A stretch of 64,000 nucleotides of DNA, taken from NCBI GenBank assembly GCA_963576725.1, contig OY755237.1, positions 64,333,423 through 64,397,422 on the forward strand, given 5' to 3'. Made by a program: the position numbers and the translations under genes. The notes below the pieces were generated by a model. It was given only the letters and a program-made list of their open reading frames with translations. It had not been told where the DNA came from and searched no databases. Positions 1 through 64,000 of the stretch are shown in pieces (position 1 is the stretch's first letter; each line of letters starts with the position of its first letter). This DNA is from Azorinus chamasolen. Taxonomy: Eukaryota > Mollusca > Bivalvia > Cardiida > Solecurtidae.

Positions 1-148
1 AACTAAAGCATTGGAAGGGTTGAACATCCCCCACTCCCCACACTATCACCCAAAAAGAATTGGGAGATCTATTATGATCAAAATGATTTATAATACAGCG
101 GAACCTCTCTATACAACAGGCTCTAGAAAAAAGGACTGCATGTGGGTC

Positions 149-490
149 TTAACCCTTTCCTTTATATTAACGTGTTTTCACGCATTTGCGAACAGAGTAG
201 ACCCAGATCAGGGTCTGCTCTGTTTGCTGATGAAATTTGAAAGATCTGTTTCTTTACTTTCTAAAATGGCTACACTGTTCTACCTTCCATATTTAGTTGT
301 AACTATTTTTCCATGCATATGCAGTAGGTACTGAAACTTGGAATACACATAGAACACCCATTCCCTGTTCTATATTTATATAATTTCTAAAGCAAACAGA
401 GCAAACCCTAATCCTTTATGAGCCATCTGATCAGGGTCTACTCTGTTTGCAAAGAGGTGAAAAAGGCGTTTATATTATGAAAAGGGTTAA
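149..490 (+). repeat. Two fused family A copies
   Basis: Starts and ends with TTAA. The left copy (149-355) has a shortened hairpin (about 203-230, GACCCAGATCAGGGTC); it runs into an inverted second copy whose hairpin (about 400-465) is degraded. Confidence 0.7.
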
Positions 491-668
491 TACCCAGATC
501 AGACACCGGTAGGAGCCATCTGATCAGGGTCTGCTATGTTGGCTGATTCTACAGTTTATGCCATGTCCAAAATATCCTGTGTTCATTTGCCATTATAAAA
601 ATTCAGCAAATGAATTTTTATGATGTCATAACATTTTACATGAATATTCATAGAGCAAAGGGTGGAAG
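491..668 (-). repeat. Family B, 5'-truncated reverse copy
   Basis: Starts inside the hairpin right arm (GGAGCCATCTGATCAGGG) and runs to ACATGAATATTCATAGAG, the B end, without a clean TTAA. Confidence 0.65.
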
Positions 669-1179
669 ACCCTGTCCATTGTAGAGACATTACACTGGAT
701 TGGTAGGTGCCCCCAGACTGTGGCATACTATATTACCTGTTGGTGTTTGCCTTCCTTAAGCATACCTGTGGATACATCTGCTCCGGATTAGACCAGTGCT
801 AGGTTTAACACTCCAGCAATTTAATTTGACAGTTCCGAGAGAGATTTTTTGACTAATTCTCAACTTGGATAAGATTTTTATCGGATTTTGCAAAGGTGTT
901 TGCCATTGGTGAAAGTTTTGTGTTAAGTAGAGATTAAAAAAAATAAATCATCAAAAAGTGAAATAGAATGTGAAAGTGAACTTTTTGCAAATTGGAATCT
1001 GTATGAAATTGGCGAAAATTTGTAACAAAGTGAATGAAAGTTGAACTTTCTCACAACCTTCTAAATCGATTTTCTTTCTGGATATAGATGCAGATTTTTC
1101 TAAACTGAATAGTGATGAGGACTTAAATACTGTTTGAGTGGTGGATGAATTAATCTCTTTGAATTTCATGTGATTCAAG
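669..1179. other. Intron, nothing recognised
   Basis: AT-rich sequence without hairpin, splice-flanked frame or known repeat that I can see. Confidence 0.5.
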
Positions 1180-1413
1180 TTAATTCTTTACTTGATGAAT
1201 ATTCATGTATGAAATAATGACATCATACATATGTGTTAGATTAATTGGTATAATAGCTCATGGAGATGGACATTTTTGGCCATGGCAGACACTTTAGAAT
1301 CTTATCTATATTATATCATAAGCAAACGGAGCAGACCCCTGATCAGACAGCTCCTACAGGAGCTGTCTGATCTGGGTCTGTTCTGTTTGCAAAGGCATAG
1401 AGTGAAGGGTTAA
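1180..1413 (+). mobile_element. Family B element
   Basis: TTAATTCTTTAC...GTGAAGGGTTAA. Hairpin at about 1322-1390 with apex GCTCCTACAGGAGC. Confidence 0.8.
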
Positions 1414-1436
1414 TGATTTTGCAAGCCAACTAGCCT

Positions 1437-1605
1437 TGTAGAAGCCATCAGATCAGGGTCTGTCCTGTTTGCTGATTGAATTCATTAGATTTGATTCTAC
1501 ATTTTCTGTTGTGGCCAAAATATCCTGTGTTCATACTTGTTATTAAAATTCAGCTAATGAATATTAATGATGTCATTATTTCTTGCATGAATATTCATGA
1601 GGTAA
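1437..1605 (-). repeat. Family B fragment
   Basis: Begins in the hairpin right arm and ends at the ATGAATATTCATG end. Confidence 0.6.
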
Positions 1606-1658
1606 GTTGATGGATGAATACTTTTTTTCTCATTATGCAGTTAGTACAGTAAAGTCTC

Positions 1659-1877
1659 TTAACCCATTCCCTCATAGGCTATTTTTAGACCTTACCTCTT
1701 TGATTAGATCTATGAAAAAGGAGCATTCACTAGAGAAAAGGAAATTTTCAGAATTGTGTTGTTTTGAAACCATTGTGATAAATAGAGCATTTGCTCCTGT
1801 GGAGCAAATGCTCTATTTATCACAATAGTTTCATAAAGTAACTTTTACAGAAGCGTCAATATGCAGGAATGGGTTAA
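1659..1877 (-). mobile_element. Family C element
   Basis: TTAACCCATTCCC...AATGGGTTAA. Palindrome 1766-1832 is GAAACCATTGTGATAAATAG..., apex GCTCCTGTGGAGC (one base pair shorter). Confidence 0.85.
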
Positions 1878-1887
1878 ATAAAGTTTG

Positions 1888-2071
1888 TACAGTAAAGCGA
1901 CCACATTATTTATTAACACAGGAGTCTGAAAAAGTAAATGGTTGCTTAATGCAGGACAAAACTAATGCAGAAAGCTCCTATGGGAGCTTTCTGCATTACT
2001 TTTGTCCTGAATTAAGCTACCACCTGTTTTGCAGATTCAGAATGGGGCTTCTATTGAATGTTTTTACTGTA
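1888..2071. mobile_element. D2 element
   Basis: TACAGTAAAGCG...TTTTTACTGTA with TA ends. Palindrome built on TTAATGCAGGACAAAA..GCAGAAAGCTCC, apex GCTCCTATGGGAGC. Confidence 0.8.
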
Positions 2072-2384
2072 ATACTTTAACCTTTACCATGATAATATTA
2101 TGCTGGTTGCCAAAAATGTCATCTACTGTAATAACCCAAAGTATTTGGACAAATATAGGTAAATAGTGCAGACCAAGATCAAATTGAATTATTTAAATTT
2201 ACAAACTGATGGAGGGGGTTGGGGTCTGGTCGTCTGAATTCTAAGTGTTGAAAGTCATAATTGTGGAGTAAAGGGTTAAGGGACAATGTAAAGTCCTCTA
2301 TGCCGATATCAGAATGGTGCCAGCTTCAACTCGGATCTGTGACAAGTCTTGCATACTTCCAATTCATTCAGGCTTTGATTGTCA
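2072..2384. other. Intron, nothing recognised
   Basis: No repeat or exon evident. Confidence 0.5.
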
Positions 2385-2642
2385 AACTGCATATATCCAG
2401 ATGAGATGCAGAATTACATGGTATCTCATCTGGATCCAAACTGTTTGCAATTGCAGTTCAAGGACAAGGGTATCAACTGACTGCTGCTAATGGTGTGGAC
2501 CAAGAAGCCCTCTGATCAGGGTCTGCTCTGTTTATCATTCAACATCCACTCTCTCCAAATATACCCTTTCATGCTGAATGGACTCATTAATCAAACAATG
2601 ATGAACCATTCCATATTGAAAATTCAGCAATCAAAAGGTTAA
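2385..2642 (+). repeat. K-like hairpin and E fragment
   Basis: 2390-2450 is a weak hairpin (CCAGATGAGAT / ATCTCATCTGGATCC). 2500-2642 is the right part of an E element ending TTGAAAATTCAGC...GGTTAA. Confidence 0.55.
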
Positions 2643-2754
2643 CATGTTTTTACTCCAGGAGCAGCTCAGTTTTAATTAAAACTTGTTTGAAGTTTAACCT
2701 GTGTGAACACTGTGAAATTGGTATTAGCCCTTTCTCTTGCTATTAGTGCACATA

Positions 2755-2832
2755 TCTGCATTTGCTAATAGTGCAGACCCATATGAGACAGCTCCTAGAG
2801 GAGCTGTCTCATATGGGTCTGCACTATTTGCC
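2755..2832. repeat. G-like palindrome without shell
   Basis: GCAAATAGTGC arms around ATGAGACAGCTCC; apex GCTCCTAGAGGAGC. Confidence 0.75.
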
Positions 2833-2924
2833 ATAATGATTCAGTAGCAACATTTGATTAACATGTAAGATAATTAATATTTGTAATGGGTGTAGGTCAC
2901 TTTGAATGTTCAGCTGGAGATAGG

Positions 2925-3171
2925 TTAATCCTTCGCTTGCTGAATTTTAAAATTCATTTCTCCTTCATTACCCATACCCTGTTGTATAATTACATATATC
3001 TTCACTGTGTACAAGTATTACGCTGTGCAATCACTACTGCGGGTGCACTGGTTGCACAATCAACTTGTAAATAGTGCAGACCCTGATGAGACAGCTCCTG
3101 CGGGAGCTGTCTCATCTGGGTTTTCACTATTTACAGGTAGGTATATTGACGCGAATAGCAAGCGAAGGGTT
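2925..3171 (-). mobile_element. Family G element
   Basis: TTAATCCTTCGC...GCGAAGGGTTAA. Palindrome 3066-3136, apex GCTCCTGCGGGAGC; also a smaller inverted pair GCAATCACTAC / GCACTGGTTGC. Confidence 0.88.
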
Positions 3172-3477
3172 AAGCTTCAAACTTTCATTTTGATTCAATC
3201 TGAACTATTTTTGTTAATAACAAAATGAAGCAATCACATTAGTCACTGCTTTCTCTCTGTCTACACTGAATTCAAATCTACTTCAAAGACAGTTTTTAAT
3301 TAATGTTTCTTATCAATTTAAAAGTTAAAGGTGTTAAAAAATACTAGGTGCTGTGCTAGCAAAGATGAGGATGTATGTTTTTTCATGTAATGAGTTTTAA
3401 TTGGTTGTCTGCTATAGCAGAAGTGTGCAGTTGCTGACTTTGCTCTTTGTGTATGATGTATGATTTCCATTTTCTGT
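3172..3477. other. Intron, nothing recognised
   Basis: AT-rich; no hairpin or coding signal seen. Confidence 0.5.
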
Positions 3478-3692
3478 TTAACCCTTACAGTGCGGGACAC
3501 GAGTCACACATGTCCTTTGCAAACAGTGTAGACCCAGATGAGAGGGCGCCTAGAGGAGCCCTCTCATCAGGGTCTGCATTGTTTGTCATATAAATACATT
3601 CTTTAGAAAAAAATCCCTAAATATTCACCGTAAGCTTGCCCTATTTGAATTTTGGATTAGTTAATTTGAAAAATCAGCGTTGTAAGGTTTAA
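3478..3692 (+). mobile_element. Family E element
   Basis: TTAACCCTTACAGTGCGGGA to GTTGTAAGGTTTAA. Palindrome about 3517-3588 with GAGGGCGCC / GGAGCCCTC, so one arm has G for T. Confidence 0.88.
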
Positions 3693-3919
3693 CCCTTTCC
3701 CTGTTCAATATTCATGTAAGAAATTTTGACATCATGAATATTTATCAGATGAAGTTTTATAATGAGAATTTTTTTTCAAGGAAACTTTTTGCTTTGACAA
3801 AAACTGTAGAATCAGATCTATATCATGTCAAAAGCAAACAGAGCCGACCCTGATCAGACTACACAATCTGATTTGGGTCTACACTGTTTGCAAAGGCATT
3901 TATAATTGAAAATGATTAA
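3689..3919 (+). mobile_element. Family B variant element
   Basis: Shares its first TTAA with the E element before it and its last TTAA with the A element after it. The hairpin apex is replaced by ACTACACAATC. Confidence 0.75.
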
Positions 3920-4396
3920 CCCTTTCCCTAATATAAACATGTTTTCACACATTTGCAAACAGAGTAGAACCAGAGGAGCTGTCTGATCAGGGTCTGCTCT
4001 GTTGGCTAATAGAATTTGATAAATCTGTTTCTTTGCTGTCTAAAATGTCTACAATGTTCCACCTTCTATATTTCTTTATAACTGTTTTGTTAATGAATAT
4101 TCAGTAGGTAATGAAATTGACCTTAACCCTTTACCCAATAGCCTGTTTCTAGTTTTCAAGACATATGACCACTTAAAGCAGGTTGAAAGTAAAGCAGAAT
4201 GCGCCTTAAGGCGCATTCTGCTTTACTTGCAGCCTGCTTTAAGCTACCACCTACTAGGATATAGAAAATATTTATTATGCAATATGTTCATGACTGTATG
4301 AATTTGAACTATTTTCTTCAGCAGAGGAATAATTCAAACACGCTAAAAGCCGCTTCTATCAGGTAAAGGGTTAATACAGAACAGGGAAAGGGTTAA
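3916..4396 (+). mobile_element. Family A element, interrupted
   Basis: TTAACCCTTTCCCTAATAT...GAACAGGGAAAGGGTTAA. Part of its left hairpin arm is deleted. It is split at an internal TTAA by the element at 4123-4374. Confidence 0.85.
4123..4374. mobile_element. TTAA element with D1-like palindrome, nested in A
   Basis: TTAACCCTTTACCC...GGTAAAGGGTTAA inserted in the A element. Its palindrome (TTAAAGCAGGTTGAAAGT...) resembles the D1 core, but the apex is GCGCCTTAAGGCGC. The related A copy at 41467-41715 shows the unfilled site CCTTAATATAG. Confidence 0.88.
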
Positions 4397-4526
4397 CTGA
4401 TAAGCAAACAGTGCTGACCCTGATCAGCAGGTATTCTGTCAAGTGTCTTATCCAATTGCAGTTGACATAAAGAAGTTGCCTTGGGTCGATTCAATATGTA
4501 ATTACTGGGGGATTAGGAAGATAAAT

Positions 4527-4588
4527 ATTGCAGACCATGATCTAAGGGCTCCTTCAGGAGTCAACTGATGTGGTCTGCATTGTTTGCA
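4527..4588. repeat. Degraded hairpin
   Basis: GCAGACCATGATC... / GTGGTCTGCATTGTTTGC around GGGCTCCTTCAGGAG. Confidence 0.6.
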
Positions 4589-4849
4589 TCAGCCAGTTTA
4601 TTTATTTCCTGCTTTTAAAATGTAACGAAAGGAGTTCTGTTGGTTCATTATTTGATGCGAGCAGCAACAGACCGAGGCACAGTAATTAAATAAAATTACG
4701 GGTAATGTGACAGTCCTCTGTAATAACTGCAATTACAGTAAAACTAGTTTTAATTAAGAAGATTTGAGATCCTTTTAGGCAGATGACTGCTTAATGCAGG
4801 ATGAAAGTCATACAGAAAGCTACTTTGTGGAAATTGTTTTGGGACTTGT

Positions 4850-4963
4850 TGGACTGTTCCAGGAATCTAAGAATCAGATCTACAATGTATATTATTCCAT
4901 AAGCAAACAGAGCAATGCCTTATCAAGCAGCTCCTTCTGCAGCTTCTGGTCTGGGTCTATATC
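4850..4963 (+). repeat. Family B fragment
   Basis: GAATCAGATCTAC...CCATAAGCAAACAGAGC with a degraded hairpin; abuts H. A D2 scrap lies at 4783-4822. Confidence 0.55.
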
Positions 4964-5155
4964 AGAGGTCCAGATAAGATGCATAAATTAAAACATTTTC
5001 AAGAATAACTTCTTTATTTCTCTCCCGATGCCCTATGTTGTGACCACTCCTTAGAAAAGATTTTCCAGATGATTCTAAAGAGTGGTCACAACATAGGGTT
5101 TGATGAAAAAATGACGATTTTAGTATTTGAGTATGCACCGTTATCTCTGTTGTCT
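4964..5155 (+). mobile_element. Family H element
   Basis: CAGAGGTCCAGATAAGATG left end, then CCCTATGTTGTGACCACTC; the hairpin left arm is rearranged near its tip (GAAAAGATTTTCC); right part GACGATTTTAGTATTTGAG. Confidence 0.75.
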
Positions 5156-5194
5156 GTACTGTACTCAGTTTGCTAAGGTTCCAAATGTCATAAA

Positions 5195-5553
5195 TACAGT
5201 GCTCCCTCCCTACTACGGCCCTCTCAACAACGATTCCCTCCTTACAACAACGCATGTCACCGTTACCGAAACAACAAGGCTCCAGAAACAACATTTTTTA
5301 CCATCGTATTTTCTTTATGCCTCCATCAAACCCTATTTTGTGACCACTCTTTAGAATCGTGACAAAGTGACGATTCTAAAGAGTGGTCACAACATAGGGT
5401 TTGATTGAGGCATAACGATTTTACTTCTCGAAATAAACCTTATCTGGGGATCTGCACAGAAGCTAATTATGGTTGATTTTCCCTTCCCTCTGAACAACAC
5501 ATATTACAATTTTCGTATCCCAAAGGGTGTCGTTGTAGAGAGGGAGCACTGTA
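5195..5553 (+). mobile_element. J element (TA-flanked) carrying the H palindrome
   Basis: TACAGTGCTCCCTCCC...GAGGGAGCACTGTA. In the middle it holds AAACCCTATTTTGTGACC... and its reverse complement, the same palindrome as family H. Confidence 0.85.
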
Positions 5554-6028
5554 TGAGTGAAAAGGTTAAAGACTGACATCAATACTTTATTTAAGTATTG
5601 TTTAGAGAGATTTTACTGTACTTCTGAAAATGATTTAATGGAACATGAATAAATGCAATTTTCTCTTTCTGTTTCATTGATTTTAACCTCTAGCATGTAG
5701 GAAACCACAATTTGTAGGTAGGAATAACATATTATTTTCAAAAACTTCTCATTTGCTAGGAAAGTATCTATTTGTTCAGTGTAATAATTCAGTGTCTTTC
5801 TGTACTATAATGTTGCATATTTAGGTTTCATGGTTGAACAAGGCAAGAGCAGTATAAGTATTTAATCTTTGCTAAGCATAACATGACAGTCATTTAAAAA
5901 CAGCTTGGGTCTAGCTAGATGAGAGGACAAGTAACTATGTGTCTCATCAGGATCCAGCCTGCAATTGTTTCTCAAAAGCTCGTACAAATCAGAAGTAAGG
6001 AAAACGTTACAACAGATCAAAGTTTTAG
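5554..6028. other. Intron, one weak hairpin
   Basis: Only a degraded hairpin at about 5905-5965 (CTTGGGTCTAGCTAGATGAG / CTCATCAGGATCCAG). Confidence 0.45.
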
Positions 6029-6214
6029 CAGAACAGCAGATAAGGGTGCATACTCAAATACTAAAATCGTCATTTCTCCACCAAACCCTATGTTGTGACC
6101 ACTCTTTAGAATCGTCTCTTTGAGACGATTCTAAAGATTGGTAACAAAATAGGGTTTGGTAGAGAAATAAAAAAGTTATACTTGAAAATAACTTAATTTA
6201 CACATATCTGGAGC
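6029..6214 (-). mobile_element. Family H element
   Basis: CAGAACAGCAGATAAGG start. The palindrome at about 6084-6159 has triloop TTT (GTCTC-TTT-GAGAC). Confidence 0.82.
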
Positions 6215-6485
6215 AAACATTTTGACTTTCAGCATGATAAGGGTACAGTTACAAGAGAATAATGATTGATATTGTATGGTAACACTTTAAATGCTCAAAA
6301 CATTATGTCTGCCAAAACTCTCATCTGTTGCATTTTTCACTTACTTCTGATTTTCACAAGAGTTTGAGAAACTGTTGATTTATTGTCAATGCTTTGATCC
6401 TGATGAGAAGCCAAGTTAATAGGTGTTTCATCTGGATCCAAGCTGTTTGCAAATCTGAGTTAAGTCGGGCTTAGCATGGTAAGAG
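6215..6485. repeat. Intron with K-like hairpin
   Basis: 6400-6455: GATCCTGATGAGA / TTTCATCTGGATCCAAGC. Rest unrecognised. Confidence 0.45.
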
Positions 6486-6666
6486 TTAACCATTTGAATG
6501 CTGAACTTTCAGAGTGGAATGAACCAATGCTCATATAAACAGTATATGAATTTTGAATGACAAACAGTGCAGACCCAGATCAGAGGGCTCCTCCAGGAGC
6601 CCTCTGATCTAGGTCTACACTGTTTGCAAATGACAGCAAACTTGTCTCTTTCGCTGAAAGGGTTAA
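6486..6666 (-). mobile_element. Family E element (divergent)
   Basis: TTAACCATTTGAATGCTG...GCTGAAAGGGTTAA. Palindrome about 6560-6630 with apex GCTCCTCCAGGAGC. Confidence 0.8.
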
Positions 6667-6782
6667 AGAATGTATTTGGCTATTTCACAGTCCATTGACC
6701 AAGTGATGAAGCTTTATTATGCCCGTTGTAATGGGAATATATCATGAAATATGATTGGTTATCAGGATAATGGGCTTTTGTT

Positions 6783-7034
6783 TTAACCCTTTATCTGATG
6801 AATATTCTACCAAGAAATAATGACATCATGAATATTTATTAGCTGAACTTTTAAATTCGTATGTGAACACAGGATTTTTTGGCCATGGTAGAAACTGTAG
6901 AATCAGATCTATAGTATTTCATAAGCAAACATTTAGAGCAGACTCTGATCGGAAGCTCCTACAGGAGCTGTGTGATCTGGGTCTACTCTGTTTGGAAAGG
7001 CAACATGAAGCACTTCTGTCAGGGAAAGGGTTAA
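6783..7034 (+). mobile_element. Family B element
   Basis: TTAACCCTTTATCTGATG...GGGAAAGGGTTAA. Hairpin 6924-6993, apex GCTCCTACAGGAGC, with an ATTT insert near the left arm base. Confidence 0.85.
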
Positions 7035-7431
7035 TTGATGCCGATATTGAGGCATAAAAATGTTTCAGATGACAAAATCAACATCAGTTCAATGTCGTTT
7101 GCATGTTTAACGTGAATATGCGATAAACTCCGCAAATGCTTTGATTCCTTATGAGACACATCTTGGCATTTCATCAGGATCTAAACTGTGTGAAACAATG
7201 GTTATTGTTCTAGAATAATGGAAAAATATGTATGAAAGAAATGAAGCAGACAACTTTTTTTGTAGATCACAGAATCTGATGGTTTACAGTACAAAGATCT
7301 AGAGTTTCCATAAGAATTCGGACAGACAAACACGCAAATTGTGCAGACCTAGATCAAACCACTCCTGAAGGTCAACACTATTTGCTACTTTGTCAATCTA
7401 AGTTGTTGCTTAAATAATTCATTAACCCTTC
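7035..7431. other. Intron with two weak hairpins
   Basis: About 7138-7192 (GATTCCTTATGAGACAC / GGCATTTCATCAGGATC) and 7328-7383 (GTGCAGACCTAGATCAAACC). Nothing else seen. Confidence 0.45.
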
Positions 7432-7672
7432 ACTTGCTGTTCACGTCAATATACATACCTGTAAATAGTGAAGACCCAGATGAGACAGCTCCTGCAGGAG
7501 CTGTCTCATCAGGGTCTGCACTATTTACAAGTTGATTGTGCAACCAGTGTACTCCAGAGCAGTGATTGCGCAGCGAAATACTTGTACACAGTGACGATAT
7601 ATGTAATTAGACGACGGGGCATGGGTAAAGAAGGAGAAATGTATTTTAAAATTCAGCAAGAGTAAGGGTTAA
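7432..7672 (+). mobile_element. Family G element
   Basis: TTAACCCTTCACTTGC...AGTAAGGGTTAA. Palindrome 7461-7530, apex GCTCCTGCAGGAGC. Confidence 0.88.
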
Positions 7673-7704
7673 GAGAGGAGAGAGGCCCAGATAAAATACT
7701 TAAC

Positions 7705-7933
7705 TTAACCCATTCCTCCATAGGCTATTTTTAGATCCAACCATTTTGAATAAATCTACCGAAAAGGAGCATTAACTAGAGAAAAGGAAAATTTTACAAT
7801 TTTGTAATTTGAAACCATTGTGATAAATAGAGCATTTGCTCCTATAGGAGCAAATGCTCTATTTATCACAATGGTTTCATAAAGTGACTTTTACAGAGGC
7901 GTAGAAAGGCGTATTTATGGAGGAAAGGGTTAA
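7705..7933 (-). mobile_element. Family C element
   Basis: TTAACCCATTCC...GGAAAGGGTTAA. The palindrome at about 7809-7876 is perfect, apex GCTCCTATAGGAGC. Confidence 0.9.
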
Positions 7934-7934
7934 A

Positions 7935-8076
7935 GCATTTTCAAGGTAAATTCTTTATTTCTCCACTAAACCCTATGTTGTCTTCTAGATAATTCTAAAG
8001 TGTGGTCACAATATAGGGTTTGGCGGAGGAAGGACGATTTTAGTATTTCAGTACTCACCTTTATCTGTTGCTCTGA
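7935..8076 (+). repeat. Family H, truncated
   Basis: Lacks the first 30 bp; most of the palindrome's left arm is deleted. Ends CACCTTTATCTGTTGCTCTG. Confidence 0.7.
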
Positions 8077-8318
8077 GAGGGGATTGTGTGTCCGAATACT
8101 TATGGTAATAAGGGTACTTGGTTTATGAAAGGTATGCATCAATCCAGTTTCAAAGATTGTGGATTTTAGTTTAGGAAACTCAGTAGGAATGCTGAAAGAA
8201 AATGAATTGTTTTCAAGGTGTGAATCTAGTTTAGCAGCAAGAGTAATTTACCAATATTGAACTCTACTTACCTAGTGACGAGTTGACAACCAATGAATTC
8301 ATTCGTAACTGCAAGCAG

Positions 8319-8473
8319 GGAAGGTGGATTTAAAAACTTTGGAAAATGTTGTGGCGAGTGTGCTGCGAAATACATCGAAAAAAATTCTGGCACGACGACG
8401 TCAGTTAGAACTATCACCACGGATGTTAGACTTTAATATCAACTTGAGGGCGGTTCTCGAACAATTTGAACAG
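8319..8473 (+). CDS. Candidate upstream dystrophin exon (uncertain)
   Basis: A non-repeat patch with higher GC than its surroundings is open in one frame and ends CAG|GTATAAG in phase 0, the phase in which the next sure exon (32095) begins. With acceptor GCAAGCAG the exon is 155 bp. The translation is helix-like: it contains LARRRQLELSPRML and ends NLRAVLEQFEQ, which would run on into DLQAEV of the next exon. Human dystrophin has a similar spacing at the end of exon 55 (ELMKQWQ then DLQGEI). Against it: the acceptor has a poor pyrimidine tract, the spectrin tryptophan is missing and identity to dystrophin is low. Confidence 0.45.
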
Positions 8474-8649
8474 GTATAAGATGGACATTTTTTAACCCTT
8501 TTACTTCATGAATATTCATGTAAGAAATAAGGATATCATGAATATTAATTAATGGATTTTTATAATGGCATAGTTTACAAACAAAGGAATTTTTTGCCTT
8601 TCCAGAAACTATAATAGAATCTGATCTGTATTATTCCATAAGCAAACAA

Positions 8650-8960
8650 TTAACCCATTTCAAGGGCTTGGCGCAAAACTATTGTAACTCCTTCACAAAG
8701 TGAAGGAGTTACAATAGTTTTGCACCAAGCCCTCGATTTGCTCCCATGATCCCATATATGGGATGTAGGCAAACAGTGTAGACTCTGATCAGACACTGCA
8801 TAATGCGGCGTCTGATCAGAGTCTACACTGTTTGCTGATAGGAATTTCAATATTAAACAAAACTAAAATGAAAATTTAGGCCAGGCACCCCTTAGATAAA
8901 AAAAAATGGACTAATCCAATATATAATCATGGAAGAATCCACTGGGAGCAAATGGGTTAA
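8650..8960. mobile_element. Family L element nested in B
   Basis: Ends are TTAACCCATTT|GCTCCCA and TGGGAGCAAATGGGTTAA, the left one split by element I. Inner palindrome 8769-8837: GCAAACAGTGTAGACTCTGA, apex CACTGCATAATGCGGCG. Confidence 0.82.
8661..8735 (-). mobile_element. Family I 75-bp hairpin element, copy 1
   Basis: 36-bp arms (AAGGGCTTGGCGCAAAAC...) around AAA, flanked by ATTT on both sides (8657-8660, 8736-8739). Two arm mismatches. It interrupts the terminal repeat of L. Confidence 0.88.
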
Positions 8961-9265
8961 AGCAGACTCTGATCAGGTTGTTCCTACATGATCTAGGTCT
9001 ACTCTGTGTGCAAAGGCATCAGAAGGTTTGTTAATACTTTATGTATCTGATTCACTACTATTTTGCAATAACTTGAGGGATTACTTGAGTAGCGTTTCAT
9101 TACAGGGATGACTTTGGAATGTTCAGTATTTTGTATGAATTTGTAAGTTTCGTGATATTGGTGATTTTACAGAAATTTGCATATATCTGAATTTCATGAG
9201 GAAGACCACCTTTTTACATTACAGTGTAAACTGCTCAGTTGTGCACATTACTTACAGTTTTTCGG

Positions 9266-9697
9266 TTAACCGTTTTACTCCATTAACCCTTTCCTCCATA
9301 AATACGCCTTTCTCCGCCTCTGTAATGGACACTTCTTGAAACCATTGTGATAAATAGAGCATTAATTTTGCTCCTACTAAATTCTAAAATTTTCCTTTTC
9401 TCTAGTTAATGCTCCTTTTCGGTAGATTTATTCAAAGAGGTTGGATCTAAAAATAGCCTATGAGGTTAATAGGCTTTTATACGCCTTCACAAACAGAGTA
9501 GACCCAGATCAAGGCAGATTCTGTAGAAGCTGTCTGATCTGGATCCACTCTGTTTGCGTACAAAATTATACTGATCTGATTCTACAGTTTCTGAAATGAC
9601 TAAATTCCATTGTTCATTGGCCATTGTAAATCTTCTAGTAATTGATTTCCATGATGTCATTATTTTTTACATGAATATTCATGGAGTAAAGGGTTAA
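9266..9697 (-). mobile_element. Family B element, interrupted by C
   Basis: TTAACCGTTTTACTCCAT...GAGTAAAGGGTTAA; its hairpin spans about 9486-9556 with a degraded apex. Confidence 0.82.
9283..9469 (+). mobile_element. Family C element nested in B
   Basis: TTAACCCTTTCC...TATGAGGTTAA. Only the left palindrome arm is left (ends at GCTCCTACTAAATTC); the right arm is gone. Confidence 0.82.
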
Positions 9698-9839
9698 TTG
9701 GTATGAAATTTTTATACATGTATTATCTCTTTCCCTCATCAGGAGTTGAAAATTCCACTTGTCCCCTCATCTTGCATGCTTTTCCCCTTCTTTGTCAATA
9801 TTGCCAGACAAGTGAGTTATTGTTGAATTCTCAACCTGC

Positions 9840-10193
9840 AAGTCATGAATATTGATGTAATAAATAATAAATGCATTGATATTAATTAACTCATTTTTTA
9901 TGTCATGGACAACAGAATCTTTCGCCATGGCAGAAGCTGTGGAATTAACCCTTTCCCTGTTCTGTATTTAGGCCAAATTTCAATACCTACCGAATAGTCA
10001 TTGAAAAACAGTTACACAAAAATATGGAAGGTGAAACATTGTAGACATTTTAGAAAGTAAAGAACCAGATATATCAAATTCTATTAGCAAACAGAGCAGA
10101 CCCTGATCAGACGGCTCCTCTAGGAGCCATCTGATCTGGGTCTTCTCTGTTTGCAAATGCGTGAAAACACGTTTATATGAGGGAAAGGGTTAA
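9840..10193 (-). mobile_element. Family A element in a B remnant
   Basis: B left part 9840-9944, then an A element with TTAA ends at 9945 and 10190. Its hairpin, about 10086-10153, has apex GCTCCTCTAGGAGC. Confidence 0.85.
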
Positions 10194-10521
10194 AGCAATG
10201 GTATATTGCTTAGTAAGCAATTTGTCCCAGGCCTACTCATTTTGCAATGGCTACTCTGTGACGGAAACGGTTATGAAAATAGAAAGCCTATAATATTCAT
10301 TGCGACCAAACAAAGATGAATTCGGAATTACCGGTATTTGCACATGACTTGTGAAAGATCAAACTTAGAATTTTCAATTTGAAAATCTGTCAGTTTTTAA
10401 TTACAAAGTAATAAAACTGACTTGTGTATAATTGGCGTTTATGACTATAGATATAGATTACCTGTTACTTGACGTCACAAGCCTACACAAGCCTACACAA
10501 GCCTCGTATAAGATCCAAGCT
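10194..10521. other. Intron; short tandem repeat only
   Basis: 10476-10503 repeats GCCTACACAA about 2.5 times. Nothing else recognised. Confidence 0.5.
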
Positions 10522-10772
10522 AGTCCTTCACTCCATGAATATTCATGTAAAAATGTAAAATACTTGGTGTAATTTAGTGGTCGTTAAAGAGAGGTTTTAC
10601 TGTATAAGCAAGAGACATTTTTATGGTGAAAGAAATTGTAGGATCAAATCTATATTATTTTTATAAGCAAACTGAGTAGACCCTGGTCAAATGACTCCAA
10701 AGAGAGTTGTCTGATCACGGTCTACTCTGTTTGCAAAGCAATCAGAAGGTGTATATATGCAGAAAAGGGTAA
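10522..10772 (+). repeat. Family B copy with a D1 end inside
   Basis: CTTCACTCCATGAATATTC; then the D1 right end (about 10560-10604, TTTAGTGGTCGTTAAAGAG to TTTTACTGTA); then the rest of B with hairpin at about 10666-10735. Confidence 0.7.
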
Positions 10773-10897
10773 AGCTTAGAATATAATAAAAAAAATCCCA
10801 ATCATTTGTAGGCTTAATTTCTTCATCTGGTTGGCATATATAACAAGTCAAGAAAGGGGTTGTAAAAGAATCTTGCTGTCCATAATATTCTTTTACA

Positions 10898-11137
10898 ACA
10901 GGAATATTCATGCAAGCAAAAAATGACTTCATGAATTTTAATTAGCTGAGGTTTCATAATGGCATTATGGATAAGAGTATTTGTTTTACCATGGCAAATT
11001 ACATAGAACGAAAGGTACATATTTCCATAAGCAAACAGAGCAGGCAGTGATCAAGTGGCTTCTGCAGGGGCCTTCTGATCTTGGTCTGCCCAGTTTGCTA
11101 AGGCGTTAAAAGGCATATCATTGGAGTAAAGGGTTAT
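10898..11137 (+). repeat. Family B copy
   Basis: GGAATATTCATGCAAGC... to GAGTAAAGGGTTATA. Degenerate hairpin at about 11030-11100. Confidence 0.7.
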
Positions 11138-11161
11138 ACATCAGGTCAACACAAATTGCTT

Positions 11162-11237
11162 CTTAATTATCACAATGGTTTCATAAATTGACTTTTACAG
11201 AGGCGTAGAAAGGCGTATTTATGGAGGAAAGGGTTAA
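11162..11237 (-). repeat. Family C half element
   Basis: Only the part from TTATCACAATGGTTTC to GGAAAGGGTTAA remains: broken within the palindrome. Confidence 0.75.
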
Positions 11238-11449
11238 CCCTATATTCCATGATTTTATTTGTAAGAAATAATGACATCATGAATATTAATTAGATTAGTT
11301 TAAATAATGGCACATGAACACAGGAAATTTTGACCATGACATAAACTGTGGAATCAGATCTTTGTAATTCCATAAGCAAACAGAGCTGACCCTGAGCAGA
11401 TGGCTCCTATATACTTCGTTTACAAAGGCATTTATGGAGTGAGGGTTGA
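11234..11449 (+). mobile_element. Family B element
   Basis: Shares TTAA with the half C before it and its last tetramer (TTGA) with the C after it. Hairpin right arm mostly deleted. Confidence 0.75.
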
Positions 11450-11661
11450 ACCCATTCAATCATTTTGACGCCTCTATAAAAGTTTTTTATTTTTTGAAAC
11501 CATTATGATAAATAAGCATTTGCTCCATATATAGGAGCAAATGCTCTTTTTTTATCACATTGGTGTCAAAACTTCACAATTCTAAAACATTTTCTTTTCT
11601 CTAAAAAATGCTCATTTTTGGTAGATTTATTCAAAGAGTAGCCTATGAAGGAATGGATTAA
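11446..11661 (+). mobile_element. Family C element
   Basis: ACCCATTCAATC...GAATGGATTAA. Palindrome about 11498-11570, apex GCTCCATATATAGGAGC. Confidence 0.8.
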
Positions 11662-11707
11662 GCTTGAAATATTTTGAAAATCCCATCCTTTGTAGACTAA
11701 ATTGTAT

Positions 11708-11815
11708 TCGTATTCTGGACAGGGCAAGTATGTAGGTTACATTCATCTGGACAGGACAAATACTGTATGTAGGTTTCATTCATCTGGACAGGACAAGTAT
11801 GTAGGTTTCATAGGG
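11708..11815. repeat. Tandem repeat, ~35 bp x 3
   Basis: CATCTGGACAGGACAAGTAT then GTAGGTTTCATT repeated with small length changes. Confidence 0.85.
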
Positions 11816-12239
11816 TGTCCAGCTGTCCATTGTTGCATCCATCGGTTGGCATAGGTCTTCTCAAATGGACTCATAGTGTGCTAAATGTGAAAATTGGAAC
11901 AACTGTGCCAGTGAGAAAAGATGACTAGAAATTGGCACCTGGAGTGGGTGAATAAACTTTTATCTCATCTAATTAGTTGTAACGGTATTATGACTTAAAA
12001 AGACGGCTGTTGTTGAAATGTTTACACTCCCTTTATTTTGCCATTGGCAGGTAAATTGCTGGCCTGTCATGAAATTTTCTGTCAGAGAAATTTATAGTGT
12101 TAGGGTTATTACAGAAAGAAATAAATTACATATAATTTTAGATAATTCTTCCACAAAGTTATAATTATTGATTGATGGGTTCTGTCAGGAAAAAAAAATG
12201 TTCTGCTTTACTTATCCCTGCAAATGCTGGAAAGTAGTT
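11816..12239. other. Intron, nothing recognised
   Basis: No repeat or exon seen. Confidence 0.5.
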
Positions 12240-12340
12240 AAATTACATTTGCAAACAGTGTAGACCCAGATCCGAGGGCTCCTATGGGAGCCCTCTGATG
12301 GAGCCCTCTGATCAGGGTCTGCACTTTTTGTCATTCTGAA
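12240..12340 (+). repeat. Family E core with duplicated arm tip
   Basis: GCAAACAGTGTAGACCCAGA..., apex GCTCCTATGGGAGC; the segment GGAGCCCTCTGAT is present twice in the right arm. Confidence 0.75.
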
Positions 12341-12515
12341 ATCTTTTAAGCTCAGTTGACCATTTCATACTACCGGTAAATCCAGATCTACAAATCGGAA
12401 ATGATGGAAGATTTCGCTTGAAATTCTGCAATCAATAGATCTAGACTAGTACATGTATTTGCAAAGAAAATTGGAAAAGTCGGGAGTTATTCTATGTTAC
12501 TAAACCTTCCCCCCG

Positions 12516-12716
12516 GAGCAACAGGTAACTGTGCGTACACAAATACCGAAATCGTCAATTCTCCACCAAACCCTATGTTAACATTGTGACCACTCGTTAA
12601 AATCATCTCTCCGACACGATTCAAAAAAGTGGTCACAACATTGGGTTTAATGGATCCGGAGAAATAAAGAAGTTTTTCTTAAATGTTTTTATTTGCATGT
12701 CTTATCTGGAGCTCTG
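12516..12716 (-). mobile_element. Family H element, degraded
   Basis: GAGCAACAGGTAACTG start, GAGCTCTG end. Palindrome arms have a TTAACA insert and several mismatches. Confidence 0.75.
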
Positions 12717-12721
12717 TTTTC

Positions 12722-13163
12722 CTGTTGCATATTCATCTAAAATAAATAGTGACATCTAGAATGTCTATTAGCTGATTTTTTATAACTGCATACATAAACA
12801 TGATCTGTTTGGTATTGGTGGAAACAGTAGTCATGATCTATTAAATTTCATAAGCAAATGGAGCAGACCCTGATCAGCCATCTGATCCAGGTCAACTCTG
12901 CAGTGCGAGTAAATGTGTTTAACCCTTTCTTCCATAAATATGCCTTTCTATGCCTCTGTAAAAATCACCTATTGAAACCATTGTGATAAATAGAGCATTT
13001 GCTCCTATAGGAGCAAATGCTCTATTTATCACAATGGTTTCAAACTACTAAATTCTAAAATTTTCCTTTCCTCCAGTTATGCTCCTTTTCGGTAGATTTA
13101 TTGAAAGTGGTTGGATCTAAAAATAGCCTACGAGGGAATGGGTTAAATGAAGGAAAGGGTTAA
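12722..13163 (+). mobile_element. B/A-type element interrupted by C
   Basis: B-like left part; after the nested C the host resumes as ATGAAGGAAAGGGTTAA, an A-type end. Hairpin (about 12853-12895) lost its tip. Confidence 0.7.
12919..13146 (+). mobile_element. Family C element, nested
   Basis: TTAACCCTTTCTTCC...GGGAATGGGTTAA. Perfect palindrome 12974-13041, apex GCTCCTATAGGAGC. Confidence 0.9.
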
Positions 13164-13194
13164 CATTTTGAACGTGGGAAATGAGTGTACAGGC

Positions 13195-13517
13195 ATTTGC
13201 TAACAATGTAGTTCCAGGTCAGAAGACTCCTAGAGGAGTCGGCTCATCTAAGCTGCTATGTTTAAAATATCCACAATTTTACTTCCTTTGAATTTTAGCG
13301 AGACTTTATTGTGCAAACAGTGAGAAGACAACCAGCCAGTGAGGCTCCTCATTTTCTACGAATCATCTATTTCTTGTAGCTAAAGAAAACAAATATTTTG
13401 ACAGGTTTGAAACTTTTGGCTATAGATCACACAATTCATATCTAGGCCAACTCCAGGTGTCATAGTCTGTAAATCATCAATTGAAGAGCTATGCTTGTTT
13501 TGGAATTGTTTGGCATT
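13195..13517. other. Intron with degraded hairpin
   Basis: 13195-13262 around GACTCCTAGAGGAGTC. The rest is unrecognised. Confidence 0.45.
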
Positions 13518-13697
13518 TACAGTAAAACCTCTCTATAACGGCCACTAAAGAAGATTAAGTATTTTGTGTTTAAGGCAGGTGGCTGATTTAAGCAAGATGA
13601 AAGTAAAACTACTTTCACCTTGCTTTAAGCAGCCACCTGCCCTTAATACAAACTAATTAACACAATTTAGTGGTCATTATAGAGAGGTTTTGCTGTA
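13518..13697. mobile_element. D1 element, apex deleted
   Basis: TACAGTAAAACCTCTC...GAGGTTTTGCTGTA. The palindrome is shortened to GAAAGTAAAACTACTTTC. Confidence 0.85.
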
Positions 13698-13885
13698 CAT
13701 TATTTTAGCTTGTTGTGAGTAGATCAATGATTACCTTTGTAAATAGTTTTGGTCCAGATAAGATGAGGAGTGACTTAATGCCTTTTCAGGATGCAAACTA
13801 TTTTCACTTTCTGGTGGAATTCATGTATTTGAAAATTGACTGGACAAGAATGTTTGCAAACAAACGGTATATACCTTTACTGAGA

Positions 13886-14287
13886 TTAACCTTTACGTCA
13901 TAGAAACAACTTTTTTTTACACCAGATGGCTCCTGTCTCCTCTGTTTGCTTATGAAATTAAAATACAGTAAAACCCCTCTAATGCGACCAGCAAAAAGGG
14001 ACATCATTCACAGTGGCAAAGGCAGGTGGTAGCTTAATGCAGGATGAAAGTTATGCAGAAATCTTTCAGCATAACTTTCGTCCCTGCATTAAGCAACCAC
14101 CTGCTTATAAAGACAGCCATGTTTATTCATTAAGTGGTCGTATAAGAGGGGTCTTACTGTAGGTCTGACTCTACAGTTTCTACCAATACCAAAATAAACC
14201 TGTGTACATTATGCCACTATAGAAATTAAGGTACCAAATATTCATGATGTCATTATTGCTTACATGAATATTCAGGGAAAGGGTTAA
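13886..14287 (-). mobile_element. Family B element interrupted by D2
   Basis: TTAACCTTTACGTC...GGGAAAGGGTTAA. The hairpin is reduced to CCAGATGGCTCCTGTC. Confidence 0.8.
13964..14161. mobile_element. D2 element nested in B
   Basis: TACAGTAAAACCCCTC...GGGGTCTTACTGTA. Apex mutated to GCAGAAATCTTTCAGC. Confidence 0.87.
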
Positions 14288-14483
14288 CTAGATCATAAGA
14301 GCTGCCAAGCTTTATTTCAAAGAGGGTGTGGTACAGCCAGACTTTGGCAAAAGCATCTTCATTCCATCTGAGCTAATTGGACAATTAGAGAATAAACACC
14401 ATTGAATATCAGACATCATTAACATGTAGATATTTACCCCAAATTTTTGGACCACCAATCTCCCAAAACACACGTAATGCTGA

Positions 14484-14712
14484 TTAACCCTTTCCCCCAT
14501 AGGCTATTTTTAAATCCAACCACTTTGAATAAATCTACTGAAAAGGAGCATTAATTAGAGAAAAGGCATATTTTAGAATTTTGTAGTTTGAAACCATTGT
14601 GATAAATAGAGCCTTTGCTCCTATGGGAGCAAATGCTCTATTTATGACAATGTTTTCAACAAGTGACTTTTACAGAGGCATAGAAAGGCATATTTATGGA
14701 GGAAAGGGTTAA
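14484..14712 (-). mobile_element. Family C element
   Basis: TTAACCCTTTCCCCC...GGAAAGGGTTAA. Palindrome about 14589-14656, apex GCTCCTATGGGAGC, three arm mismatches. Confidence 0.88.
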
Positions 14713-14738
14713 GTCAATTTGGCACCATTTTGATTACT

Positions 14739-14950
14739 TTAACCCTTTCCCATATAAACGTCTTTTCACGCATTTGCAAACAGGGTAGACCCTGATCAGA
14801 TGGGTCCTATCAGGGTCTGCTTTGTTTGCTTTTGACATTACAGTAGCACCCCTCTAAAGTGGACATTCAATTTAGTACAAATATCGGTCTTGGAGACAGG
14901 AGGCAGCTGAATGCAGGTTGGAAGTCATGCAGAAAGCTTCTCTTTTGTCC
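14739..14950 (+). repeat. Truncated A plus D2 fragment
   Basis: A left part with an asymmetric hairpin (14775-14830), cut at 14838 by the D2 left half (TACAGTAGCACCCC..GCAGAAAGC), which ends at the apex. Confidence 0.7.
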
Positions 14951-15174
14951 CTTTACTCCAGGAATGAAAGAAATAATGGTATCATGAATATTAATTAGAT
15001 TGATTGTTATAAAAGCACATGGAAACAGGAATTTTTGGTAATTAGATCTATATAATTCCCATCGGCCAACAGAGCAGCGACAGATCAGACCGCTCCTCCA
15101 AGAGCTGCCTGATTTTAATTTGGTCTACTGTTTGCAAAAGCATTAAAAGGTGTATTTATGGAGTAAAGAGTTAA
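14950..15174 (+). mobile_element. Family B element
   Basis: CCTTTACTCCAGG...GAGTAAAGAGTTAA. Hairpin about 15064-15137 with several mismatches. Confidence 0.75.
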
Positions 15175-15489
15175 AATAAATTTCTAAAACATTTTGGAAA
15201 TTTGGCAGGAAGCAGTTGTTAAACATCAATCATAGTCTTTTTAAAAAAATCTGCTCCCCTCTTGAACATAGCAGACCGATGGCTGGTAATAACATGTTTA
15301 TGTCCAGAAATAGCAGACCAATAGCTGGTAACATATTTATGTCCAGTAATACTAAGTGTTAAACAATTAAAGTCCATTCATATTAACTTATTTTGGTCTG
15401 GGTATATAATCCAGACATGTTGACCACAATTTGATGTTCATATGAAAGCTATAATAAACTCTGCAGAAGCACCTGTCTGTTCTTTACCT
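15175..15489. other. Intron, nothing firm
   Basis: A short direct repeat of CAGACCGATGGCTGGTAA-like sequence occurs at about 15269-15345; no more. Confidence 0.45.
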
Positions 15490-15697
15490 GAAACCTTTCA
15501 ATGCTGAATTTTCAAATAGACTAAATTTCAAACAGGATAAGCTTACTGAAAATATTCTGGGAATTTTTAACGAAAAGTGTAACATGACAAACAGTGCAGA
15601 CCCTGATGAGAGGGCTCCTCTAGGAGCCCTCTCATCTGGATCTACACTGTTTGCAAAGGACATTAGGTGACTGGTGTCTCCGCTTTGAAAAGGGTTA
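15490..15697 (-). mobile_element. Family E element
   Basis: ACCTTTCAATGCTGAATTTT to GAAAAGGGTTAA. Palindrome about 15587-15657, apex GCTCCTCTAGGAGC. Confidence 0.82.
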
Positions 15698-16047
15698 AGC
15701 TTGTGGTGGACGGCAAATCCGGGATTATCTTTGGAAACTGTTTGGTTTCACATAAGATGCAAATTGTAGCCATGTGATTCATCAGGATACAAACCGTTTG
15801 ACAATGATCATGTTTTTGAAAGAAATGCAGAATAAATGATTCTAAATCTGAAATTAGATGACACTTTAGATTGCTGAAAATTTTGCTTGGCACTAAGCTA
15901 AAGGTTAATTAGTATATGGGTAGTGATTGATTGAAGAAGATTGACTTTGACAGCTATAAGCTGTGCAGTTTACTGCTGATGTGGCACTACTGGCAGATAT
16001 TTAAAACTGTTTGAGTTTTGATGGTTCAAAGTGGAATGGTCCATCAT
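15698..16047. other. Intron with K-like remnant
   Basis: About 15745-15805 carries CACATAAGATG.. / ..TTCATCAGGATACAAACC, a weak hairpin; no other signal. Confidence 0.4.
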
Positions 16048-16110
16048 TTTTAGCTCTTCTTTTTTCGAAGAAAAAGTCGAGCTATTGTGATCACTGGTTC
16101 TGCATACGGC
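16048..16110. repeat. Fragment of a mollusc-type dispersed repeat
   Basis: TTAGCTCTTC..TTCGAAGAAAAAGTCGAG then CTATTGTGATCACTGG: a hairpin start like those heading long bivalve repeats (from memory). Confidence 0.5.
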
Positions 16111-16118
16111 TCTTGTTT

Positions 16119-16500
16119 AACCCATTACACAATGAATATTTATATAAGAAATAATGGTGGACAGACATTATAAACAAAAAAATAATGGACCAATGATCAA
16201 TATTTAACTTTCAGACGGTTATTTCATGATTTTGATTATTAAATATAAATTTTCAATTTTGGCCGAAACGTCCTACTTTGAAAAAATAGCTGGCCAATTC
16301 GTCTAGGCCGAAACATCCGCTGGCCGAAACGTCCTACATTCGAAATACATGTAATAGCATGATGAATATTTATCAGCTGAATTTTTATAATGGTACATGG
16401 AAATACAGGATTTTTTGGCCATGGAAGAATCTATGTAATTCCATAAGGAAACACAGCATGACTGTAAGAGGTGACTAATGGAGGTGTAAATGAGTAACTC
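16119..16500 (+). repeat. Family B copy with unrelated insert
   Basis: TTAACCCATTACAC..., interrupted from about 16156 to 16360 by sequence with GGCCGAAACGTCCTAC twice and a variant once, then B resumes at ATGATGAATATTTATCAGC. Confidence 0.65.
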
Positions 16501-16675
16501 TCTGATTTATCTCTACACTGTTTGCAATACACAAGTTAAATTGTTTTTATAGGATCTTTCAAGTTGTGGGACTAGAATGTTGACAGCTCTATCATTTTAA
16601 GTTATTTGCATATCCTGGGTGAACTTAATGGTTCAGTGAATATTTTCTCATAACTTTGTAAATTTGTACAATCAA

Positions 16676-16755
16676 ACTTCGTCAGATAGTGCAGACCCAC
16701 AGTGCAGACCCATATCCCTCCCTTCAGGAGCAGTTTGATCTGGGCCTACACTATT
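16676..16755. repeat. Degraded hairpin
   Basis: AGATAGTGCAGACCCA is followed by a repeat of CAGTGCAGACCCATATC; right arm CAGTTTGATCTGGGCC. Confidence 0.55.
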
Positions 16756-17279
16756 TACTACTATGTCGGTCCAATTTAAAGTTCTCAAAAAGTGCCAGAT
16801 TGACTTTGATTCTGTTGTTCAGCTTTACAAACCCATGGAGAGGGGCGATTTGGTGATCAAACACTTGGGGTAATGAAGGTACTTACGGGTAATAAGGATC
16901 CACTGTTAATGGTGCTTGTATGCAGATATGCCAGTGATATGATAAGGACCTGATGTAAACCAAGGGTCAGACTCATGCCCTTTCTTGTTCTTGGAAATTA
17001 CTTTGATAAACTCAGAAGATAATCAGCTGTAGCTGCAGGTTTTGCTAAAAAACCCTCTTCTTCAGTTTGCTCTATTCTGTGTATATTTACAGAGTAAAAC
17101 AGAACAGTCCATGGCATTCACATGTTCAAATTCAGGAATGAAAATTCAGGGAAATAAAAGCCATTAATTTCATGTTGTCAGGATAAATTTTATATCAATA
17201 CATTAGTGGGACTTTAACTATCAGCAAATATCAACAGCCCATTTTAAAGTATATATCCTTATAACCTATCTTATTATTT
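16756..17279. other. Intron, nothing recognised
   Basis: No repeat, hairpin or splice-bounded frame identified. Confidence 0.5.
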
Positions 17280-17500
17280 GGACTGATAAATTTAGGCAAA
17301 TGGTGCCGACCCAGATACACTCTAATTATCCTAAGAATTAGGACAGACAAATTTAGGCAAATAATGTATACCCAAGTCAAAGAGCTCCTGAAGTATATAC
17401 TCTAATTACTCAAAGTATTTGTGACAGATAAATTTGGGCAAATAGTGCAGACCCAGATCAAATGGCTCCTGAATCTACACTATTTCTATTAAGTGAGTCT
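17280..17500. repeat. Three degraded hairpin left arms in tandem
   Basis: TTAGGCAAATGGTGC, TTAGGCAAATAATG and TTGGGCAAATAGTGCAGACC at about 60-bp steps, each with CCCAGAT or CCCAAGTC. Confidence 0.55.
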
Positions 17501-17595
17501 AATTTAAAGTTACAAATTCCCCCAAATTGACTTATTCAGCTACACATAGACTGTTTGTGAGGGAAGATTAATTTTGGTGTATGAATACTTAAGAG

Positions 17596-17812
17596 TACAG
17601 TAAAACCTCTCTTAACCGGAATTCTAGTTGAGAAGAATTTAGATATTTTAGGCAGGTGACTGCTTAATGCAGGGTGAAAGTCATGCAGAAAGCTCCTCTA
17701 GGAGCTTTCTGCATGACTTCAACCCTGCATTAAACTGTCACCTGTCTCCAAAACCTATATTTATACTAGATTTAACGTCTGGTTAAGAGAGGTTTTACTG
17801 TAATTGGAGTTA
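17596..17812. mobile_element. D2 element
   Basis: TACAGTAAAACCTCTC...GAGGTTTTACTGTA, TA ends. Palindrome apex GCTCCTCTAGGAGC. Confidence 0.92.
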
Positions 17813-18151
17813 CATATATACATACATAGTAAACTGTGCAACGTTTTCTTTGGTCAATTAATGTAGAAAATTGTATAACAATAGGTATTATACTAAATTA
17901 AAATGATTGCATGCTGTTGCACAAGGTAATTTAAAATGATTGCGGGTTATTACATTATTTTATTACTTATCTTAGTACATGTAATCTGAAATTACTTTAC
18001 TCTTATATCCTCCTATACCTGGTATTATCAATAAGTAGATTTGATTGTCTCAAGTGGGTGACACTGATAATTCCTCATAACCATTTCAATGTTGAATGGC
18101 TGAATACTCATCAATATTCATGTAAGTTATAATGACATAATGAATATTAAT

Positions 18152-18361
18152 TATAGTAGATCCTGTGTTGAGCAGCTATCAAGAAGGAAGTCTAATTATG
18201 GGCCTGTAAGGCAGGTAGTAACTTAATGCAGATCAAAACTAATGCAAAAAGCTCCTATAGGAGCTTTTTGCATTAGTTTTGACCTGCATTAAGCTACCAC
18301 CTGCTTTTTAAGACTCCTATGCTCAATAAATGAATTGCTGCCTAGGACAGGTTCCACTGTA
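18152..18361. mobile_element. D3 element
   Basis: TATAGTAGATCCTG...CAGGTTCCACTGTA. Core TTAATGCAGATCAAAAC, apex GCTCCTATAGGAGC. A B scrap (18105-18151) precedes it. Confidence 0.85.
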
Positions 18362-18708
18362 TGAGCTAAGTTTGATATCTTTCAGTTGTTATGAATTGTA
18401 TCTGGTTTACACACTCATTCTTTCACTCACCTGTGATGGAAAACCATTCACCTTACTTGTGCACCAACATGCTCCCCCCTCTTTGTGATGAAAAAGGAAA
18501 AAGATCGTTTTGTCTGGCATGTTTCCAATATAGTATTTAGAATGTGCTTAAGTGTATCAGTTTTGATGAAGATTGTGTTTGATTGTCCCTGAGAGTGTGC
18601 TTAATTGACCATTGAAGTGGCAAGCAACTTCTCAAATCCCCTAATCACTTTAACATGATCTTTGGCCAGGCCTGTGTTAACCTTTGGTGCTAGATGCTAG
18701 ACATATAG
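18362..18708. other. Intron, nothing recognised
   Basis: No repeat or exon seen. Confidence 0.5.
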
Positions 18709-19030
18709 TAAAACCCCTCGAAAGTCAATACTTTATAAATAAACATAGGTGTCTTTAAAAACAGGTTAATTGCTTAATGCAGTATGAATGTAATGCAGGA
18801 AGCTCCTGCCTGAGCTCCTGTCAAATAAGTAAGATTCATTAAAAACTAAAAAATTGTCTGATAAAGACTCATTTTAATGCCTTTGCAAAATAGAGTTTAC
18901 TTATGGCATTATAAATATCTGATTCTACAGTTTATGCCAAAATATTCATAAACCTTTATGAAAAAAATAGCTTATTTATCTTCATGGTGCCATTATTTCC
19001 TGCATGAATATCCATGGGGTAAAGGGTTAA
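18709..19030 (-). repeat. D2 left half and B fragment
   Basis: D2 from TAGTAAAACCCCTCG to the apex GCTCCTGCCTGAGC (about 18815), then B from TGCCTTTGCAAAATAG to AAAGGGTTAA. Confidence 0.68.
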
Positions 19031-19055
19031 AACATATATTGTTTTTTTCTGTTTG

Positions 19056-19439
19056 TACAATAAACTTAATGCTAGTTGAAAGCCTGTAGAAAGCTTCCAG
19101 TGGAGCTTTCTGCGTGACTTTCATCCTGCTTTAATTAACCCTTTCCTCCATAAATACGCCTTTCTATGCCTCTGTAAAACTCACATTGTTGAAATCATTG
19201 TGATAAATAGAGCATTTGCTCCTATAGGAGCAAATGCTCTACCGTATTTATCACAATGATTTCAAACTACAAAATTCTAAAAAAAAATCCTTTTCTCTTA
19301 TTAGTGCTCCTTTTCGGTAGATTTATTCAGAGATTGGATCTAAAAAATAGCCTATGGAGGAAGGGGTTAAGCAGTCACCTGCCTAAAATAATCTAAGTTC
19401 TTCTTGATTAAGATTCCTGTTTAGAGGGGTTTTACTGTA
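19056..19439. repeat. D2 element interrupted by C
   Basis: Left terminal repeat lost; core TTAATGCTAGTTGAAAG, apex GCTTCCAGTGGAGC; right end GAGGGGTTTTACTGTA. Confidence 0.8.
19135..19370 (+). mobile_element. Family C element nested in D2
   Basis: TTAACCCTTTCC...AAGGGGTTAA. It sits at a TTAA of the D2 arm (TGC[A/T]TTAAGCAG). Apex GCTCCTATAGGAGC; right arm has an extra ACCG. Confidence 0.88.
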
Positions 19440-19507
19440 TATGGGGTAGTCACTCAATTGTATCACTCTGGTTGATGATTCCTTTATTAGAACAGCACTT
19501 TTGTAAC

Positions 19508-19718
19508 TTTTCAGCTCATGAATATTCATGTAAGAAATAATGACATCATAAAATATTTGTTAGCTGACTTTTTATAATGGCATGTGAACACAGACAGAAA
19601 CCATAGTGTCAGATCTATATAATGTCTTTAGCAAACAGATCAGACCCTTTCCAGATAGCTCTTTAAGAAGCTGTCTATTCTGTTTGCAAAAGCATCGAAA
19701 GGAGTAATTTATTGAGTT
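19508..19718 (+). repeat. Family B copy
   Basis: CTCATGAATATTCATGTAAG to GTAATTTATTGAGTTAG; hairpin 19630-19690 degraded. Confidence 0.7.
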
Positions 19719-19749
19719 AGGCAATTGCTAATTGAAGCAACAGGTGATT

Positions 19750-19905
19750 CTTTAAAAGCAGATGGTTACTAAATGGCCAATCAAAGTACATGTAATGCAG
19801 AAAGCTCTTTTGGGAGCTTCCTGCATTACTTTTATCCTGCATTAATCTACCACCAGTGTCTTCAATACCTAGAGTTAGACTTCCTGTTAATGGTCTCTTG
19901 ACACA
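19750..19905. repeat. D2 core remnant
   Basis: TAATGCAGAAAGCTCTTTTG / GGAGCTTCCTGCATTAC, no terminal repeats. Confidence 0.7.
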
Positions 19906-20534
19906 AGTTTTAGTTGCCAACAGTTGTTAATAATGAACAGAAATTTTATTGACTAACCATGTAGGTCTTTGTCGGAGAACTCGAGCACTCAGTAAGGTCA
20001 TACTGTTTGCATATTCTTTTTTTTCTGGCACCACAGTTTCTGGCCTCTCCTGATTTATATTTTTAGTATTGGTTTTATGAGAACTGCCCAGACACCTCGA
20101 CCCCACAGTCTTGTAAATATTTTGACCACTACTCCCATTTAGTTATCAATAAAAGTCTGTTAGCCTGATGGACTGGCATTTAACTCTTAATTTGTCCTGA
20201 GCAATTTATAGATAACCTATGTAAAAATAGTTTTGATCCAAAATCAAGCACGGACTAATGTATGGTTTCGCCGTGATTCAAACTATTTTGATACAAAGAC
20301 TAATTGTTCTGATTAGAAATGGAAATAACTGTTTGCGTAATTAAGTGGATAACATATTTTTTGCTGACCACAATTTTCTGAGCTTGCCAAGGGCTGTAAT
20401 AAATGCTTTTGTCTGAGAGGAACTGTTACAGTCTGTGGCAATATCCATAAACAAACAAGAGTCCCATAATATCAAGGTTTATGCTGATTTTATGTACCCT
20501 AATTACCATAAGTTATCCAACAGAAAGACTTGGA
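19906..20534. other. Intron, nothing recognised
   Basis: About 630 bp with no repeat family I can assign and no exon-like frame. Confidence 0.5.
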
Positions 20535-20600
20535 AAAATGTGTAGACACAGATCGAACTGCTCCTGAAGGAGCTATCTGGTCAGTCAGTCTGCTGTTTGT
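20535..20600. repeat. Degraded hairpin
   Basis: GTGTAGACACAGATCGAACT, apex GCTCCTGAAGGAGC. Confidence 0.6.
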
Positions 20601-20610
20601 TTATATATGA

Positions 20611-20797
20611 ACACAGTAGAACCTGTCTAAGTGACCATTCATTAAAAAGCAAGTTGTTGCTTAATGCAGGACAAAAGTAATGCAGAAAGCTCCTATAGGA
20701 GCTTTCTGCATTACTTTTGACCTGCATTACACTACCACCTGCCTTATAGGTCCATAATTATCTCTTTTAGATAGTCACTTAAGACAGGTTCTCCTGT
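20611..20797. mobile_element. D3 element
   Basis: ACACAGTAGAACCTG...CAGGTTCTCCTGTA. Palindrome apex GCTCCTATAGGAGC. It lies between two B pieces. Confidence 0.85.
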
Positions 20798-20941
20798 AAT
20801 ACAGATCTAAGTCTACAGTTTCAGCCTTCTAATTTCATAAAATATTAAAATGTTCATAATGCCGTTAAAAGCTTGTAACATTCATGAAGTCAGTATACAG
20901 TAAAATACTTATCCCGATGCCTAAATCAGTTCCAATAATGG

Positions 20942-21190
20942 TTAGCCCTTTACTCCATGAATATTCATGTAAGAAATAATGACATCATGAATATTAATCA
21001 GATTAGTTTTTATAATTGAACATGAACATAATAAATTTTTGCTATGGCAGAAACTGAAGACTCTTATCTAGTTTATTTCATAAGCAAACAGAATAGACCC
21101 TGATCAGACGGCTCCTACAGGAGCCGTCTGATCTGGGTTTACTCTGTTTGTGAAGGTGTAGAAAGGCGTATTAATGGAGTAAAGGGTTAA
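20942..21190 (+). mobile_element. Family B element, near full length
   Basis: TTAGCCCTTTACTCC...GAGTAAAGGGTTAA. Hairpin about 21083-21151, apex GCTCCTACAGGAGC; a good reference copy. Confidence 0.9.
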
Positions 21191-21361
21191 GACAGGTTAA
21201 TGCAGCCACCTGTGTAAAAAAATCTCCATTCTTCTGTATAATATTCCGGTTTAGAGAGGTTTTCCTGTATCCATTGGGAAAAGTGTTAAGCTACCACCTG
21301 TCCTGAAGCCAGACATTTTGCAAGTCTTTCATATGACGCCCCTGGTGAAGTTTTACTGTAT
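21191..21361. repeat. Two D2 right ends
   Basis: 21191-21271 and 21286-21361 each run from the outer arm (GCCACCTG / CTACCACCTG) to a TTTTACTGTA-like end. Confidence 0.7.
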
Positions 21362-21380
21362 CGTTAAAATAGTGACGAAA

Positions 21381-21584
21381 TTAACCCTTTAAAAGCTGAA
21401 TTTTCAAATTAACTATACAATACCTAAATTCAGACAGGCCAAGCTTAAATATTCATAATTATTTTTATAGAAAAGTATAACATTGCAAACAGGGAAGATC
21501 CTGATGAGAGTCTAAGCTCCTAGAAGCCTTCTCATCAGGATCTTCACTGTTTGCAAAGGATATTTCCTGCACTGAAAGTGTTAA
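21381..21584 (-). mobile_element. Family E element
   Basis: TTAACCCTTTAAAAGC...GAAAGTGTTAA. Hairpin about 21484-21556; apex degraded to AAGCTCCTAGAAGCC. Confidence 0.82.
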
Positions 21585-22100
21585 AATTACCTATGTATGT
21601 AACTCGGCATCTCAATCGGAGTCCAACTTCATTTTTGAAGAAGAATTAAGGAAACAATTACTTTTAGAATTGCAGCAGTTGACCATTTTTGTATACGATA
21701 AACACTTAACGTATAAATAGTTACGTTTCTTATACCATTTCATGTATAGGTTTGCCAGTCACGGCATGTTTCCCATCTTTTTCATTACCCATGAGCTATT
21801 GGTTCTGATGAATGTTTTCCTTATTTTCTCCGGTCAAATTAAGATGAAAGCTTTTTGCTAACACTGCTTACTGAAAATTGGGCCATTGACCTTAATAAGT
21901 TTGGCAAAAGATACACCCCATCTTGATTTACGCTTTCTCTCTGAAATAAATATCCATTACAGAAACAGACTCCTCTTTGTAAGACAATTTCAGTTTGAAA
22001 GGGTAAAATTTCCTGAAAGAATTTAAAATTGTTAAAAATGCAGACCCAGTTTAAGGACTGTTTCCCTGGCTTTTTGATCTTTTTCTGAGAGATGGTATGA
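21585..22100. other. Intron, nothing recognised
   Basis: No family assigned; a single GCAGACCCAGTTTAAGG (about 22039) may be a worn arm. Confidence 0.45.
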
Positions 22101-22314
22101 GTGAACCCTTTCCCTGATAAATACTCATTTAAAAAATGATAAATTACAGTGAAAACTAATAATGTGAAGTTTTATTATGGCAGATGCACACATATGTTGG
22201 TCATGGCAGAAACTGTAGAACAAGATCTGTATTATTTCATGAGCAAACAGAGCAGAGCTTGATCAGACTGCTTGTACCAGATCAATCTGATCTGGGTCAA
22301 GTATAGGATTAACC
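22101..22314 (+). repeat. Family B copy
   Basis: TGAACCCTTTCCCTG to ATAGGATTAACCC; hairpin with apex CTTGTACCAG. Confidence 0.7.
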
Positions 22315-22399
22315 CATGACAAAAGGCATGAGTTAATTGAAAAAACTGCAGAGCCTGCAAAACAGGAAAAAGGTTTTGGAAATGATCAGAAAATATATA

Positions 22400-22606
22400 T
22401 ACAGGAGAACCCCTCTAATGTGACCACGTAATGAATGAACATGGGTGTCTTTATAAGCAGATGGTTGCCTAATGCAGGACAGAAGTAATGCAGAAAGCTC
22501 CTAGGAACTTTCTGCATTACTTTTGTCCTGCATTAAGCTACCACCTGCCTCTACCACCCAGCATTATACCTCTTTCTGGTGGTCGCATTAGAGGGGTTTT
22601 ACTGTA
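22400..22606. mobile_element. D2 element
   Basis: TACAGGAGAACCCC...GGGGTTTTACTGTA. The apex is shortened to GCTCCTAGGAAC. Confidence 0.9.
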
Positions 22607-22694
22607 GCTATATTATAGTCTGCTGATCCAAAGGTATCAAGTTAGATTTAGATGTTTGATGTTTGAAACCAATTAGAATTATTATTTGCAGAGT

Positions 22695-22927
22695 CCCCTT
22701 TACTCCATAAATACACCTTTGCAAACAAAGTAGAACCAGATCAAAATTTAATGGCTCCTATACGATCAGCTCTGTTTGCTTATATATATACATGTAGATA
22801 TGATTTTACAGTTTCTGCCATGGCCAAAACTTGCTGTGTCCATGTGGCTATGATAACATTGCTAATCTAATTAATATTTCATGATGTCATTATTTCTGAA
22901 ATAAATATTCATTAAGTAAACGGTTAA
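22695..22927 (-). mobile_element. Family B element
   Basis: CCCTTTACTCCATAAATAC to AAGTAAACGGTTAA; hairpin right arm partly lost. Confidence 0.78.
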
Positions 22928-23235
22928 ACCATTCATTTATTGGCCCTTGTTTAGGAATGTGCATTAGATTTGCACTCCTTCACATTGTAGACTTAAACAA
23001 TGTATACAATACATGCATTATCAGAGATTTTGAACATCAAAAAGGTAATCTTTTGTGTTATCTTGAATGTTTTCTCATGAACATGAGCCAATGAATTTGA
23101 TCCAAGGTCGCTGGTGTTGTTGAAAATGTATTTTACCATGAAGATTTGTGCATTTTTGATGATCGCTAATGGCCTGTCTGCAGTGTTTGACAAGACTTCA
23201 ACAGTTGCAGTTTTTCTCCAACAAGCTCCACAAGT
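22928..23235. other. Intron, nothing recognised
   Basis: No repeat or exon seen. Confidence 0.5.
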
Positions 23236-23470
23236 TTAACCTATTCCCTCATATATAGACGCCTTTTAGCGCCTTTGAAAAGTCACTTTCTGAAACCATT
23301 GTGATAAATATAGCATTTGCTCCTATGGAGCAAATGTTGTGTTTATCACAATGGTTTCAACACTACACAATTATAAAAAATGCTTTTCCTTTAGTAAATG
23401 CTCCTTTTTGGTAGATTTATTCAAAGAGGTTACAATGGATCTAGAAATAACCTATGAGGGAATGGGTTAA
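23236..23470 (+). mobile_element. Family C element
   Basis: TTAACCTATTCCC...GGAATGGGTTAA. Palindrome about 23297-23363, apex GCTCCTATGGAGC. Shares TTAA with the next B. Confidence 0.88.
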
Positions 23471-23624
23471 CCCTTTATTCCATAGGTATGCCTGTTGACA
23501 CCACATTGTAAACAGAGTAAACCTAGACCTAATGGTTCCTAAGAAGTCATATGATCGGAGTCTGCTCTGTTTACTTATAGATGGAACAGATTCTCAACTG
23601 TTTATGAAAATAAATTTCCTTCCT
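23467..23624 (-). repeat. Family B, 3'-truncated
   Basis: TTAACCCTTTATTCC to about TTTATGAAAATAAA; degraded hairpin at about 23508-23578. Confidence 0.7.
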
Positions 23625-23815
23625 ATCCCTTTCCCTGTTCAACATTTATGCAAGAAATAATGACGTCGTGAATATTGATAAGTTGAAGTTTCATGACGAC
23701 ATAATTTTGTATACAGGAGTTTTGATATTGGTAGACACCAAAGAGTCAGATTTTATAAGCAAACAGAGCAGACCCAGATCAGATGGCTCCTATAGGATAT
23801 TAATTAGAATGACTT
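23625..23815 (+). repeat. Family B, cut after hairpin left arm
   Basis: CCCTTTCCCTGTTCAACATT to GATGGCTCCTATAGGA, then jumps to another B left part (ATATTAATTAGAATGAC). Confidence 0.68.
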
Positions 23816-24125
23816 TTATTGTGTCACCTGCCGAGAGGCAGTGTGTCACTTAGGGATCACTTTTTTGTCGTCTGTCTGTCTGTACATCTGTCCGTCTGTC
23901 TTTCTGGCCGTCACACTTTCTTTTTTTGGCTGTCGATTTCTAAACTAATCATTATAGAGCTTTCAAATTTCACACATAGAACACGCATGATGAGAGGAAG
24001 TGTCATGCACAATGGCCACAACTCTAGCATCAATATATTTTGAGTTATTCCCCTTTTTCATATTAACAATAAGTTTTTGTGTCGGCTGCGAGCAGGTGAC
24101 ACATGTGTTCCTCGGAACACTCTTG
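23816..24125. mobile_element. GTGTCACCTGC dispersed repeat, inserted in B
   Basis: Starts GTGTCACCTGCCGAGAGG and ends with GCGAGCAGGTGACACATG, i.e. inverted ends, with GTCTGTCTGTC runs inside. Resembles a repeat common in bivalve genomes (memory). Confidence 0.7.
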
Positions 24126-24289
24126 TTCTGGTATATGAACACAGGAACTTTTGGTAATGGCAGAATTTATATTATGTCATAAGCAAACAGATCAGGTCCT
24201 AATTACGTGGCACCTACAGGAGCTGTCTGGTCTGGGTCTACTTTGTTTATAAAGGCATGAAAAGGCTTTTCTATCAAGTATAGGCTTAA
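24126..24289 (+). repeat. Family B right part
   Basis: TATGAACACAGGAAC to GTATAGGCTTAA; continues the B piece before the insert. Apex lost on the left arm (GGCACCTACAGGAGC). Confidence 0.7.
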
Positions 24290-24531
24290 CCCTCTCCTTG
24301 TTCTATGTTTATTTCAAATTTCAATACATACTGAATATTCATGGTCAGGAAAGTTATAACGAAATATGGAAGGTGGAACACTATAGCCATTTTAGAAAAT
24401 AAAGAAGCAGATCTATCAAATTCCGTTAGCAAACAGAGCAGACCCTTATCAGACGGCTACCATTGGAGCCATCTGATCTGGGTCTACTCTGTTTGCAAAT
24501 GCCTGAAAACACATTAACATGAAGGAAAGCA
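24286..24531 (-). mobile_element. Family A element
   Basis: TTAACCCTCTCCTTG...ATGAAGGAAAGC; last TTAA lost. Hairpin about 24429-24496, apex ACCATTGGAGC. Confidence 0.82.
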
Positions 24532-24665
24532 TAAAAAGGTTCAAGATATTTGGCCACTAATGTTTTTCCACCCCTTTGTTCTCTAGCACCCTGATTAGAT
24601 TACGTACAGACTTATATTTTAAGTGATTGATGTTTGACAGATTGTGAATCACATTTGATTCCCTT

Positions 24666-24870
24666 TTAACTCTTTACACCATGAATGATCATACAAGAAT
24701 GGCATTAGAAACATGGGAAATTGTAACCAAGGCAGAAAGTCGAGAATCACATGTATATTATTTCATAAGCAAACAGAGCAGACCCAGATCAGACGGCTCC
24801 TATAGGAGCCGTCTGATCTGGGTCTACTCTTTTTGCAAAGACATGAAAAAGGCATTTATATCTGGCAAAA
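24666..24870 (+). mobile_element. Family B element
   Basis: TTAACTCTTTACACC.... Hairpin 24769-24836 is nearly perfect: here both arms read CCCAGATCAG, so the usual A/T mismatch is absent. Confidence 0.8.
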
Positions 24871-25190
24871 ACCTGACAAAATATATACAGTAGTCTTGTT
24901 TCCCCTGAGCAGTCTTCATAGTTAGATGATACTTTGATGCTGGGAGAGATGTCGTTTAAAACAGATACCGTGAATAATTGCAGCATATGTTTCGCAGGGT
25001 TGAAAGGCTCTGACATCTGCAAAGTAAAGCTAAGATTTCCTGGTACTAACCCCTGGGGTGCAAAAAATCTATTTCTACAAAGCGATCATTCCTCTTGATT
25101 TAGTTTTGACCTTTTATGATTAAATGAAAATCAAAAACAGATACACATGGACACAAAATGTTGATTAGTGAGAAGAAGTTCAACTTGTTT
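24871..25190. other. Intron, nothing recognised
   Basis: No repeat or exon seen. Confidence 0.5.
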
Positions 25191-25649
25191 AGCACTTTAC
25201 TCCATAAATACGCCTTCCTATGCCTTTGCAAATGGAGTAGACAGGAGCCCTCTGATCAAGGTCTGCTCTGTTTGCTTATAGAATGATATAGATCTGATAG
25301 TACAGTTTCTGCCTATGTGTTAACCCTTTCCCTGTTCTATGTTTATTCCAAATCTCAATACCCACTGAATATTTATTGACAAAATAGTTATAATGAAATA
25401 TGGCAGGTGGAACACTGTAGCCATTTTAGAAAGTAACGAACCATACCTTTCAAATTCCATCAGCAAACAGAGTAGACCCTGATCAGACGGCTCCTCTAGG
25501 AGCCGTCTGATCTGGGTCTACTCTGTTTGCAAATGCGTGAAAACACGTTTATATGAGGGAAACTGGTTGATAAGCCATTGTAAAAATTAATCTAATTGAT
25601 ATTCATGACATCATCTTCCTTACATGAATATTCATTGTATAAAGGATTA
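25191..25649 (-). mobile_element. Family B element interrupted by A
   Basis: CACTTTACTCCATAAATACG to TATAAAGGATTA; its hairpin lost the apex (GTAGACAGGAGCCC). Confidence 0.78.
25320..25569 (-). mobile_element. Family A element nested in B
   Basis: TTAACCCTTTCCCTG...GAGGGAAACTGGTTGA. Hairpin about 25464-25531 with apex GCTCCTCTAGGAGC. Confidence 0.88.
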
Positions 25650-25676
25650 GACCTTAAATTACTTGATAATCCTGCT

Positions 25677-25960
25677 GTTTTATACCTTTACAAGAAGAGT
25701 ATACCAAGATCAGACAACTACTTTAGGAACTGTCTGATCAGAATCCACAGATCTGATACTACAGTAAAACCTCTCTAAACCTGAATTCTAGTTGAGAGGA
25801 ATTTCGATATTTTAGGCAGTTGGCTGCTTAATGCAGGGTGAAAGTCATGCAGAAAGCTCCTGGAGGAGCTTTCTTCATGACTTTCACCCTGCATTAAGCT
25901 GCCACCTGTCTCCAAGACCGATATTTACATTGCATGAGTATTCATCAAGTGGATGGATAA
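25677..25960 (-). repeat. Family B copy containing a D2 element
   Basis: D2 (TACAGTAAAACC at 25760) with apex GCTCCTGGAGGAGC; its right terminal repeat is lost at about 25935, where the B end (GAGTATTCATC) follows. Confidence 0.72.
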
Positions 25961-26190
25961 CCCTTTCTCTGTTCAATATTCATGGCAGAAATAATGACAT
26001 CATGAATATTATAATGGCCTGTGAACAGCATGACAGATTGGCTCAGGCACAAACTGTTGAAATAGATCTACTGTATACCGTAAGCAAACAGAGCAGACCC
26101 TGATCAGACGGCTCCTCTAGGAGCCGTCTGATCTGGGTCTACTCTGTTTGCAAATGTATGAAAACATGTTTATATGAAGGAATAGGTTAA
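25957..26190 (+). mobile_element. B-left / A-right mosaic element
   Basis: Left part CCCTTTCTCTGTTCAATATT and ACATCATGAATATT as in B; right part AAAACATGTTTATATGAAGG as in A. Hairpin about 26081-26152, apex GCTCCTCTAGGAGC. Confidence 0.82.
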
Positions 26191-26343
26191 AGGGGCATCT
26201 CTGTCAGGGTTAAAGGTGAAGTGTTAAATGTGCAACCCAACATAGGCTTATCAGGCAGCAAATTAGTCCCTACCTGATTTAGTGGTCCTAGTGAATTAGT
26301 TTTCACTTAAGCAAGTAATTGATCTACTGATAACACTTGTGAT

Positions 26344-26585
26344 TTATCCCTTTCTCTGTTCTATATTTGTCCCAAATTTCAATACCTACTGAATATTCAT
26401 GGACAAAATAGTTATAATTAAATATAGAAGGTGGAACATTGTAGCCATTTTAGGGACTATAGAAACAGATCTATCAAGTTCCATTAGCTAACAGAGCTGA
26501 TCCTGATCAGGACAGCTCCTATCTGATCTGGGTCTTCCCTATTTGCAAATGGGTGAAAAGGCATTTATATGAAGAAAAAGGTTAA
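26344..26585 (-). mobile_element. Family A element
   Basis: TTATCCCTTTCTCTG...AAAAAGGTTAA. Hairpin left arm intact, right arm shortened (GACAGCTCCTATCTGATC). Confidence 0.82.
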
Positions 26586-26768
26586 CTTAACTAACCATGT
26601 TAATAAAAATTATCAAACAATGTTGATCCAGATCAATTGGTGCCTTTTCTAGATCCAGGCAGTTTTTGCATCATCTTGAGTTAGAGTTTATGAAAATGTT
26701 AAGTATGATGGTGTTAAAAATTCAGCAGAGGAATGTTTTAAAAAACATTTTTCACAGAAGAAGGAGGG

Positions 26769-26997
26769 TTTACTCATTCCCTCAAAGTGACACATTTTTG
26801 TGCCTATGTAACAGGCACATTTTGAAACCATTGTGATAAATAGAGCATTTGCTCCATAGGAGCAAATGCTCTATTTATCACAATGGTTTCAAAACTACAC
26901 AATTCTTAAATTCTCCTTTTCTATAGTTAATGCTCCTTTTTGATAGATTAATTCAAAGAGGTTGGGTCTAAAAATACTTTAGGAGGGAATGGGTTAA
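26769..26997 (+). mobile_element. Family C element
   Basis: TTTACTCATTCCC...GGAATGGGTTAA. Palindrome about 26822-26889, apex GCTCCATAGGAGC. Confidence 0.85.
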
Positions 26998-27246
26998 TTC
27001 TTGAACTCTTGGAACACTCACTAGCAGGCAATTTGTGTTCATCTACACCAGCAGATTACATGCCAAATAAGTTGTAAACCCACCAGGATCCCAACTGATT
27101 GGCACACTGTATGTTTTAGGAGGAATGGACGAGAAAAAATGACATTCAGAATTGTAACAGGCAATAATTATTAAAAAAATTATATAGTTAGGTCCATTCT
27201 TTCTATAAGTGTCATATTTGCAAATGAATGAAATAGACTTTGAAAT

Positions 27247-27317
27247 GGCAAACTATGCAGATGCTGATCAGAGGGCTGTTGTATTAGACTTCTGATCAGG
27301 TCTACACATTTTGCAAG
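27247..27317. repeat. Degraded E-type hairpin
   Basis: GCAGATGCTGATCAGAGGGC / CTTCTGATCAGGTCTAC. Confidence 0.6.
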
Positions 27318-27382
27318 TGGAACTTATTTCACAATGTGCTATGGATAAGATAATGTCTTCATTTGACTTTCAAATAAGATTA

Positions 27383-27570
27383 ACTCTTTGAATGCTGAAT
27401 ATCGAAAGTGGAATGATATAGTTCAGAATGAAAGACTTAAACTTACTAGAGGATTTTGAATGACAAACAGTGTAGACCCAGATCAGAGGAATCATTTAGG
27501 AGTCTTCTGATCTGGGTCTACACTGTTTGCAATTGCCTGTACACACATTTTCAACATTCCAAGTTTTAAG
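27383..27570 (-). repeat. Family E copy
   Basis: TTAACTCTTTGAATGCTG; hairpin 27463-27531 with apex AATCATTTAGGAGTC. No clean right end. Confidence 0.7.
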
Positions 27571-27737
27571 AGAAAATTGTTTCATCAGTTTCGAAGTTGT
27601 ACTTGTGTGTTCAATTCATTTTCTGGATGTGAGACACTAAGATTGTCCTGTCAGGTTACTAACAGAAGTCATCAGTCATTCTGGAACAGTTCACATTTCT
27701 GGAGGTAGAAGAAAACATAAAAATTCTCTTAACCTCT

Positions 27738-27977
27738 TTAACCTTTGAAATGCAGGAAATGAGTCACTAATGTCCTTTGCAAACAGTGTAGACTCGGATA
27801 AGAGGGCTCCTAGAGGAGAGGTGTATAGTGATGGCTCCTAGAGGATCCCTCTTATCTGGGTCTACACTGTTGGTCATGTTACACTTTACTATAGAAAAGT
27901 CTCTAAATAGTCACCGTAAACTTGACCTGTTTGAATTTTAGAATAGTCCATTTGAAAATTCAGAGTTGTAAGGGTTA
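27738..27977 (+). mobile_element. Family E element with apex duplication
   Basis: TTAACCTTTGAAATGC...TTGTAAGGGTTAT. GGCTCCTAGAGGA occurs twice, separated by GAGGTGTATAGTGAT. Confidence 0.82.
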
Positions 27978-27999
27978 TTGTTGGAAACAAGTGTACTGA

Positions 28000-28164
28000 G
28001 ACTTGCAAATGATATAGACCCAGATCAGAGAGCCTCTCAGAGTCTGCTCTCTTTGTCACTCAAAATCCTCTGGCAACTTTTGGCCTTTAATTCTAAATGG
28101 ACTCTTTAACGTTAACACTAATCGGCCATTCCACTTTGAATATTCTGTATTCAGAGGGTTAACT
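28000..28164 (+). repeat. Family E copy, 5' end lost
   Basis: TGCAAATGATATAGACCCAG to TTCAGAGGGTTAA; apex deleted (GAGAGCCTCTC). Confidence 0.65.
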
Positions 28165-28184
28165 TGAACAGGTATAATTGTAGC

Positions 28185-28245
28185 TGTAAACAGATGGTAG
28201 CCAAATACAAATGGTAGCCAAATACAGATGGTAGCTGAATACAGA
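28185..28245. repeat. Tandem repeat, 17 bp x 3
   Basis: AGATGGTAGCCAAATAC with small changes. Confidence 0.85.
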
Positions 28246-28387
28246 GCAAATTGTATGCTGAAATCTCTTACAGAAGCACTTTCATTAATTTTCTCAAGCT
28301 CCAAGCAGTCGCCTGAATTTCAATTCTCCTAATATTGCTATTAAGTAATGACTTAACTGTTTGAATGCGGGGAAATCTGTATACTGG

Positions 28388-28590
28388 TACAGTAAAACCT
28401 CTCTATAACGGCCACTTAATTTCATCAAGTATTTTAGAGACAGGTGGCTACTTAAAGCAAGGTGAAAGTAAAACAGAACGCTCCTATAGGAGTGTTCTAT
28501 TTTACTTTCACCTTGCTTTAAGCAACCACCTGCCCTAAATACCAACTAATTAACAAAATTTAGTGGCCATTATAGAGAGGTTTTACTGTA
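28388..28590. mobile_element. D1 element
   Basis: TACAGTAAAACCTCTC...GAGGTTTTACTGTA. Palindrome of ~94 bp (CAGGTGGCTACTTAAAGC..), apex GCTCCTATAGGAGT. Confidence 0.92.
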
Positions 28591-28647
28591 TTGCCAAGAG
28601 TGAAGATCTAGATGAGAGGGCTCCTCAAAATACTCTTGCAGAGGATT

Positions 28648-28820
28648 TTAACCCTTTCCTCCATAGGCTATTTTTAGACCAAACCTCTTTGAATGAATAT
28701 ACCCAAAAGGAGCATTTACTAGAGAAAAGTAAAAAAAAAATAGAATTTTGTAGTTTTCCTATAGGAGCAAATGCTCTATTTATCACAATGGTTTCTAGAA
28801 GTGGTTATTACAGAGGCGTG
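28648..28820 (-). mobile_element. Family C element, left arm deleted
   Basis: TTAACCCTTTCC...ACAGAGGCGTG. The palindrome's left arm is lost up to the apex TCCTATAGGAGC. Confidence 0.8.
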
Positions 28821-29215
28821 TACTGAATTGACTCTATAGTTAAATTAGAATGGAACTTTCCACATCTAACATTCAGTATTTAAATTTTAAATGGTCAGAA
28901 TAGGTTTAACGGTACTTCGAAATGTTCTCACAGTAATTGTAGTTGAACTAAATAAATTGGTCTATTCCAAAAGCATTTAGAAATAAGAGATTTGAGTGTT
29001 TTAACATTTCTGCTGTGTCTTAAAATAGATAGCCATAAATGGAAGCGATCTTAATAACTGGTAAACTTTATCCTATCAAGAATGATTTGATATGCATTTA
29101 CAAATACCATAAGAGCTAAACTCTGGATCTAGTTACTTGAAATCTCAGTAGGGAAACAAACTTTTTGTCACTGATTGTGTTTTTGAACATAAACAGGAGA
29201 AAGTATGCTTCAACA
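28821..29215. other. Intron, nothing recognised
   Basis: No repeat or exon seen. Confidence 0.5.
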
Positions 29216-29761
29216 CAGAGGTCTAGATAAGATGTGTAGATTAAAACAATTTCAAACATTATTTCTGCATCAAACCCTATGTTGTGACCACTCTTTAGGA
29301 TCATCTCAAAGAGACTACAGTGCTCCCTCTCTACAACGACACCCTTTGGGATACGCAGATTGTATGTGTTGTTCAGAGGGAGTTGTTATAGGGAGGGAAA
29401 ATCAAACATAATGAGCTTGTTTGCAGATCCCAGATAAAGTGCATTTCGAGAACTAAACCATTATGCCTCAATCAAACCCTATGTTGTGACCACTCTTTAG
29501 AATCGTCACAAAGTGACGATTCTAAAGAGTGGTCACCACATAGGGTTTGATGGAGGCATTAAGAAAATACGATAGAAAAAGTTGTTTCTGGAGCCTTGTT
29601 GTTTCGGAAACAGTGACATGCGTTGTTGTACGGAGGGAATCATTATTGAGAGGGCCGTTGTAGGGAGGGAGCGCTGTATTCTAAAGAGTGGTCACAACAT
29701 AGGGTTTGGTGGAGAAATGATGATTTTAGTATATGAGTATGCACCTTTATCTGTTGCTCTG
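29216..29761 (+). mobile_element. Family H element split by J
   Basis: CAGAGGTCTAGATAAGATG...CTTTATCTGTTGCTCTG. The palindrome is cut just after the triloop (CTCAAAGAGAC | TTCTAAAGAG). Confidence 0.88.
29316..29678 (-). mobile_element. J element inserted in the H hairpin
   Basis: TACAGTGCTCCCTCTC...GGGAGGGAGCGCTGTA. It carries its own 75-bp H palindrome (about 29474-29548; GTCAC-AAA-GTGAC), so two H palindromes are nested. Confidence 0.88.
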
Positions 29762-29948
29762 CTTCTAAATCTAAACTAGAAGACGTGCCTTATTGACAAA
29801 CATTGGCCTGGCAGTCCAAAGGTTATGGTGAATTGCAGTCTTCATTAAGATGGAATGGCTATAAATTCTTTTTAAGTGAAATGTTTGATGCCCCTAGGTT
29901 GACTAGTTCATTCCAGTTGCTGCAGTAAAAACAATCTAGTTTTATTTC

Positions 29949-30287
29949 TTTAATCCTTTACTCTTTGAATATTCATGTGAGAAATAGACATCATGAATAT
30001 GTATTAGGTGAATGATATTGGTGGCATAATATTATGTGCACAATATTTTTGGTATTAGTAGGAACTTTCAAGTCAGATTGATTATAAAGTCATAAGCAAA
30101 CAATTTTTGTTTTAAAGTGTTCTTGTTTTATGTTACTATAGTCGGCAAATAGCTTCTGATATAGCTAATGTTATTTGTTGTAAACCCAACTGAAAATAAA
30201 GCTTCTTGTATCAGATGGCTCCTACAGGAGCCATCTGATCTGGGTCTACTCTGTTTGTTAAGGTGTTTATATGAAGGAAATGGTTAA
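29949..30287 (+). repeat. Family B copy with insert
   Basis: TTAATCCTTTACTC...GGAAATGGTTAA. About 90 bp of other sequence (30115-30205) replaces the hairpin left arm. Confidence 0.68.
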
Positions 30288-30462
30288 TATTTATAGTAGC
30301 ATATGAACAAGAAAGTGTTTGACCATGGGAAAAACTGTAGAATCAAGATCTATAGAATTTGAAATAGAGTGGATGCTGATCAGACAGCTCATACAGGAGC
30401 TGTCTGATCTGGGTCTCCTCTGTTTACGACAACATGAACAGTCATATCTATCGAGTAAAGGA
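30284..30462 (+). repeat. Family B copy, 5' truncated
   Basis: Right of the shared TTAA: TAGCATATGAACAAG to GAGTAAAGGAT; hairpin apex GCTCATACAGGAGC. Confidence 0.7.
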
Positions 30463-30586
30463 TGAGGCATTGAAAAGAATATATGGATAGCTTGTATTGA
30501 AATTGCTTTGCTGCATATATCGGAAGTACTTACAGAGCAATTTCAGCCAAATTGTAGTCTGTATAGGTGCAATCACTTCTTTAGAT

Positions 30587-30786
30587 CCTTTCAATGTTCA
30601 ATGTGGAATGGCGCAACATTGTTAAATGATACAGTTCATTCAGTACGAAAGACAAACATTTGTACGAAGATTTTGAATGATAGACGATGCAAACCCTGAC
30701 CACAGCGCTCCTATACTAGCCCTCTGATCTTGGTCAACAGTGTTTTCTGTTGCCAGTTCACTGGTTTCCTGCATTCAGTGGGTTAA
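30587..30786 (-). repeat. Family E copy
   Basis: CCTTTCAATGTTCAATGTGG to TTCAGTGGGTTAA; apex GCTCCTATACTAGCC. Confidence 0.65.
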
Positions 30787-31097
30787 CCTTTATCCTGGTC
30801 AGCAAAAGTTTGTCAGCGAAAACATTCAGAAACTTAAATCACATGCAAACATTGTAGTGTTTTCTTCAGCTTGTTTTAAAGTTCATCTAATGTGCATATC
30901 TATCAGTCTAGATCCTTCTGAGATGCTGAATTACTGATCTGGATCTAACCTGTTTACAAAAGTTATAAAACATTTGCCCATAGCACAGCAAAGGGATAAG
31001 CTCTTATATAATGCCTTATTTGAATAATTGACATTTTCTTCTATTGCAGTAGAATGTCTCTATGGCCCCCGCTCAAAATAAGTTTAATATTCAGTCT
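30787..31097. other. Intron with K-like remnant
   Basis: About 30908-30960: GATCCTTCTGAGATGC / TGATCTGGATCTAACC. A D-like left end lies at about 31050. Confidence 0.45.
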
Positions 31098-31172
31098 TTA
31101 AGCATTTTACACTATAAATGTGCATTTCTATTCCTTTGCAAACAGAGTATACCCAGATCAGATGGCTCCTGC
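31098..31172 (-). repeat. Family B fragment
   Basis: TTTTACACTATAAATGTGC to GATGGCTCCTGC: breaks off at the hairpin apex. Confidence 0.68.
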
Positions 31173-31209
31173 ATAATTCATAAATGGCAGACGAATCTGC
31201 CGCTAGCAA

Positions 31210-31440
31210 TTAACCCTTTCCTCCATAAATACACCTTTCTATGCCTCTGTAAAAGTCACTTTTTGAAACCATTGTGATAAATAGAGCATTTGGTCCATAA
31301 TAGCAAATGCTCAATTTATCACAATGGTTTCAATACTGAAAAATTCTATAAAAAAAACCTTTTCTCTAGTTAATGCTCCTTTTCGCTAGATTTATTCAAA
31401 GAGGTTGGATCTAAAAATAGCCTATGGAGGATTGGGTTAA
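31210..31440 (+). mobile_element. Family C element
   Basis: TTAACCCTTTCC...GGATTGGGTTAA. Palindrome about 31264-31331; apex mutated (GGTCCATAATAGC). Confidence 0.88.
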
Positions 31441-31494
31441 AGACTTGTTGAACTGAATATTTACAAAGGCATATGACTATAAAAAAGTTTTGGC

Positions 31495-31770
31495 AAAGAA
31501 AGAAACTTAGGTCAGAGATCAACCTAATCAGACGGGTGTCTTATCTGAGTCTACTCTGTTTGTAAATGTATAAATATGAATAAAGGTAAAAATTTACTTG
31601 ATTTAGGCCCAAATCAGACGGCTCCTGTATGAGTTGTCCAATCAACGTCTGCTCTGTTTGCTTATGGAATGATATATGCTTCCGTTTCTGCCATGATCAA
31701 AATGAACTGTGTTCATATACATGTACCATGTTAAAAATTAATCTGATTCATATGTCATTATTTCATCAGG
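31495..31770. repeat. Two family B fragments
   Basis: 31495-31585 (right part, TAATCAGACGGGTGTC..) and 31608-31770 (reverse, starts CAAATCAGACGGCTCCTG). Confidence 0.6.
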
Positions 31771-31885
31771 AAACTATTGTACTGCATATTCTTTGGAGGA
31801 AAGCCAGTTGGAAATAAGTTCTAAGATGATTACAATGCATGTTGGAGGTCCTGTACATATGAATTTCATCTTAGATAAGAAAACT

Positions 31886-32030
31886 TTAACCCTTTCCCTG
31901 TTGAATATTCATGTAAGAAGTAATGACACCATGAATATTTAACATTTTAATGCAAAATTTTCATGGGAATATTTTGCTTTGACTTAAACTGTAGAATCGG
32001 ATCTATATCATGCCATAAGCTAACAGCTTA
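31886..32030 (+). repeat. Family B left part
   Basis: TTAACCCTTTCCCTGTTG to ATGCCATAAGCTAACAG; ends at the base of the hairpin, 65 bp before an exon. Confidence 0.72.
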
Positions 32031-32094
32031 ATTACTTTACATATTACATCTTCACTTAACAACTTCACTGTATACCTGACTTTTCTCGTTACAG

Positions 32095-32264
32095 GACCTG
32101 CAAGCGGAGGTTGACACCCATCAGAATACTTACGAATCTTTGAACACTGCTGGGAACCAGATCACTCAGAAGATGGTGGGTACTGACATTCAGCGTCTTC
32201 ACCGTCGCCTGGAGGAGATGAACCAGCGCTGGCTCAGTCTGATGACCAAATCCATGGAAATCAG
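32095..32264 (+). CDS. DMD: Dystrophin exon: spectrin repeat (human exon 56 equivalent)
   Basis: 170 bp between TTACAG and GTAAAAC, phase 0 in, 2 out. The peptide begins DLQAEVDTHQNTYESL and ends EMNQRWLSLMTKSMEIR. It matches the human stretch DLQGEIEAHTDVYHNL...MNFKWSELRKKSLNIR, so helices B and C of a rod spectrin repeat. Human exon 56 starts at the same codon and is 173 bp (from memory). The heptad-like helix with W in RW is typical of helix C. Rod repeats act as a spacer and bind actin and microtubules in vertebrates. This exon follows a large intron full of palindromic elements. Confidence 0.95.
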
Positions 32265-32328
32265 GTAAAACTCTATATGAGACTGCAGCAACTATCTCTA
32301 CAGCTTAACCCTTTCCTTCATAGCCTAT

Positions 32329-32640
32329 ATCGGCTGCTGGGCTCAATGGTAGAGCATCCGCCTGTGGTTCAGAAGGTCGTGGGTGCGATCCCCGGCCGCG
32401 ACAGACCAAAAAGTCGTTAACAGTTGGTACTTGTAGCTCCCTTGTCTACGCTCGACATTAAAAGGGTAGTTCTAGGACTAGTCGGCCCGGTGTCAGGATA
32501 ATGTGACTGGGTGGGGTGCTCTTGCCATGTGCCCACAGCAGGGGCATTCCAGTGAGGCAGCACTATAACTTGTCTCAAGGAGGTGCTGTCTGCAAATAAC
32601 TGAATTACTGTTGGTCGGACGTAAAACCCAACTCGCTCAC
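32329..32640 (+). mobile_element. tRNA-derived SINE
   Basis: 312 bp flanked by the direct repeat TTCATAGCCTAT (32317-32328, 32641-32652). The first ~75 bp are tRNA-like, with an A box in GGGCTCAATGGTAGAGC and a B box in GGTGCGATCCC. A body with GGCATTCCAGTGAGGCAG follows; the tail is GTAAAACCCAACTCGCTCAC with no long A tract. Confidence 0.88.
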
Positions 32641-32762
32641 TTCATAGCCTATTTTTAGACCTAATCCCTTTGAATAAATCTACTGAAAATGAACATTTAC
32701 TAGAGAAAAGGAAAATTTTAGAATTGTGTAGTTCTTAAACCATTGTGATGAATAGAGCATTT

Positions 32763-32837
32763 CGAGGGCTTGGTGCAAAACTATTCTAACTCCTTCACTT
32801 TGTGAAGGAGTTAGAATAGTTTTGCACCAAGCCCTCC
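32763..32837 (+). mobile_element. Family I 75-bp hairpin element, copy 2
   Basis: Arms GAGGGCTTGGTGCAAAACTA... pair without mismatch except the outermost base; triloop TTT. ATTT on both sides (32759-32762, 32838-32841). Confidence 0.92.
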
Positions 32838-32932
32838 ATTTGCTCCCTAGGAGCAAATACTCTATTTATCACAATGGTTTCAAGAAGTGACTTTTACAGA
32901 GGCATATATAGGCATATTTATGGAGGAAAGGG

Positions 32933-33130
32933 TTAACCCTTTAACTTCATAGATATGCCTTTTACTACCTATGCAAGCAGAGTAGACCCAATTCAGATAG
33001 CTCTTGTAGGAGCTATGTGATCAGGATCTGCTCTGTTTGTTTTTGGAATAATGTAGGTCTGATTCTGAAGTTTCTGTTCTGTGTTAATGTGTAATTATAA
33101 CATTAATTCAGTCCATGAATATTCATACAT
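32933..33130 (-). repeat. Family B copy
   Basis: Shares TTAA with the C before it; hairpin about 32980-33050 (GCTCTTGTAGGAGC); ends near CCATGAATATTCATAC. Confidence 0.75.
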
Positions 33131-33271
33131 TTATTAATACTTAAATTATTATTTATTTTGGAAAGGCTTTATGCTATATCATAGTAATGATGGCAGAAAG
33201 AATAGGGTGTTTAACATTTTACAATAGGAAAGGGACTTGAGGAATATACTTTGACATGGAGAGACATTTCA

Positions 33272-33416
33272 TTAACTCTTTGCACGCTAAGTATGTTTTC
33301 ATCTGCAACATTTGTCGTCTGCTTCAATTCTTAAAATAAAATTTCTCTCATTTCTTTGCAAAAACATGGTCAAGATGACAAACAGTTTGGATCCTGACTA
33401 GCGTGCAAAGAGTTAA
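33272..33416. mobile_element. Family K element
   Basis: TTAACTCTTTGCACGCTA and TAGCGTGCAAAGAGTTAA are exact inverted ends with TTAA. The hairpin is worn (AACAGTTTGGATCCTGAC). Confidence 0.85.
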
Positions 33417-33783
33417 AGATTGTTTTATTTTCCACTATATTCCAGCCAACATCAAGTCATATCTTTCATGAATTAAAACAGTTTCAGCAATTTTGGTAGA
33501 GAATCATCTTCAGCTGATATGTCTACTAAATTTTGTTGAAACCATGCAAAACGTTTAGGTGAAATGAATGTGAAAGTGGGTCCTTTTGGTTGCCTTGGCA
33601 ACCACAGTTCAGCATTCTGCAAAACTTTATAAACTCATGTATCAAGTCAGTTTTCTTGTGAATTGTATAAAATTCAAATTTCTAAGAAAAACAATTATCA
33701 GGGACTGTTTTGCTTCAAATATGGAGACTTGTCAATTAATTCAGCAAGCACAATATTCAGACAATATGGTATTCCCTCACAAT
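33417..33783. other. Intron, nothing recognised
   Basis: No repeat or exon seen. Confidence 0.5.
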
Positions 33784-33862
33784 TTAACCCTTTACCAAAT
33801 GAATATTCATGTATCATGAATATTAATTAGCTGAATTTTTATAATGGTATAAGTAGACACAG
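33784..33862 (+). repeat. Family B left fragment
   Basis: TTAACCCTTTACCAAATG to ATAATGGTATAAGTAGAC. Confidence 0.7.
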
Positions 33863-34171
33863 TGATTCAAATAATTTTTACATGCTAATGTTTACATAAG
33901 CACACATTTTGTTTTCAATGCTGAAAGTAAAAATGAAATGCTGAAAACTGGAACTGTGCTTCCCATTTTTCTGTCGATTTTCGTATCGCTGATTACCTTA
34001 TCAAATAAGAGTCAATTATTGACTTCCCATCTTTTTTCATAATAACTGAACAAAGTAGGCGTTTTGTTGGAATTTCCCGGGCCTAATCAGACACTGTGTT
34101 ACCTGGCATCTCATGTTGATCCAGACTATCAACAAATGGCATCACAAATTGGTTGGTAGTGTCGAAAGAGT
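33863..34171. other. Intron with K-like remnant
   Basis: About 34082-34140 (CCTAATCAGACACTG.. / ..GGCATCTCATGTTGATCC). Confidence 0.4.
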
Positions 34172-34385
34172 TGCAGTAAAACCCCTCTAAACCAGTAAAA
34201 CTAGTATAAATATCGGTCTTGGAGACAGATGGTAGCTCAATGCAGGATGAGTCATGCAGAAAGCTCCTCTAGGATGTCTGAAGCAAACAGAGCAGACCCT
34301 GATTAGACAGCTTATATAGTTCTATAAGCAAACAGAGCAGACCCTTAGTTTACTCAGCTTGCAATGGTCTGTCAGGTAAATGGTT
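34172..34385. repeat. D2 left half and B hairpin scraps
   Basis: CAGTAAAACCCCTC to the apex GCTCCTCTAGGA, then two copies of AAGCAAACAGAGCAGACCC. Confidence 0.62.
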
Positions 34386-34612
34386 AACCCATTCCCTCAT
34401 AGGCTATTTTTAGATCCTACCTCTTTGAATAAATCTACCGAAAAGGAGCATTAATTAGAGGAAAGGAAAATTTCAGAATTGTGTAGATTTGAAACCATTG
34501 TGATAAATAGAGCATTTGCTCCTATGGAGCAAATGCTCTATTTGTCACAATGGTTTCATAAATTGATTATAACAGAGGCGTAGAAAGGGGTATTTATGGA
34601 AGAAAGGGTTAA
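34384..34612 (-). mobile_element. Family C element
   Basis: TTAACCCATTCCC...AGAAAGGGTTAA. Palindrome about 34490-34556, apex GCTCCTATGGAGC. Confidence 0.9.
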
Positions 34613-34820
34613 AACAGCTGAAATGGAAAAGAAGTCAAAAGGCATGAATAGGTTATTTGTAAAACAGTTAATTAGAGTTCCCTCAAAATTAATGCTTTAT
34701 ATTTTTCTGAGAACTTTCCTACCTGAGAAAACACCCTCTCTGTCTAGGTAACACAAGTAAGCATCTGTGGTTATGATGCTTTGAAGCCGCTTTGTTTATG
34801 CAACTGGTATAAAAGTCTTC

Positions 34821-35001
34821 TTAACCCTTTAAATGCAGGACAAGCATGCATTATCATTTGCTAACAGTGTAGACCCAGATCAGAGGGCTCCTAAGGGAGC
34901 CCTCTGATCAGGGTCTGCACTGTTTGTCATTCAAAGTTTTCTTGCAAGTTTAAACCTTCGTTACTGAGTCCACTCTGACAATTCAGCATTGAAAGGGTTA
35001 T
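34821..35001 (+). mobile_element. Family E element
   Basis: TTAACCCTTTAAATGC...TTGAAAGGGTTAT. Hairpin about 34860-34928, apex GCTCCTAAGGGAGC. Confidence 0.83.
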
Positions 35002-35079
35002 CATTTAGCACTGTCTTTGAAACGATGATTACCTTGGAAGAAGTACAGGTAAACTAACAACTTATCATTATATAATTGT

Positions 35080-35150
35080 TTAACCTTTCACCTCATGCAT
35101 ATTTATACAAGAATTTGTGACTTCGTTGATATTCATTTACTGATTTTTTT
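35080..35150 (+). repeat. Family B left part, cut by the next repeat
   Basis: TTTAACCTTTCACCTCATGC to TGATTTTTTTATTAGC; a B-like right part reappears at 38715-38788. Confidence 0.6.
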
Positions 35151-36804
35151 ATTAGCTCACCAGAGCACTTTGTGCTCAGGGTGAGCTTTTGTGATCGCCT
35201 GATGTCCGTCGTGCGTCGGGCGTCGTCCGTCGTCCGTCGTCCCGCGTCAACAATTTGAACCTTTAAAAATCTTCTCCTCTGAATCTACAGGGTTCTCAGC
35301 TTTCATCTTTGGTACATAGCATCACCTATAGGTCCTCTACAAAAGTTATATAAATTATGCCCCTGGGGTCAAAATTGGCCCCGCCCCAGGGGTGGGAAGT
35401 TTTCAATAGAAACATATAGTAAAACTTTGAAAATCTTCTCCTCTGAAACCAGAAGGTTATTAGCTTTCATATTTGGCACATAGCATCATGTTCAGGTCCT
35501 CTACAAAAGTTATATAAATTATGACCCTGGGGTCAAAATTGGCCCCGCCCCAGGGGTGGGCAGTTTTCAATAGAAGCAAATAGTGAAATCTTTGAAAATC
35601 TTCTCCTCTGAAACTGAAAGGCTCTCATCTTTCATATTTGGCACAGAGCATCAAGTCCAGGTCCTTTACAAAAGTTATTTATATTATGGCCCTGGGGTTT
35701 AAATTGGCTCCGCCCCAGGGGTGGGCAGTTTTCAATAGAAATATATAGTTAAAACTTTGAAAATCTTCTCCTCTGAAACTAGAAGATTCTCAGCTGTCAT
35801 ATTTGGTACAGAGCATCATGTGCAGGTCTTCTACAAAAGTTATATAATTTATGCCCCTGGGGTCAAAATTGGCCCCGCCCCAGGGGTGGGAAGTTTTCAA
35901 TAGAAACATATAGTAAACCTTTGAAAATCTTCTCCTTTGAAACCAGAAGTTTCTTAGCTTTCATATTTAGCACATAGCATCATGTTCAGGTCCTCTACAA
36001 AAGTTATATAAATTATGACCCTGGGGTCAAAATTGGCCCCGCCCCAGGGATGGGCAGTTTTCAATAGAAACAAATAGTGAAATCTTTGAAAATCTTCTCC
36101 TCTGAAACTGGAAGGTTCCCCGCTTTCATATTTGGCACATAGCATCATTTTTAGGTCCTCTACAAAAGTTATATAAATCATGGCCCTGGGGTTAAAATTG
36201 GCCCCGCCCCAGGGATGGGCAGTTTTCAATAGAAACAAATAGTGAAATCTTTGAAAATCTTCTCCTCTGTAACTGGAAGGCGCTCAGCTTTCATATTTGG
36301 CACATAGCATCATGTTCAGGTCCTCTACAAAAGTTATATAAATTATGCCCCTGGGGTCAAAATTGGCCCCGCCCCAGGGATGGGCAGTTTTCAATAGAAA
36401 CAAATAGTGAAAACTTTAAAAATCTTCTTCTCTGAATCTGGAAAGTTCTCAGCTTTCAAATTTGGTGCATAGCATCATGTTTAGGTCCTCTACAAAACTT
36501 GTATGAATTATGGCCCTGGGGTCAAAATTGGCCCCGCCCCATGGGTGGGTAGTTTTCAGTAGAAACATATAGAGAAAACTTTGAAAATCTTCTCCTGAAA
36601 CTGAAAGGTTCTCAGCTTTCATATTTGGTTCATAGCATCATGTTCAAGTCCTCTACTAAAGTTATATAAATTATGCCCCTGGGGTCAAAATTGGTCTGCC
36701 CCAGGGCCGGCTAGTTTTCTATAGAAACATATAGTGAAATCTTTGAAAATATTCTCCTCTGATTGTCTGATGAGCGCTTCAGGGCCATTCTGGCCCTCTT
36801 GTTA
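35151..36804. repeat. Long dispersed repeat with 165-bp tandem array
   Basis: Head with inverted pair GAGCACTTTGTGCTC and TCCGTCGTCCGTCG runs. Then about nine units of 164-165 bp from 35271 to 36750, each with CTTCTCCTCTGAAAC, CATAGCATCATGTTCAGG and CCCCTGGGGTCAAAATTGG. Tail GAGCGCTTCAGGGCC..GGCCCTCTTG. A known type of bivalve repeat (memory). Apparent reverse ORFs here follow the repeat. Confidence 0.9.
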
Positions 36805-38704
36805 TGGTCATTATGTCTCCCCCATTTATGGGGAGATATAGTGTTTTTGCCAGAGTTGTCTGTCTGTCCGTCCGTCTGTCTGTCTGTCCGTCACAAACTT
36901 GTGTCGCGCGTATCTCTGAAACCAGTTGGGCTAGAGTCACCAAACTTCACAGGAATGTTCACCAGCATGAGTTGTTGTGCACCTATGGTTTTTGAATTGT
37001 CTCCCCCTGATAATTCTTGAGTTATTGCCCCTGATGACTTAAAATTAGAAAAACTTTGTGTCGCGCGTATCTCTGAAACCGCTGGTACTAGAGTCACCAA
37101 ACTTCACTGGAATGTTCACCAGCATGAGTTGTTGTGCACCTATGGTTTTTGAATTGTCTCCCCCTGATAATTCTTGAGTTATTGCCCCTGATATGAATAC
37201 TTAAATTTATACAAACTTTGTGTCGCGCGTATCTCTGAAACCAGTAGGGCTAGAGTCACCAAACTTCACAGGATTGTTCACAAGCATGAGTTGTTTTGCT
37301 CGTGGGTTTTTTGAATTGTCTCCTGTGGGCTTTTTGAATTTTTCCTGTGAAACCAGTTGGGCTAGAGTCACCAAACTTCACATGAATGTTCACCAGCATG
37401 AGTTGTTGTGCACCTATGGTTTTTGAATTGTCTCCCCCTGATAATTCTTGAGTTATTGCCCCTGATGACTTAAAATTAGAGAAACTTTGTGTCGCGCGTA
37501 TCTCTGAAACCGCTGGTACTAGAGTCACCAAACTTCACTGGAATGTTCACCAGCATGAGTTGTTGTGCACCTATGGTTTTTGAATTGTCTCCCCCTGATA
37601 ATTCTTGAGTTATTGCCCCTGATATGAATACTTAAATTTATACAAACTTTGTGTCGCGCGTATCTCTGAAACCAGTAGGGTTAGAGTCACCAAACTTCAC
37701 AGGATTGTTCACAAGCATGAGTTGTTTTGCTCGTGGGTTTTTTGAATTGTCTCCTTTTAACTTTGGAGTTACTGCCCCTGATGACTTAAAATTAGACAAA
37801 CTTTACTTAGTGTCGTGCATATCTTTGAAACCACTAGGGCTAGAGTCACCAAACTTCACAGGAATGTTCACCAGCATGAGTTGTTGTACAACTGGGATTT
37901 TTGAATTGTCTTCCCTTGATAACTTTGGAGTTATTGCCCCTGATATGATTACTTAAAATTAGAGAAACTTTGTGTCATGCATATCTTTAAAACCACTAGG
38001 GCTAGAGTCACCAAACTTCACAGGAATGTTCACCAGCATGAGTTGTTGTACAACTGGGATTTTTGAATTGTCTTCCCTTGATAACTTTGGAGTTATTGCC
38101 CCTGATATGATTACTTAAAATTAGAGAAACTTTGTGTCATGCATATCTTTAAAACCACTAGGGCTAGAGTCACCAAACTTCACAGGAATGTTCACCAGCA
38201 TGAGTTGTTGTGCACCTGGGTTTTTGTTAATTGTCTCCCCCTGATAATTCTTGAGTTACAGCCCCTGATATGTTAACTTAAAATTAAAGAAACCTTGTGC
38301 TGCCTGTATCTCTGAAACCAGTAGGGCTAGAGTCACCAAACTTCACAGGAAATGTTCACCAGCATGAGTTGTTGTGCATCTGGGATTTTTAATTGTCTCC
38401 CCCTGATAACTTTGGAGTTACTGCCCCTTATGACTTAAATAAGAGAAACTTTACTTTGTGTCACATGTATCTCTGAAACCACTAGTACTAGAGTCACCAA
38501 ACTTCACAAGAATGTTGACTAGCATGTGTTTTTGTGTACCTGGGGCTTTTGAATTGTCTCCCCCTGACAATGTTGGAGTTATTGCCCCTGATGACTTAAA
38601 CATTAGACCCTGATAAGTTTGGAGTTACAGACATTACACTTGTGTATTGGAAAGAGGATGGGAGGGGGAGACATCTGTTTTTGTGACAAAAACAAACCTC
38701 TAGT
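36805..38704. repeat. Long dispersed repeat with ~160-bp tandem array
   Basis: Ends ATGTCTCCCCC (36813) and GGGGGAGACAT (38674). About ten units, each with GTGTCGCGCGTATCTCTGAA, TAGAGTCACCAAACTTCAC and GAATGTTCACCAGCATGAG. 36922-37320 and 37353-37751 are near-identical, a 431-bp higher-order duplication. Confidence 0.9.
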
Positions 38705-38814
38705 TGTTAATGGATTTTCTCTGATCAGACAGCTCCTACAGGATCTACTCTGCAAAGGTGAGGTGCCTGTATGAGAGAAAGGTTATTGAAAACAATACAA
38801 AATAAAAATTCAAC

Positions 38815-38989
38815 TTGACCCTTCACTCCATGAATATTCATGTATGAAATAATGACACTATGGATATTAATTAGCTTGATTGCTTTAATAGCACATGGAC
38901 ACAAGAATTTGGCCATGGCAGAAACTGTAGGATCGTATCTATATTATATCAAAAGCAAACAGAGCAGACCCTGATCAGACGGCTCCTGT
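38815..38989 (+). repeat. Family B left part
   Basis: CCCTTCACTCCATGAATATT to CAGACGGCTCCTGTATA: breaks at the hairpin apex, where a minisatellite begins. Confidence 0.78.
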
Positions 38990-39370
38990 ATATTTGCCTA
39001 AGAGTGTCTGAATACATCCATGCCCAAGAGTGATTGAATACATCCAAATACTTAGGAGAATTAGGGTATTTGCCTAATTGTGTCTGAATATATCCAAATA
39101 CTTAGGAGAATTAGGGTATTTGCCTAAGAGTGTCTAAACACGTCCAAATACTTAGGAGAATTAGGGTATTTGCCTAAGAGTGTCTAAACACGTCCTAATA
39201 CTTAGGAGAATTAGGGTATTTGCCTAAGTTTGTAAGAATACTAGGGATATTTGCTTGTTTGCCTAAATTTGTCTGTAAGAATACTAGGGATGTTAGCTTG
39301 TTTGCGTAAGTCTGTCTGTCTGAATACTTAGGGGAATTAGGGCATTTGCCTAAGTACTTGGGGTAATAAC
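38990..39370. repeat. Minisatellite, 50-bp unit
   Basis: TTAGGGTATTTGCCTAAGAG then TGTCTAAACACGTCC and AAATACTTAGGAGAA; three clean 50-bp units from 39061, decaying on both sides. Confidence 0.9.
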
Positions 39371-39564
39371 AGGGATGCATAAAGAACAGATGTTTATATC
39401 TGATGTCTCAGCTGTATACAGCTTCTGATAAACTGATGTTAATGTTTTTTGAGAAATGGTTTAAAAAGTTCAGAAGCCAGTGCATTTGAGATATAGTTGA
39501 GATGCTGGTGCATTTGAGATAGGTTTGAGAAACTTGTGCATTTAGATTTTGTTGAACCTATTTG

Positions 39565-39716
39565 CTTGTGGGAAACAAGTGTACTAGTATTTGTGTGCTA
39601 GTGTAAACCCAGATCAGATGGCTCGTAGAGGAGCCCTCTGATCAGGGCCTGCACTGTTTGTCATTCAAAATCCTGTGGGAATCTTAAACTTGCTCATACC
39701 AAATTGACTGTCATCA
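39565..39716 (+). repeat. Family E copy
   Basis: GTGTAAACCCAGATCAGATG, apex GCTCGTAGAGGAGC; right part CATTCAAAATCCTG. Ends at a B element. Confidence 0.68.
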
Positions 39717-39942
39717 TTAACCCTTTCCTCCATGGATATCCTACACCTTTGCAAACAGAGTAGACCCAAATTAGATGGCTCCTGTATGGGCCATCTGAAC
39801 AGGGTATGCCCTGTTTGCTTATGATATAATGTAGATATGATTTTACAGTTTCTGTCATGGTCAAAGTTTCCCGTGTCCATGTGATAGTATTACAATTATT
39901 CTAATTAATATTCACAATGTCATTATTGCTTACAAGGGTTAA
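39717..39942 (-). mobile_element. Family B element
   Basis: TTAACCCTTTCCTCC...TTACAAGGGTTAA. Hairpin about 39750-39818, apex GCTCCTGTATGGGCC. Shares TTAA with the next C. Confidence 0.85.
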
Positions 39943-40166
39943 CTGTTTCCTCCATAAATAAGCCTTTCTACGCCTCTGTAATAACCACTCCTTGAAACCA
40001 TTGTGATAAATAGAGCATTTGCTCCTATAGGAGCAAATGCTTTATTTATCACAATGGTTTCAAACTACATAATTCTAAAAATTACTTTTCTCTAGTAAAT
40101 GCTCCTTTTCGGTAGATTCATTCAAAGAGGTTGGGTCTAAAAATAGCCTATGGAGGAAAGGGTTAA
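39939..40166 (+). mobile_element. Family C element
   Basis: TTAACTGTTTCCTCC...GGAAAGGGTTAA. Palindrome about 39994-40061, apex GCTCCTATAGGAGC. Confidence 0.9.
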
Positions 40167-40229
40167 AGGGCATTACTATGAAATAAACAAGTAGATTTTC
40201 TCAGGCTTTTTTTGTTCAAAAACCTTGAT

Positions 40230-40310
40230 CCTAGTGTCAAACAATTCGTGTTCTGATGAAATTTTGAGGTACTTGGTATCTCATCTGGATCCAAACTGTT
40301 TGCATGATTG
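40230..40310. repeat. K-like hairpin
   Basis: GTTCTGATGAAATTTTGAGG / GGTATCTCATCTGGATCC then AAACTGTTTGC. Confidence 0.5.
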
Positions 40311-40320
40311 GTCACAAATA

Positions 40321-40730
40321 TTAACTCTTTACTCCATGAATATTCACGTAAGAAATAATGATGTCCTGAATTTTAATTAGATTAATTGTTATAATAGCAC
40401 ATAGGCACAGGAATTTTTTATCATGGCAGAAACTTTAAAATCATATCTACAGTAAAACCTCTCTAAACCGGAATTCTAGTAGAGAAGAATTTAGATACTT
40501 TTGGGCAGGTGACTGCTTCATGCAGGGTTAAAGTTATGCAAAAAGCTCCTTCAGGAGCTTTTTGCATAACTTTCACCCTGCATGAAGCTGCCACCTGTCT
40601 CCAAGACCGATATTTATACCAAATTTAACGTCCGGTTTAGAGGGGTTTTACTGTATATTATGTCATAGCAAACAGAGCAGTCTGTGTTTGTAAAGGTGTA
40701 GAAAGGCATGTTTATGGAGTAAAGGATTAC
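40321..40730 (+). mobile_element. Family B element interrupted by D2
   Basis: TTAACTCTTTACTCC...GAGTAAAGGATTA. The hairpin is reduced to GAGCAGTCTGTGTTTG. Its end lies 26 bp before an exon. Confidence 0.83.
40448..40655. mobile_element. D2 element nested in B
   Basis: TACAGTAAAACCTCTC...GAGGGGTTTTACTGTA. Palindrome with apex GCTCCTTCAGGAGC; arms read GCAAAAA where most copies have GCAGAAA, changed on both sides. Confidence 0.93.
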
Positions 40731-40756
40731 ATGGAGACATTTATATATTTCCACAG

Positions 40757-40913
40757 AGGGAGACTAGAGACCAATGCTGAACAGTGGTTGCGCCTCCTCC
40801 ACACCATACAGGACTTGCTAGCCTGGATTCTGAAAAAACAGCATGAGCTGAAAGCTCAGAGACCTATTGGGGGAGACAACTCAGCACTGCAGAAACAAAT
40901 GGAATTCAACCAG
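40757..40913 (+). CDS. DMD: Dystrophin exon: start of last spectrin repeat (human exon 57)
   Basis: 157 bp, phase 2 in, 0 out, between TTCCACAG and GTATGCC. The peptide GRLETNAEQWLRLLHTIQDL then LLAWILKKQHELKAQRPIGG aligns with human HLEASSDQWKRLHLSLQELL and VWLQLKDDELSRQAPIGG. The conserved tryptophan (LLAWIL) marks helix A of the final spectrin repeat. Human exon 57 is also 157 bp, as far as I recall. A family B element with a nested D2 ends only about 27 bp upstream, so the acceptor tract lies right beside transposon sequence. Confidence 0.96.
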
Positions 40914-41060
40914 GTATGCCAGAGTTTCCTCCCTTATGTAGAAAATTTGTATATCCTTTGGTAGTTCCTATTTGAGATAATGAGCTACATTATTCTGCCG
41001 TAATGATTACCTGATGAATATAAGAAATAATGATGTCTTGAATATTTATTAGCTGTTTTT

Positions 41061-41346
41061 TTAACCCTTTCCCCCATAAATACGCTTTTCTACGTCTTTG
41101 CAAACAGAGAAGACCCAGATCAGACGGCTCCTAAAGGAGCAGTCTGATCAGGGTCTACTCTGTTTGCTTATGATGTAATATAGATTTTACACTTTCTGCC
41201 AAGGCCAAAACTTCTTGTGTCCAAGTATTACTATAACAGTTAATCTAATTAGTATTCATGACATCATTTTCTTACATCAATATTCATCTTACTTGATTCT
41301 ACTCAATTTGGAAAAACTTGAAAAAACGTTTTCATGAGAGGGTTAA
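41061..41346 (-). mobile_element. Family B element
   Basis: TTAACCCTTTCCCCC to a TTAA at 41343. Hairpin about 41099-41169, apex GCTCCTAAAGGAGC. The last ~55 bp look A-like. Confidence 0.78.
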
Positions 41347-41466
41347 AAATACTGTTTATCTCCTTACTGGATGATTTATTATCTGTCTGAGCTCTGTATT
41401 GTTTAATTTTTATGCAAAGAAATTTTTTTTTCACCTATTTACAGGTGATCTTTAATAATGTAATCA

Positions 41467-41715
41467 TTAACCTTTTCCCTCATATAAACGTGTTTTCACG
41501 CATTTGCAAACAGAGTAGACCCAGATCAGACGGCTCCTAGAGGAGCCGTCTGATCAGGGTCTGCTCTGTTTGCTGATGGAATTTGATAGATTTGTTTCTT
41601 TACTTTCTAAAATGTCTACAATGCTCCACCTTAAATATTTGTTTATAATTATTTTGTTAATGGATATTCATTAGTATTGAAACTTGGCCTTAATATAGAA
41701 CAGGGAAAGGGTTAA
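41467..41715 (+). mobile_element. Family A element, reference copy
   Basis: TTAACCTTTTCCCTC...GGGAAAGGGTTAA. Hairpin 41506-41573 (68 bp), apex GCTCCTAGAGGAGC, two arm mismatches. Shows the unfilled site CCTTAATATAGAACAGG. Confidence 0.93.
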
Positions 41716-41755
41716 TGGATTTGAAAAAGGTATGCTAACAGTTTTTAACACATCC

Positions 41756-41962
41756 TTAACATATGAATATTTAGTAAGGATTAATGACTGTGTAAATATC
41801 AATTACCTGATTTTTTATAATGGCAGAAACTGTAGAAACATATCTATCTTATTTCATATTAAGTAAATGGAGCAGGTCGTGACTATATGGCTCCTACAGG
41901 AGCCATCTGATCTTGGTTTACTCTGTTTGCAAAGGCATTGACAGGCATTTCTTTGAGGTAAT
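41756..41962 (+). repeat. Family B copy
   Basis: CATATGAATATTTAG to CTTTGAGGTAATAG; apex GCTCCTACAGGAGC. Ends about 60 bp before an exon. Confidence 0.72.
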
Positions 41963-42023
41963 AGATAACCTGGTACATGTATTGATATAAAATAATTTCT
42001 ATTTATGATGTGGTGTTTTGTAG

Positions 42024-42153
42024 CATTTACGGGAACAGTTAGACATGAAGCGCAATCTGTTAGAGCAGACACTTGAAGCAGGGCGCCAGTACTTACAAGA
42101 GGAAGGAGAAGACAAGAGGCTTAGCGTAGATAGCGGGGACAGTGGGGAAACAG
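42024..42153 (+). CDS. DMD: Dystrophin exon: last spectrin repeat, acidic insert
   Basis: 130 bp, phase 0 in, 1 out, between GTTTTGTAG and GTAACTCC. The peptide HLREQLDMKRNLLEQTLEAG then RQYLQEEGEDKRLSVDSGDS corresponds to human exon 58 (121 bp), where the helix is followed by a poorly conserved acidic loop. The run EEGEDKRLSVDSGDSGET is a serine/aspartate-rich loop between helices of the repeat, longer than in human. The frame agrees with both neighbours, and homology is carried mainly by the helix part. Confidence 0.93.
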
Positions 42154-42211
42154 GTAACTCCTAACTTCTCACTACATTGTCACATTGAATGCTAGAAATA
42201 TTTAAGCAGTA

Positions 42212-42311
42212 TTCGCAAACATTGTAGACCAATCAATACAAGACCTCATTAAAAACAATCCATTAATCTTGCAAAGGCGTAGAAAGTTATGTACATGGAG
42301 AAAAGGGTAAA
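42212..42311 (+). repeat. Family B fragment
   Basis: CGCAAACATTGTAGACC with the hairpin centre lost; ends GGAGAAAAGGGTAA. Confidence 0.55.
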
Positions 42312-42401
42312 GTATTAAGACACCCAGTCCCCCCTCTCCATGGGTTTGTAAAACTTGATAACCATTTGGCACCAGTTTGATAACTTTAAATTAGACTGAC
42401 A

Positions 42402-42475
42402 TAGAAGCAAATAGTGTAGACCCTGATCAAATGGCTCATTGAGGAGCTGTTTGATCTGGGTCTGCATTATTCACC
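42402..42475. repeat. Palindrome related to G/E cores
   Basis: GCAAATAGTGTAGACCCTGA / GATCTGGGTCTGCATTATTC around TCATTGAGGAGC. Confidence 0.7.
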
Positions 42476-42495
42476 TCAGTTTGTTAATCTTCAAA

Positions 42496-42703
42496 TACAG
42501 TAAAACCTCTCTATAATGACCACTAAATTGTGTGAATTAGTTGGTATTTAGAGCAGGTGGCTGCTTAAAACAAGGTGAAAGTAAAACAGAACGCTCCCAT
42601 AGGAGCGTTCTGTTTTACTTTCACTTTGCTTTCAGCAGCCACCTGCCTTTAACACAAAATAATTGATGTAATTTAGTGGTCGTTATAGAGAGGTTTTACT
42701 GTA
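42496..42703. mobile_element. D1 element
   Basis: TACAGTAAAACCTCTC...GAGGTTTTACTGTA. Apex GCTCCCATAGGAGC. Confidence 0.93.
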
Positions 42704-42812
42704 GCTAACATTTAAGGAGTAAATAATTCCCCTCCAGAGATATATGTGTCCTATGGATGTCAGTGATCTGTGGATGTCAGTCATTACTTTATTTCTTCTC
42801 TTCATTTTACAG

Positions 42813-42964
42813 AAGAAGGCGCTGGTGTGGAAATGTCACCAGAACGAGAAAATCGGCAACTTATTAAGAAAATCCGTCGCCAAATTCGACTTCTGAATAG
42901 GAAGTGGGCAGAACTAAACCAGGGATGCAATGAATGGCAAGCAGCTCTTGATGAGGTTTCTGAG
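42813..42964 (+). CDS. DMD: Dystrophin exon: last spectrin repeat, helix C
   Basis: 152 bp, phase 1 in, 0 out. It starts after TTTTACAG; the peptide includes ENRQLIKKIRRQIRLLNRKW and ELNQGCNEWQAALDEVSE, like human RLLRKQAEEVNTEWEKLN and HSADWQRKIDETLE. Two GT donors are possible, after GATGAG (42955) and after TCTGAG (42964). I chose 42964 because the three extra residues VSE make the spacing to the next exon equal to human. Both donors are weak (GTTTCT, GTCGGC). Human exon 59 covers this and the next exon, so there is one extra intron here. Confidence 0.9.
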
Positions 42965-42995
42965 GTCGGCAAAAATTGATATTTTGAATATTTTA

Positions 42996-43292
42996 TACAG
43001 TTGAACTTCGATATCTCGAACTCGGATATTTCGAAAATTCACTCCTTTCAAAACTTACAATACAGAATTGCTCTGAAATGTATTGCTACAGATATCTAGA
43101 AACACATGTGACGGCTTAATACAGATCTAAAGTAATGCTGAAAGCTCCTACAGGAGCTTTCAGCATTACTTTAGACCTGTATTAAGCTGTGGCCTTGAGA
43201 AATTGTTCAGATTAGAAACCGGATGACTCGTAGTCTCCTCTTGTCTCGAACTAATTTACCTTGAAGTTTGAGTTATCGAAGTTTCAACTGTA
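42996..43292. mobile_element. Q element (TA-flanked) with D2-type palindrome
   Basis: TACAGTTGAACTTCG...CGAAGTTTCAACTGTA, pogo/Tigger-like ends. Inside is GGCTTAATACAGATCTAAAG, apex GCTCCTACAGGAGC, clearly the D2/D3 core in another shell. Starts 31 bp after an exon donor. Confidence 0.9.
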
Positions 43293-43367
43293 TATTAATA
43301 TTATGAAGAATTACTACAAAATGTTTTGACAAATACTGAAAATGTAGTGAGAAGTATCACAAACCAG

Positions 43368-43578
43368 GTCTCCATGAATGTTCATGTGTGAAATAATGAC
43401 ATCATGAACATCATTTAGTTGAATTTTGGTAATGACATATAAAGACAGAACCGTTAGGCATGGTAGTAACTGGAATTAGATCTATATTATTCCACAAGCA
43501 AACTGAGCAGAACAATATCAGACATTTCCTACAGGACCCATCTGATCTGGGTCTACTCTGTTTGCTAAGGAATAAAAG
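43368..43578 (+). repeat. Family B copy
   Basis: TCCATGAATGTTCATGTG to GTTTGCTAAGGAATAAAAG; hairpin with changed apex (TTCCTACAGGACCC). Confidence 0.72.
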
Positions 43579-43676
43579 TGCCGGATTTCTAGGAAGCGAA
43601 AAGCTTCTAGTGACTAAAAGCAACTTTTAGATAATTGAATGAAACCTTAGCACACAGGTTGAAGCCAGATGTGACC

Positions 43677-43782
43677 TTAACCCTTTCCTCCATAAATACA
43701 CCTTTCCTATTGAAACCATTGCGATAAATAGAGCATTTGCTCCTATAGGAGCAAATGCTCTATTTATCACAATGGTTTCTAC
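43677..43782 (+). repeat. Family C, right third missing
   Basis: TTAACCCTTTCC then a complete palindrome (GAAACCATTGCGATAAATAG..), apex GCTCCTATAGGAGC; broken just after it. A short B end follows to 43835. Confidence 0.82.
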
Positions 43783-43857
43783 AAACAGAGCATTCCTACA
43801 TTCATTATTTGTTTACATGAATGTTCATCAAGTTCAAGGTTTACAGTACATCAATTT

Positions 43858-44230
43858 AAAACCCTTTGCACACTTAGTAATTTTTCATCAGTCTGTTTCA
43901 ATTCTTAAAATAATATTTTATGCCCCCAATGGCGGGCATATAGTAATTGCATTGTCCATCCTTCCGTCCCTCTGTCCTTCCATCTGTCTGTCCCAAATTT
44001 CTATAACTTTTTTTTATCTGTGAATGGATTTCAAAATAACCTGGCACAAATGTTCACCACACAAAGATGATGTGTCACGTTCAACTCCCTGGTCCATGGG
44101 TCAAAGGTCTAGGTCATCCTTCAGGGTCAAAGGTCGGAGCATAGTGTTTCACAAACACATCTTGTTTTCTCATTCTTTCTCAAACAATATGATTAGAGTG
44201 TTAAACAGTTTGGATCCTGATGAGATCATG
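43858..44230. repeat. Family K copy split by a GCCCCC repeat
   Basis: CCCTTTGCACACTTAG..CAATTCTTAAAATAA before the insert, TTCTCATTCTTTCTC..AACAGTTTGGATCCTGATG after it. Confidence 0.72.
43919..44165 (+). mobile_element. TATGCCCCC dispersed repeat, copy 1
   Basis: TATGCCCCCAATGGCGGGC, TTGTCCATCCTTCCG, AATGGATTTCAAAATAACC, ends GTGTTTCACAAACACATCTT. Same family as 53575-53862. Confidence 0.85.
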
Positions 44231-44248
44231 GCATCTAGACCGAGACTC

Positions 44249-44426
44249 CGAGCTACAGATAACAATGCGTACCCGAAAACTAAAATCGTCATTTCTCCAC
44301 CAAACCCTATTTAGAATTGTCTCAAAGAGATGATTCTAAAGAGGGGTCACAGTATAGGGTTTGGTGGAGAAATAAGGGAGCTATGCTTGAAAATGTTTAG
44401 ATTCATGCATCTTATCTTGAGCTCTG
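44249..44426 (-). mobile_element. Family H element
   Basis: GAGCTACAGATAACAATGCG...TCTTGAGCTCTG. The left palindrome arm lost ~17 bp (CCCTATTTAGAATTG). Confidence 0.82.
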
Positions 44427-44634
44427 CCAGACTGTTTGCTGTTAGAGTGTTTGTTCTATCTATAGAGGTTTCTTCAGACTGCTGTCACAATTGATATCGT
44501 GTCATTATTGTACACAGAATTTTTCACCATTTATGTTTCTGATCATAAGCCAAACTGTTTTAAATGGCCGTACACATAGTTTGCATCTTGCTTTTCTTCA
44601 ACAGTTATAATGATTGTTTCAAACTGAATGGCAT

Positions 44635-44840
44635 TTAATCCTTTACTCCATAAATACGCCTTTTTACGCCTTTGCAAATAGAGCCATCTGATCAGGGTCT
44701 GCTCTATTTGCTTATGGAATTATTATAGATCTGACTCTATAGTTACTGTCATGTGCTTATGTGCTATTATAACAATAAATCTAATTGATATTCATGATGT
44801 CATTATTTCTTATATGAATATTCATGGAGTAAAGGGTTAA
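44635..44840 (-). mobile_element. Family B element, hairpin shortened
   Basis: TTAATCCTTTACTCC...GAGTAAAGGGTTAA. Left arm stops at GCAAATAGAG and the right arm begins at CCATCTGATC. Confidence 0.85.
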
Positions 44841-44987
44841 ACTTTGATCAATCTTTTATGCAGATCTGAATCCAAACCATTAAGATATTTTTATTTCTAT
44901 TAGTTGTAAGGATTGAAGAAAAAAACCCACAAAAAGTAATTTTTGTAGAAACCTTTTTTTAGCAGGAAATATTACGGAAGTTTTGGA

Positions 44988-45200
44988 GTAAACCCTTATT
45001 GTGTGGGACACAAGTCACTTATGTCCATTGCAAACAGTATAGACCCAGATGAGAGGGCTCCTAGAGGAGCCCTCTCATCAGGGTCTGCACTGTTTGTCAT
45101 GTTACACTTTTCTTTAGAAAAATCCTTACATATTCGCCTTACGCTGACCTGTTTAAAGGTTTGAATAGTCCATTTGAAAACTCAGCGTTGTAAGGGTTGA
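44988..45200 (+). mobile_element. Family E element
   Basis: AAACCCTTATTGTGTGGGAC...TTGTAAGGGTTGA. Palindrome about 45030-45099, apex GCTCCTAGAGGAGC; very regular. Confidence 0.87.
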
Positions 45201-45204
45201 TGGC

Positions 45205-45405
45205 GATTAACTATTTCTCTGACACATATTGTCATCAGAAAAATCTGTGGTCTGCTTCTATCTTCATAGTTTGATTTTCTTCTCTTTTGCTTTGAAAAAC
45301 ATTATCACAGTATCGAACAGGTTAAGATCCTGATAAGTTTCTGAGTTACTGGTCCTCTCATCTGGATCAAAACTGTTTATGCACAAAGGTGATCTCATGT
45401 TTGCC
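45205..45405. repeat. K-like copy
   Basis: GATTAACTATTTCTCTG...TCAGAAAAATCTGTGG; hairpin GATCCTGATAAG / CCTCTCATCTGGATC at about 45328-45370. Confidence 0.55.
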
Positions 45406-45715
45406 GATGGCAGGGAAAGTGAATTTTTTGTTGTTAAAGTTCATATAAATTACTGGGAACATGACCAAAATACAAGGTTTTTCAATATCAGGGACATTCT
45501 CAGAATGATATAAAATTGATGATATTGATTTTATGTTCATTACGATGAATACTCTGTAGCAATTTTCCACCTTAATTCTTCTAAAAGAGTAGCAATTTTC
45601 TATGAACTAAAGGATGTCGTACGGATTCTGTAGAATCCTGGTTTGTGTGATTCTGATTAAAACTTCTGGTTTATCTGGGAATGTGAGGTAAAGATAATGT
45701 ACGATGATTTAAAAG
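45406..45715. other. Intron, nothing recognised
   Basis: No repeat or exon seen. Confidence 0.5.
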
Positions 45716-45947
45716 TTAACCCATTCTCTCATATTGACGGCTTTTGACGACTCTGTAAAAGTCACTTTGTGAAACCATTGTGATAAATAGAGCATTTGCT
45801 CCTATAGGAGCAAATGCTCTATTTATCACAATGGTTTCAAACTTCAAAAAATTATAAAAAAATTCCTTTTCTCTAGTTAATGCTCCTTTTGGGTAGATTT
45901 TTTCAAAGAGGTTGTATCTAAAAATAGCATATGAGGTAATGGGTTAA
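45716..45947 (+). mobile_element. Family C element
   Basis: TTAACCCATTCTCTC...GGTAATGGGTTAA. Perfect palindrome 45772-45839, apex GCTCCTATAGGAGC. Confidence 0.92.
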
Positions 45948-45962
45948 ATTTGCTTGCTTTAA

Positions 45963-46178
45963 GTTCTCATTCAGTGCAGGAAACAAATCACTAATGTCCT
46001 TTGCAAACAATGAAGACCCAGATGAAAGGGCTCCTAGGGGAATTCTCTCATCAAGGTCTACACTGTTTATCATATTGCACTTTTCTTTTTAAAAAACATC
46101 CCTGAATACTCACAGTAAGCTTGACCTGCTTGAATTTTGGAATAGTCCATTTGAAAATTGAGCATTGAAAAAGGGTTA
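45963..46178 (+). mobile_element. Family E element
   Basis: TTCAGTGCAGGAAACAAATC to AAAAAGGGTTAA; apex GCTCCTAGGGGAAT. Confidence 0.82.
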
Positions 46179-46426
46179 AAATTTTCTAGATTTTTTCTAA
46201 AGGTGAATATTGTCACACAGGATTAGCAATCTGACCTGTGTCATGTAAACAAGAACACTTTGACAAGAAAACTGTGTAGATCAAGATCACCTGCAACTTT
46301 CTTAATCTGGTTTCTAATCAGGGACTTCACTTGGGGCTGTAAATAAGAGGAATATTTAAAGTACATGTATTTAGGTAAAATTTGTTTTATATATATATAT
46401 TCTGCCAAACCCTGTCTTGTATATGT

Positions 46427-46619
46427 CAGAGGTCCAGATAAGAGGTGTAAATTAAAATGTTTTCAAGAATGACTTCTTTATTTCTCCACCAAACCCTATG
46501 TTGTGACCACTCTTTAGAATCATCTCAAAGAGACGATTCTAAAGAGTGGTCACAACATAGGGTTTGGTGGAGAAATGACGATTTTAGTATTTGAGTATGC
46601 ACCTTTAGCTGTAGCTCTG
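46427..46619 (+). mobile_element. Family H element, reference copy
   Basis: CAGAGGTCCAGATAAGAGG...TTTAGCTGTAGCTCTG. The palindrome is 75 bp (about 46491-46565): AAACCCTATGTTGTGACCAC.., GTCTC/GATC arm tip and triloop AAA. An (AT) run lies at 46388-46400. Confidence 0.9.
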
Positions 46620-46730
46620 CATAATATATGTGCTGTGGAGGAGCAATTTTATTTAGTATTATAAGATTGGGTTTGGCTGAAAAAATAAGAGATTTGGATA
46701 ATTCAGTTCAACTTTTATCTGCAGCTTTCC

Positions 46731-46861
46731 ATAAACCATTCCTCCATAGGCTATTTTTAGATCCAACCACTTTGACTAAATCTACCAAAAAGGAGCATTA
46801 ACTAGAGAAAAGGAAAACTTAGAATTTTGTAGTTTTAAACCATTGTGATAAATAGAGCATT
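46731..46861 (-). repeat. Family C left half
   Basis: CCATTCCTCCATAGGC to GATAAATAGAGCATT, where it stops one step before the apex. Confidence 0.8.
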
Positions 46862-46957
46862 GCTGATCTGATTTCAAATAGTTTTCAAAGCCTGTGATGA
46901 ATTTTGTATAGATTTACACATGTAGAAACTTCATCTTGATGTTCTGTGACATTTCAG

Positions 46958-47092
46958 AAAATGACGTATTTCCAAGATGCGATGGATGACCTTAATGACA
47001 GCCTTGTGAAGGCCGAATCAGAACGGAGCAAGTGGCATCCCGTTGGTGATATCCTTATAGAAAACCTCCAGTATGAGATAGAAAAGACCAAG
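46958..47092 (+). CDS. DMD: Dystrophin exon: end of rod into hinge 4
   Basis: 135 bp, phase 0 in and out, between ACATTTCAG and GTGAGAAC. The peptide KMTYFQDAMDDLNDSLVKAE then SERSKWHPVGDILIENLQ matches human RLQELQEATDELDLKLRQAE then VIKGSWQPVGDLLIDSLQ. The WxPVGD motif is strongly kept. It is the second half of human exon 59. A half-copy of element C (46731-46861) ends about 100 bp upstream. Confidence 0.95.
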
Positions 47093-47123
47093 GTGAGAAC
47101 TTTGTATCATTGAAATATCTTCA

Positions 47124-47338
47124 TTAACCCTTACAGTGTGAGACATGAGTCACTAATGTCCTTTGCAAACAGCATAGACCCAGATGAGAGAGCTCTTAGA
47201 GGGTCCTCCCATCAGCGTCTGCACTGTTTGTCATGCTACACTTTTCTTTAGATAAATCCCTAAAAATTCACCATAAGCTTGACCTGTTTGAATTTTGGAA
47301 TAGTCCATTTGAAAATTCAGCATTGTAAGGATGTTTAA
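47124..47338 (+). mobile_element. Family E element
   Basis: TTAACCCTTACAGTGTGAG...TTGTAAGGATGTTTAA. Apex GCTCTTAGAGGGTCC. Confidence 0.86.
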
Positions 47339-47365
47339 TGATATAGTCCATCCAGAATGGAAGGC

Positions 47366-47615
47366 TTAACCCTTCTCTTGCTGAATTTTAAAATACATTT
47401 CTCCTTCTTTACCCATGCCCTGTTGTATAATTACATATATCTATACTGTGTACAAGTATTTCACTGTGCAATCACTGCTGTGGAATGCACTGGTTGCACA
47501 ATCAACTTGTAAATAGTGCAGACCCTGATGAGACAGTTCCTGCAGGAGCTGTCTCATCTGGGTCTTCACTATTTACAGGTAGGTATATTGACATGAATAG
47601 CAAGCGAAGGGTTAA
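47366..47615 (-). mobile_element. Family G element
   Basis: TTAACCCTTCTCTTGC...GCGAAGGGTTAA. Palindrome about 47509-47578, apex GTTCCTGCAGGAGC. Confidence 0.9.
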
Positions 47616-47724
47616 GTTTGCTATAGGATTTTCAATAACAAACAGTAGAAGAGCCCTCTGATCTGGGTCTACACTGTTTGCATATGCTGGTACTCCCCCC
47701 CACCGTCATTATCTAATATATCGT

Positions 47725-47955
47725 TTAAACCTTAACCTCATAGGCTATTTTTAGATACAACCTCTTTGAATAAATCTACCGAAAAGGAGCATTAACTAGA
47801 GAAAAGGAAAATTTTAGAATTTTGTAGTTTGAAACCATTGTGATAAATAGAGCATTTGCTCCTATTGGAGCAAATGCTCTATTTATCACAATGTTTTCAC
47901 AAACTGACTTTTACACAGAGTCGTCAAAAGTCGTCAATATGATGGAATTGGTTAA
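47725..47955 (-). mobile_element. Family C element
   Basis: TTAAACCTTAACCTC...AATTGGTTAA. Palindrome about 47830-47897, apex GCTCCTATTGGAGC. Confidence 0.88.
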
Positions 47956-47956
47956 A

Positions 47957-48291
47957 TCTTTACTCCTTAGACACACCTTTAAACCCTTTACTACACGTTT
48001 GCAAACAGAGTAGACCCAGATTAGACGGCTTCTATAGGATTTGTCTGACCAGGGTCTGCTCTGTTTGCTTATGACATGATATAGATCTGATTCTATAGTT
48101 TTTGTCCAAGCAAAGCGTTTCCTGTGCCATTATTAAAATTAGTCTTAATTAATATTCTTTATTTCTTACATGAATATTCATGGAGTAAAGGGTTAACACT
48201 TTTGTAAATAGAGTAGACCCAGATCAGATGACTCCTATAAGATGATGATGACATTATTTCTTTACATAATTATTCAACAGGGAAAGGGTTA
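47957..48291 (-). mobile_element. Family B element plus B fragment
   Basis: B 47957-48196 (TTTACTCCTTAGACAC...GAGTAAAGGGTTAA; hairpin 48000-48070, apex GCTTCTATAGGAT) shares TTAA with a short B piece cut after GACTCCTATAAGATG. The second ends 26 bp before an exon. Confidence 0.8.
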
Positions 48292-48317
48292 AATAATCCT
48301 GTTTTCTTACTTCACAG

Positions 48318-48448
48318 ACATATCAGCAGGCAGTGGCCCCTATACAGGGTCAGATGGACAATGTGAATGAGCGAGTGAATGAGCTAGAGGCCGCCAGTGT
48401 CGTCCTCTCCCATGTCATCATCCACAAACTGGAGGACTACAAAACAAG
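48318..48448 (+). CDS. DMD: Dystrophin exon: hinge 4 region (human exon 60)
   Basis: 131 bp, phase 0 in, 2 out, between CTTCACAG and GTAAACA. The peptide TYQQAVAPIQGQMDNVNERV then NELEAASVVLSHVIIHKLED aligns with human ALRGEIAPLKENVSHVNDLA then RQLTTLGIQLSPYNLSTLED. Human exon 60 is 147 bp, so this one is shorter at its start. A B fragment ends about 27 bp before the acceptor. Confidence 0.94.
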
Positions 48449-48657
48449 GTAAACAAAAAACTCACATTTAATAAGATATTTATATATGATTTAAACAAAT
48501 GTTCATTATTTAAAAGCACATACATTTGTATTTTTTTTAAATTTTGTAGAGAATTTGCTAATTGTTTGTTATGTTTGACCAATTGTTTTACTTACAGATC
48601 TATGCTATTGTGGTATACTAGTTACATATATAGTCCCAAATTAGTTGCTAGTCTTAC

Positions 48658-48906
48658 TTAACCCTTTGCCTGTTCTATGTTTATTTCAAATTTCAATACC
48701 TACTGAATATTCTTTGACAAAATAGTTATAATGAAATATAGAAGGTGGAACATTGTAGCCATTTTAGAAAGTAAAGAAACAGATCTATCAATTCAATTGG
48801 CAAACAGAGCAGACACTGATCAGATGGTTCCTATAGGAGCCATCTGATCTGGGTCTACTCTGTTTGCAAATGCATGAAAATGTATTTATATGAAGGAAAT
48901 GGTTAA
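48658..48906 (-). mobile_element. Family A element
   Basis: TTAACCCTTTGCCTG...GGAAATGGTTAA. Hairpin about 48800-48868, apex TTCCTATAGGAGC. Confidence 0.9.
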
Positions 48907-48961
48907 CTTTTATTGCCTACAACCATATTGTCTTAAGGCTAGGTCAGGCTTTACAATATCT

Positions 48962-49128
48962 TTAACCCATTACCTGATGAATATTCAAATAAGAAATAAT
49001 GACATCTTGAACATTTACTGAATTTTAAAGAAAACAGAGCAGACCCTGATCAGACAGCCTGTTCAGGAGCTGTCTGATCTGGTTCTACAGTTTGCAAAGG
49101 CTTCAAATGGCATCTCTGTCAGGTAAAG
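48962..49128 (+). repeat. Family B, internally deleted
   Basis: TTAACCCATTACCTGATG; the middle of the left part is missing. Hairpin about 49030-49096. Confidence 0.75.
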
Positions 49129-49132
49129 ACTC

Positions 49133-49556
49133 ATTTGCCGTAGGAGCCGTCTGTCGGGGTCTGCTCTGTTTACTTATGATATAATATAGTTATAATTCTA
49201 TAGTTTCTGCAATTGCCAAAACATTCTGTGTCCATGTGCTATTAAAATTAATCTAATTAACCCTTTCCCTCATATAAACATGTTTTCACGCATCTGCAAA
49301 TAGAGTAGACCCAGATCAGACGGCTCCTAGAGGAGCCGTCTGATCAGGGTCTACTCTGTTTGCTAATAGAATTTCAAAGATCTGTGTCTTTTCTTTATTA
49401 GATGGCTACAACGCTCCACCTTCCATATTTCATAATAACCTTTTTGTCCATGAATATTCAGTAGGTATTGAAATTTGTAATAAACATAGAACAGGGAACG
49501 GGTTAATTTCATGATGTCATTATTACTTAAATGAATATTCATGGAGTAAAGGGTTA
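49133..49556 (-). mobile_element. Family B element interrupted by A
   Basis: Starts in the hairpin right arm (GGAGCCGTCTGTCGGGG) and ends ATGGAGTAAAGGGTTAC. Confidence 0.83.
49257..49506 (+). mobile_element. Family A element nested in B
   Basis: TTAACCCTTTCCCTC...GGAACGGGTTAA, inserted at the TTAA of the B motif CTAATTAATNTTCATGATG. Apex GCTCCTAGAGGAGC. Confidence 0.92.
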
Positions 49557-49611
49557 CAAAATGTATATACATGTATATGCAGTAAAGTGTAGTGTAAATT
49601 ATAATATTAAA

Positions 49612-49818
49612 TATAGTGAAACCCCGCTATTGCGACCACCTAAGAGATATAATTCTGGATGTTTGATGCAGGTGGTAGCTTAATGCAGGACAAAAGTAAT
49701 GCAGAAAGCTCCTAGATGAGCTTTCTGCATTACTTTTGCCCTGCATTAAGCAACCGCCTGCTTATAAAGACACCCATGTCGATTCATTATGTGGTCACAT
49801 TAGAGGGGTTCTGCTGTA
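49612..49818. mobile_element. D2 element
   Basis: TATAGTGAAACCCCG...GGGGTTCTGCTGTA. Apex GCTCCTAGATGAGC. Confidence 0.9.
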
Positions 49819-49864
49819 CATGTATTCATGAAATACAAGGTTTTATGCATGGATTTACTCACAG

Positions 49865-49959
49865 GTGGAAAGAGGTTCAGTTATCTGCAGAAGACAGGCT
49901 GAAGAATCTCCATGATGCATTGAGAGCATTTGGTCCAAACTCCCAGCACTTCCTTTCAG
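49865..49959 (+). CDS. DMD: Dystrophin exon: hinge 4, just before WW (human exon 61)
   Basis: 95 bp, phase 2 in, 1 out, between ACTCACAG and GTATATA. The peptide RWKEVQLSAEDRLKNLHDAL then RAFGPNSQHFLS is nearly colinear with human RWKLLQVAVEDRVRQLHEAH then RDFGPASQHFLS. Human exon 61 is 79 bp; its 3' boundary is the same codon. A D2 element ends 46 bp upstream and a pyrimidine-rich direct repeat begins about 80 bp downstream. Confidence 0.96.
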
Positions 49960-50039
49960 GTATATATATATCGCCTTTTCAATGCTGCCTATTCTGTCTG
50001 TCCTTTTGTCTATGTCTCATTCTGCACAAGAGATTTCTT

Positions 50040-50205
50040 GTTTCATGGTATTCTGTCTTTCTCTCTGTCATTGTCTCTGTATCTGTTTATCTCTTTCTGT
50101 GCCTTTTCCATAGCTGTCTTTCTCTCTGTCATTGTCTCTATCTGTTTTTCTCTTTCTGTGCCTTTTCCATAGCTGTCTCTCTCACTCCCCCACTCTCTCT
50201 CTATC
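50040..50205. repeat. Pyrimidine-rich direct repeat, ~60 bp x 2
   Basis: TGTCTTTCTCTCTGTCATTG...TGTGCCTTTTCCATAGC occurs twice (about 50054 and 50114). Frames read through it are artefacts. Confidence 0.85.
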
Positions 50206-50242
50206 TTTTGTTTACAGTGTATTTGTTGTATTTCCTTGTGTC

Positions 50243-50497
50243 AACTGTAGCATTTCTCTGTAATCAAATAGATACAAATGTCAGCTGTAGCATTCCTCTG
50301 TAATCAAATACATACAAATGTCAGCTGTAGCATTCCTCTGTAATCAGATACATACAAATGTCAGCTGTAGCATTCCTCTGTAATCAGGTATATATACTAG
50401 TGTCAACTGTAGCATTCATTTCAATCAAATACATACTAGTATAAACTGTAGCATTCCTCTGTAATCAAATACATACTAGTGTCAACTGTCGCATTCT
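50243..50497. repeat. Minisatellite, 40-bp unit x 6
   Basis: AGCTGTAGCATTCCTCTGTA then ATCAAATACATACAAATGTC. Confidence 0.92.
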
Positions 50498-50589
50498 TCT
50501 ATGGAGCAAATGCTCTATTTATCACAATGGTTTCAAGAAGTGACTTTTACAGAGGCGTAGAAAGGCGTAAATATGGAGGAAAGAGTTAA
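50498..50589 (-). repeat. Family C right half
   Basis: Begins exactly at the apex (TATGGAGCAAATGCTC) and runs to GGAAAGAGTTAA. Confidence 0.83.
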
Positions 50590-51205
50590 AGGGATACTTA
50601 TCAAATTATACCAAATTAGTACAGTCATGTAAATACTTTCTAGACAAACTGAACAGTCTCTAAAGTACTTTGTCAACCACATAAAATTAAGAATGCCTTG
50701 GCATTACTAGCAAACTGTTTTAATCAATAATAAATGCCATGTTATCAAATTGGTAAACTGTCATAGTGTAAAGCTATGCCCATTCATACTCAAAAAGCAA
50801 AATAGTTAAATATGGCAAACTGTGCTCTCACAGAAGCTCTTTCATCTGGGCCTCTCTGCTTGCATATGCAACTCATTTCTAATATGCAAAGGGACGAGTG
50901 TCTTAGTTAATGTTTTTAAAGAAAAGAAGAAAATTAATTTACATGACAATATTGTAGTAGATAGTTTATATAGAGCATTATTATGATTTGAGGATTTTAG
51001 ATATAATGCAGATTAAAGATTCTATATCTTGATAAGAAGACAATGTTATCTTCCGTAAGGTGTAATGAACTTATGCCCTTGGCTCACAGTTCAAAGACTC
51101 TATGAATGAATGGGCTGTGTTATAAACACTAACAAATAACTTCAGCGCAGCTGTCATCAACATGGAGTTTTGTTTACATCACAGTAGAGACTTGAACTTA
51201 GATAT
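50590..51205. other. Intron, nothing recognised
   Basis: About 600 bp with no assignable repeat or exon. Confidence 0.5.
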
Positions 51206-51381
51206 TTAATTCTTTCAGTGCAGAATAGTCAAAATGGAGTTGTTCATCAGTGTATCAGAGTCCATTCATTTTGAGTGACATTTAGTGCAACCCTAGTCAG
51301 AGGACTCCTAGAAAATGTCTGATTGGGTTCTACACTGTTTGCAAATGATAGTACACTCATAACGTGCATTTAAAGGGTTAA
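51206..51381 (+). mobile_element. Family E element, degraded
   Basis: TTAATTCTTTCAGTGC...TTTAAAGGGTTAA; worn hairpin around GACTCCTAGAAAATG. Confidence 0.7.
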
Positions 51382-51419
51382 TTTTCAGCAGTTATCACAT
51401 TTGTTTTACCTGTGAGAAT

Positions 51420-51590
51420 TGCAACTGATTAACGTGCAAGAAATGAAATATGGAATTAAATGATGATGTGCCAGACATTTAAATGATTATGTGCAAGAAA
51501 TAAAACATGGAATTAACTTATTATGTACAAAAAAGAAAAAATGGAAATCAACTGATTATTTGCAAGAAATAAAAAATGGAATATGTGGAC
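51420..51590. repeat. Degenerate tandem repeat, ~40-48 bp x 4
   Basis: TGATTATGTGCAAGAAATAA with AATATGGAATTAA varied in each unit. Confidence 0.8.
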
Positions 51591-51664
51591 TGATAACCAA
51601 AGTATGAAGTCCGTATCACACCGTATCACTGTGGGTAAGGAGCAAAAGCATAGTAAAATAGTTA

Positions 51665-51839
51665 TACAGTAAAACCCCTTTAAACTGGAATTTTGGTAGA
51701 GAAGAATTTAGGTACTAAAAGGCAGGTGGCTCCTAGAGGAGCTTTCTGCATGACTTTCACCCTGCATTAAGCTGCCACCTGCCTAAAAGTATCTAAGTTC
51801 TTCTCAACTAGAATTCTGGTTTAGAGAGGTTTCACTGTC
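51665..51839. mobile_element. D2 element, left arm deleted
   Basis: TACAGTAAAACCCC...GAGGTTTCACTGTC. Left outer arm GGCAGGTGGCT joins directly to the apex CCTAGAGGAGC. Confidence 0.87.
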
Positions 51840-52015
51840 TTTATCTGAACCTTTTTGTTGATACTGTCAGTATTATTACTGCATTTACCTAAAATATTAG
51901 AATACCCAATTTGCTCTCGCCATTCATATGAAAGGTTGATCGAGTTCAATTGGACAACTTTAAATCACCGACAGTTGCAAATAAATGTTACTGAGCTCAG
52001 ACCTATAGGGGCAGC

Positions 52016-52238
52016 TTAACTCTTTCCCTGTTGAATATTCATGTAAGAAATAATGGCACCATGAATATTTATAAGCAGAATTTTATAGTGGCAAAATGTA
52101 CACAGGATAGAAACTATAGAGTCTGGTCTATTGTAATGTCATAAATGAATATTGCAGACACTGATTAACTGGAGCAGTCTGGTCTGGGTCTACCCTGTCT
52201 ACAATAGCATAAAAATGTTTATATGAAAAAAGGGTTAA
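52016..52238 (+). mobile_element. B/A mosaic element
   Basis: TTAACTCTTTCCCTGTTG...ATGAAAAAAGGGTTAA. Hairpin apex lost. Confidence 0.77.
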
Positions 52239-52567
52239 TCTGGGTCAAAATTAATTGTATCTGCCATTTTGAAGAGACATACAGTCATGAATCATTAATT
52301 TTCAGAATTTCTGTGGAAGACAATTCTTGTAGACAAACAACTGTCTAGCATGAGCGTTGAAACACCTGTGCATATGTCCATGAGATATGATGCTTATGGA
52401 ATAGTTTGGAATGGACAAATTATTATATTTAGAAATAGTAGCAGATGACAATACTTGGAAATGACAATTACTTAGCATGCCAAGAGTTAAGATCAGACTT
52501 TGTTCGAGCCAAGATCATGATAAAGGGAGCATGAACCGTGTTTACTTATTAGCGTATTTATGTGTAA
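52239..52567. other. Intron, nothing firm
   Basis: Weak K-like traces only. Confidence 0.4.
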
Positions 52568-52784
52568 TTAACCCTTTCAATGCTGACTTTTCAAATGGAC
52601 TATTCCAAAAATCAAACAGGTCGAGCTTACTGTGAATATTCAGGGGGTTTTTTTTCAAAAGAAAAGTTTAATATGACAAGCAGTGCAGACCCTGATAAGA
52701 AGGCCCCTCTACAAGCCCTCTTATCTGGTTTTACACTGTTTGCAAAGGAAATAAGTGACCTATTTCCTGCACTGAAAGAGTTAA
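52568..52784 (-). mobile_element. Family E element
   Basis: TTAACCCTTTCAATGC...GAAAGAGTTAA. Hairpin about 52674-52744, apex GGCCCCTCTACAAGCC. Confidence 0.83.
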
Positions 52785-52858
52785 AGATTTATCTACATGT
52801 CATCTTTCGTGTCAATGATGTGGAAAAATTATCAAAGATATGGCTGTAGTGTTTTTAG

Positions 52859-53039
52859 CCTTACTGTGCGGGACACAAGTCACTAATGTTCTTTGCAAAC
52901 AGTGTAGACCCAGATAAGAGGGCTCCTTGAGGAGCCCTGTCATCAGGATGTGCGCTGTTTGTCCTGTTACACTTTTCTTTGGAAATATGCCTAAATATTC
53001 ACCCTAAGCTTGACCTGTATTTATGGAGTAAAGGGTTAA
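52859..53039 (+). repeat. E left part joined to a B right end
   Basis: CTTACTGTGCGGGACAC...AGCTTGACCTG runs straight into TATTTATGGAGTAAAGGG, a B terminal sequence. Confidence 0.78.
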
Positions 53040-53041
53040 AA

Positions 53042-53240
53042 GGGGCATAGACAAACTGTCAACCCAGATCAGAGGGCTTCTGTCTGCACTGTTTGCTTCA
53101 AAAATCATTTTCCAAAGGACCATTGGCAAAATGGTGTTTGCTGAAATTCTGCAGAAGATGTAATTTAGATTCATTGAAAATACATAATTATTCATTAAGT
53201 CATTTTTACTTATATGAATATTCATTAGGTAAAGAGTTAA
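53042..53240 (-). repeat. Family B copy
   Basis: Hairpin remnant AACCCAGATCAGAGGGC.., ends ATGAATATTCATTAGG..GAGTTAA; shares TTAA with the next. Confidence 0.65.
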
Positions 53241-53415
53241 CCCTTTACCCCACAGATAAGCCTTTTAATGTTCTCTCATAAACAGCATATCCAGATCAGA
53301 CGGCTCCTGCCACGACCAAATTTGTTCTTGATTATATGCTATTATAAATATTAAGCTACAATCATGTAATTAATATTTATGCATACATAATCTCTCGCAC
53401 GAATATTCATTAGTT
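53237..53415 (-). repeat. Family B copy
   Basis: TTAACCCTTTACCCC; hairpin cut after CAGACGGCTCCTGCC; ends at ACGAATATTCATTAG, about 45 bp before an exon. Confidence 0.72.
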
Positions 53416-53461
53416 GATTGCTGACTGTGTTGTATGGTAATTATTCCTGTCTGTTTTCCAG

Positions 53462-53522
53462 CATCAGTGGAATCACCATGGGAGAGGTCTGTGGCAGGAA
53501 ACAAAGTGCCTTATTATGTCAA
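53462..53522 (+). CDS. DMD: Dystrophin exon: first half of WW domain (human exon 62)
   Basis: 61 bp, phase 1 in, 2 out, between TTTTCCAG and GTAAGTT. The peptide ASVESPWERSVAGNKVPYYV matches human TSVQGPWERAISPNKVPYYI. It holds the first WW tryptophan and the central aromatic pair YY. The WW domain with the EF-hands binds the PPxY tail of beta-dystroglycan. The length is identical to human exon 62 as I recall it. Confidence 0.97.
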
Positions 53523-53574
53523 GTAAGTTCTTACAGTGTAATATCTTAAGTGAGGAAATTGGATATAATATTTT

Positions 53575-53862
53575 TATGCCCCCCAACGGTGGGCGTTGGT
53601 GGGCATATTGTAATTGCATTGTCCATCCTTCCATCTGTCCTTCCATCCATCCGTACGTCCGTCCATCCATCCCAAATTTCATGTCCCTTCTATAAATTTT
53701 TTTATCCGTGAATGGATTTCAAAATAACCGGGCACAAAATTTAATGTTCAGCACACAAAGACGATGTGTCGCGTTCAAGTCCCTGGTCCATGAAGCAAAG
53801 GTTAAGGTCATCCTTCAGGGTCAAAGTTGGGGGGCATAGGGTTTCACAAACACATCTTGTTA
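53575..53862 (+). mobile_element. TATGCCCCC dispersed repeat, copy 2
   Basis: Head TATGCCCCCCAACGG and tail GGGGGGCATAGGG are inverted. CCATCCGTACGTCCGTCC-like runs inside; ends TCACAAACACATCTTG. Confidence 0.87.
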
Positions 53863-53872
53863 GTAATAGAGA

Positions 53873-54045
53873 TGCCATTTCATGCCTTTGCAAACAGAGT
53901 AATCCAAGATCAGATAGCTTCTGTGAGAGTGGGTCTGCTCTGTTTGCTCATGGAATTAAATAGATCTGATTTTGTAGTTACTGCTAAGGTAAAACATTCC
54001 AGTCTTCATGTACCACTATCAAAATACAGAATACTCATGGAGACA
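53873..54045 (-). repeat. Family B copy
   Basis: ATGCCTTTGCAAACAGAG..., hairpin right arm partly lost; ends near ATACTCATGGAGACATT. Confidence 0.68.
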
Positions 54046-54105
54046 TTATTTGTTGAATCTTCTCTCTTCTGTGTAGCAAATTTAGATTAATTCCGTTTTC
54101 TTTTA

Positions 54106-54319
54106 TTAAGCCTTTCCCTCATATAAATGTGTTTTCACACATCTGCAAATAGAGTAGAACCAAATCAGGGTCTGCTCTGTTTGCTAATGGAATTTGATAA
54201 GTCTGTTTCTTTAGTTTACTACAATGTTCTGCGTTCCATACTTCATTATACCTATTTTGTCCATGAATATGCAGTAGGTATTGACATTCGGAATCAATAC
54301 AGAACACTGAAAGGGTTAT
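54106..54319 (+). mobile_element. Family A element, hairpin tip deleted
   Basis: TTAAGCCTTTCCCTC...GAAAGGGTTAT. Arms meet at GAACCAAATCAGGGTC. Confidence 0.87.
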
Positions 54320-54364
54320 AGAGCTTTATCCATTTAGGAGCTTTAGCTTTAGATTTCTACAAGA

Positions 54365-54525
54365 ATTCATGACTATGAATATTCATGGACTGAATTTCAA
54401 TAATCGTCAATGAAAAAGGGTATTTTTTGGTAGAAATTGTAGAATCAGATCTATATTCCTTGATATTCCTAATCAGACAGCTTCTACAGGATCTCGGTCT
54501 ACGCTGTTTGCAAATGGTTGAATAT
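54365..54525 (+). repeat. Family B copy
   Basis: ATTCATGACTATGAATATTC to CTACGCTGTTTGCAAATGG; left arm base missing. Confidence 0.65.
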
Positions 54526-54758
54526 ATTTCTTCTCTTGTTTGGAGAGACAATTGATAATTGAGTCCAGTTATTCTAATTTAAATTGTATAAACTTGAATT
54601 GTCTTCTGTTTGCGAGTTAGAACAGTGCCAGCTACAAAACAAAAGGGTTGAGGCTCTGAGCTCAGCTGTTGGAATATCAGTTGCAAAGCAAAAAGTACAG
54701 AAGGTTGTCATGGTTGTAGCAGTTTTCTTCATATGACAAAATGTTATTTGTGTTTCAG

Positions 54759-54820
54759 TCATAACACAGAAACCACACATTGGGACCATCCAGAGATGTC
54801 ACAACTCATGGAGGCTCTAA
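54759..54820 (+). CDS. DMD: Dystrophin exon: second half of WW domain (human exon 63)
   Basis: 62 bp, phase 2 in, 1 out, between GTGTTTCAG and GTAAGTG. The peptide HNTETTHWDHPEMSQLMEAL carries the second WW tryptophan and the WxxP signature; human reads [20 protein letters not shown]. The two signature tryptophans are about 23 residues apart across the intron, the usual WW spacing. Same size as human exon 63. Confidence 0.97.
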
Positions 54821-54957
54821 GTAAGTGAATTGATAAGCTCTAAGGCATGTTGTCTGATTGTACATTCTTAACCATGATGCAAAGACATGATAATCTTTGA
54901 AAAAGGCCCTTAGTGGTCGAACTATTAGATCAGAGCAATTCAAGTATTTATGCATTC

Positions 54958-55181
54958 TTAACCCAGTCCCTCTTTTTTAGACCAAACCTCTTTGAATAAA
55001 TCTACTGAAAAGGAGCATTTACTACAAAAAAAGAAACATTTGAGAATAGTAGTTTTGAAACCATTGTGATAGATAAAGCATTTGCTTGTATGGAGCAAAT
55101 GCTTTATTTATTCCAATGGGGTCAAATAGTGACTTTTACGGAGGCATCAAATGGCGTCGATATGACGAAGGAATAGGTTAA
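54958..55181 (-). mobile_element. Family C element
   Basis: TTAACCCAGTCCC...GGAATAGGTTAA. Palindrome about 55052-55118, apex GCTTGTATGGAGC, many mismatches. Confidence 0.85.
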
Positions 55182-55289
55182 TTTGAGCTGCATGTCTGAT
55201 AGATTGAAATGAGTATACAAAATCTTGAATGTTCTATTTTCATAGCTGTATGACTTGTATCTCTTTGTCGTGCAGTATTACCTGTTTTA

Positions 55290-55475
55290 ACACTATACTT
55301 CATGAATATTTATGAACTGATTTTTATAATGGCCAATGAATAAGGAATATACTATTTTTGCCATTTCAGAAAAAAAGAATTGAATCTTTACTTTCCATAA
55401 GGAAATCGAGCAAGAGTCTGGGTCTACTGTGTTTGCAAAGGCATGATATGTTGCCACTATCAGGAAAAGTGTTAA
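55290..55475 (+). repeat. Family B copy
   Basis: CACTATACTTCATGAATATT to GGAAAAGTGTTAA; hairpin mostly lost. Shares TTAA with the next A. Confidence 0.7.
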
Positions 55476-55715
55476 ACCCTTTCCCTGTTCTATGTTTATT
55501 CAAAATTTCAATATCTACTGAATATTCATGGACAAATTAGGTATAATGAAATATGGAAGGTGGTACATTTTAGAAAGGAAAGAAACAATGTTTTTAAATT
55601 CCATTAGCAAACAGAGCAGACCCTGATCAGAAGGCTCCTGTAGGAGTCTGATCTGGGTCTACCCTGTTTGCATATACATGTATGTGAAAAAGCATTTATA
55701 TGAAGGAAAGGGTTA
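55472..55715 (-). mobile_element. Family A element
   Basis: TTAAACCCTTTCCCTG...GGAAAGGGTTAA; apex GCTCCTGTAGGAGT with a short right arm. Confidence 0.88.
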
Positions 55716-55731
55716 AGCAACCTCATAACGC

Positions 55732-56157
55732 TTAACCCCAAAGACACCTTTGGGCAACTTTGCAAACAGAGTAGACCCAGATCACAGAGTAGACCCAGAT
55801 CAGTAGGACTTGCTCTGTTTGCATATGGAATTACATGGATCTGATTCTACACATTCTGCCATGGGCAACGTTTCCTGTGTTCATATGCCATAATGAAAAA
55901 TAATTTAATTGATATTAATGATGTTAGTACAGCAGAACATCTCTATAACGGACATGAAATTGTGTTAATTAGTTGGTATTTAGGGCAAGTGGTTGCTTAA
56001 AGTAGGGTGAAAGTAAAACAGAACGCTCCTATAGGAGCGTTCTGTTTTACTTTCACCTTGCTTTAAACAGCCACCTGCCTTTAACACAAAATACTTGATG
56101 TAATATAGTGGCTGTTATAGAGATGTTTTACTGTATTTCTTACATGGAGTGAACAGT
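55732..56157 (-). mobile_element. Family B element interrupted by D1
   Basis: TTAACCCCAAAGACAC...ATGGAGTGAACAG. CAGAGTAGACCCAGATCA stands twice in a row in the left arm and the apex is lost. Confidence 0.8.
55928..56135. mobile_element. D1 element nested in B
   Basis: TACAGCAGAACATCTC...GATGTTTTACTGTA; apex GCTCCTATAGGAGC. The joined flanks read ATGTTAG-TA-TTTCTTACATG, like intact B. Confidence 0.92.
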
Positions 56158-56264
56158 TTAGACAGCTTTTACTGGAAAAGGTTGTATGGAAGAAGGACAA
56201 CTCTTCTAAGCATCTCACAATCACAATTGTCCAAATGCAGTTAGAATTAATCATTTATTGGGTA

Positions 56265-56345
56265 ATCTTTCCTTTTATGTCTTTGCAAACAAAGTAGACC
56301 CAGAACAGGGTCTGGTGTCACTTGTACTTGCTTTTATGTTACAGT
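56265..56345 (-). repeat. Family B fragment
   Basis: TCTTTGCAAACAAAGTAGAC, hairpin tip deleted (CCCAGAACAGGGTC). Confidence 0.6.
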
Positions 56346-56384
56346 ATTACAGGTATTATATATTCATGTTGCTATTATACACTA

Positions 56385-56630
56385 TGCAACAAAGTTGCAC
56401 GGGGTATATAGGTTTTTACCTGTCAGTCCATCAATCTGTCAGTCAATTTGTGTATCGTAATACATTGTTGCTCATCTAGTATTTTCATGTCTTGACCAAT
56501 TTATCTCAAATTTACTTAAGATTTGTCATGAATAAAAGCTTGAGTGAGTTTGATTTTCAAAGGAATCTGTCATTGGGGAGCCACTTTTTTCTCTGACAAT
56601 GTGTCGATGTAGGGTATGTGAGCTTGCTCA
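56385..56630. repeat. Possible dispersed repeat (GTTGCACGGGGTATA)
   Basis: ATGCAACAAAGTTGCACGGG with CAGTCCATCAATCTGTCAG: looks like the head of a mollusc repeat. One copy only. Confidence 0.45.
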
Positions 56631-56758
56631 CTAACGTCCTGTAATTATTTGCTAAGTGGTATCTCCAATCATATAGATATAAAGTGTCTTACACTTCTTG
56701 TTTTGAGTACTAGACAGTAGCAGATAACTATTTCTTACGTTTATACTGTCTTTTGTAG

Positions 56759-56833
56759 ATGATTTGAATAACGCCAGATTCGCAGCGTACAGAACAGCCA
56801 TGAAGTTACGACTGGTACAGAAAAAAATGTGCT
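56759..56833 (+). CDS. DMD: Dystrophin exon: start of EF-hand region 1 (human exon 64)
   Basis: 75 bp, phase 1 in and out, between TTTTGTAG and GTAAGTAG. The peptide [20 protein letters not shown] then KKMC matches human [20 protein letters not shown] then KALC almost residue for residue. It opens the first helical EF-hand-like domain that packs on the WW domain. Same length as human exon 64. Confidence 0.97.
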
Positions 56834-56935
56834 GTAAGTAGAGACTTTGCTTGCTCAGTCATTGTTGTATGCAGCATATATCATCTGTAACTATTTCCAA
56901 AGTTATTTCTCATGTAGGTTTTAAATATTGTCCTT

Positions 56936-57140
56936 AAGCTGATGTAAACACCTTTTCACTCCTTTGCAAACAGAGTAGATGCAAATCAGACAGCTTCTGT
57001 AGGAGTTGTCTGATCAGGATCTGCTCTGTTTGCTTATGGAATTATATAAATCTGATTCTACAGTTTCTGTCAAGGTTAAACTATCCTGTGTTCATTTACC
57101 TCATAACTAACAAATATTCATGATGTCATTAATTTTTATC
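56936..57140 (-). repeat. Family B copy
   Basis: ATGTAAACACCTTTTCACTC (A-like head), hairpin about 56967-57032 with apex GCTTCTGTAGGAGT, B-type tail. Confidence 0.75.
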
Positions 57141-57387
57141 TTAACCCTTTACCTCATATAAATGCCTTTTCACGCTTTTGCAAACAGAATAGACCCAGAT
57201 CAGATGGCTCCTGGAAGAGCCATCTGATCAGGGCCTGCTCTGTTTGCTTATGAAAATATATAGATCTGTTACTATAGTTTCTGCCAAAGCCAAAGTATCA
57301 TGTTCTTTTACCTTTGTAAATCTCCGTTGAATAAATAGTCATGATGCTATTATTTTTTACCTGAATTTTGAACAGGGAAAGGGTTAA
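57141..57387 (-). mobile_element. A/B mosaic element
   Basis: Head TTAACCCTTTACCTCATATA with CCTTTTCACGC (A-like); tail GAACAGGGAAAGGGTTAA. Hairpin about 57178-57249, apex GCTCCTGGAAGAGC. Confidence 0.87.
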
Positions 57388-57437
57388 TATTAATGAGATA
57401 AAGGGATAACACTATTCAACTATTTTATAATTTTCAG

Positions 57438-57642
57438 TGGATCTCGTGGAGATGGAGGTAGCAACAGAAGCATTCGACAAACAGGGATTGCGCGGGCACA
57501 ATGATAAACTTATGGATGTTATTGAGATCATTAACTGTGTGGCTGCCATGTACGAGCCATGTGCCAAAAATCACCAGAACCTCATCAACGTACCTCTGTG
57601 TGTCGATCTTGTGCTCAACTGGATGTTAAATGTCTATGACAT
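57438..57642 (+). CDS. DMD: Dystrophin exon: EF-hand region 1 (human exon 65)
   Basis: 205 bp, phase 1 in, 2 out, between ATTTTCAG and GTAAGCAT. The peptide begins LDLVEMEVATEAFDKQGLRG and contains IIEIINC-like VIEIINCVAAMYE and NLINVPLCVDLVLNWMLNVY, the last matching human [20 protein letters not shown]. Human exon 65 is 202 bp; one extra codon falls in the loop LRGHND. The element B at 57141-57387 ends 50 bp upstream. Confidence 0.97.
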
Positions 57643-57760
57643 GTAAGCATGAACGTAGTTTATTGTGAGAAGTAAAAGGGGGTATATTGGAATCATGACA
57701 AAAAGAGAATTCTGCAATATCTGGCACTAAACACATGAAAAATGCATCTTGTACATCAAC

Positions 57761-57969
57761 TATAGTAAAAATCTCTCTATAAAGGCCACTTAATTATGTT
57801 AATTAGTTGGTATTTAGGGCAGGTGGCTGCTTAAAGCAAGGTGAAAGTAAAACAGAACGCTCCTATAGGAGCGTTCTGTTTTACTTTCCCCTTGCTTTAA
57901 GCAACCACCTGTCTTTAACACAAAATACTTGATGTAATTTAGTGGCCGTTATAGAGAGGTTTTACTGTA
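57761..57969. mobile_element. D1 element
   Basis: TATAGTAAAAATCTCTC...GAGGTTTTACTGTA; apex GCTCCTATAGGAGC. Confidence 0.93.
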
Positions 57970-58045
57970 TTTGTAATTATTATGTATGGCTAGTATCAAT
58001 TCAATAACTTCCAAATTGAAGGAGTTTGCAACACCAGCGACCCAT

Positions 58046-58352
58046 GAACAAACAGTGTACAGAGTCAGGAAATGAATCAACCAGTGCGCAGAGTCAGAAA
58101 ATAAACCAAACCGTGTACAGAATTAGAAAATGAACAAACAGTGTACAGAGTCACGAAATAAACCAAACAGTGTACAGAATCAGAAAATGAACAAACAGTG
58201 TACAGAATCAGAAAATGAACAAACAGTGTACAGAATCAGGAAATGAATCAACCAGTGCGCAGAGTCAGGAAATAAGCCAAACATTGTACAGAATCAGGAA
58301 ATTAACAAACAGTGTACAGAGTCACGAAATAAACCAAACTGTGTACAGAATC
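58046..58352. repeat. Minisatellite, 25-29-bp units x ~11
   Basis: AACAGTGTACAGAGTCAGGA with AATGAATC or AATAAACC alternating, so there is a higher-order period of two or more units. Confidence 0.92.
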
Positions 58353-58377
58353 AGATTACCAATGTTACCCCACCTCT

Positions 58378-58545
58378 TTAACCTTCAGCACTCTAGGAAG
58401 TTATGCTCCGCAATTATTGTTGTCTGTTTCAATGCTAGAAGCAGACTCTGTCTTACATGTCTTTCAGAAACATTATCAGATTGTCAGATAGTTTGGATCC
58501 AGATGAAATACTTAGTTGCTGTATGATCTTGATCCAAAGTCCAAC
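58378..58545. repeat. K-like copy
   Basis: TTAACCTTCAGCACTC...GTCTGTTTCAATGCTAG; GTTTGGATCCAGATGA / ATGATCTTGATCC. Confidence 0.55.
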
Positions 58546-58566
58546 ACGAATTCCAGTGCAGAAGCC

Positions 58567-58734
58567 TAGCCTATTCCCTCATATTGACGACCTTTGACTC
58601 CTCTGTAATAGTCACTTTAAACCACAGTGATAAATAGAGCATTTGCTCCTATGGAGCAAATGCTCTTTTTATCACAGTGGTTTAAAAACTATGAGCCTAT
58701 GAGGGATAAAATAGCCTATGAGGGAATGGGTTAA
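58567..58734 (+). mobile_element. Family C element, shortened
   Basis: CCTATTCCCTCATATTGACG to GGAATGGGTTAA. Palindrome arms carry ACCACAGTGAT on both sides where other copies have ACCATTGTGAT; apex GCTCCTATGGAGC. Most of the right part is deleted. Confidence 0.83.
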
Positions 58735-58854
58735 GCGCTGAAGCTGATGACAATTTTTGCAGTGAAAAGTTAATATTCAGAGTGTTTTCAAATGAAGAAC
58801 TTTGGTTTCAACCCACATGAATAATTCTGTATTAGTTTTCTTCATTATCCATTT

Positions 58855-59000
58855 GCTTAAAGAATATTCATGTAAAAACTAAAGACTTGATGAATTTCAA
58901 TTAGCTTTGATAATGGAATAATATTACAGGAAGTTTAGAATTTTGAATCAATACAGTCAGATCTATATTATTCCATAAGCAAACAGAGCAGACCCTGGGC
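58855..59000 (+). repeat. Family B left part
   Basis: TAAAGAATATTCATG to AACAGAGCAGACCCTGGGC. Confidence 0.7.
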
Positions 59001-59019
59001 TATTAGTTTCTCCCAAACT

Positions 59020-59272
59020 TTAACCCTTTACACCATGAATATTCATGTAAGAACTTGTGACATCATGCATATTGATTGGCTGTATTTTAATACAGCTATG
59101 AACATGAACACCAGAATATTCAATAAAGACAGAAAGTGCAGAGTCAGATCTATATTATATCATAAGCAAACAGAGCAGACCCTGATCAAACGACTCCTAT
59201 AGGAGCTGTCTGATCTGGGTCTACTCTGTTTGCAAAGGCGTTGAAAGGCTTATCTATGGAGCAAAGGGTTAA
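59020..59272 (+). mobile_element. Family B element, near full length
   Basis: TTAACCCTTTACACC...GCAAAGGGTTAA. Hairpin about 59164-59231, apex ACTCCTATAGGAGC. Confidence 0.9.
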
Positions 59273-59375
59273 AGAATTGAAGGTAAGTAAAAATTGTATG
59301 AGACATATATTGTTTACAACATGGCAAGTGTCAATCAGATTTCTGGTATGCATATAATTATATTTTTTCCTTCAG

Positions 59376-59461
59376 AACAAGAAGTGGGAAGATCCGCGTG
59401 TTGTCATTTAAAGTTGGCATCATCATCATGTGTAACGGCCATGTCGATGAAAAGTATAAAT
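59376..59461 (+). CDS. DMD: Dystrophin exon: EF-hand linker (human exon 66)
   Basis: 86 bp, phase 2 in, 1 out, between TCCTTCAG and GTAAGAAA. The peptide [20 protein letters not shown] then NGHVDEKYK aligns with human [20 protein letters not shown] then KAHLEDKYR. It joins the two EF-hand regions. Same length as human exon 66. Confidence 0.97.
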
Positions 59462-59524
59462 GTAAGAAACTTTTACACTTTACCTAATGAATATTCATGG
59501 CAAAAATAATTAATTTAGGAAAAG

Positions 59525-59663
59525 AGTAGAACCTGTCTTAAGCGGTCATCAAAAAGAGGTCTAATTACAGGTCTGTAAAGCAGAAGGTTGCTTATTAACC
59601 ACCTGGCTTTTAAGACTCCTATCTTCAATAAATGAATGGCTGCTTAGGACAGGCTCTACTGTA
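59525..59663. mobile_element. D3 element, palindrome deleted
   Basis: GTAGAACCTGTCTTAAGC...CAGGCTCTACTGTA; the core is reduced to GGTTGCTTATTAACCACC. Confidence 0.83.
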
Positions 59664-59664
59664 G

Positions 59665-59870
59665 TACAATAAAACCTCTCTGTAACGACCACTTAATTAC
59701 ATCTAGTATTTTGTGTTGAAGGCAGGTGGATGCTTAAAGCAAGGTGAAAGTAAAACAACGCTTCTACAGGAGCGTTCTGTTTTACTTTCACCTTGCTTTA
59801 AGCAGCCACCTGTCGAAAATACCAACTAATTAACACAATTTAGTGGCCGTTATAGAGAGGTTTGACTGTA
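59665..59870. mobile_element. D1 element
   Basis: TACAATAAAACCTCTC...GAGGTTTGACTGTA; apex GCTTCTACAGGAGC. Lies one base after D3. Confidence 0.92.
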
Positions 59871-59904
59871 CATACCTAGCAGAACTTTGATAAAAAAGGG
59901 AAAA

Positions 59905-60015
59905 CACTTTGGGATCAGATCTATATTGTTCCAAGCAGCAAATACAGCAGACCAAGATCTTTTACCTTCTAAAGAAGCTTTGTCTGATCTGTTCTAATCT
60001 GTTTGCAAATACACA
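59905..60015 (+). repeat. Family B fragment
   Basis: TGGGATCAGATCTATATTG to CTGTTTGCAAATACAC; worn hairpin. Confidence 0.6.
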
Positions 60016-60243
60016 AATGTGGGTCTTTATCAAGTATTTCATTTCTTCAAATTCTTTGATTTATTCAAAACCTACATATTTGCATCCATTGTATCTAAAT
60101 GGCTTAATTTCTCTTTCTGAGTTTGCATAATGTTTTTGTATTTCTTTACCAGTTGTGGAAAGCCTAGTCATTCTGTTATTTTCAGCACCTTTTCAACTAT
60201 CATTCTGATCTTAATGACTTTTGATCTGGGACCACAGATGTTA

Positions 60244-60456
60244 TTAACACATTATCCCCTAGTGACGCATTTTTGCGCATCTATAAATTCACATTGTGAA
60301 ACCATTGTGATAAATAGAGCATTTGCTCCTATCTATTTATCACAATGGTTTAAAAATTCTTAAAAAAAAAATTCCTTTTCTCTTGTTAATGCTCCTTTTC
60401 GGTAGATTAATTAAAAAAGATTGGGTAAAAAAATAGCCTAGGATAGAATGAGTTAG
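60244..60456 (+). mobile_element. Family C element
   Basis: TTAACACATTATCCCC...GAATGAGTTAG. Right arm lost its tip (GCTCCTATCTATTTATC). Confidence 0.85.
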
Positions 60457-60474
60457 CCATATTTGGGATAGAGT

Positions 60475-60688
60475 TATCCCTTTACTTCATGATTATTCAT
60501 GTAAGAAATAAAAAAAATACTGACAGTATGAACACTTTTTTTACCATAACAGAAACTGTGGAATCAGATCTGTATTATTTCATATTAAGTAAACAGAGCA
60601 GACCCTTTAGGAGTAATTTGATCTAGCTGGGTCTACTTTGTTTGCAAAGTCATTACAAGACATGAAGACATACCTATGAAGTACAGAG
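60475..60688 (+). repeat. Family B copy
   Basis: TCCCTTTACTTCATG to CTATGAAGTACAGAG; half of the left hairpin arm lost. Confidence 0.7.
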
Positions 60689-60795
60689 ATACATTGTCTG
60701 TTCCTTACTGTGAATACTACAAAATACTGCCTTTGCAAAAATTGTCACATGATTTGGTTCTCCTTGTACATTATCAGTGATTTTCTGTGTTTCAG

Positions 60796-60953
60796 TTTTA
60801 TTCCGATTAATAGCAGACAAGAATGGGTTTTCTGACCAGCGGAAGCTCGGCCTGTTGTTACACGACTGTATGCAAGTTCCGCGGCAGCTTGGCGAAGTGG
60901 CAGCATTTGGGGGTAGTAATGTGGAACCCAGTGTTCGGAGCTGCTTTGAACAG
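60796..60953 (+). CDS. DMD: Dystrophin exon: EF-hand region 2 (human exon 67)
   Basis: 158 bp, phase 1 in, 0 out, between TGTTTCAG and GTATGAA. The peptide [20 protein letters not shown] then [20 protein letters not shown] and [13 protein letters not shown] is very close to human [20 protein letters not shown] and [20 protein letters not shown]. It forms the second EF-hand-like domain. Same length as human exon 67. Confidence 0.97.
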
Positions 60954-61002
60954 GTATGAAACCTTCGATATACCATTTTGACATAAGTATTAATGCTGAT
61001 CT

Positions 61003-61216
61003 TTAAACCTGTACCTCATGAATAATTATGAGAGAATCTATTATTTCATGAATATTTATTTACTGCATTTTTACAACGGTACATAAAGAAGGGAACATTT
61101 TGCCATGACAGAAACTTTAAAATCAGTTCTATGTAATTCAGTGAGCAAACAGAGAAGACACTGATCAGGCAGCTTCTATCTTTGCAAAGAGGTGAAAATG
61201 CATCACTAAGAGTTAA
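61003..61216 (+). repeat. Family B copy
   Basis: TTTAAACCTGTACCTCATG to AAGAGTTAA; right hairpin arm lost (GGCAGCTTCTATCTTTGC). Confidence 0.75.
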
Positions 61217-61421
61217 CCCATTCCCTCATTTTGACGACTCTGTAAAAATCAATTTGTGAAACCATTGTGATAAATAGAGCATTTGCTCCTATAGGAGCAA
61301 ATGCTCTATCTATCACAATGGTTTCAAATTCTAAAATTTTCCTTCTCTAGTTAATGCTCCTTTTCGGTAGATTTATTTAAAGAGGTTGTATCTAAAAATA
61401 AACTATGAGGTAATGGGTTAA
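61213..61421 (+). mobile_element. Family C element
   Basis: TTAACCCATTCCC...GGTAATGGGTTAA. Palindrome about 61258-61325, apex GCTCCTATAGGAGC. Shares TTAA with the B before it. Confidence 0.91.
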
Positions 61422-61442
61422 AAGGTTAAGACTGGTAGCAGC

Positions 61443-61898
61443 TTAACCATTTACGCCATGAATGTTCATGTAAGGGATAATGACTATTCACTAGATTAAC
61501 CCTTCGCTTGCTAATCGCGTCAATATACCTACCTGTAAATAGTGAAGACCCAGATGAGGTCTGTACTATTTACAAATTGATTGTGCAATCATTCTACAGC
61601 AGCGATTGCACAGCGAAATACTTGTACACAGTGAAGATATATGTAATTATACAACAGGGCATGGGTAAAGAAGGAGAAATGTATTTTAAAATTCAGCAAG
61701 CGAAGGGTTAAGTGTTATAACAGAACATAGACACAGGAAATGTTGGCCATGGTAGAAATTATAGAATCATATCTATGTTATATGGTAAGCAAACAGACCA
61801 GACCCTGATCTGATGGCTCCTTGAGGAGGAGCATTCTGATCTAGGTATGTTCTGTTTGTAAAGGCGTAGAAAGGCATACTTTTGGAGTAAAGGGTTAA
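61443..61898 (+). mobile_element. Family B element interrupted by G
   Basis: TTAACCATTTACGCC...GAGTAAAGGGTTAA. Hairpin about 61790-61861, apex GCTCCTTGAGGAGGAGC. Confidence 0.87.
61496..61711 (+). mobile_element. Family G element nested in B
   Basis: TTAACCCTTCGCTTGC...GCGAAGGGTTAA at the TTAA of the B motif TAGATTAANTGTTATAA. Hairpin tip deleted (GACCCAGATGAGGTC). Confidence 0.92.
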
Positions 61899-61966
61899 TG
61901 CAGGGTGAAAGTCACGCAGAACGCTCCAAATGAAGCTTTGTTTATGACTTTCATCCTGCATTAACA
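61895..61966. repeat. D2 core fragment
   Basis: TTAATGCAGGGTGAAAGTC.. / ..GACTTTCATCCTGCATTAA with worn apex; no terminal repeats. Confidence 0.72.
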
Positions 61967-61991
61967 GTACTAAAACCATATAAGATAATTA

Positions 61992-62241
61992 TTAACCCTT
62001 CGCTTGCTATTCACGTCAATATACCTACCTGTAAATAGTGAAGACCCAGATGAGACAGCTCCTGCAGGAGCTGTCTCATCAGGGTCTGCACTATTTACTA
62101 GTTGAGTGTGCAACCAATGCACTCCACAGCAGTGATTGCACAGCGAAATACTTGTACACAGTGAAGATATATGTAATTATACAACTGGGCATGGGTAAAG
62201 AAGGAGACATGTTTTTTAAAATTCAGCAAGCGAAGGGTTAA
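61992..62241 (+). mobile_element. Family G element, reference copy
   Basis: TTAACCCTTCGCTTGC...GCGAAGGGTTAA. Palindrome 62030-62099, apex GCTCCTGCAGGAGC. Confidence 0.93.
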
Positions 62242-62265
62242 ATAAATAGATTATAGGTTTTTCAA

Positions 62266-62392
62266 GGTACAAGTGGTAGCTTAATACAGCTTGAAAGCAA
62301 TGTAGAAAGCTCCCCTTGGAGCTCCCTGTATTGAAAACTCCCCTTGGAGCTTCCTGTATTGCATTCATTCTGCATTGAGCAACCACTTGTGT
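62266..62392. repeat. D2 core with duplicated apex side
   Basis: CTCCCCTTGGAGCTCCCTG and ATTGAAAACTCCCC: about 28 bp spanning the apex are present twice. Confidence 0.72.
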
Positions 62393-62613
62393 GAAAAATG
62401 CAAGCAGTTCCTTTTAAAAAAGTTACAACCCGGGGGCATTTATTAGATACAATATGGTATGTAGTTATGGCCTTTTTTATCATCAACAAGAGCATTGAAA
62501 CTTCTGATCTGAAATCTCTTCAGTGCTAATTTGATTGAAAGAACATTTTCTTGGAGTTTGCTCTGTTTGTGATATTTTCATGTTTTTATAAACATACATT
62601 CTATATTTTCCAG

Positions 62614-62780
62614 GTTGATGGAAGGACAGAGATAGAAGTAAAGCATTTCTTGGAGTGGTTGCGGCGAGAGCCCCAGTCACTGGTGTGGGTGCCAGTCATG
62701 CACCGTCTGGCAGCTGCTGAAAACGCCAAACACCAGGCCAAGTGCAATATTTGTAAAGCTTTCCCCATTGTTGGATTACG
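62614..62780 (+). CDS. DMD: Dystrophin exon: EF-hand end and start of ZZ zinc finger (human exon 68)
   Basis: 167 bp, phase 0 in, 2 out, between TTTTCCAG and GTAAGAGA. The peptide [20 protein letters not shown] then [20 protein letters not shown] and [16 protein letters not shown] matches human [20 protein letters not shown] and [23 protein letters not shown] supplies the first zinc ligands of the ZZ finger; the second human C of ECPI is F here. The remaining ligands must lie in the next exon, outside the window. Same length as human exon 68. Confidence 0.97.
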
Positions 62781-62881
62781 GTAAGAGAACTGTAGACTAG
62801 TGGTATAGATAAAAATGTCACAATAGATATAGTACCCTCTTTGTTTAGTGGTATAGATAGTACTTTGTACAATAATTCAAG

Positions 62882-63115
62882 TACAGTAAAAACCCGCTAC
62901 TACTAAATTTTAGTAATGAGGAATTTATGTCTTTGTAGGTAGCTGACTGCTTAATGCTTTGTAGGTAGATGGCTGCTTAATGCAGGGTGAAAGTCATGCA
63001 GAAAGCTCCTATAGGAGCTTTCTGCATGTCTTTCACCCTGCATTAAGCTGACACCTGTGTTAAAGATCAATAATGTTGCGTACTTGAGTGTTCGTAATAT
63101 CAATTTTTTACTGTT
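62882..63115. mobile_element. D2 element with partial arm duplication
   Basis: TACAGTAAAAACCCG...TTTTTTACTG. GCTGCTTAATGC with TTTGTAGGTAG is doubled in the left arm; apex GCTCCTATAGGAGC. Confidence 0.87.
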
Positions 63116-63149
63116 GTTTTATTTTTTTTTAAAAATTGAATAAAGTAAA

Positions 63150-63352
63150 CTTCGCTAATCCAATCACTCAGATAAGTATTTTAACTGTCATTTTCAAACA
63201 GTGTGGACCCAGATCAGAGTCCTCTGATCAGGATCTGTACTGTTTATCATTGAAAATCGTCCCACAAATTTTACCCTTTCATGGTGCATGGACTCTACCA
63301 ATAAACACTGATGGACTATTCCACTCTGAAAATACAGTCTTGAATGAGTTAA
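63150..63352 (+). repeat. Family E copy
   Basis: CAAACAGTGTGGACCCAGAT; tip deleted (CAGAGTCCTCTG); ends TTGAATGAGTTAA, shared with the next A. Confidence 0.75.
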
Positions 63353-63587
63353 CCCTTTCTCTCATATAAACGTGTTTTCACGCATTTGCAAACAGAGTAG
63401 ACCCAGATCAGACGGCTCCTAGAGGAGGGTCTACTCTGTTTGCTATTGGAATTTGATAGATCTGTATCTTTGCTTTCTAAAAATGACTACAATGATCCAC
63501 GTTCCATATTTCTTTATAACTACTTTGTTCATAAATATTCAGTAGGTATTGAAATTTGGAATAAACATCGAACAGGGAAAGGATTAA
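63349..63587 (+). mobile_element. Family A element
   Basis: TTAACCCTTTCTCTC...GGGAAAGGATTAA. The right arm lost its inner half (CTAGAGGAGGGTC). Shares both TTAAs with its neighbours. Confidence 0.9.
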
Positions 63588-63822
63588 CCCTTTCACTCAT
63601 GAATATTTTTACAAAACTTCATGACTACATGAATATTTATTTCTTGAATTTTTATAAAGGCCAATGAACAAGGGAATGTTTGGTCATGGCAGAAACTGAA
63701 GAATCAGATCTATAATATTTCATAGGCAAACAGAGCAGACCCTGATCAGGCGGGAATGTTTGATCTGGATCTAATCTGTTTGCAAAGGTGTGACAAGGCA
63801 TTGACATGAAGTAAAGGGTTAA
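63584..63822 (+). mobile_element. Family B element
   Basis: TTAACCCTTTCACTC...AGTAAAGGGTTAA. Worn hairpin around GGCGGGAATG. Confidence 0.86.
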
Positions 63823-63901
63823 GACAGGTGGCAGCTTAATGCAGGTTTAAAGTCATGCAGAAAGCTGCTCTTGGAGTGAGTTTCATGTCTTTCACCCTGC
63901 A
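63823..63901. repeat. D2 core fragment
   Basis: CAGGTGGCAGCTTAATGC.. / ..CTTTCACCCTGCATCAA, no terminal repeats. Confidence 0.7.
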
Positions 63902-64000
63902 TCAACCCTTTCCTTCATGTAAACACCTTGTCACACATTTGCAAACAGAGTAGACCTAGATCAGATGGCTCCCATAGGAGCCGTCTGATCAGGGTCTACT
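63902..64000 (+). repeat. Family A element, cut by window end
   Basis: TCAACCCTTTCCTTCATG..., hairpin with apex GCTCCCATAGGAGC; the rest lies outside. Confidence 0.8.

Follow-up and report, generated by a model that had tools for sequence, protein, structure and literature searches.

A shared palindromic tip in hairpin elements with different arms in the introns of a bivalve dystrophin-like gene

In the bivalve Azorinus chamasolen, the introns of a dystrophin-like gene hold densely packed hairpin elements, and we observed that three groups of these, with unrelated arms, have one and the same palindromic tip. The exact apex GCTCCNNNNGGAGC (GCTCC-NNNN-GGAGC) occurs 46 times in the window, i.e. 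the whole 64-kb stretch of DNA analysed here, against a mean of 0.02 in shuffled sequence. Hairpin-core profiles searched with their apex columns masked gave 173 matches, together covering 21% of the window, and 45 of the 46 exact apices begin within such a match (A 14, D2 9, C 9, E 6, G 4, D1 3); the remaining one (51729-51742) extends across the border of an incomplete D2 match (51732-51784). These counts bear out the proposal of the first-pass annotation that palindromes with different arms have this apex in common, and so does the centre, described there as mostly T-NN-A with a free inner pair: T..A surrounds the inner pair in 37 of the 46, and the apex is better written in the fuller form GCTCCT-NN-AGGAGC. 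What is new is that hairpin mobile elements with unrelated stems end in one tip, which hints that tips and stems can evolve as separate modules.

The number of independent lineages is smaller than the at least seven families originally counted. The arms do differ, but those of A, E and G are homologous by local alignment (p<0.0005 each) and make up a single superfamily, as do those of D1 and D2, which leaves three (A/E/G, C and D1/D2). The claim that these three are unrelated outside the apex holds except that A and D also have CAGA in register, two bases further out (CAGA-NN-GCTCCT-NN-AGGAGC-NN-TCTG). In register, the C consensus agrees with that of A, E, G, D1 or D2 at 2 of 12 positions at most, although unconstrained local alignment against C gave p values of 0.010 to 0.019 for A, E and G before correction for 28 pairs. 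Nor is the apex general to the palindromes of this locus, for all its presence in three superfamilies: in a list of 71 palindromes in the window it is absent from H (5 centres) and I (2 centres), whose own tips are alike (TCAC-AAA-GTGA), and it is also absent from J and from the K loci, though both bear A-type arms. Among the 173 core matches, J was counted as A, 5 of the 13 K loci (7 of the 13 being hand-picked seeds) appear as weak E matches with the other 8 outside, and all 7 centres of H and I likewise fall outside.

As first described, the shells around the cores (Table 1) belong to two insertion classes, TTAA and TA, and both were seen in the flanks. The A, E, G and C cores are housed in TTAACCCTTT elements, and an end of this type lies on both sides of 63 of 145 apex-spanning cores (at most 2 mismatches, within 320 bp); elements with matching ends are about 176-253 bp long, and the other pairs join ends of neighbouring elements. 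The shells around D cores are of several TA-flanked kinds, with one exception at 4162-4252, where a D-type core lies in a TTAA shell and so in the other transposon class. Elements of the TTAA class are short and non-coding, with terminal inverted repeats and TTAA, while for the TA class TA-flanked ACAGT...ACTGT inverted ends were found by eye among the D flanks listed; a Pfam scan of 8 ORFs in the window gave no transposase domain. They are non-autonomous palindromic DNA elements (MITEs) of two classes, each with a long hairpin core, and by their ends the TTAA class looks piggyBac-like and the TA class Tc1/mariner-like. CCCTTT-type ends are typical of the piggyBac-type group, whose elements and MITEs have TTAA flanks as here, but in our elements the internal palindrome lies far from the ends and the assignment is by ends only. 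With Tc1/mariner-type TA MITEs the TA class has in common the TA flanks and ACAGTAAAACC-type ends, which we take to mark the Tc1/mariner family; it differs in that one D core is common to several end types. Some TTAA ends contain CTCC, which resembles part of the apex, but this similarity was dropped, as it was not seen in E and G ends.

Table 1. Representative hairpin elements and cores in the window, with positions counted from its first nucleotide.
Feature	Position	Strand	Core, apex and remarks
Complete A element, TTAACCCTTTCCCT...AGGGAAAGGGTTAA, 249 bp	9945..10193	+	Core 10073-10168; apex 10114-10127 (GCTCCTCTAGGAGC)
E element, TTAA shell, 181 bp	6486..6666	+	Core 6547-6638; apex 6587-6600
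G element, TTAA shell, 250 bp	61992..62241	-	Core 62016-62112; apex 62058-62071
C element, TTAA shell (TTAACCCATTCCTCCATAGG...), 229 bp	7705..7933	+	Core 7798-7891, perfect 35-nt arms; apex 7838-7851
D1 element, almost full-length palindrome (arms 102 nt, 86%), ACAGTAAAACCTCTCTATAA-type ends	42496..42703	.	Core 42552-42648; apex 42593-42606
D2 core, shell with ACAGTAAAACCTCTCTTAACCGGAATTC-type ends	17650..17746	.	Apex 17692-17705
D2 core, clearly different TA shell (ACAGTTGAACTTCGATATCTCGAA...)	43104..43196	.	Apex 43144-43157
TTAA element, TTAACCCTTTACC...GGTAAAGGGTTAA, 252 bp, around D-type core	4123..4374	+	Core 4162-4252; tip GCGCC-TTAA-GGCGC at 4201-4214
J core, A-type arms, different tip	8768..8843	.	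Start of L001 (MAG contig end) has its best local match here
K core, A-type outer arms (GGATCC for AGACCC), longer tip without GCTCC	2375..2451	+	One of 13 K loci in the window
H palindrome lacking the apex, with tip GTGAC-AAA-GTGAC	5312..5418	.	Other H centres 5060, 6118, 29509, 46526
I palindrome without the apex, CTCCTTCAC-AAA-GTGAAGGAG	8663..8733	.	Centre of second copy 32798
A core, reversed, both conserved arm asymmetries (C/T at 17, T/A at 10 from apex)	41492..41588	-	Apex 41533-41546

The reading we favour, tentatively, is that an old hairpin tip has been kept as a self-annealing clamp and that the arms have been rewritten by hairpin-templated copying. The tip would be an old hairpin seed, present by descent in A and D and by descent or capture in C. 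Once the strand is single, its GC-rich sequence would self-anneal as a clamp, and a polymerase folding back on it would copy one arm from the other, so that changes would arise in both arms at once and the clamp would stay intact; breakage and misrepair falling at the hairpin tip would make the loop dinucleotide vary. The sharing of sequence, the two classes of shell, the paired changes in the arms, the deletions at the tip and the variability of NN were observed directly; that the tip is a clamp, that arms are copied in this way and that C has the same origin is what we infer. The tip itself, in the same register in all three arm superfamilies, speaks for such a reading.

The first-pass annotation had suggested that arms were rewritten pairwise, and this is well supported. 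Left-right arm agreement exceeds that of shuffles at k=1, 2, 6, 19, 22 and 26 in A/E/G (z 4.0 to 6.2) and at nine positions in D (z 3.4 to 4.8), and double changes outnumber single ones among the A, E and G consensi (A-G: 5 double, 1 single-arm; A-E: 2 double, 1 single; E-G: 4 double, 2 single or other). Such paired changes with the loop preserved can result from template switching at hairpins, and in rRNA genes four-base loops are enriched among hairpins with instantaneous compensatory changes (PMC8794818). Against the clamp, the paired changes here are mostly isolated single pairs, a kind which that study itself describes as uninformative about process (9,406 of 9,931 in its data, not enriched; PMC8794818). 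Two mismatches fixed through A, E and G (k=10 T/A in 38 of 44 copies; k=17 C/T in 25 of 42) argue against wholesale arm copying, so that copying tracts would have to be very short, or selection be at work instead. There is also no sign of loop inversion (TCTA 10, TAGA 1 among oriented A/E/G copies), and J and K have A arms without the tip.

We assessed conservation on 69 spacing-intact copies, without K or J and leaving out copies with an inner-core gap or insertion, because in the masked-apex alignment gaps fall freely at the tip and inflate mismatches there, and because 5 K cores were among its 26 E copies and J among its 51 A copies. Apex and inner-arm conservation were 0.875 and 0.914 in A, 0.882 and 0.905 in E, 0.980 and 0.970 in G, 1.000 and 0.981 in C, 0.940 and 0.970 in D1, and 0.958 and 0.867 in D2. 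Per-site differences in 174 close pairs were 0.063 for the arms, 0.093 for the apex, 0.193 for T..A and 0.402 for the central dinucleotide NN, which is thus about six-fold more variable than the arms. The centre differs between copies of a family, as had been noted, but not in C, where NN is invariant in 8 spacing-intact copies and the centre alters by losing a base; this constancy is a point against the clamp. Deletions centre on the tip, with midpoints in the central 8-bp bin in 16 of 41 cases in A and 8 of 10 in C, and both they and the NN variability speak for it. Between families, as counted by hand, the two apex-flanking pairs change at least 6 times and the apex not at all (once if the D3 tip is included). 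The counts within C, D1 and D2 are 7 differences in the flanks and 20 in the apex, which gives a Fisher p of 0.0015, or of 0.007 if D3 is included. A conserved-column test without the flanks was weak (P 0.25 and 0.08). An apex no better conserved than the arms, which the first-pass annotation named, for the whole genome, as a reason to reject its idea, is seen in this window within five of the six profile families, all but D2, which counts against the clamp; between families the apex outlasts its flanking pairs, which counts for it.

Somewhat unlikely, but a live rival, is that the apex is a recognition site, GCTCCT-NN-AGGAGC (GCTCCTNNAGGAGC) being bound as DNA by a dimeric protein that would keep the half-sites and leave the centre free; the binder could be a host factor or a domain like the palindrome-gripping dimeric cysteine-rich domains of piggyBac-type transposases. 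The half-sites are indeed identical in the consensi of all six profile families with NN free, and the retention of the apex between families while flanking pairs were altered would fit as well. Cysteine-rich domain dimers of piggyBat and piggyBac bind palindromes whose sequence differs between elements, that of piggyBat having an A/T-rich centre (PMC11707139). However, the one tip occurs in TA and TTAA shells, which should use different transposases, it lies tens of bp inside the element and away from the end, damage at the tip would also give the NN variability, and J and K manage without it.

That descent alone explains the pattern, with one ancestral hairpin behind all three cores and the apex an unchanged remnant without a role, appears quite unlikely. 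A single hairpin ancestor, as initially suggested, is supported for A with D by the CAGA-NN-GCTCCT in register, and D1/D2 and A/E/G are each a clear single lineage. For C it is not supported: the weak, uncorrected local similarity to A, E and G is the point in favour, but C shares nothing further in register. Moreover, the apex is not mutationally cold: close copies differ there roughly as much as in the arms, if not more, and yet between families it outlasts the pairs beside it. It is highly improbable that the shared tip is a coincidence or that composition made the cores converge on a stable, GC-rich tip: the independent superfamilies are just three, or two if A and D are one, and H and I share a tip, so that short tips may converge, but H and I also show that a tip can be different, and post hoc estimates put P at about 6e-7 to 5e-6 for a 6-base tip common to three of five arm superfamilies and at about 1.5e-3 to 4e-3 for two of four lineages with A and D as one, which makes the local chance raised at the outset unlikely.

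A histone-type stem-loop was dropped, as neither C nor D retains the GG foot of its consensus. In prokaryotic REP palindromes a short motif (GTAG or CGTC) groups hairpins of different stems; this tag stands unpaired at an end of the repeat, and RAYT transposases are believed to mobilise the GTAG repeats (PMC3733652). The apex described here, by contrast, is base-paired, apical and part of an animal gene, and so does not fit the REP/REPIN pattern of an unpaired GTAG/CGTC tag at the hairpin foot with a RAYT partner. Literature searches, in which subscription journals are thinly covered, took in bivalve MITEs, palindromic MITEs, tips common to several hairpins, compensatory arms and foldback modules, and the only close description they gave is MITE-like consensus 1 of the Lucina pectinata haemoglobin genes: 210 bp, with 30-bp imperfect terminal inverted repeats and a 77-bp central palindrome of 96% identity, in several copies in clam introns and promoters (PMC4732748). 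The resemblance is one of description; that study identified no target-site duplication, and its available text describes no shared apex (PMC4732748). The accessible parts of PMC10294476 and PMC6210712 describe no such elements, and full-text searches with apex and arm letters gave nothing related by title. Genome contigs scanned for relatives gave one match, and a J-type core with a different tip lies in L001, a contig end of a MAG probably from a lucinid clam. Viral contigs held no match to the A arm (alone, with GCTCC or with the full apex), to the C arm together with a portion of the apex, to the D arm with GCTCC or to a D-shell end; no A core was matched in plasmids and phages, protein collections held nothing matching its translation, and Rfam gave no match at gathering score.

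A broader reading, which we consider rather unlikely, is that the tip is a mobile or self-perpetuating module, as clamp or binding site, around which stems and then transposon ends were replaced, so that MITEs of two transposon superfamilies would have been built from the inside out. If the pattern is true genome-wide, with the tip constant, the loop variable, stems rewritten in pairs and ends exchanged between transposon classes, these elements would offer natural replicate tests of how long palindromes arise and persist. It would also bear on the origin of MITEs without obvious autonomous parents, and on the heavy palindrome load of this gene, in which core matches make up 21% of the window.

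Many palindromes in the window share the apex GCTCC-NNNN-GGAGC, as the first-pass annotation had proposed: 46 exact sites were observed against 0.02 expected. Using core profiles in which the apex columns were masked, so that copies were recognised by their arms alone, we obtained 173 core matches in the window, partial matches counted (A 78, E 32, C 25, D2 22, G 9 and D1 7, the letters denoting core families of MITEs), spanning 13,523 bases or 21% of the window; 5 of the E matches are better assigned to K and 1 A match is J, both being cores with A-type arms and another tip. Both apex halves were exact in 38 of the 69 spacing-intact copies (19 of 44 in A/E/G, 8 of 8 in C and 11 of 17 in D) and one half in 20 of the 69. 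All conservation and family counts were drawn from this one 64-kb window.

The proposal of at least seven element families with one apex stood for the apex, which is identical in all seven family types (a single D3 copy, a D-type core, has GCGCC), and was reduced for the arms, which fall by sequence into three superfamilies and, at a deeper level, perhaps into two. This grouping follows from half-arm alignments lacking the apex (28 pairs tested, 2000 shuffles each) together with a fixed-register comparison. The half-arms of A, E and G could be aligned with one another (p<0.0005 each), as could those of D1 and D2 (p<0.0005); A against D gave p 0.88 (D2) and 0.31 (D1). The weak values for A-C (0.010), E-C (0.016), G-C (0.019), G-D2 (0.03) and E-D2 (0.054), the remaining pairs being higher, are unconvincing because 28 pairs were tested. 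In fixed register, counting from the apex, A and D have CAGA in common (positions 3-6) and nothing consistent further out; agreement of C with any of A, E, G, D1 and D2 never exceeded 2 positions out of 12.

Among copies, the apex is lost at about the same pace as the arms. The most rapid change is at the loop dinucleotide NN, save in C, whose centre alters through base loss. The first-pass annotation had held that an apex no better conserved genome-wide than other arm segments would speak for local chance or simple descent; within the window this was the case inside every profile family except D2. In a larger, gap-allowing set, the apex of A had an identity of 0.782 and that of E 0.693, compared with about 0.87-0.90 for arms; these apex values are depressed by the freedom of the alignment and by the K and J cores in the set. 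Gaps in the apex reached 13% for A and 21% for G. Across 174 close pairs, which are not independent, differences per site were 0.063 in the arm, 0.284 in the flanking pair (raised by A/E/G pairs that mix subfamilies), 0.093 in the apex, 0.193 in T..A and 0.402 in NN.

Identity of the 69 spacing-intact copies to the consensus of their own family
Family	Copies	Inner arm	Apex	Centre NN
A	28	0.914	0.875	0.554
E	11	0.905	0.882	0.773
G	5	0.970	0.980	0.800
C	8	0.981	1.000	1.000
D2	12	0.867	0.958	0.583
D1	5	0.970	0.940	0.800

Between families, the tip is kept while the adjoining pairs change: the two apex-flanking pairs read CG, TG, CA, GG, AA, AC and TT by family type. Inside C, D1 and D2 these pairs are no hotspot of change (7 differences over 160 sites; for the apex, 20 over 392), A, E and G being excluded because their subfamilies are mixed. 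Comparing these within-family counts with those between families (6 flank, 0 or 1 apex; hand-made minima) gave a Fisher p of 0.0015 or 0.007, a guide only, since the between counts were hand-made and the families were first noticed via the apex; J and K stand outside the between count, and their inclusion would weaken the contrast. A test confined to the changed arm columns was weak (P 0.25 for A/E/G and 0.08 for D).

Several shell types surround one core type, and sharing therefore increases inward, the ends being most variable, then the arms, then the tip. Cores of A, E, G and C lie within elements of about 176-253 bp bearing TTAACCCTTT-type ends, in which they are off-centre (in A, the distances to the two ends are typically 128 and 25 bp); such ends occurred on both sides within 320 bp of 63 of 145 apex-spanning cores, some belonging to neighbours. 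D cores are mainly in TA-flanked shells with, by reading, at least five end types among the flanks listed (ACAGTAAAACCTCTCTATAACG, ..CCCCTCTAATGCGACC, ..CCTCTCTAAACCGGAATTC, ACAGTAGAACCTGTCTAAG and ACAGTTGAACTTCGATATCTCGAA). MITE-like elements of Lucina pectinata, as far as described in the available text of PMC4732748, have the same build. A similar core was found outside the window once, at the end of one contig of the Spirochaeta MAG LUC14; positions 1-90 of that contig carry an animal-type J core and a TTAA end, and are likely host DNA joined during assembly. We take the MAG to derive from a lucinid clam, from its name and from a report of a lucinid gill microbiome containing Spirochaeta (PMC6461927), the available text of which lacks the name LUC14. 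On the strength of this core and of the Lucina elements, the host of the window's elements is probably a bivalve.

The window belongs to a dystrophin-type gene of an animal, read on the + strand, since the open frame at 62539-62784 aligns with dystrophin along 56 residues (E 3.3e-21) and has a Pfam match to EF-hand_3; the remainder is probably mostly intron. A Pfam scan gave no dystrophin-repeat match at the two exons that resemble such repeats by eye, and the 64-kb window yielded neither a tRNA nor a hit to any Rfam family at the gathering score. Tandem arrays occupy 35261-38592, their units measuring roughly 157-165 bases and higher-order periods also being present, and none of the hairpin core matches listed falls between 34940 and 38941.

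Position of a D-type core and of dystrophin-like exons
Feature	Position	Strand	Setting or basis
D-type core, tip GCGCCTTAAGGCGC	4162-4252		inside TTAA element 4123-4374
Dystrophin-like exon	62539-62784	+	sequence match
Dystrophin-like exon, resembles dystrophin repeat	40641-40964	+	by eye only
Dystrophin-like exon, resembles dystrophin repeat	49716-50303	+	by eye only

The suggestion that the arms were rewritten pairwise was well supported. Left-right agreement exceeded 2000 shuffles strongly in A/E/G at k=1, 2, 6, 19, 22 and 26, counted outward from the apex (z 4.0-6.2), and in D at k=1, 5, 7, 8, 10, 16, 17, 24 and 26 (z 3.4-4.8); the common ancestry of subfamilies inflates z, and the double changes nonetheless call for explanation. 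Double changes outnumber single ones (A vs G 5 and 1, A vs E 2 and 1, E vs G 4 and 2). Mismatches persisting through A/E/G, T/A at k=10 in 38 of 44 spacing-intact copies and C/T at k=17 in 25 of 42, argue against wholesale arm copying. The asymmetry at k=10, seen across the A/E/G subfamilies, orients an otherwise near-symmetric core.

The paired changes fit very short template-switch tracts, and selection acting on arms that are paired or bound by protein would fit them as well. In the available text of PMC8794818, template switching primed by a hairpin is proposed to create and maintain paired stems with the loop retained, and loops of four bases are enriched among these events; the same text deems isolated paired changes, the kind found in these arms, uninformative. 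Here, the GC-rich five-pair clamp with its T-NN-A loop would act as a fold-back primer. Alternatively, the tip may be a palindrome bound by a protein dimer, for which piggyBac-type CRDs offer a precedent (PMC11707139, in the text available), but this must account for two transposon classes carrying one tip and for K and J cores without it. Three cores (12242-12344, 27766-27887 and 62269-62390) appear to carry a duplicated tip region, which could reflect slippage or switching during copying at the tip.

H and I, further palindromes without the apex (H at 5312-5418, I at 8663-8733, and other copies), have unrelated arms and similar tips, TCAC-AAA-GTGA in some copies and GTGAC or GTCTC in others; I has CTCCT/AGGAG immediately outside its tip, and H cores apparently occur, by eye, in at least two settings. 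A second shared tip, if true, would strengthen a modular reading of these hairpins.
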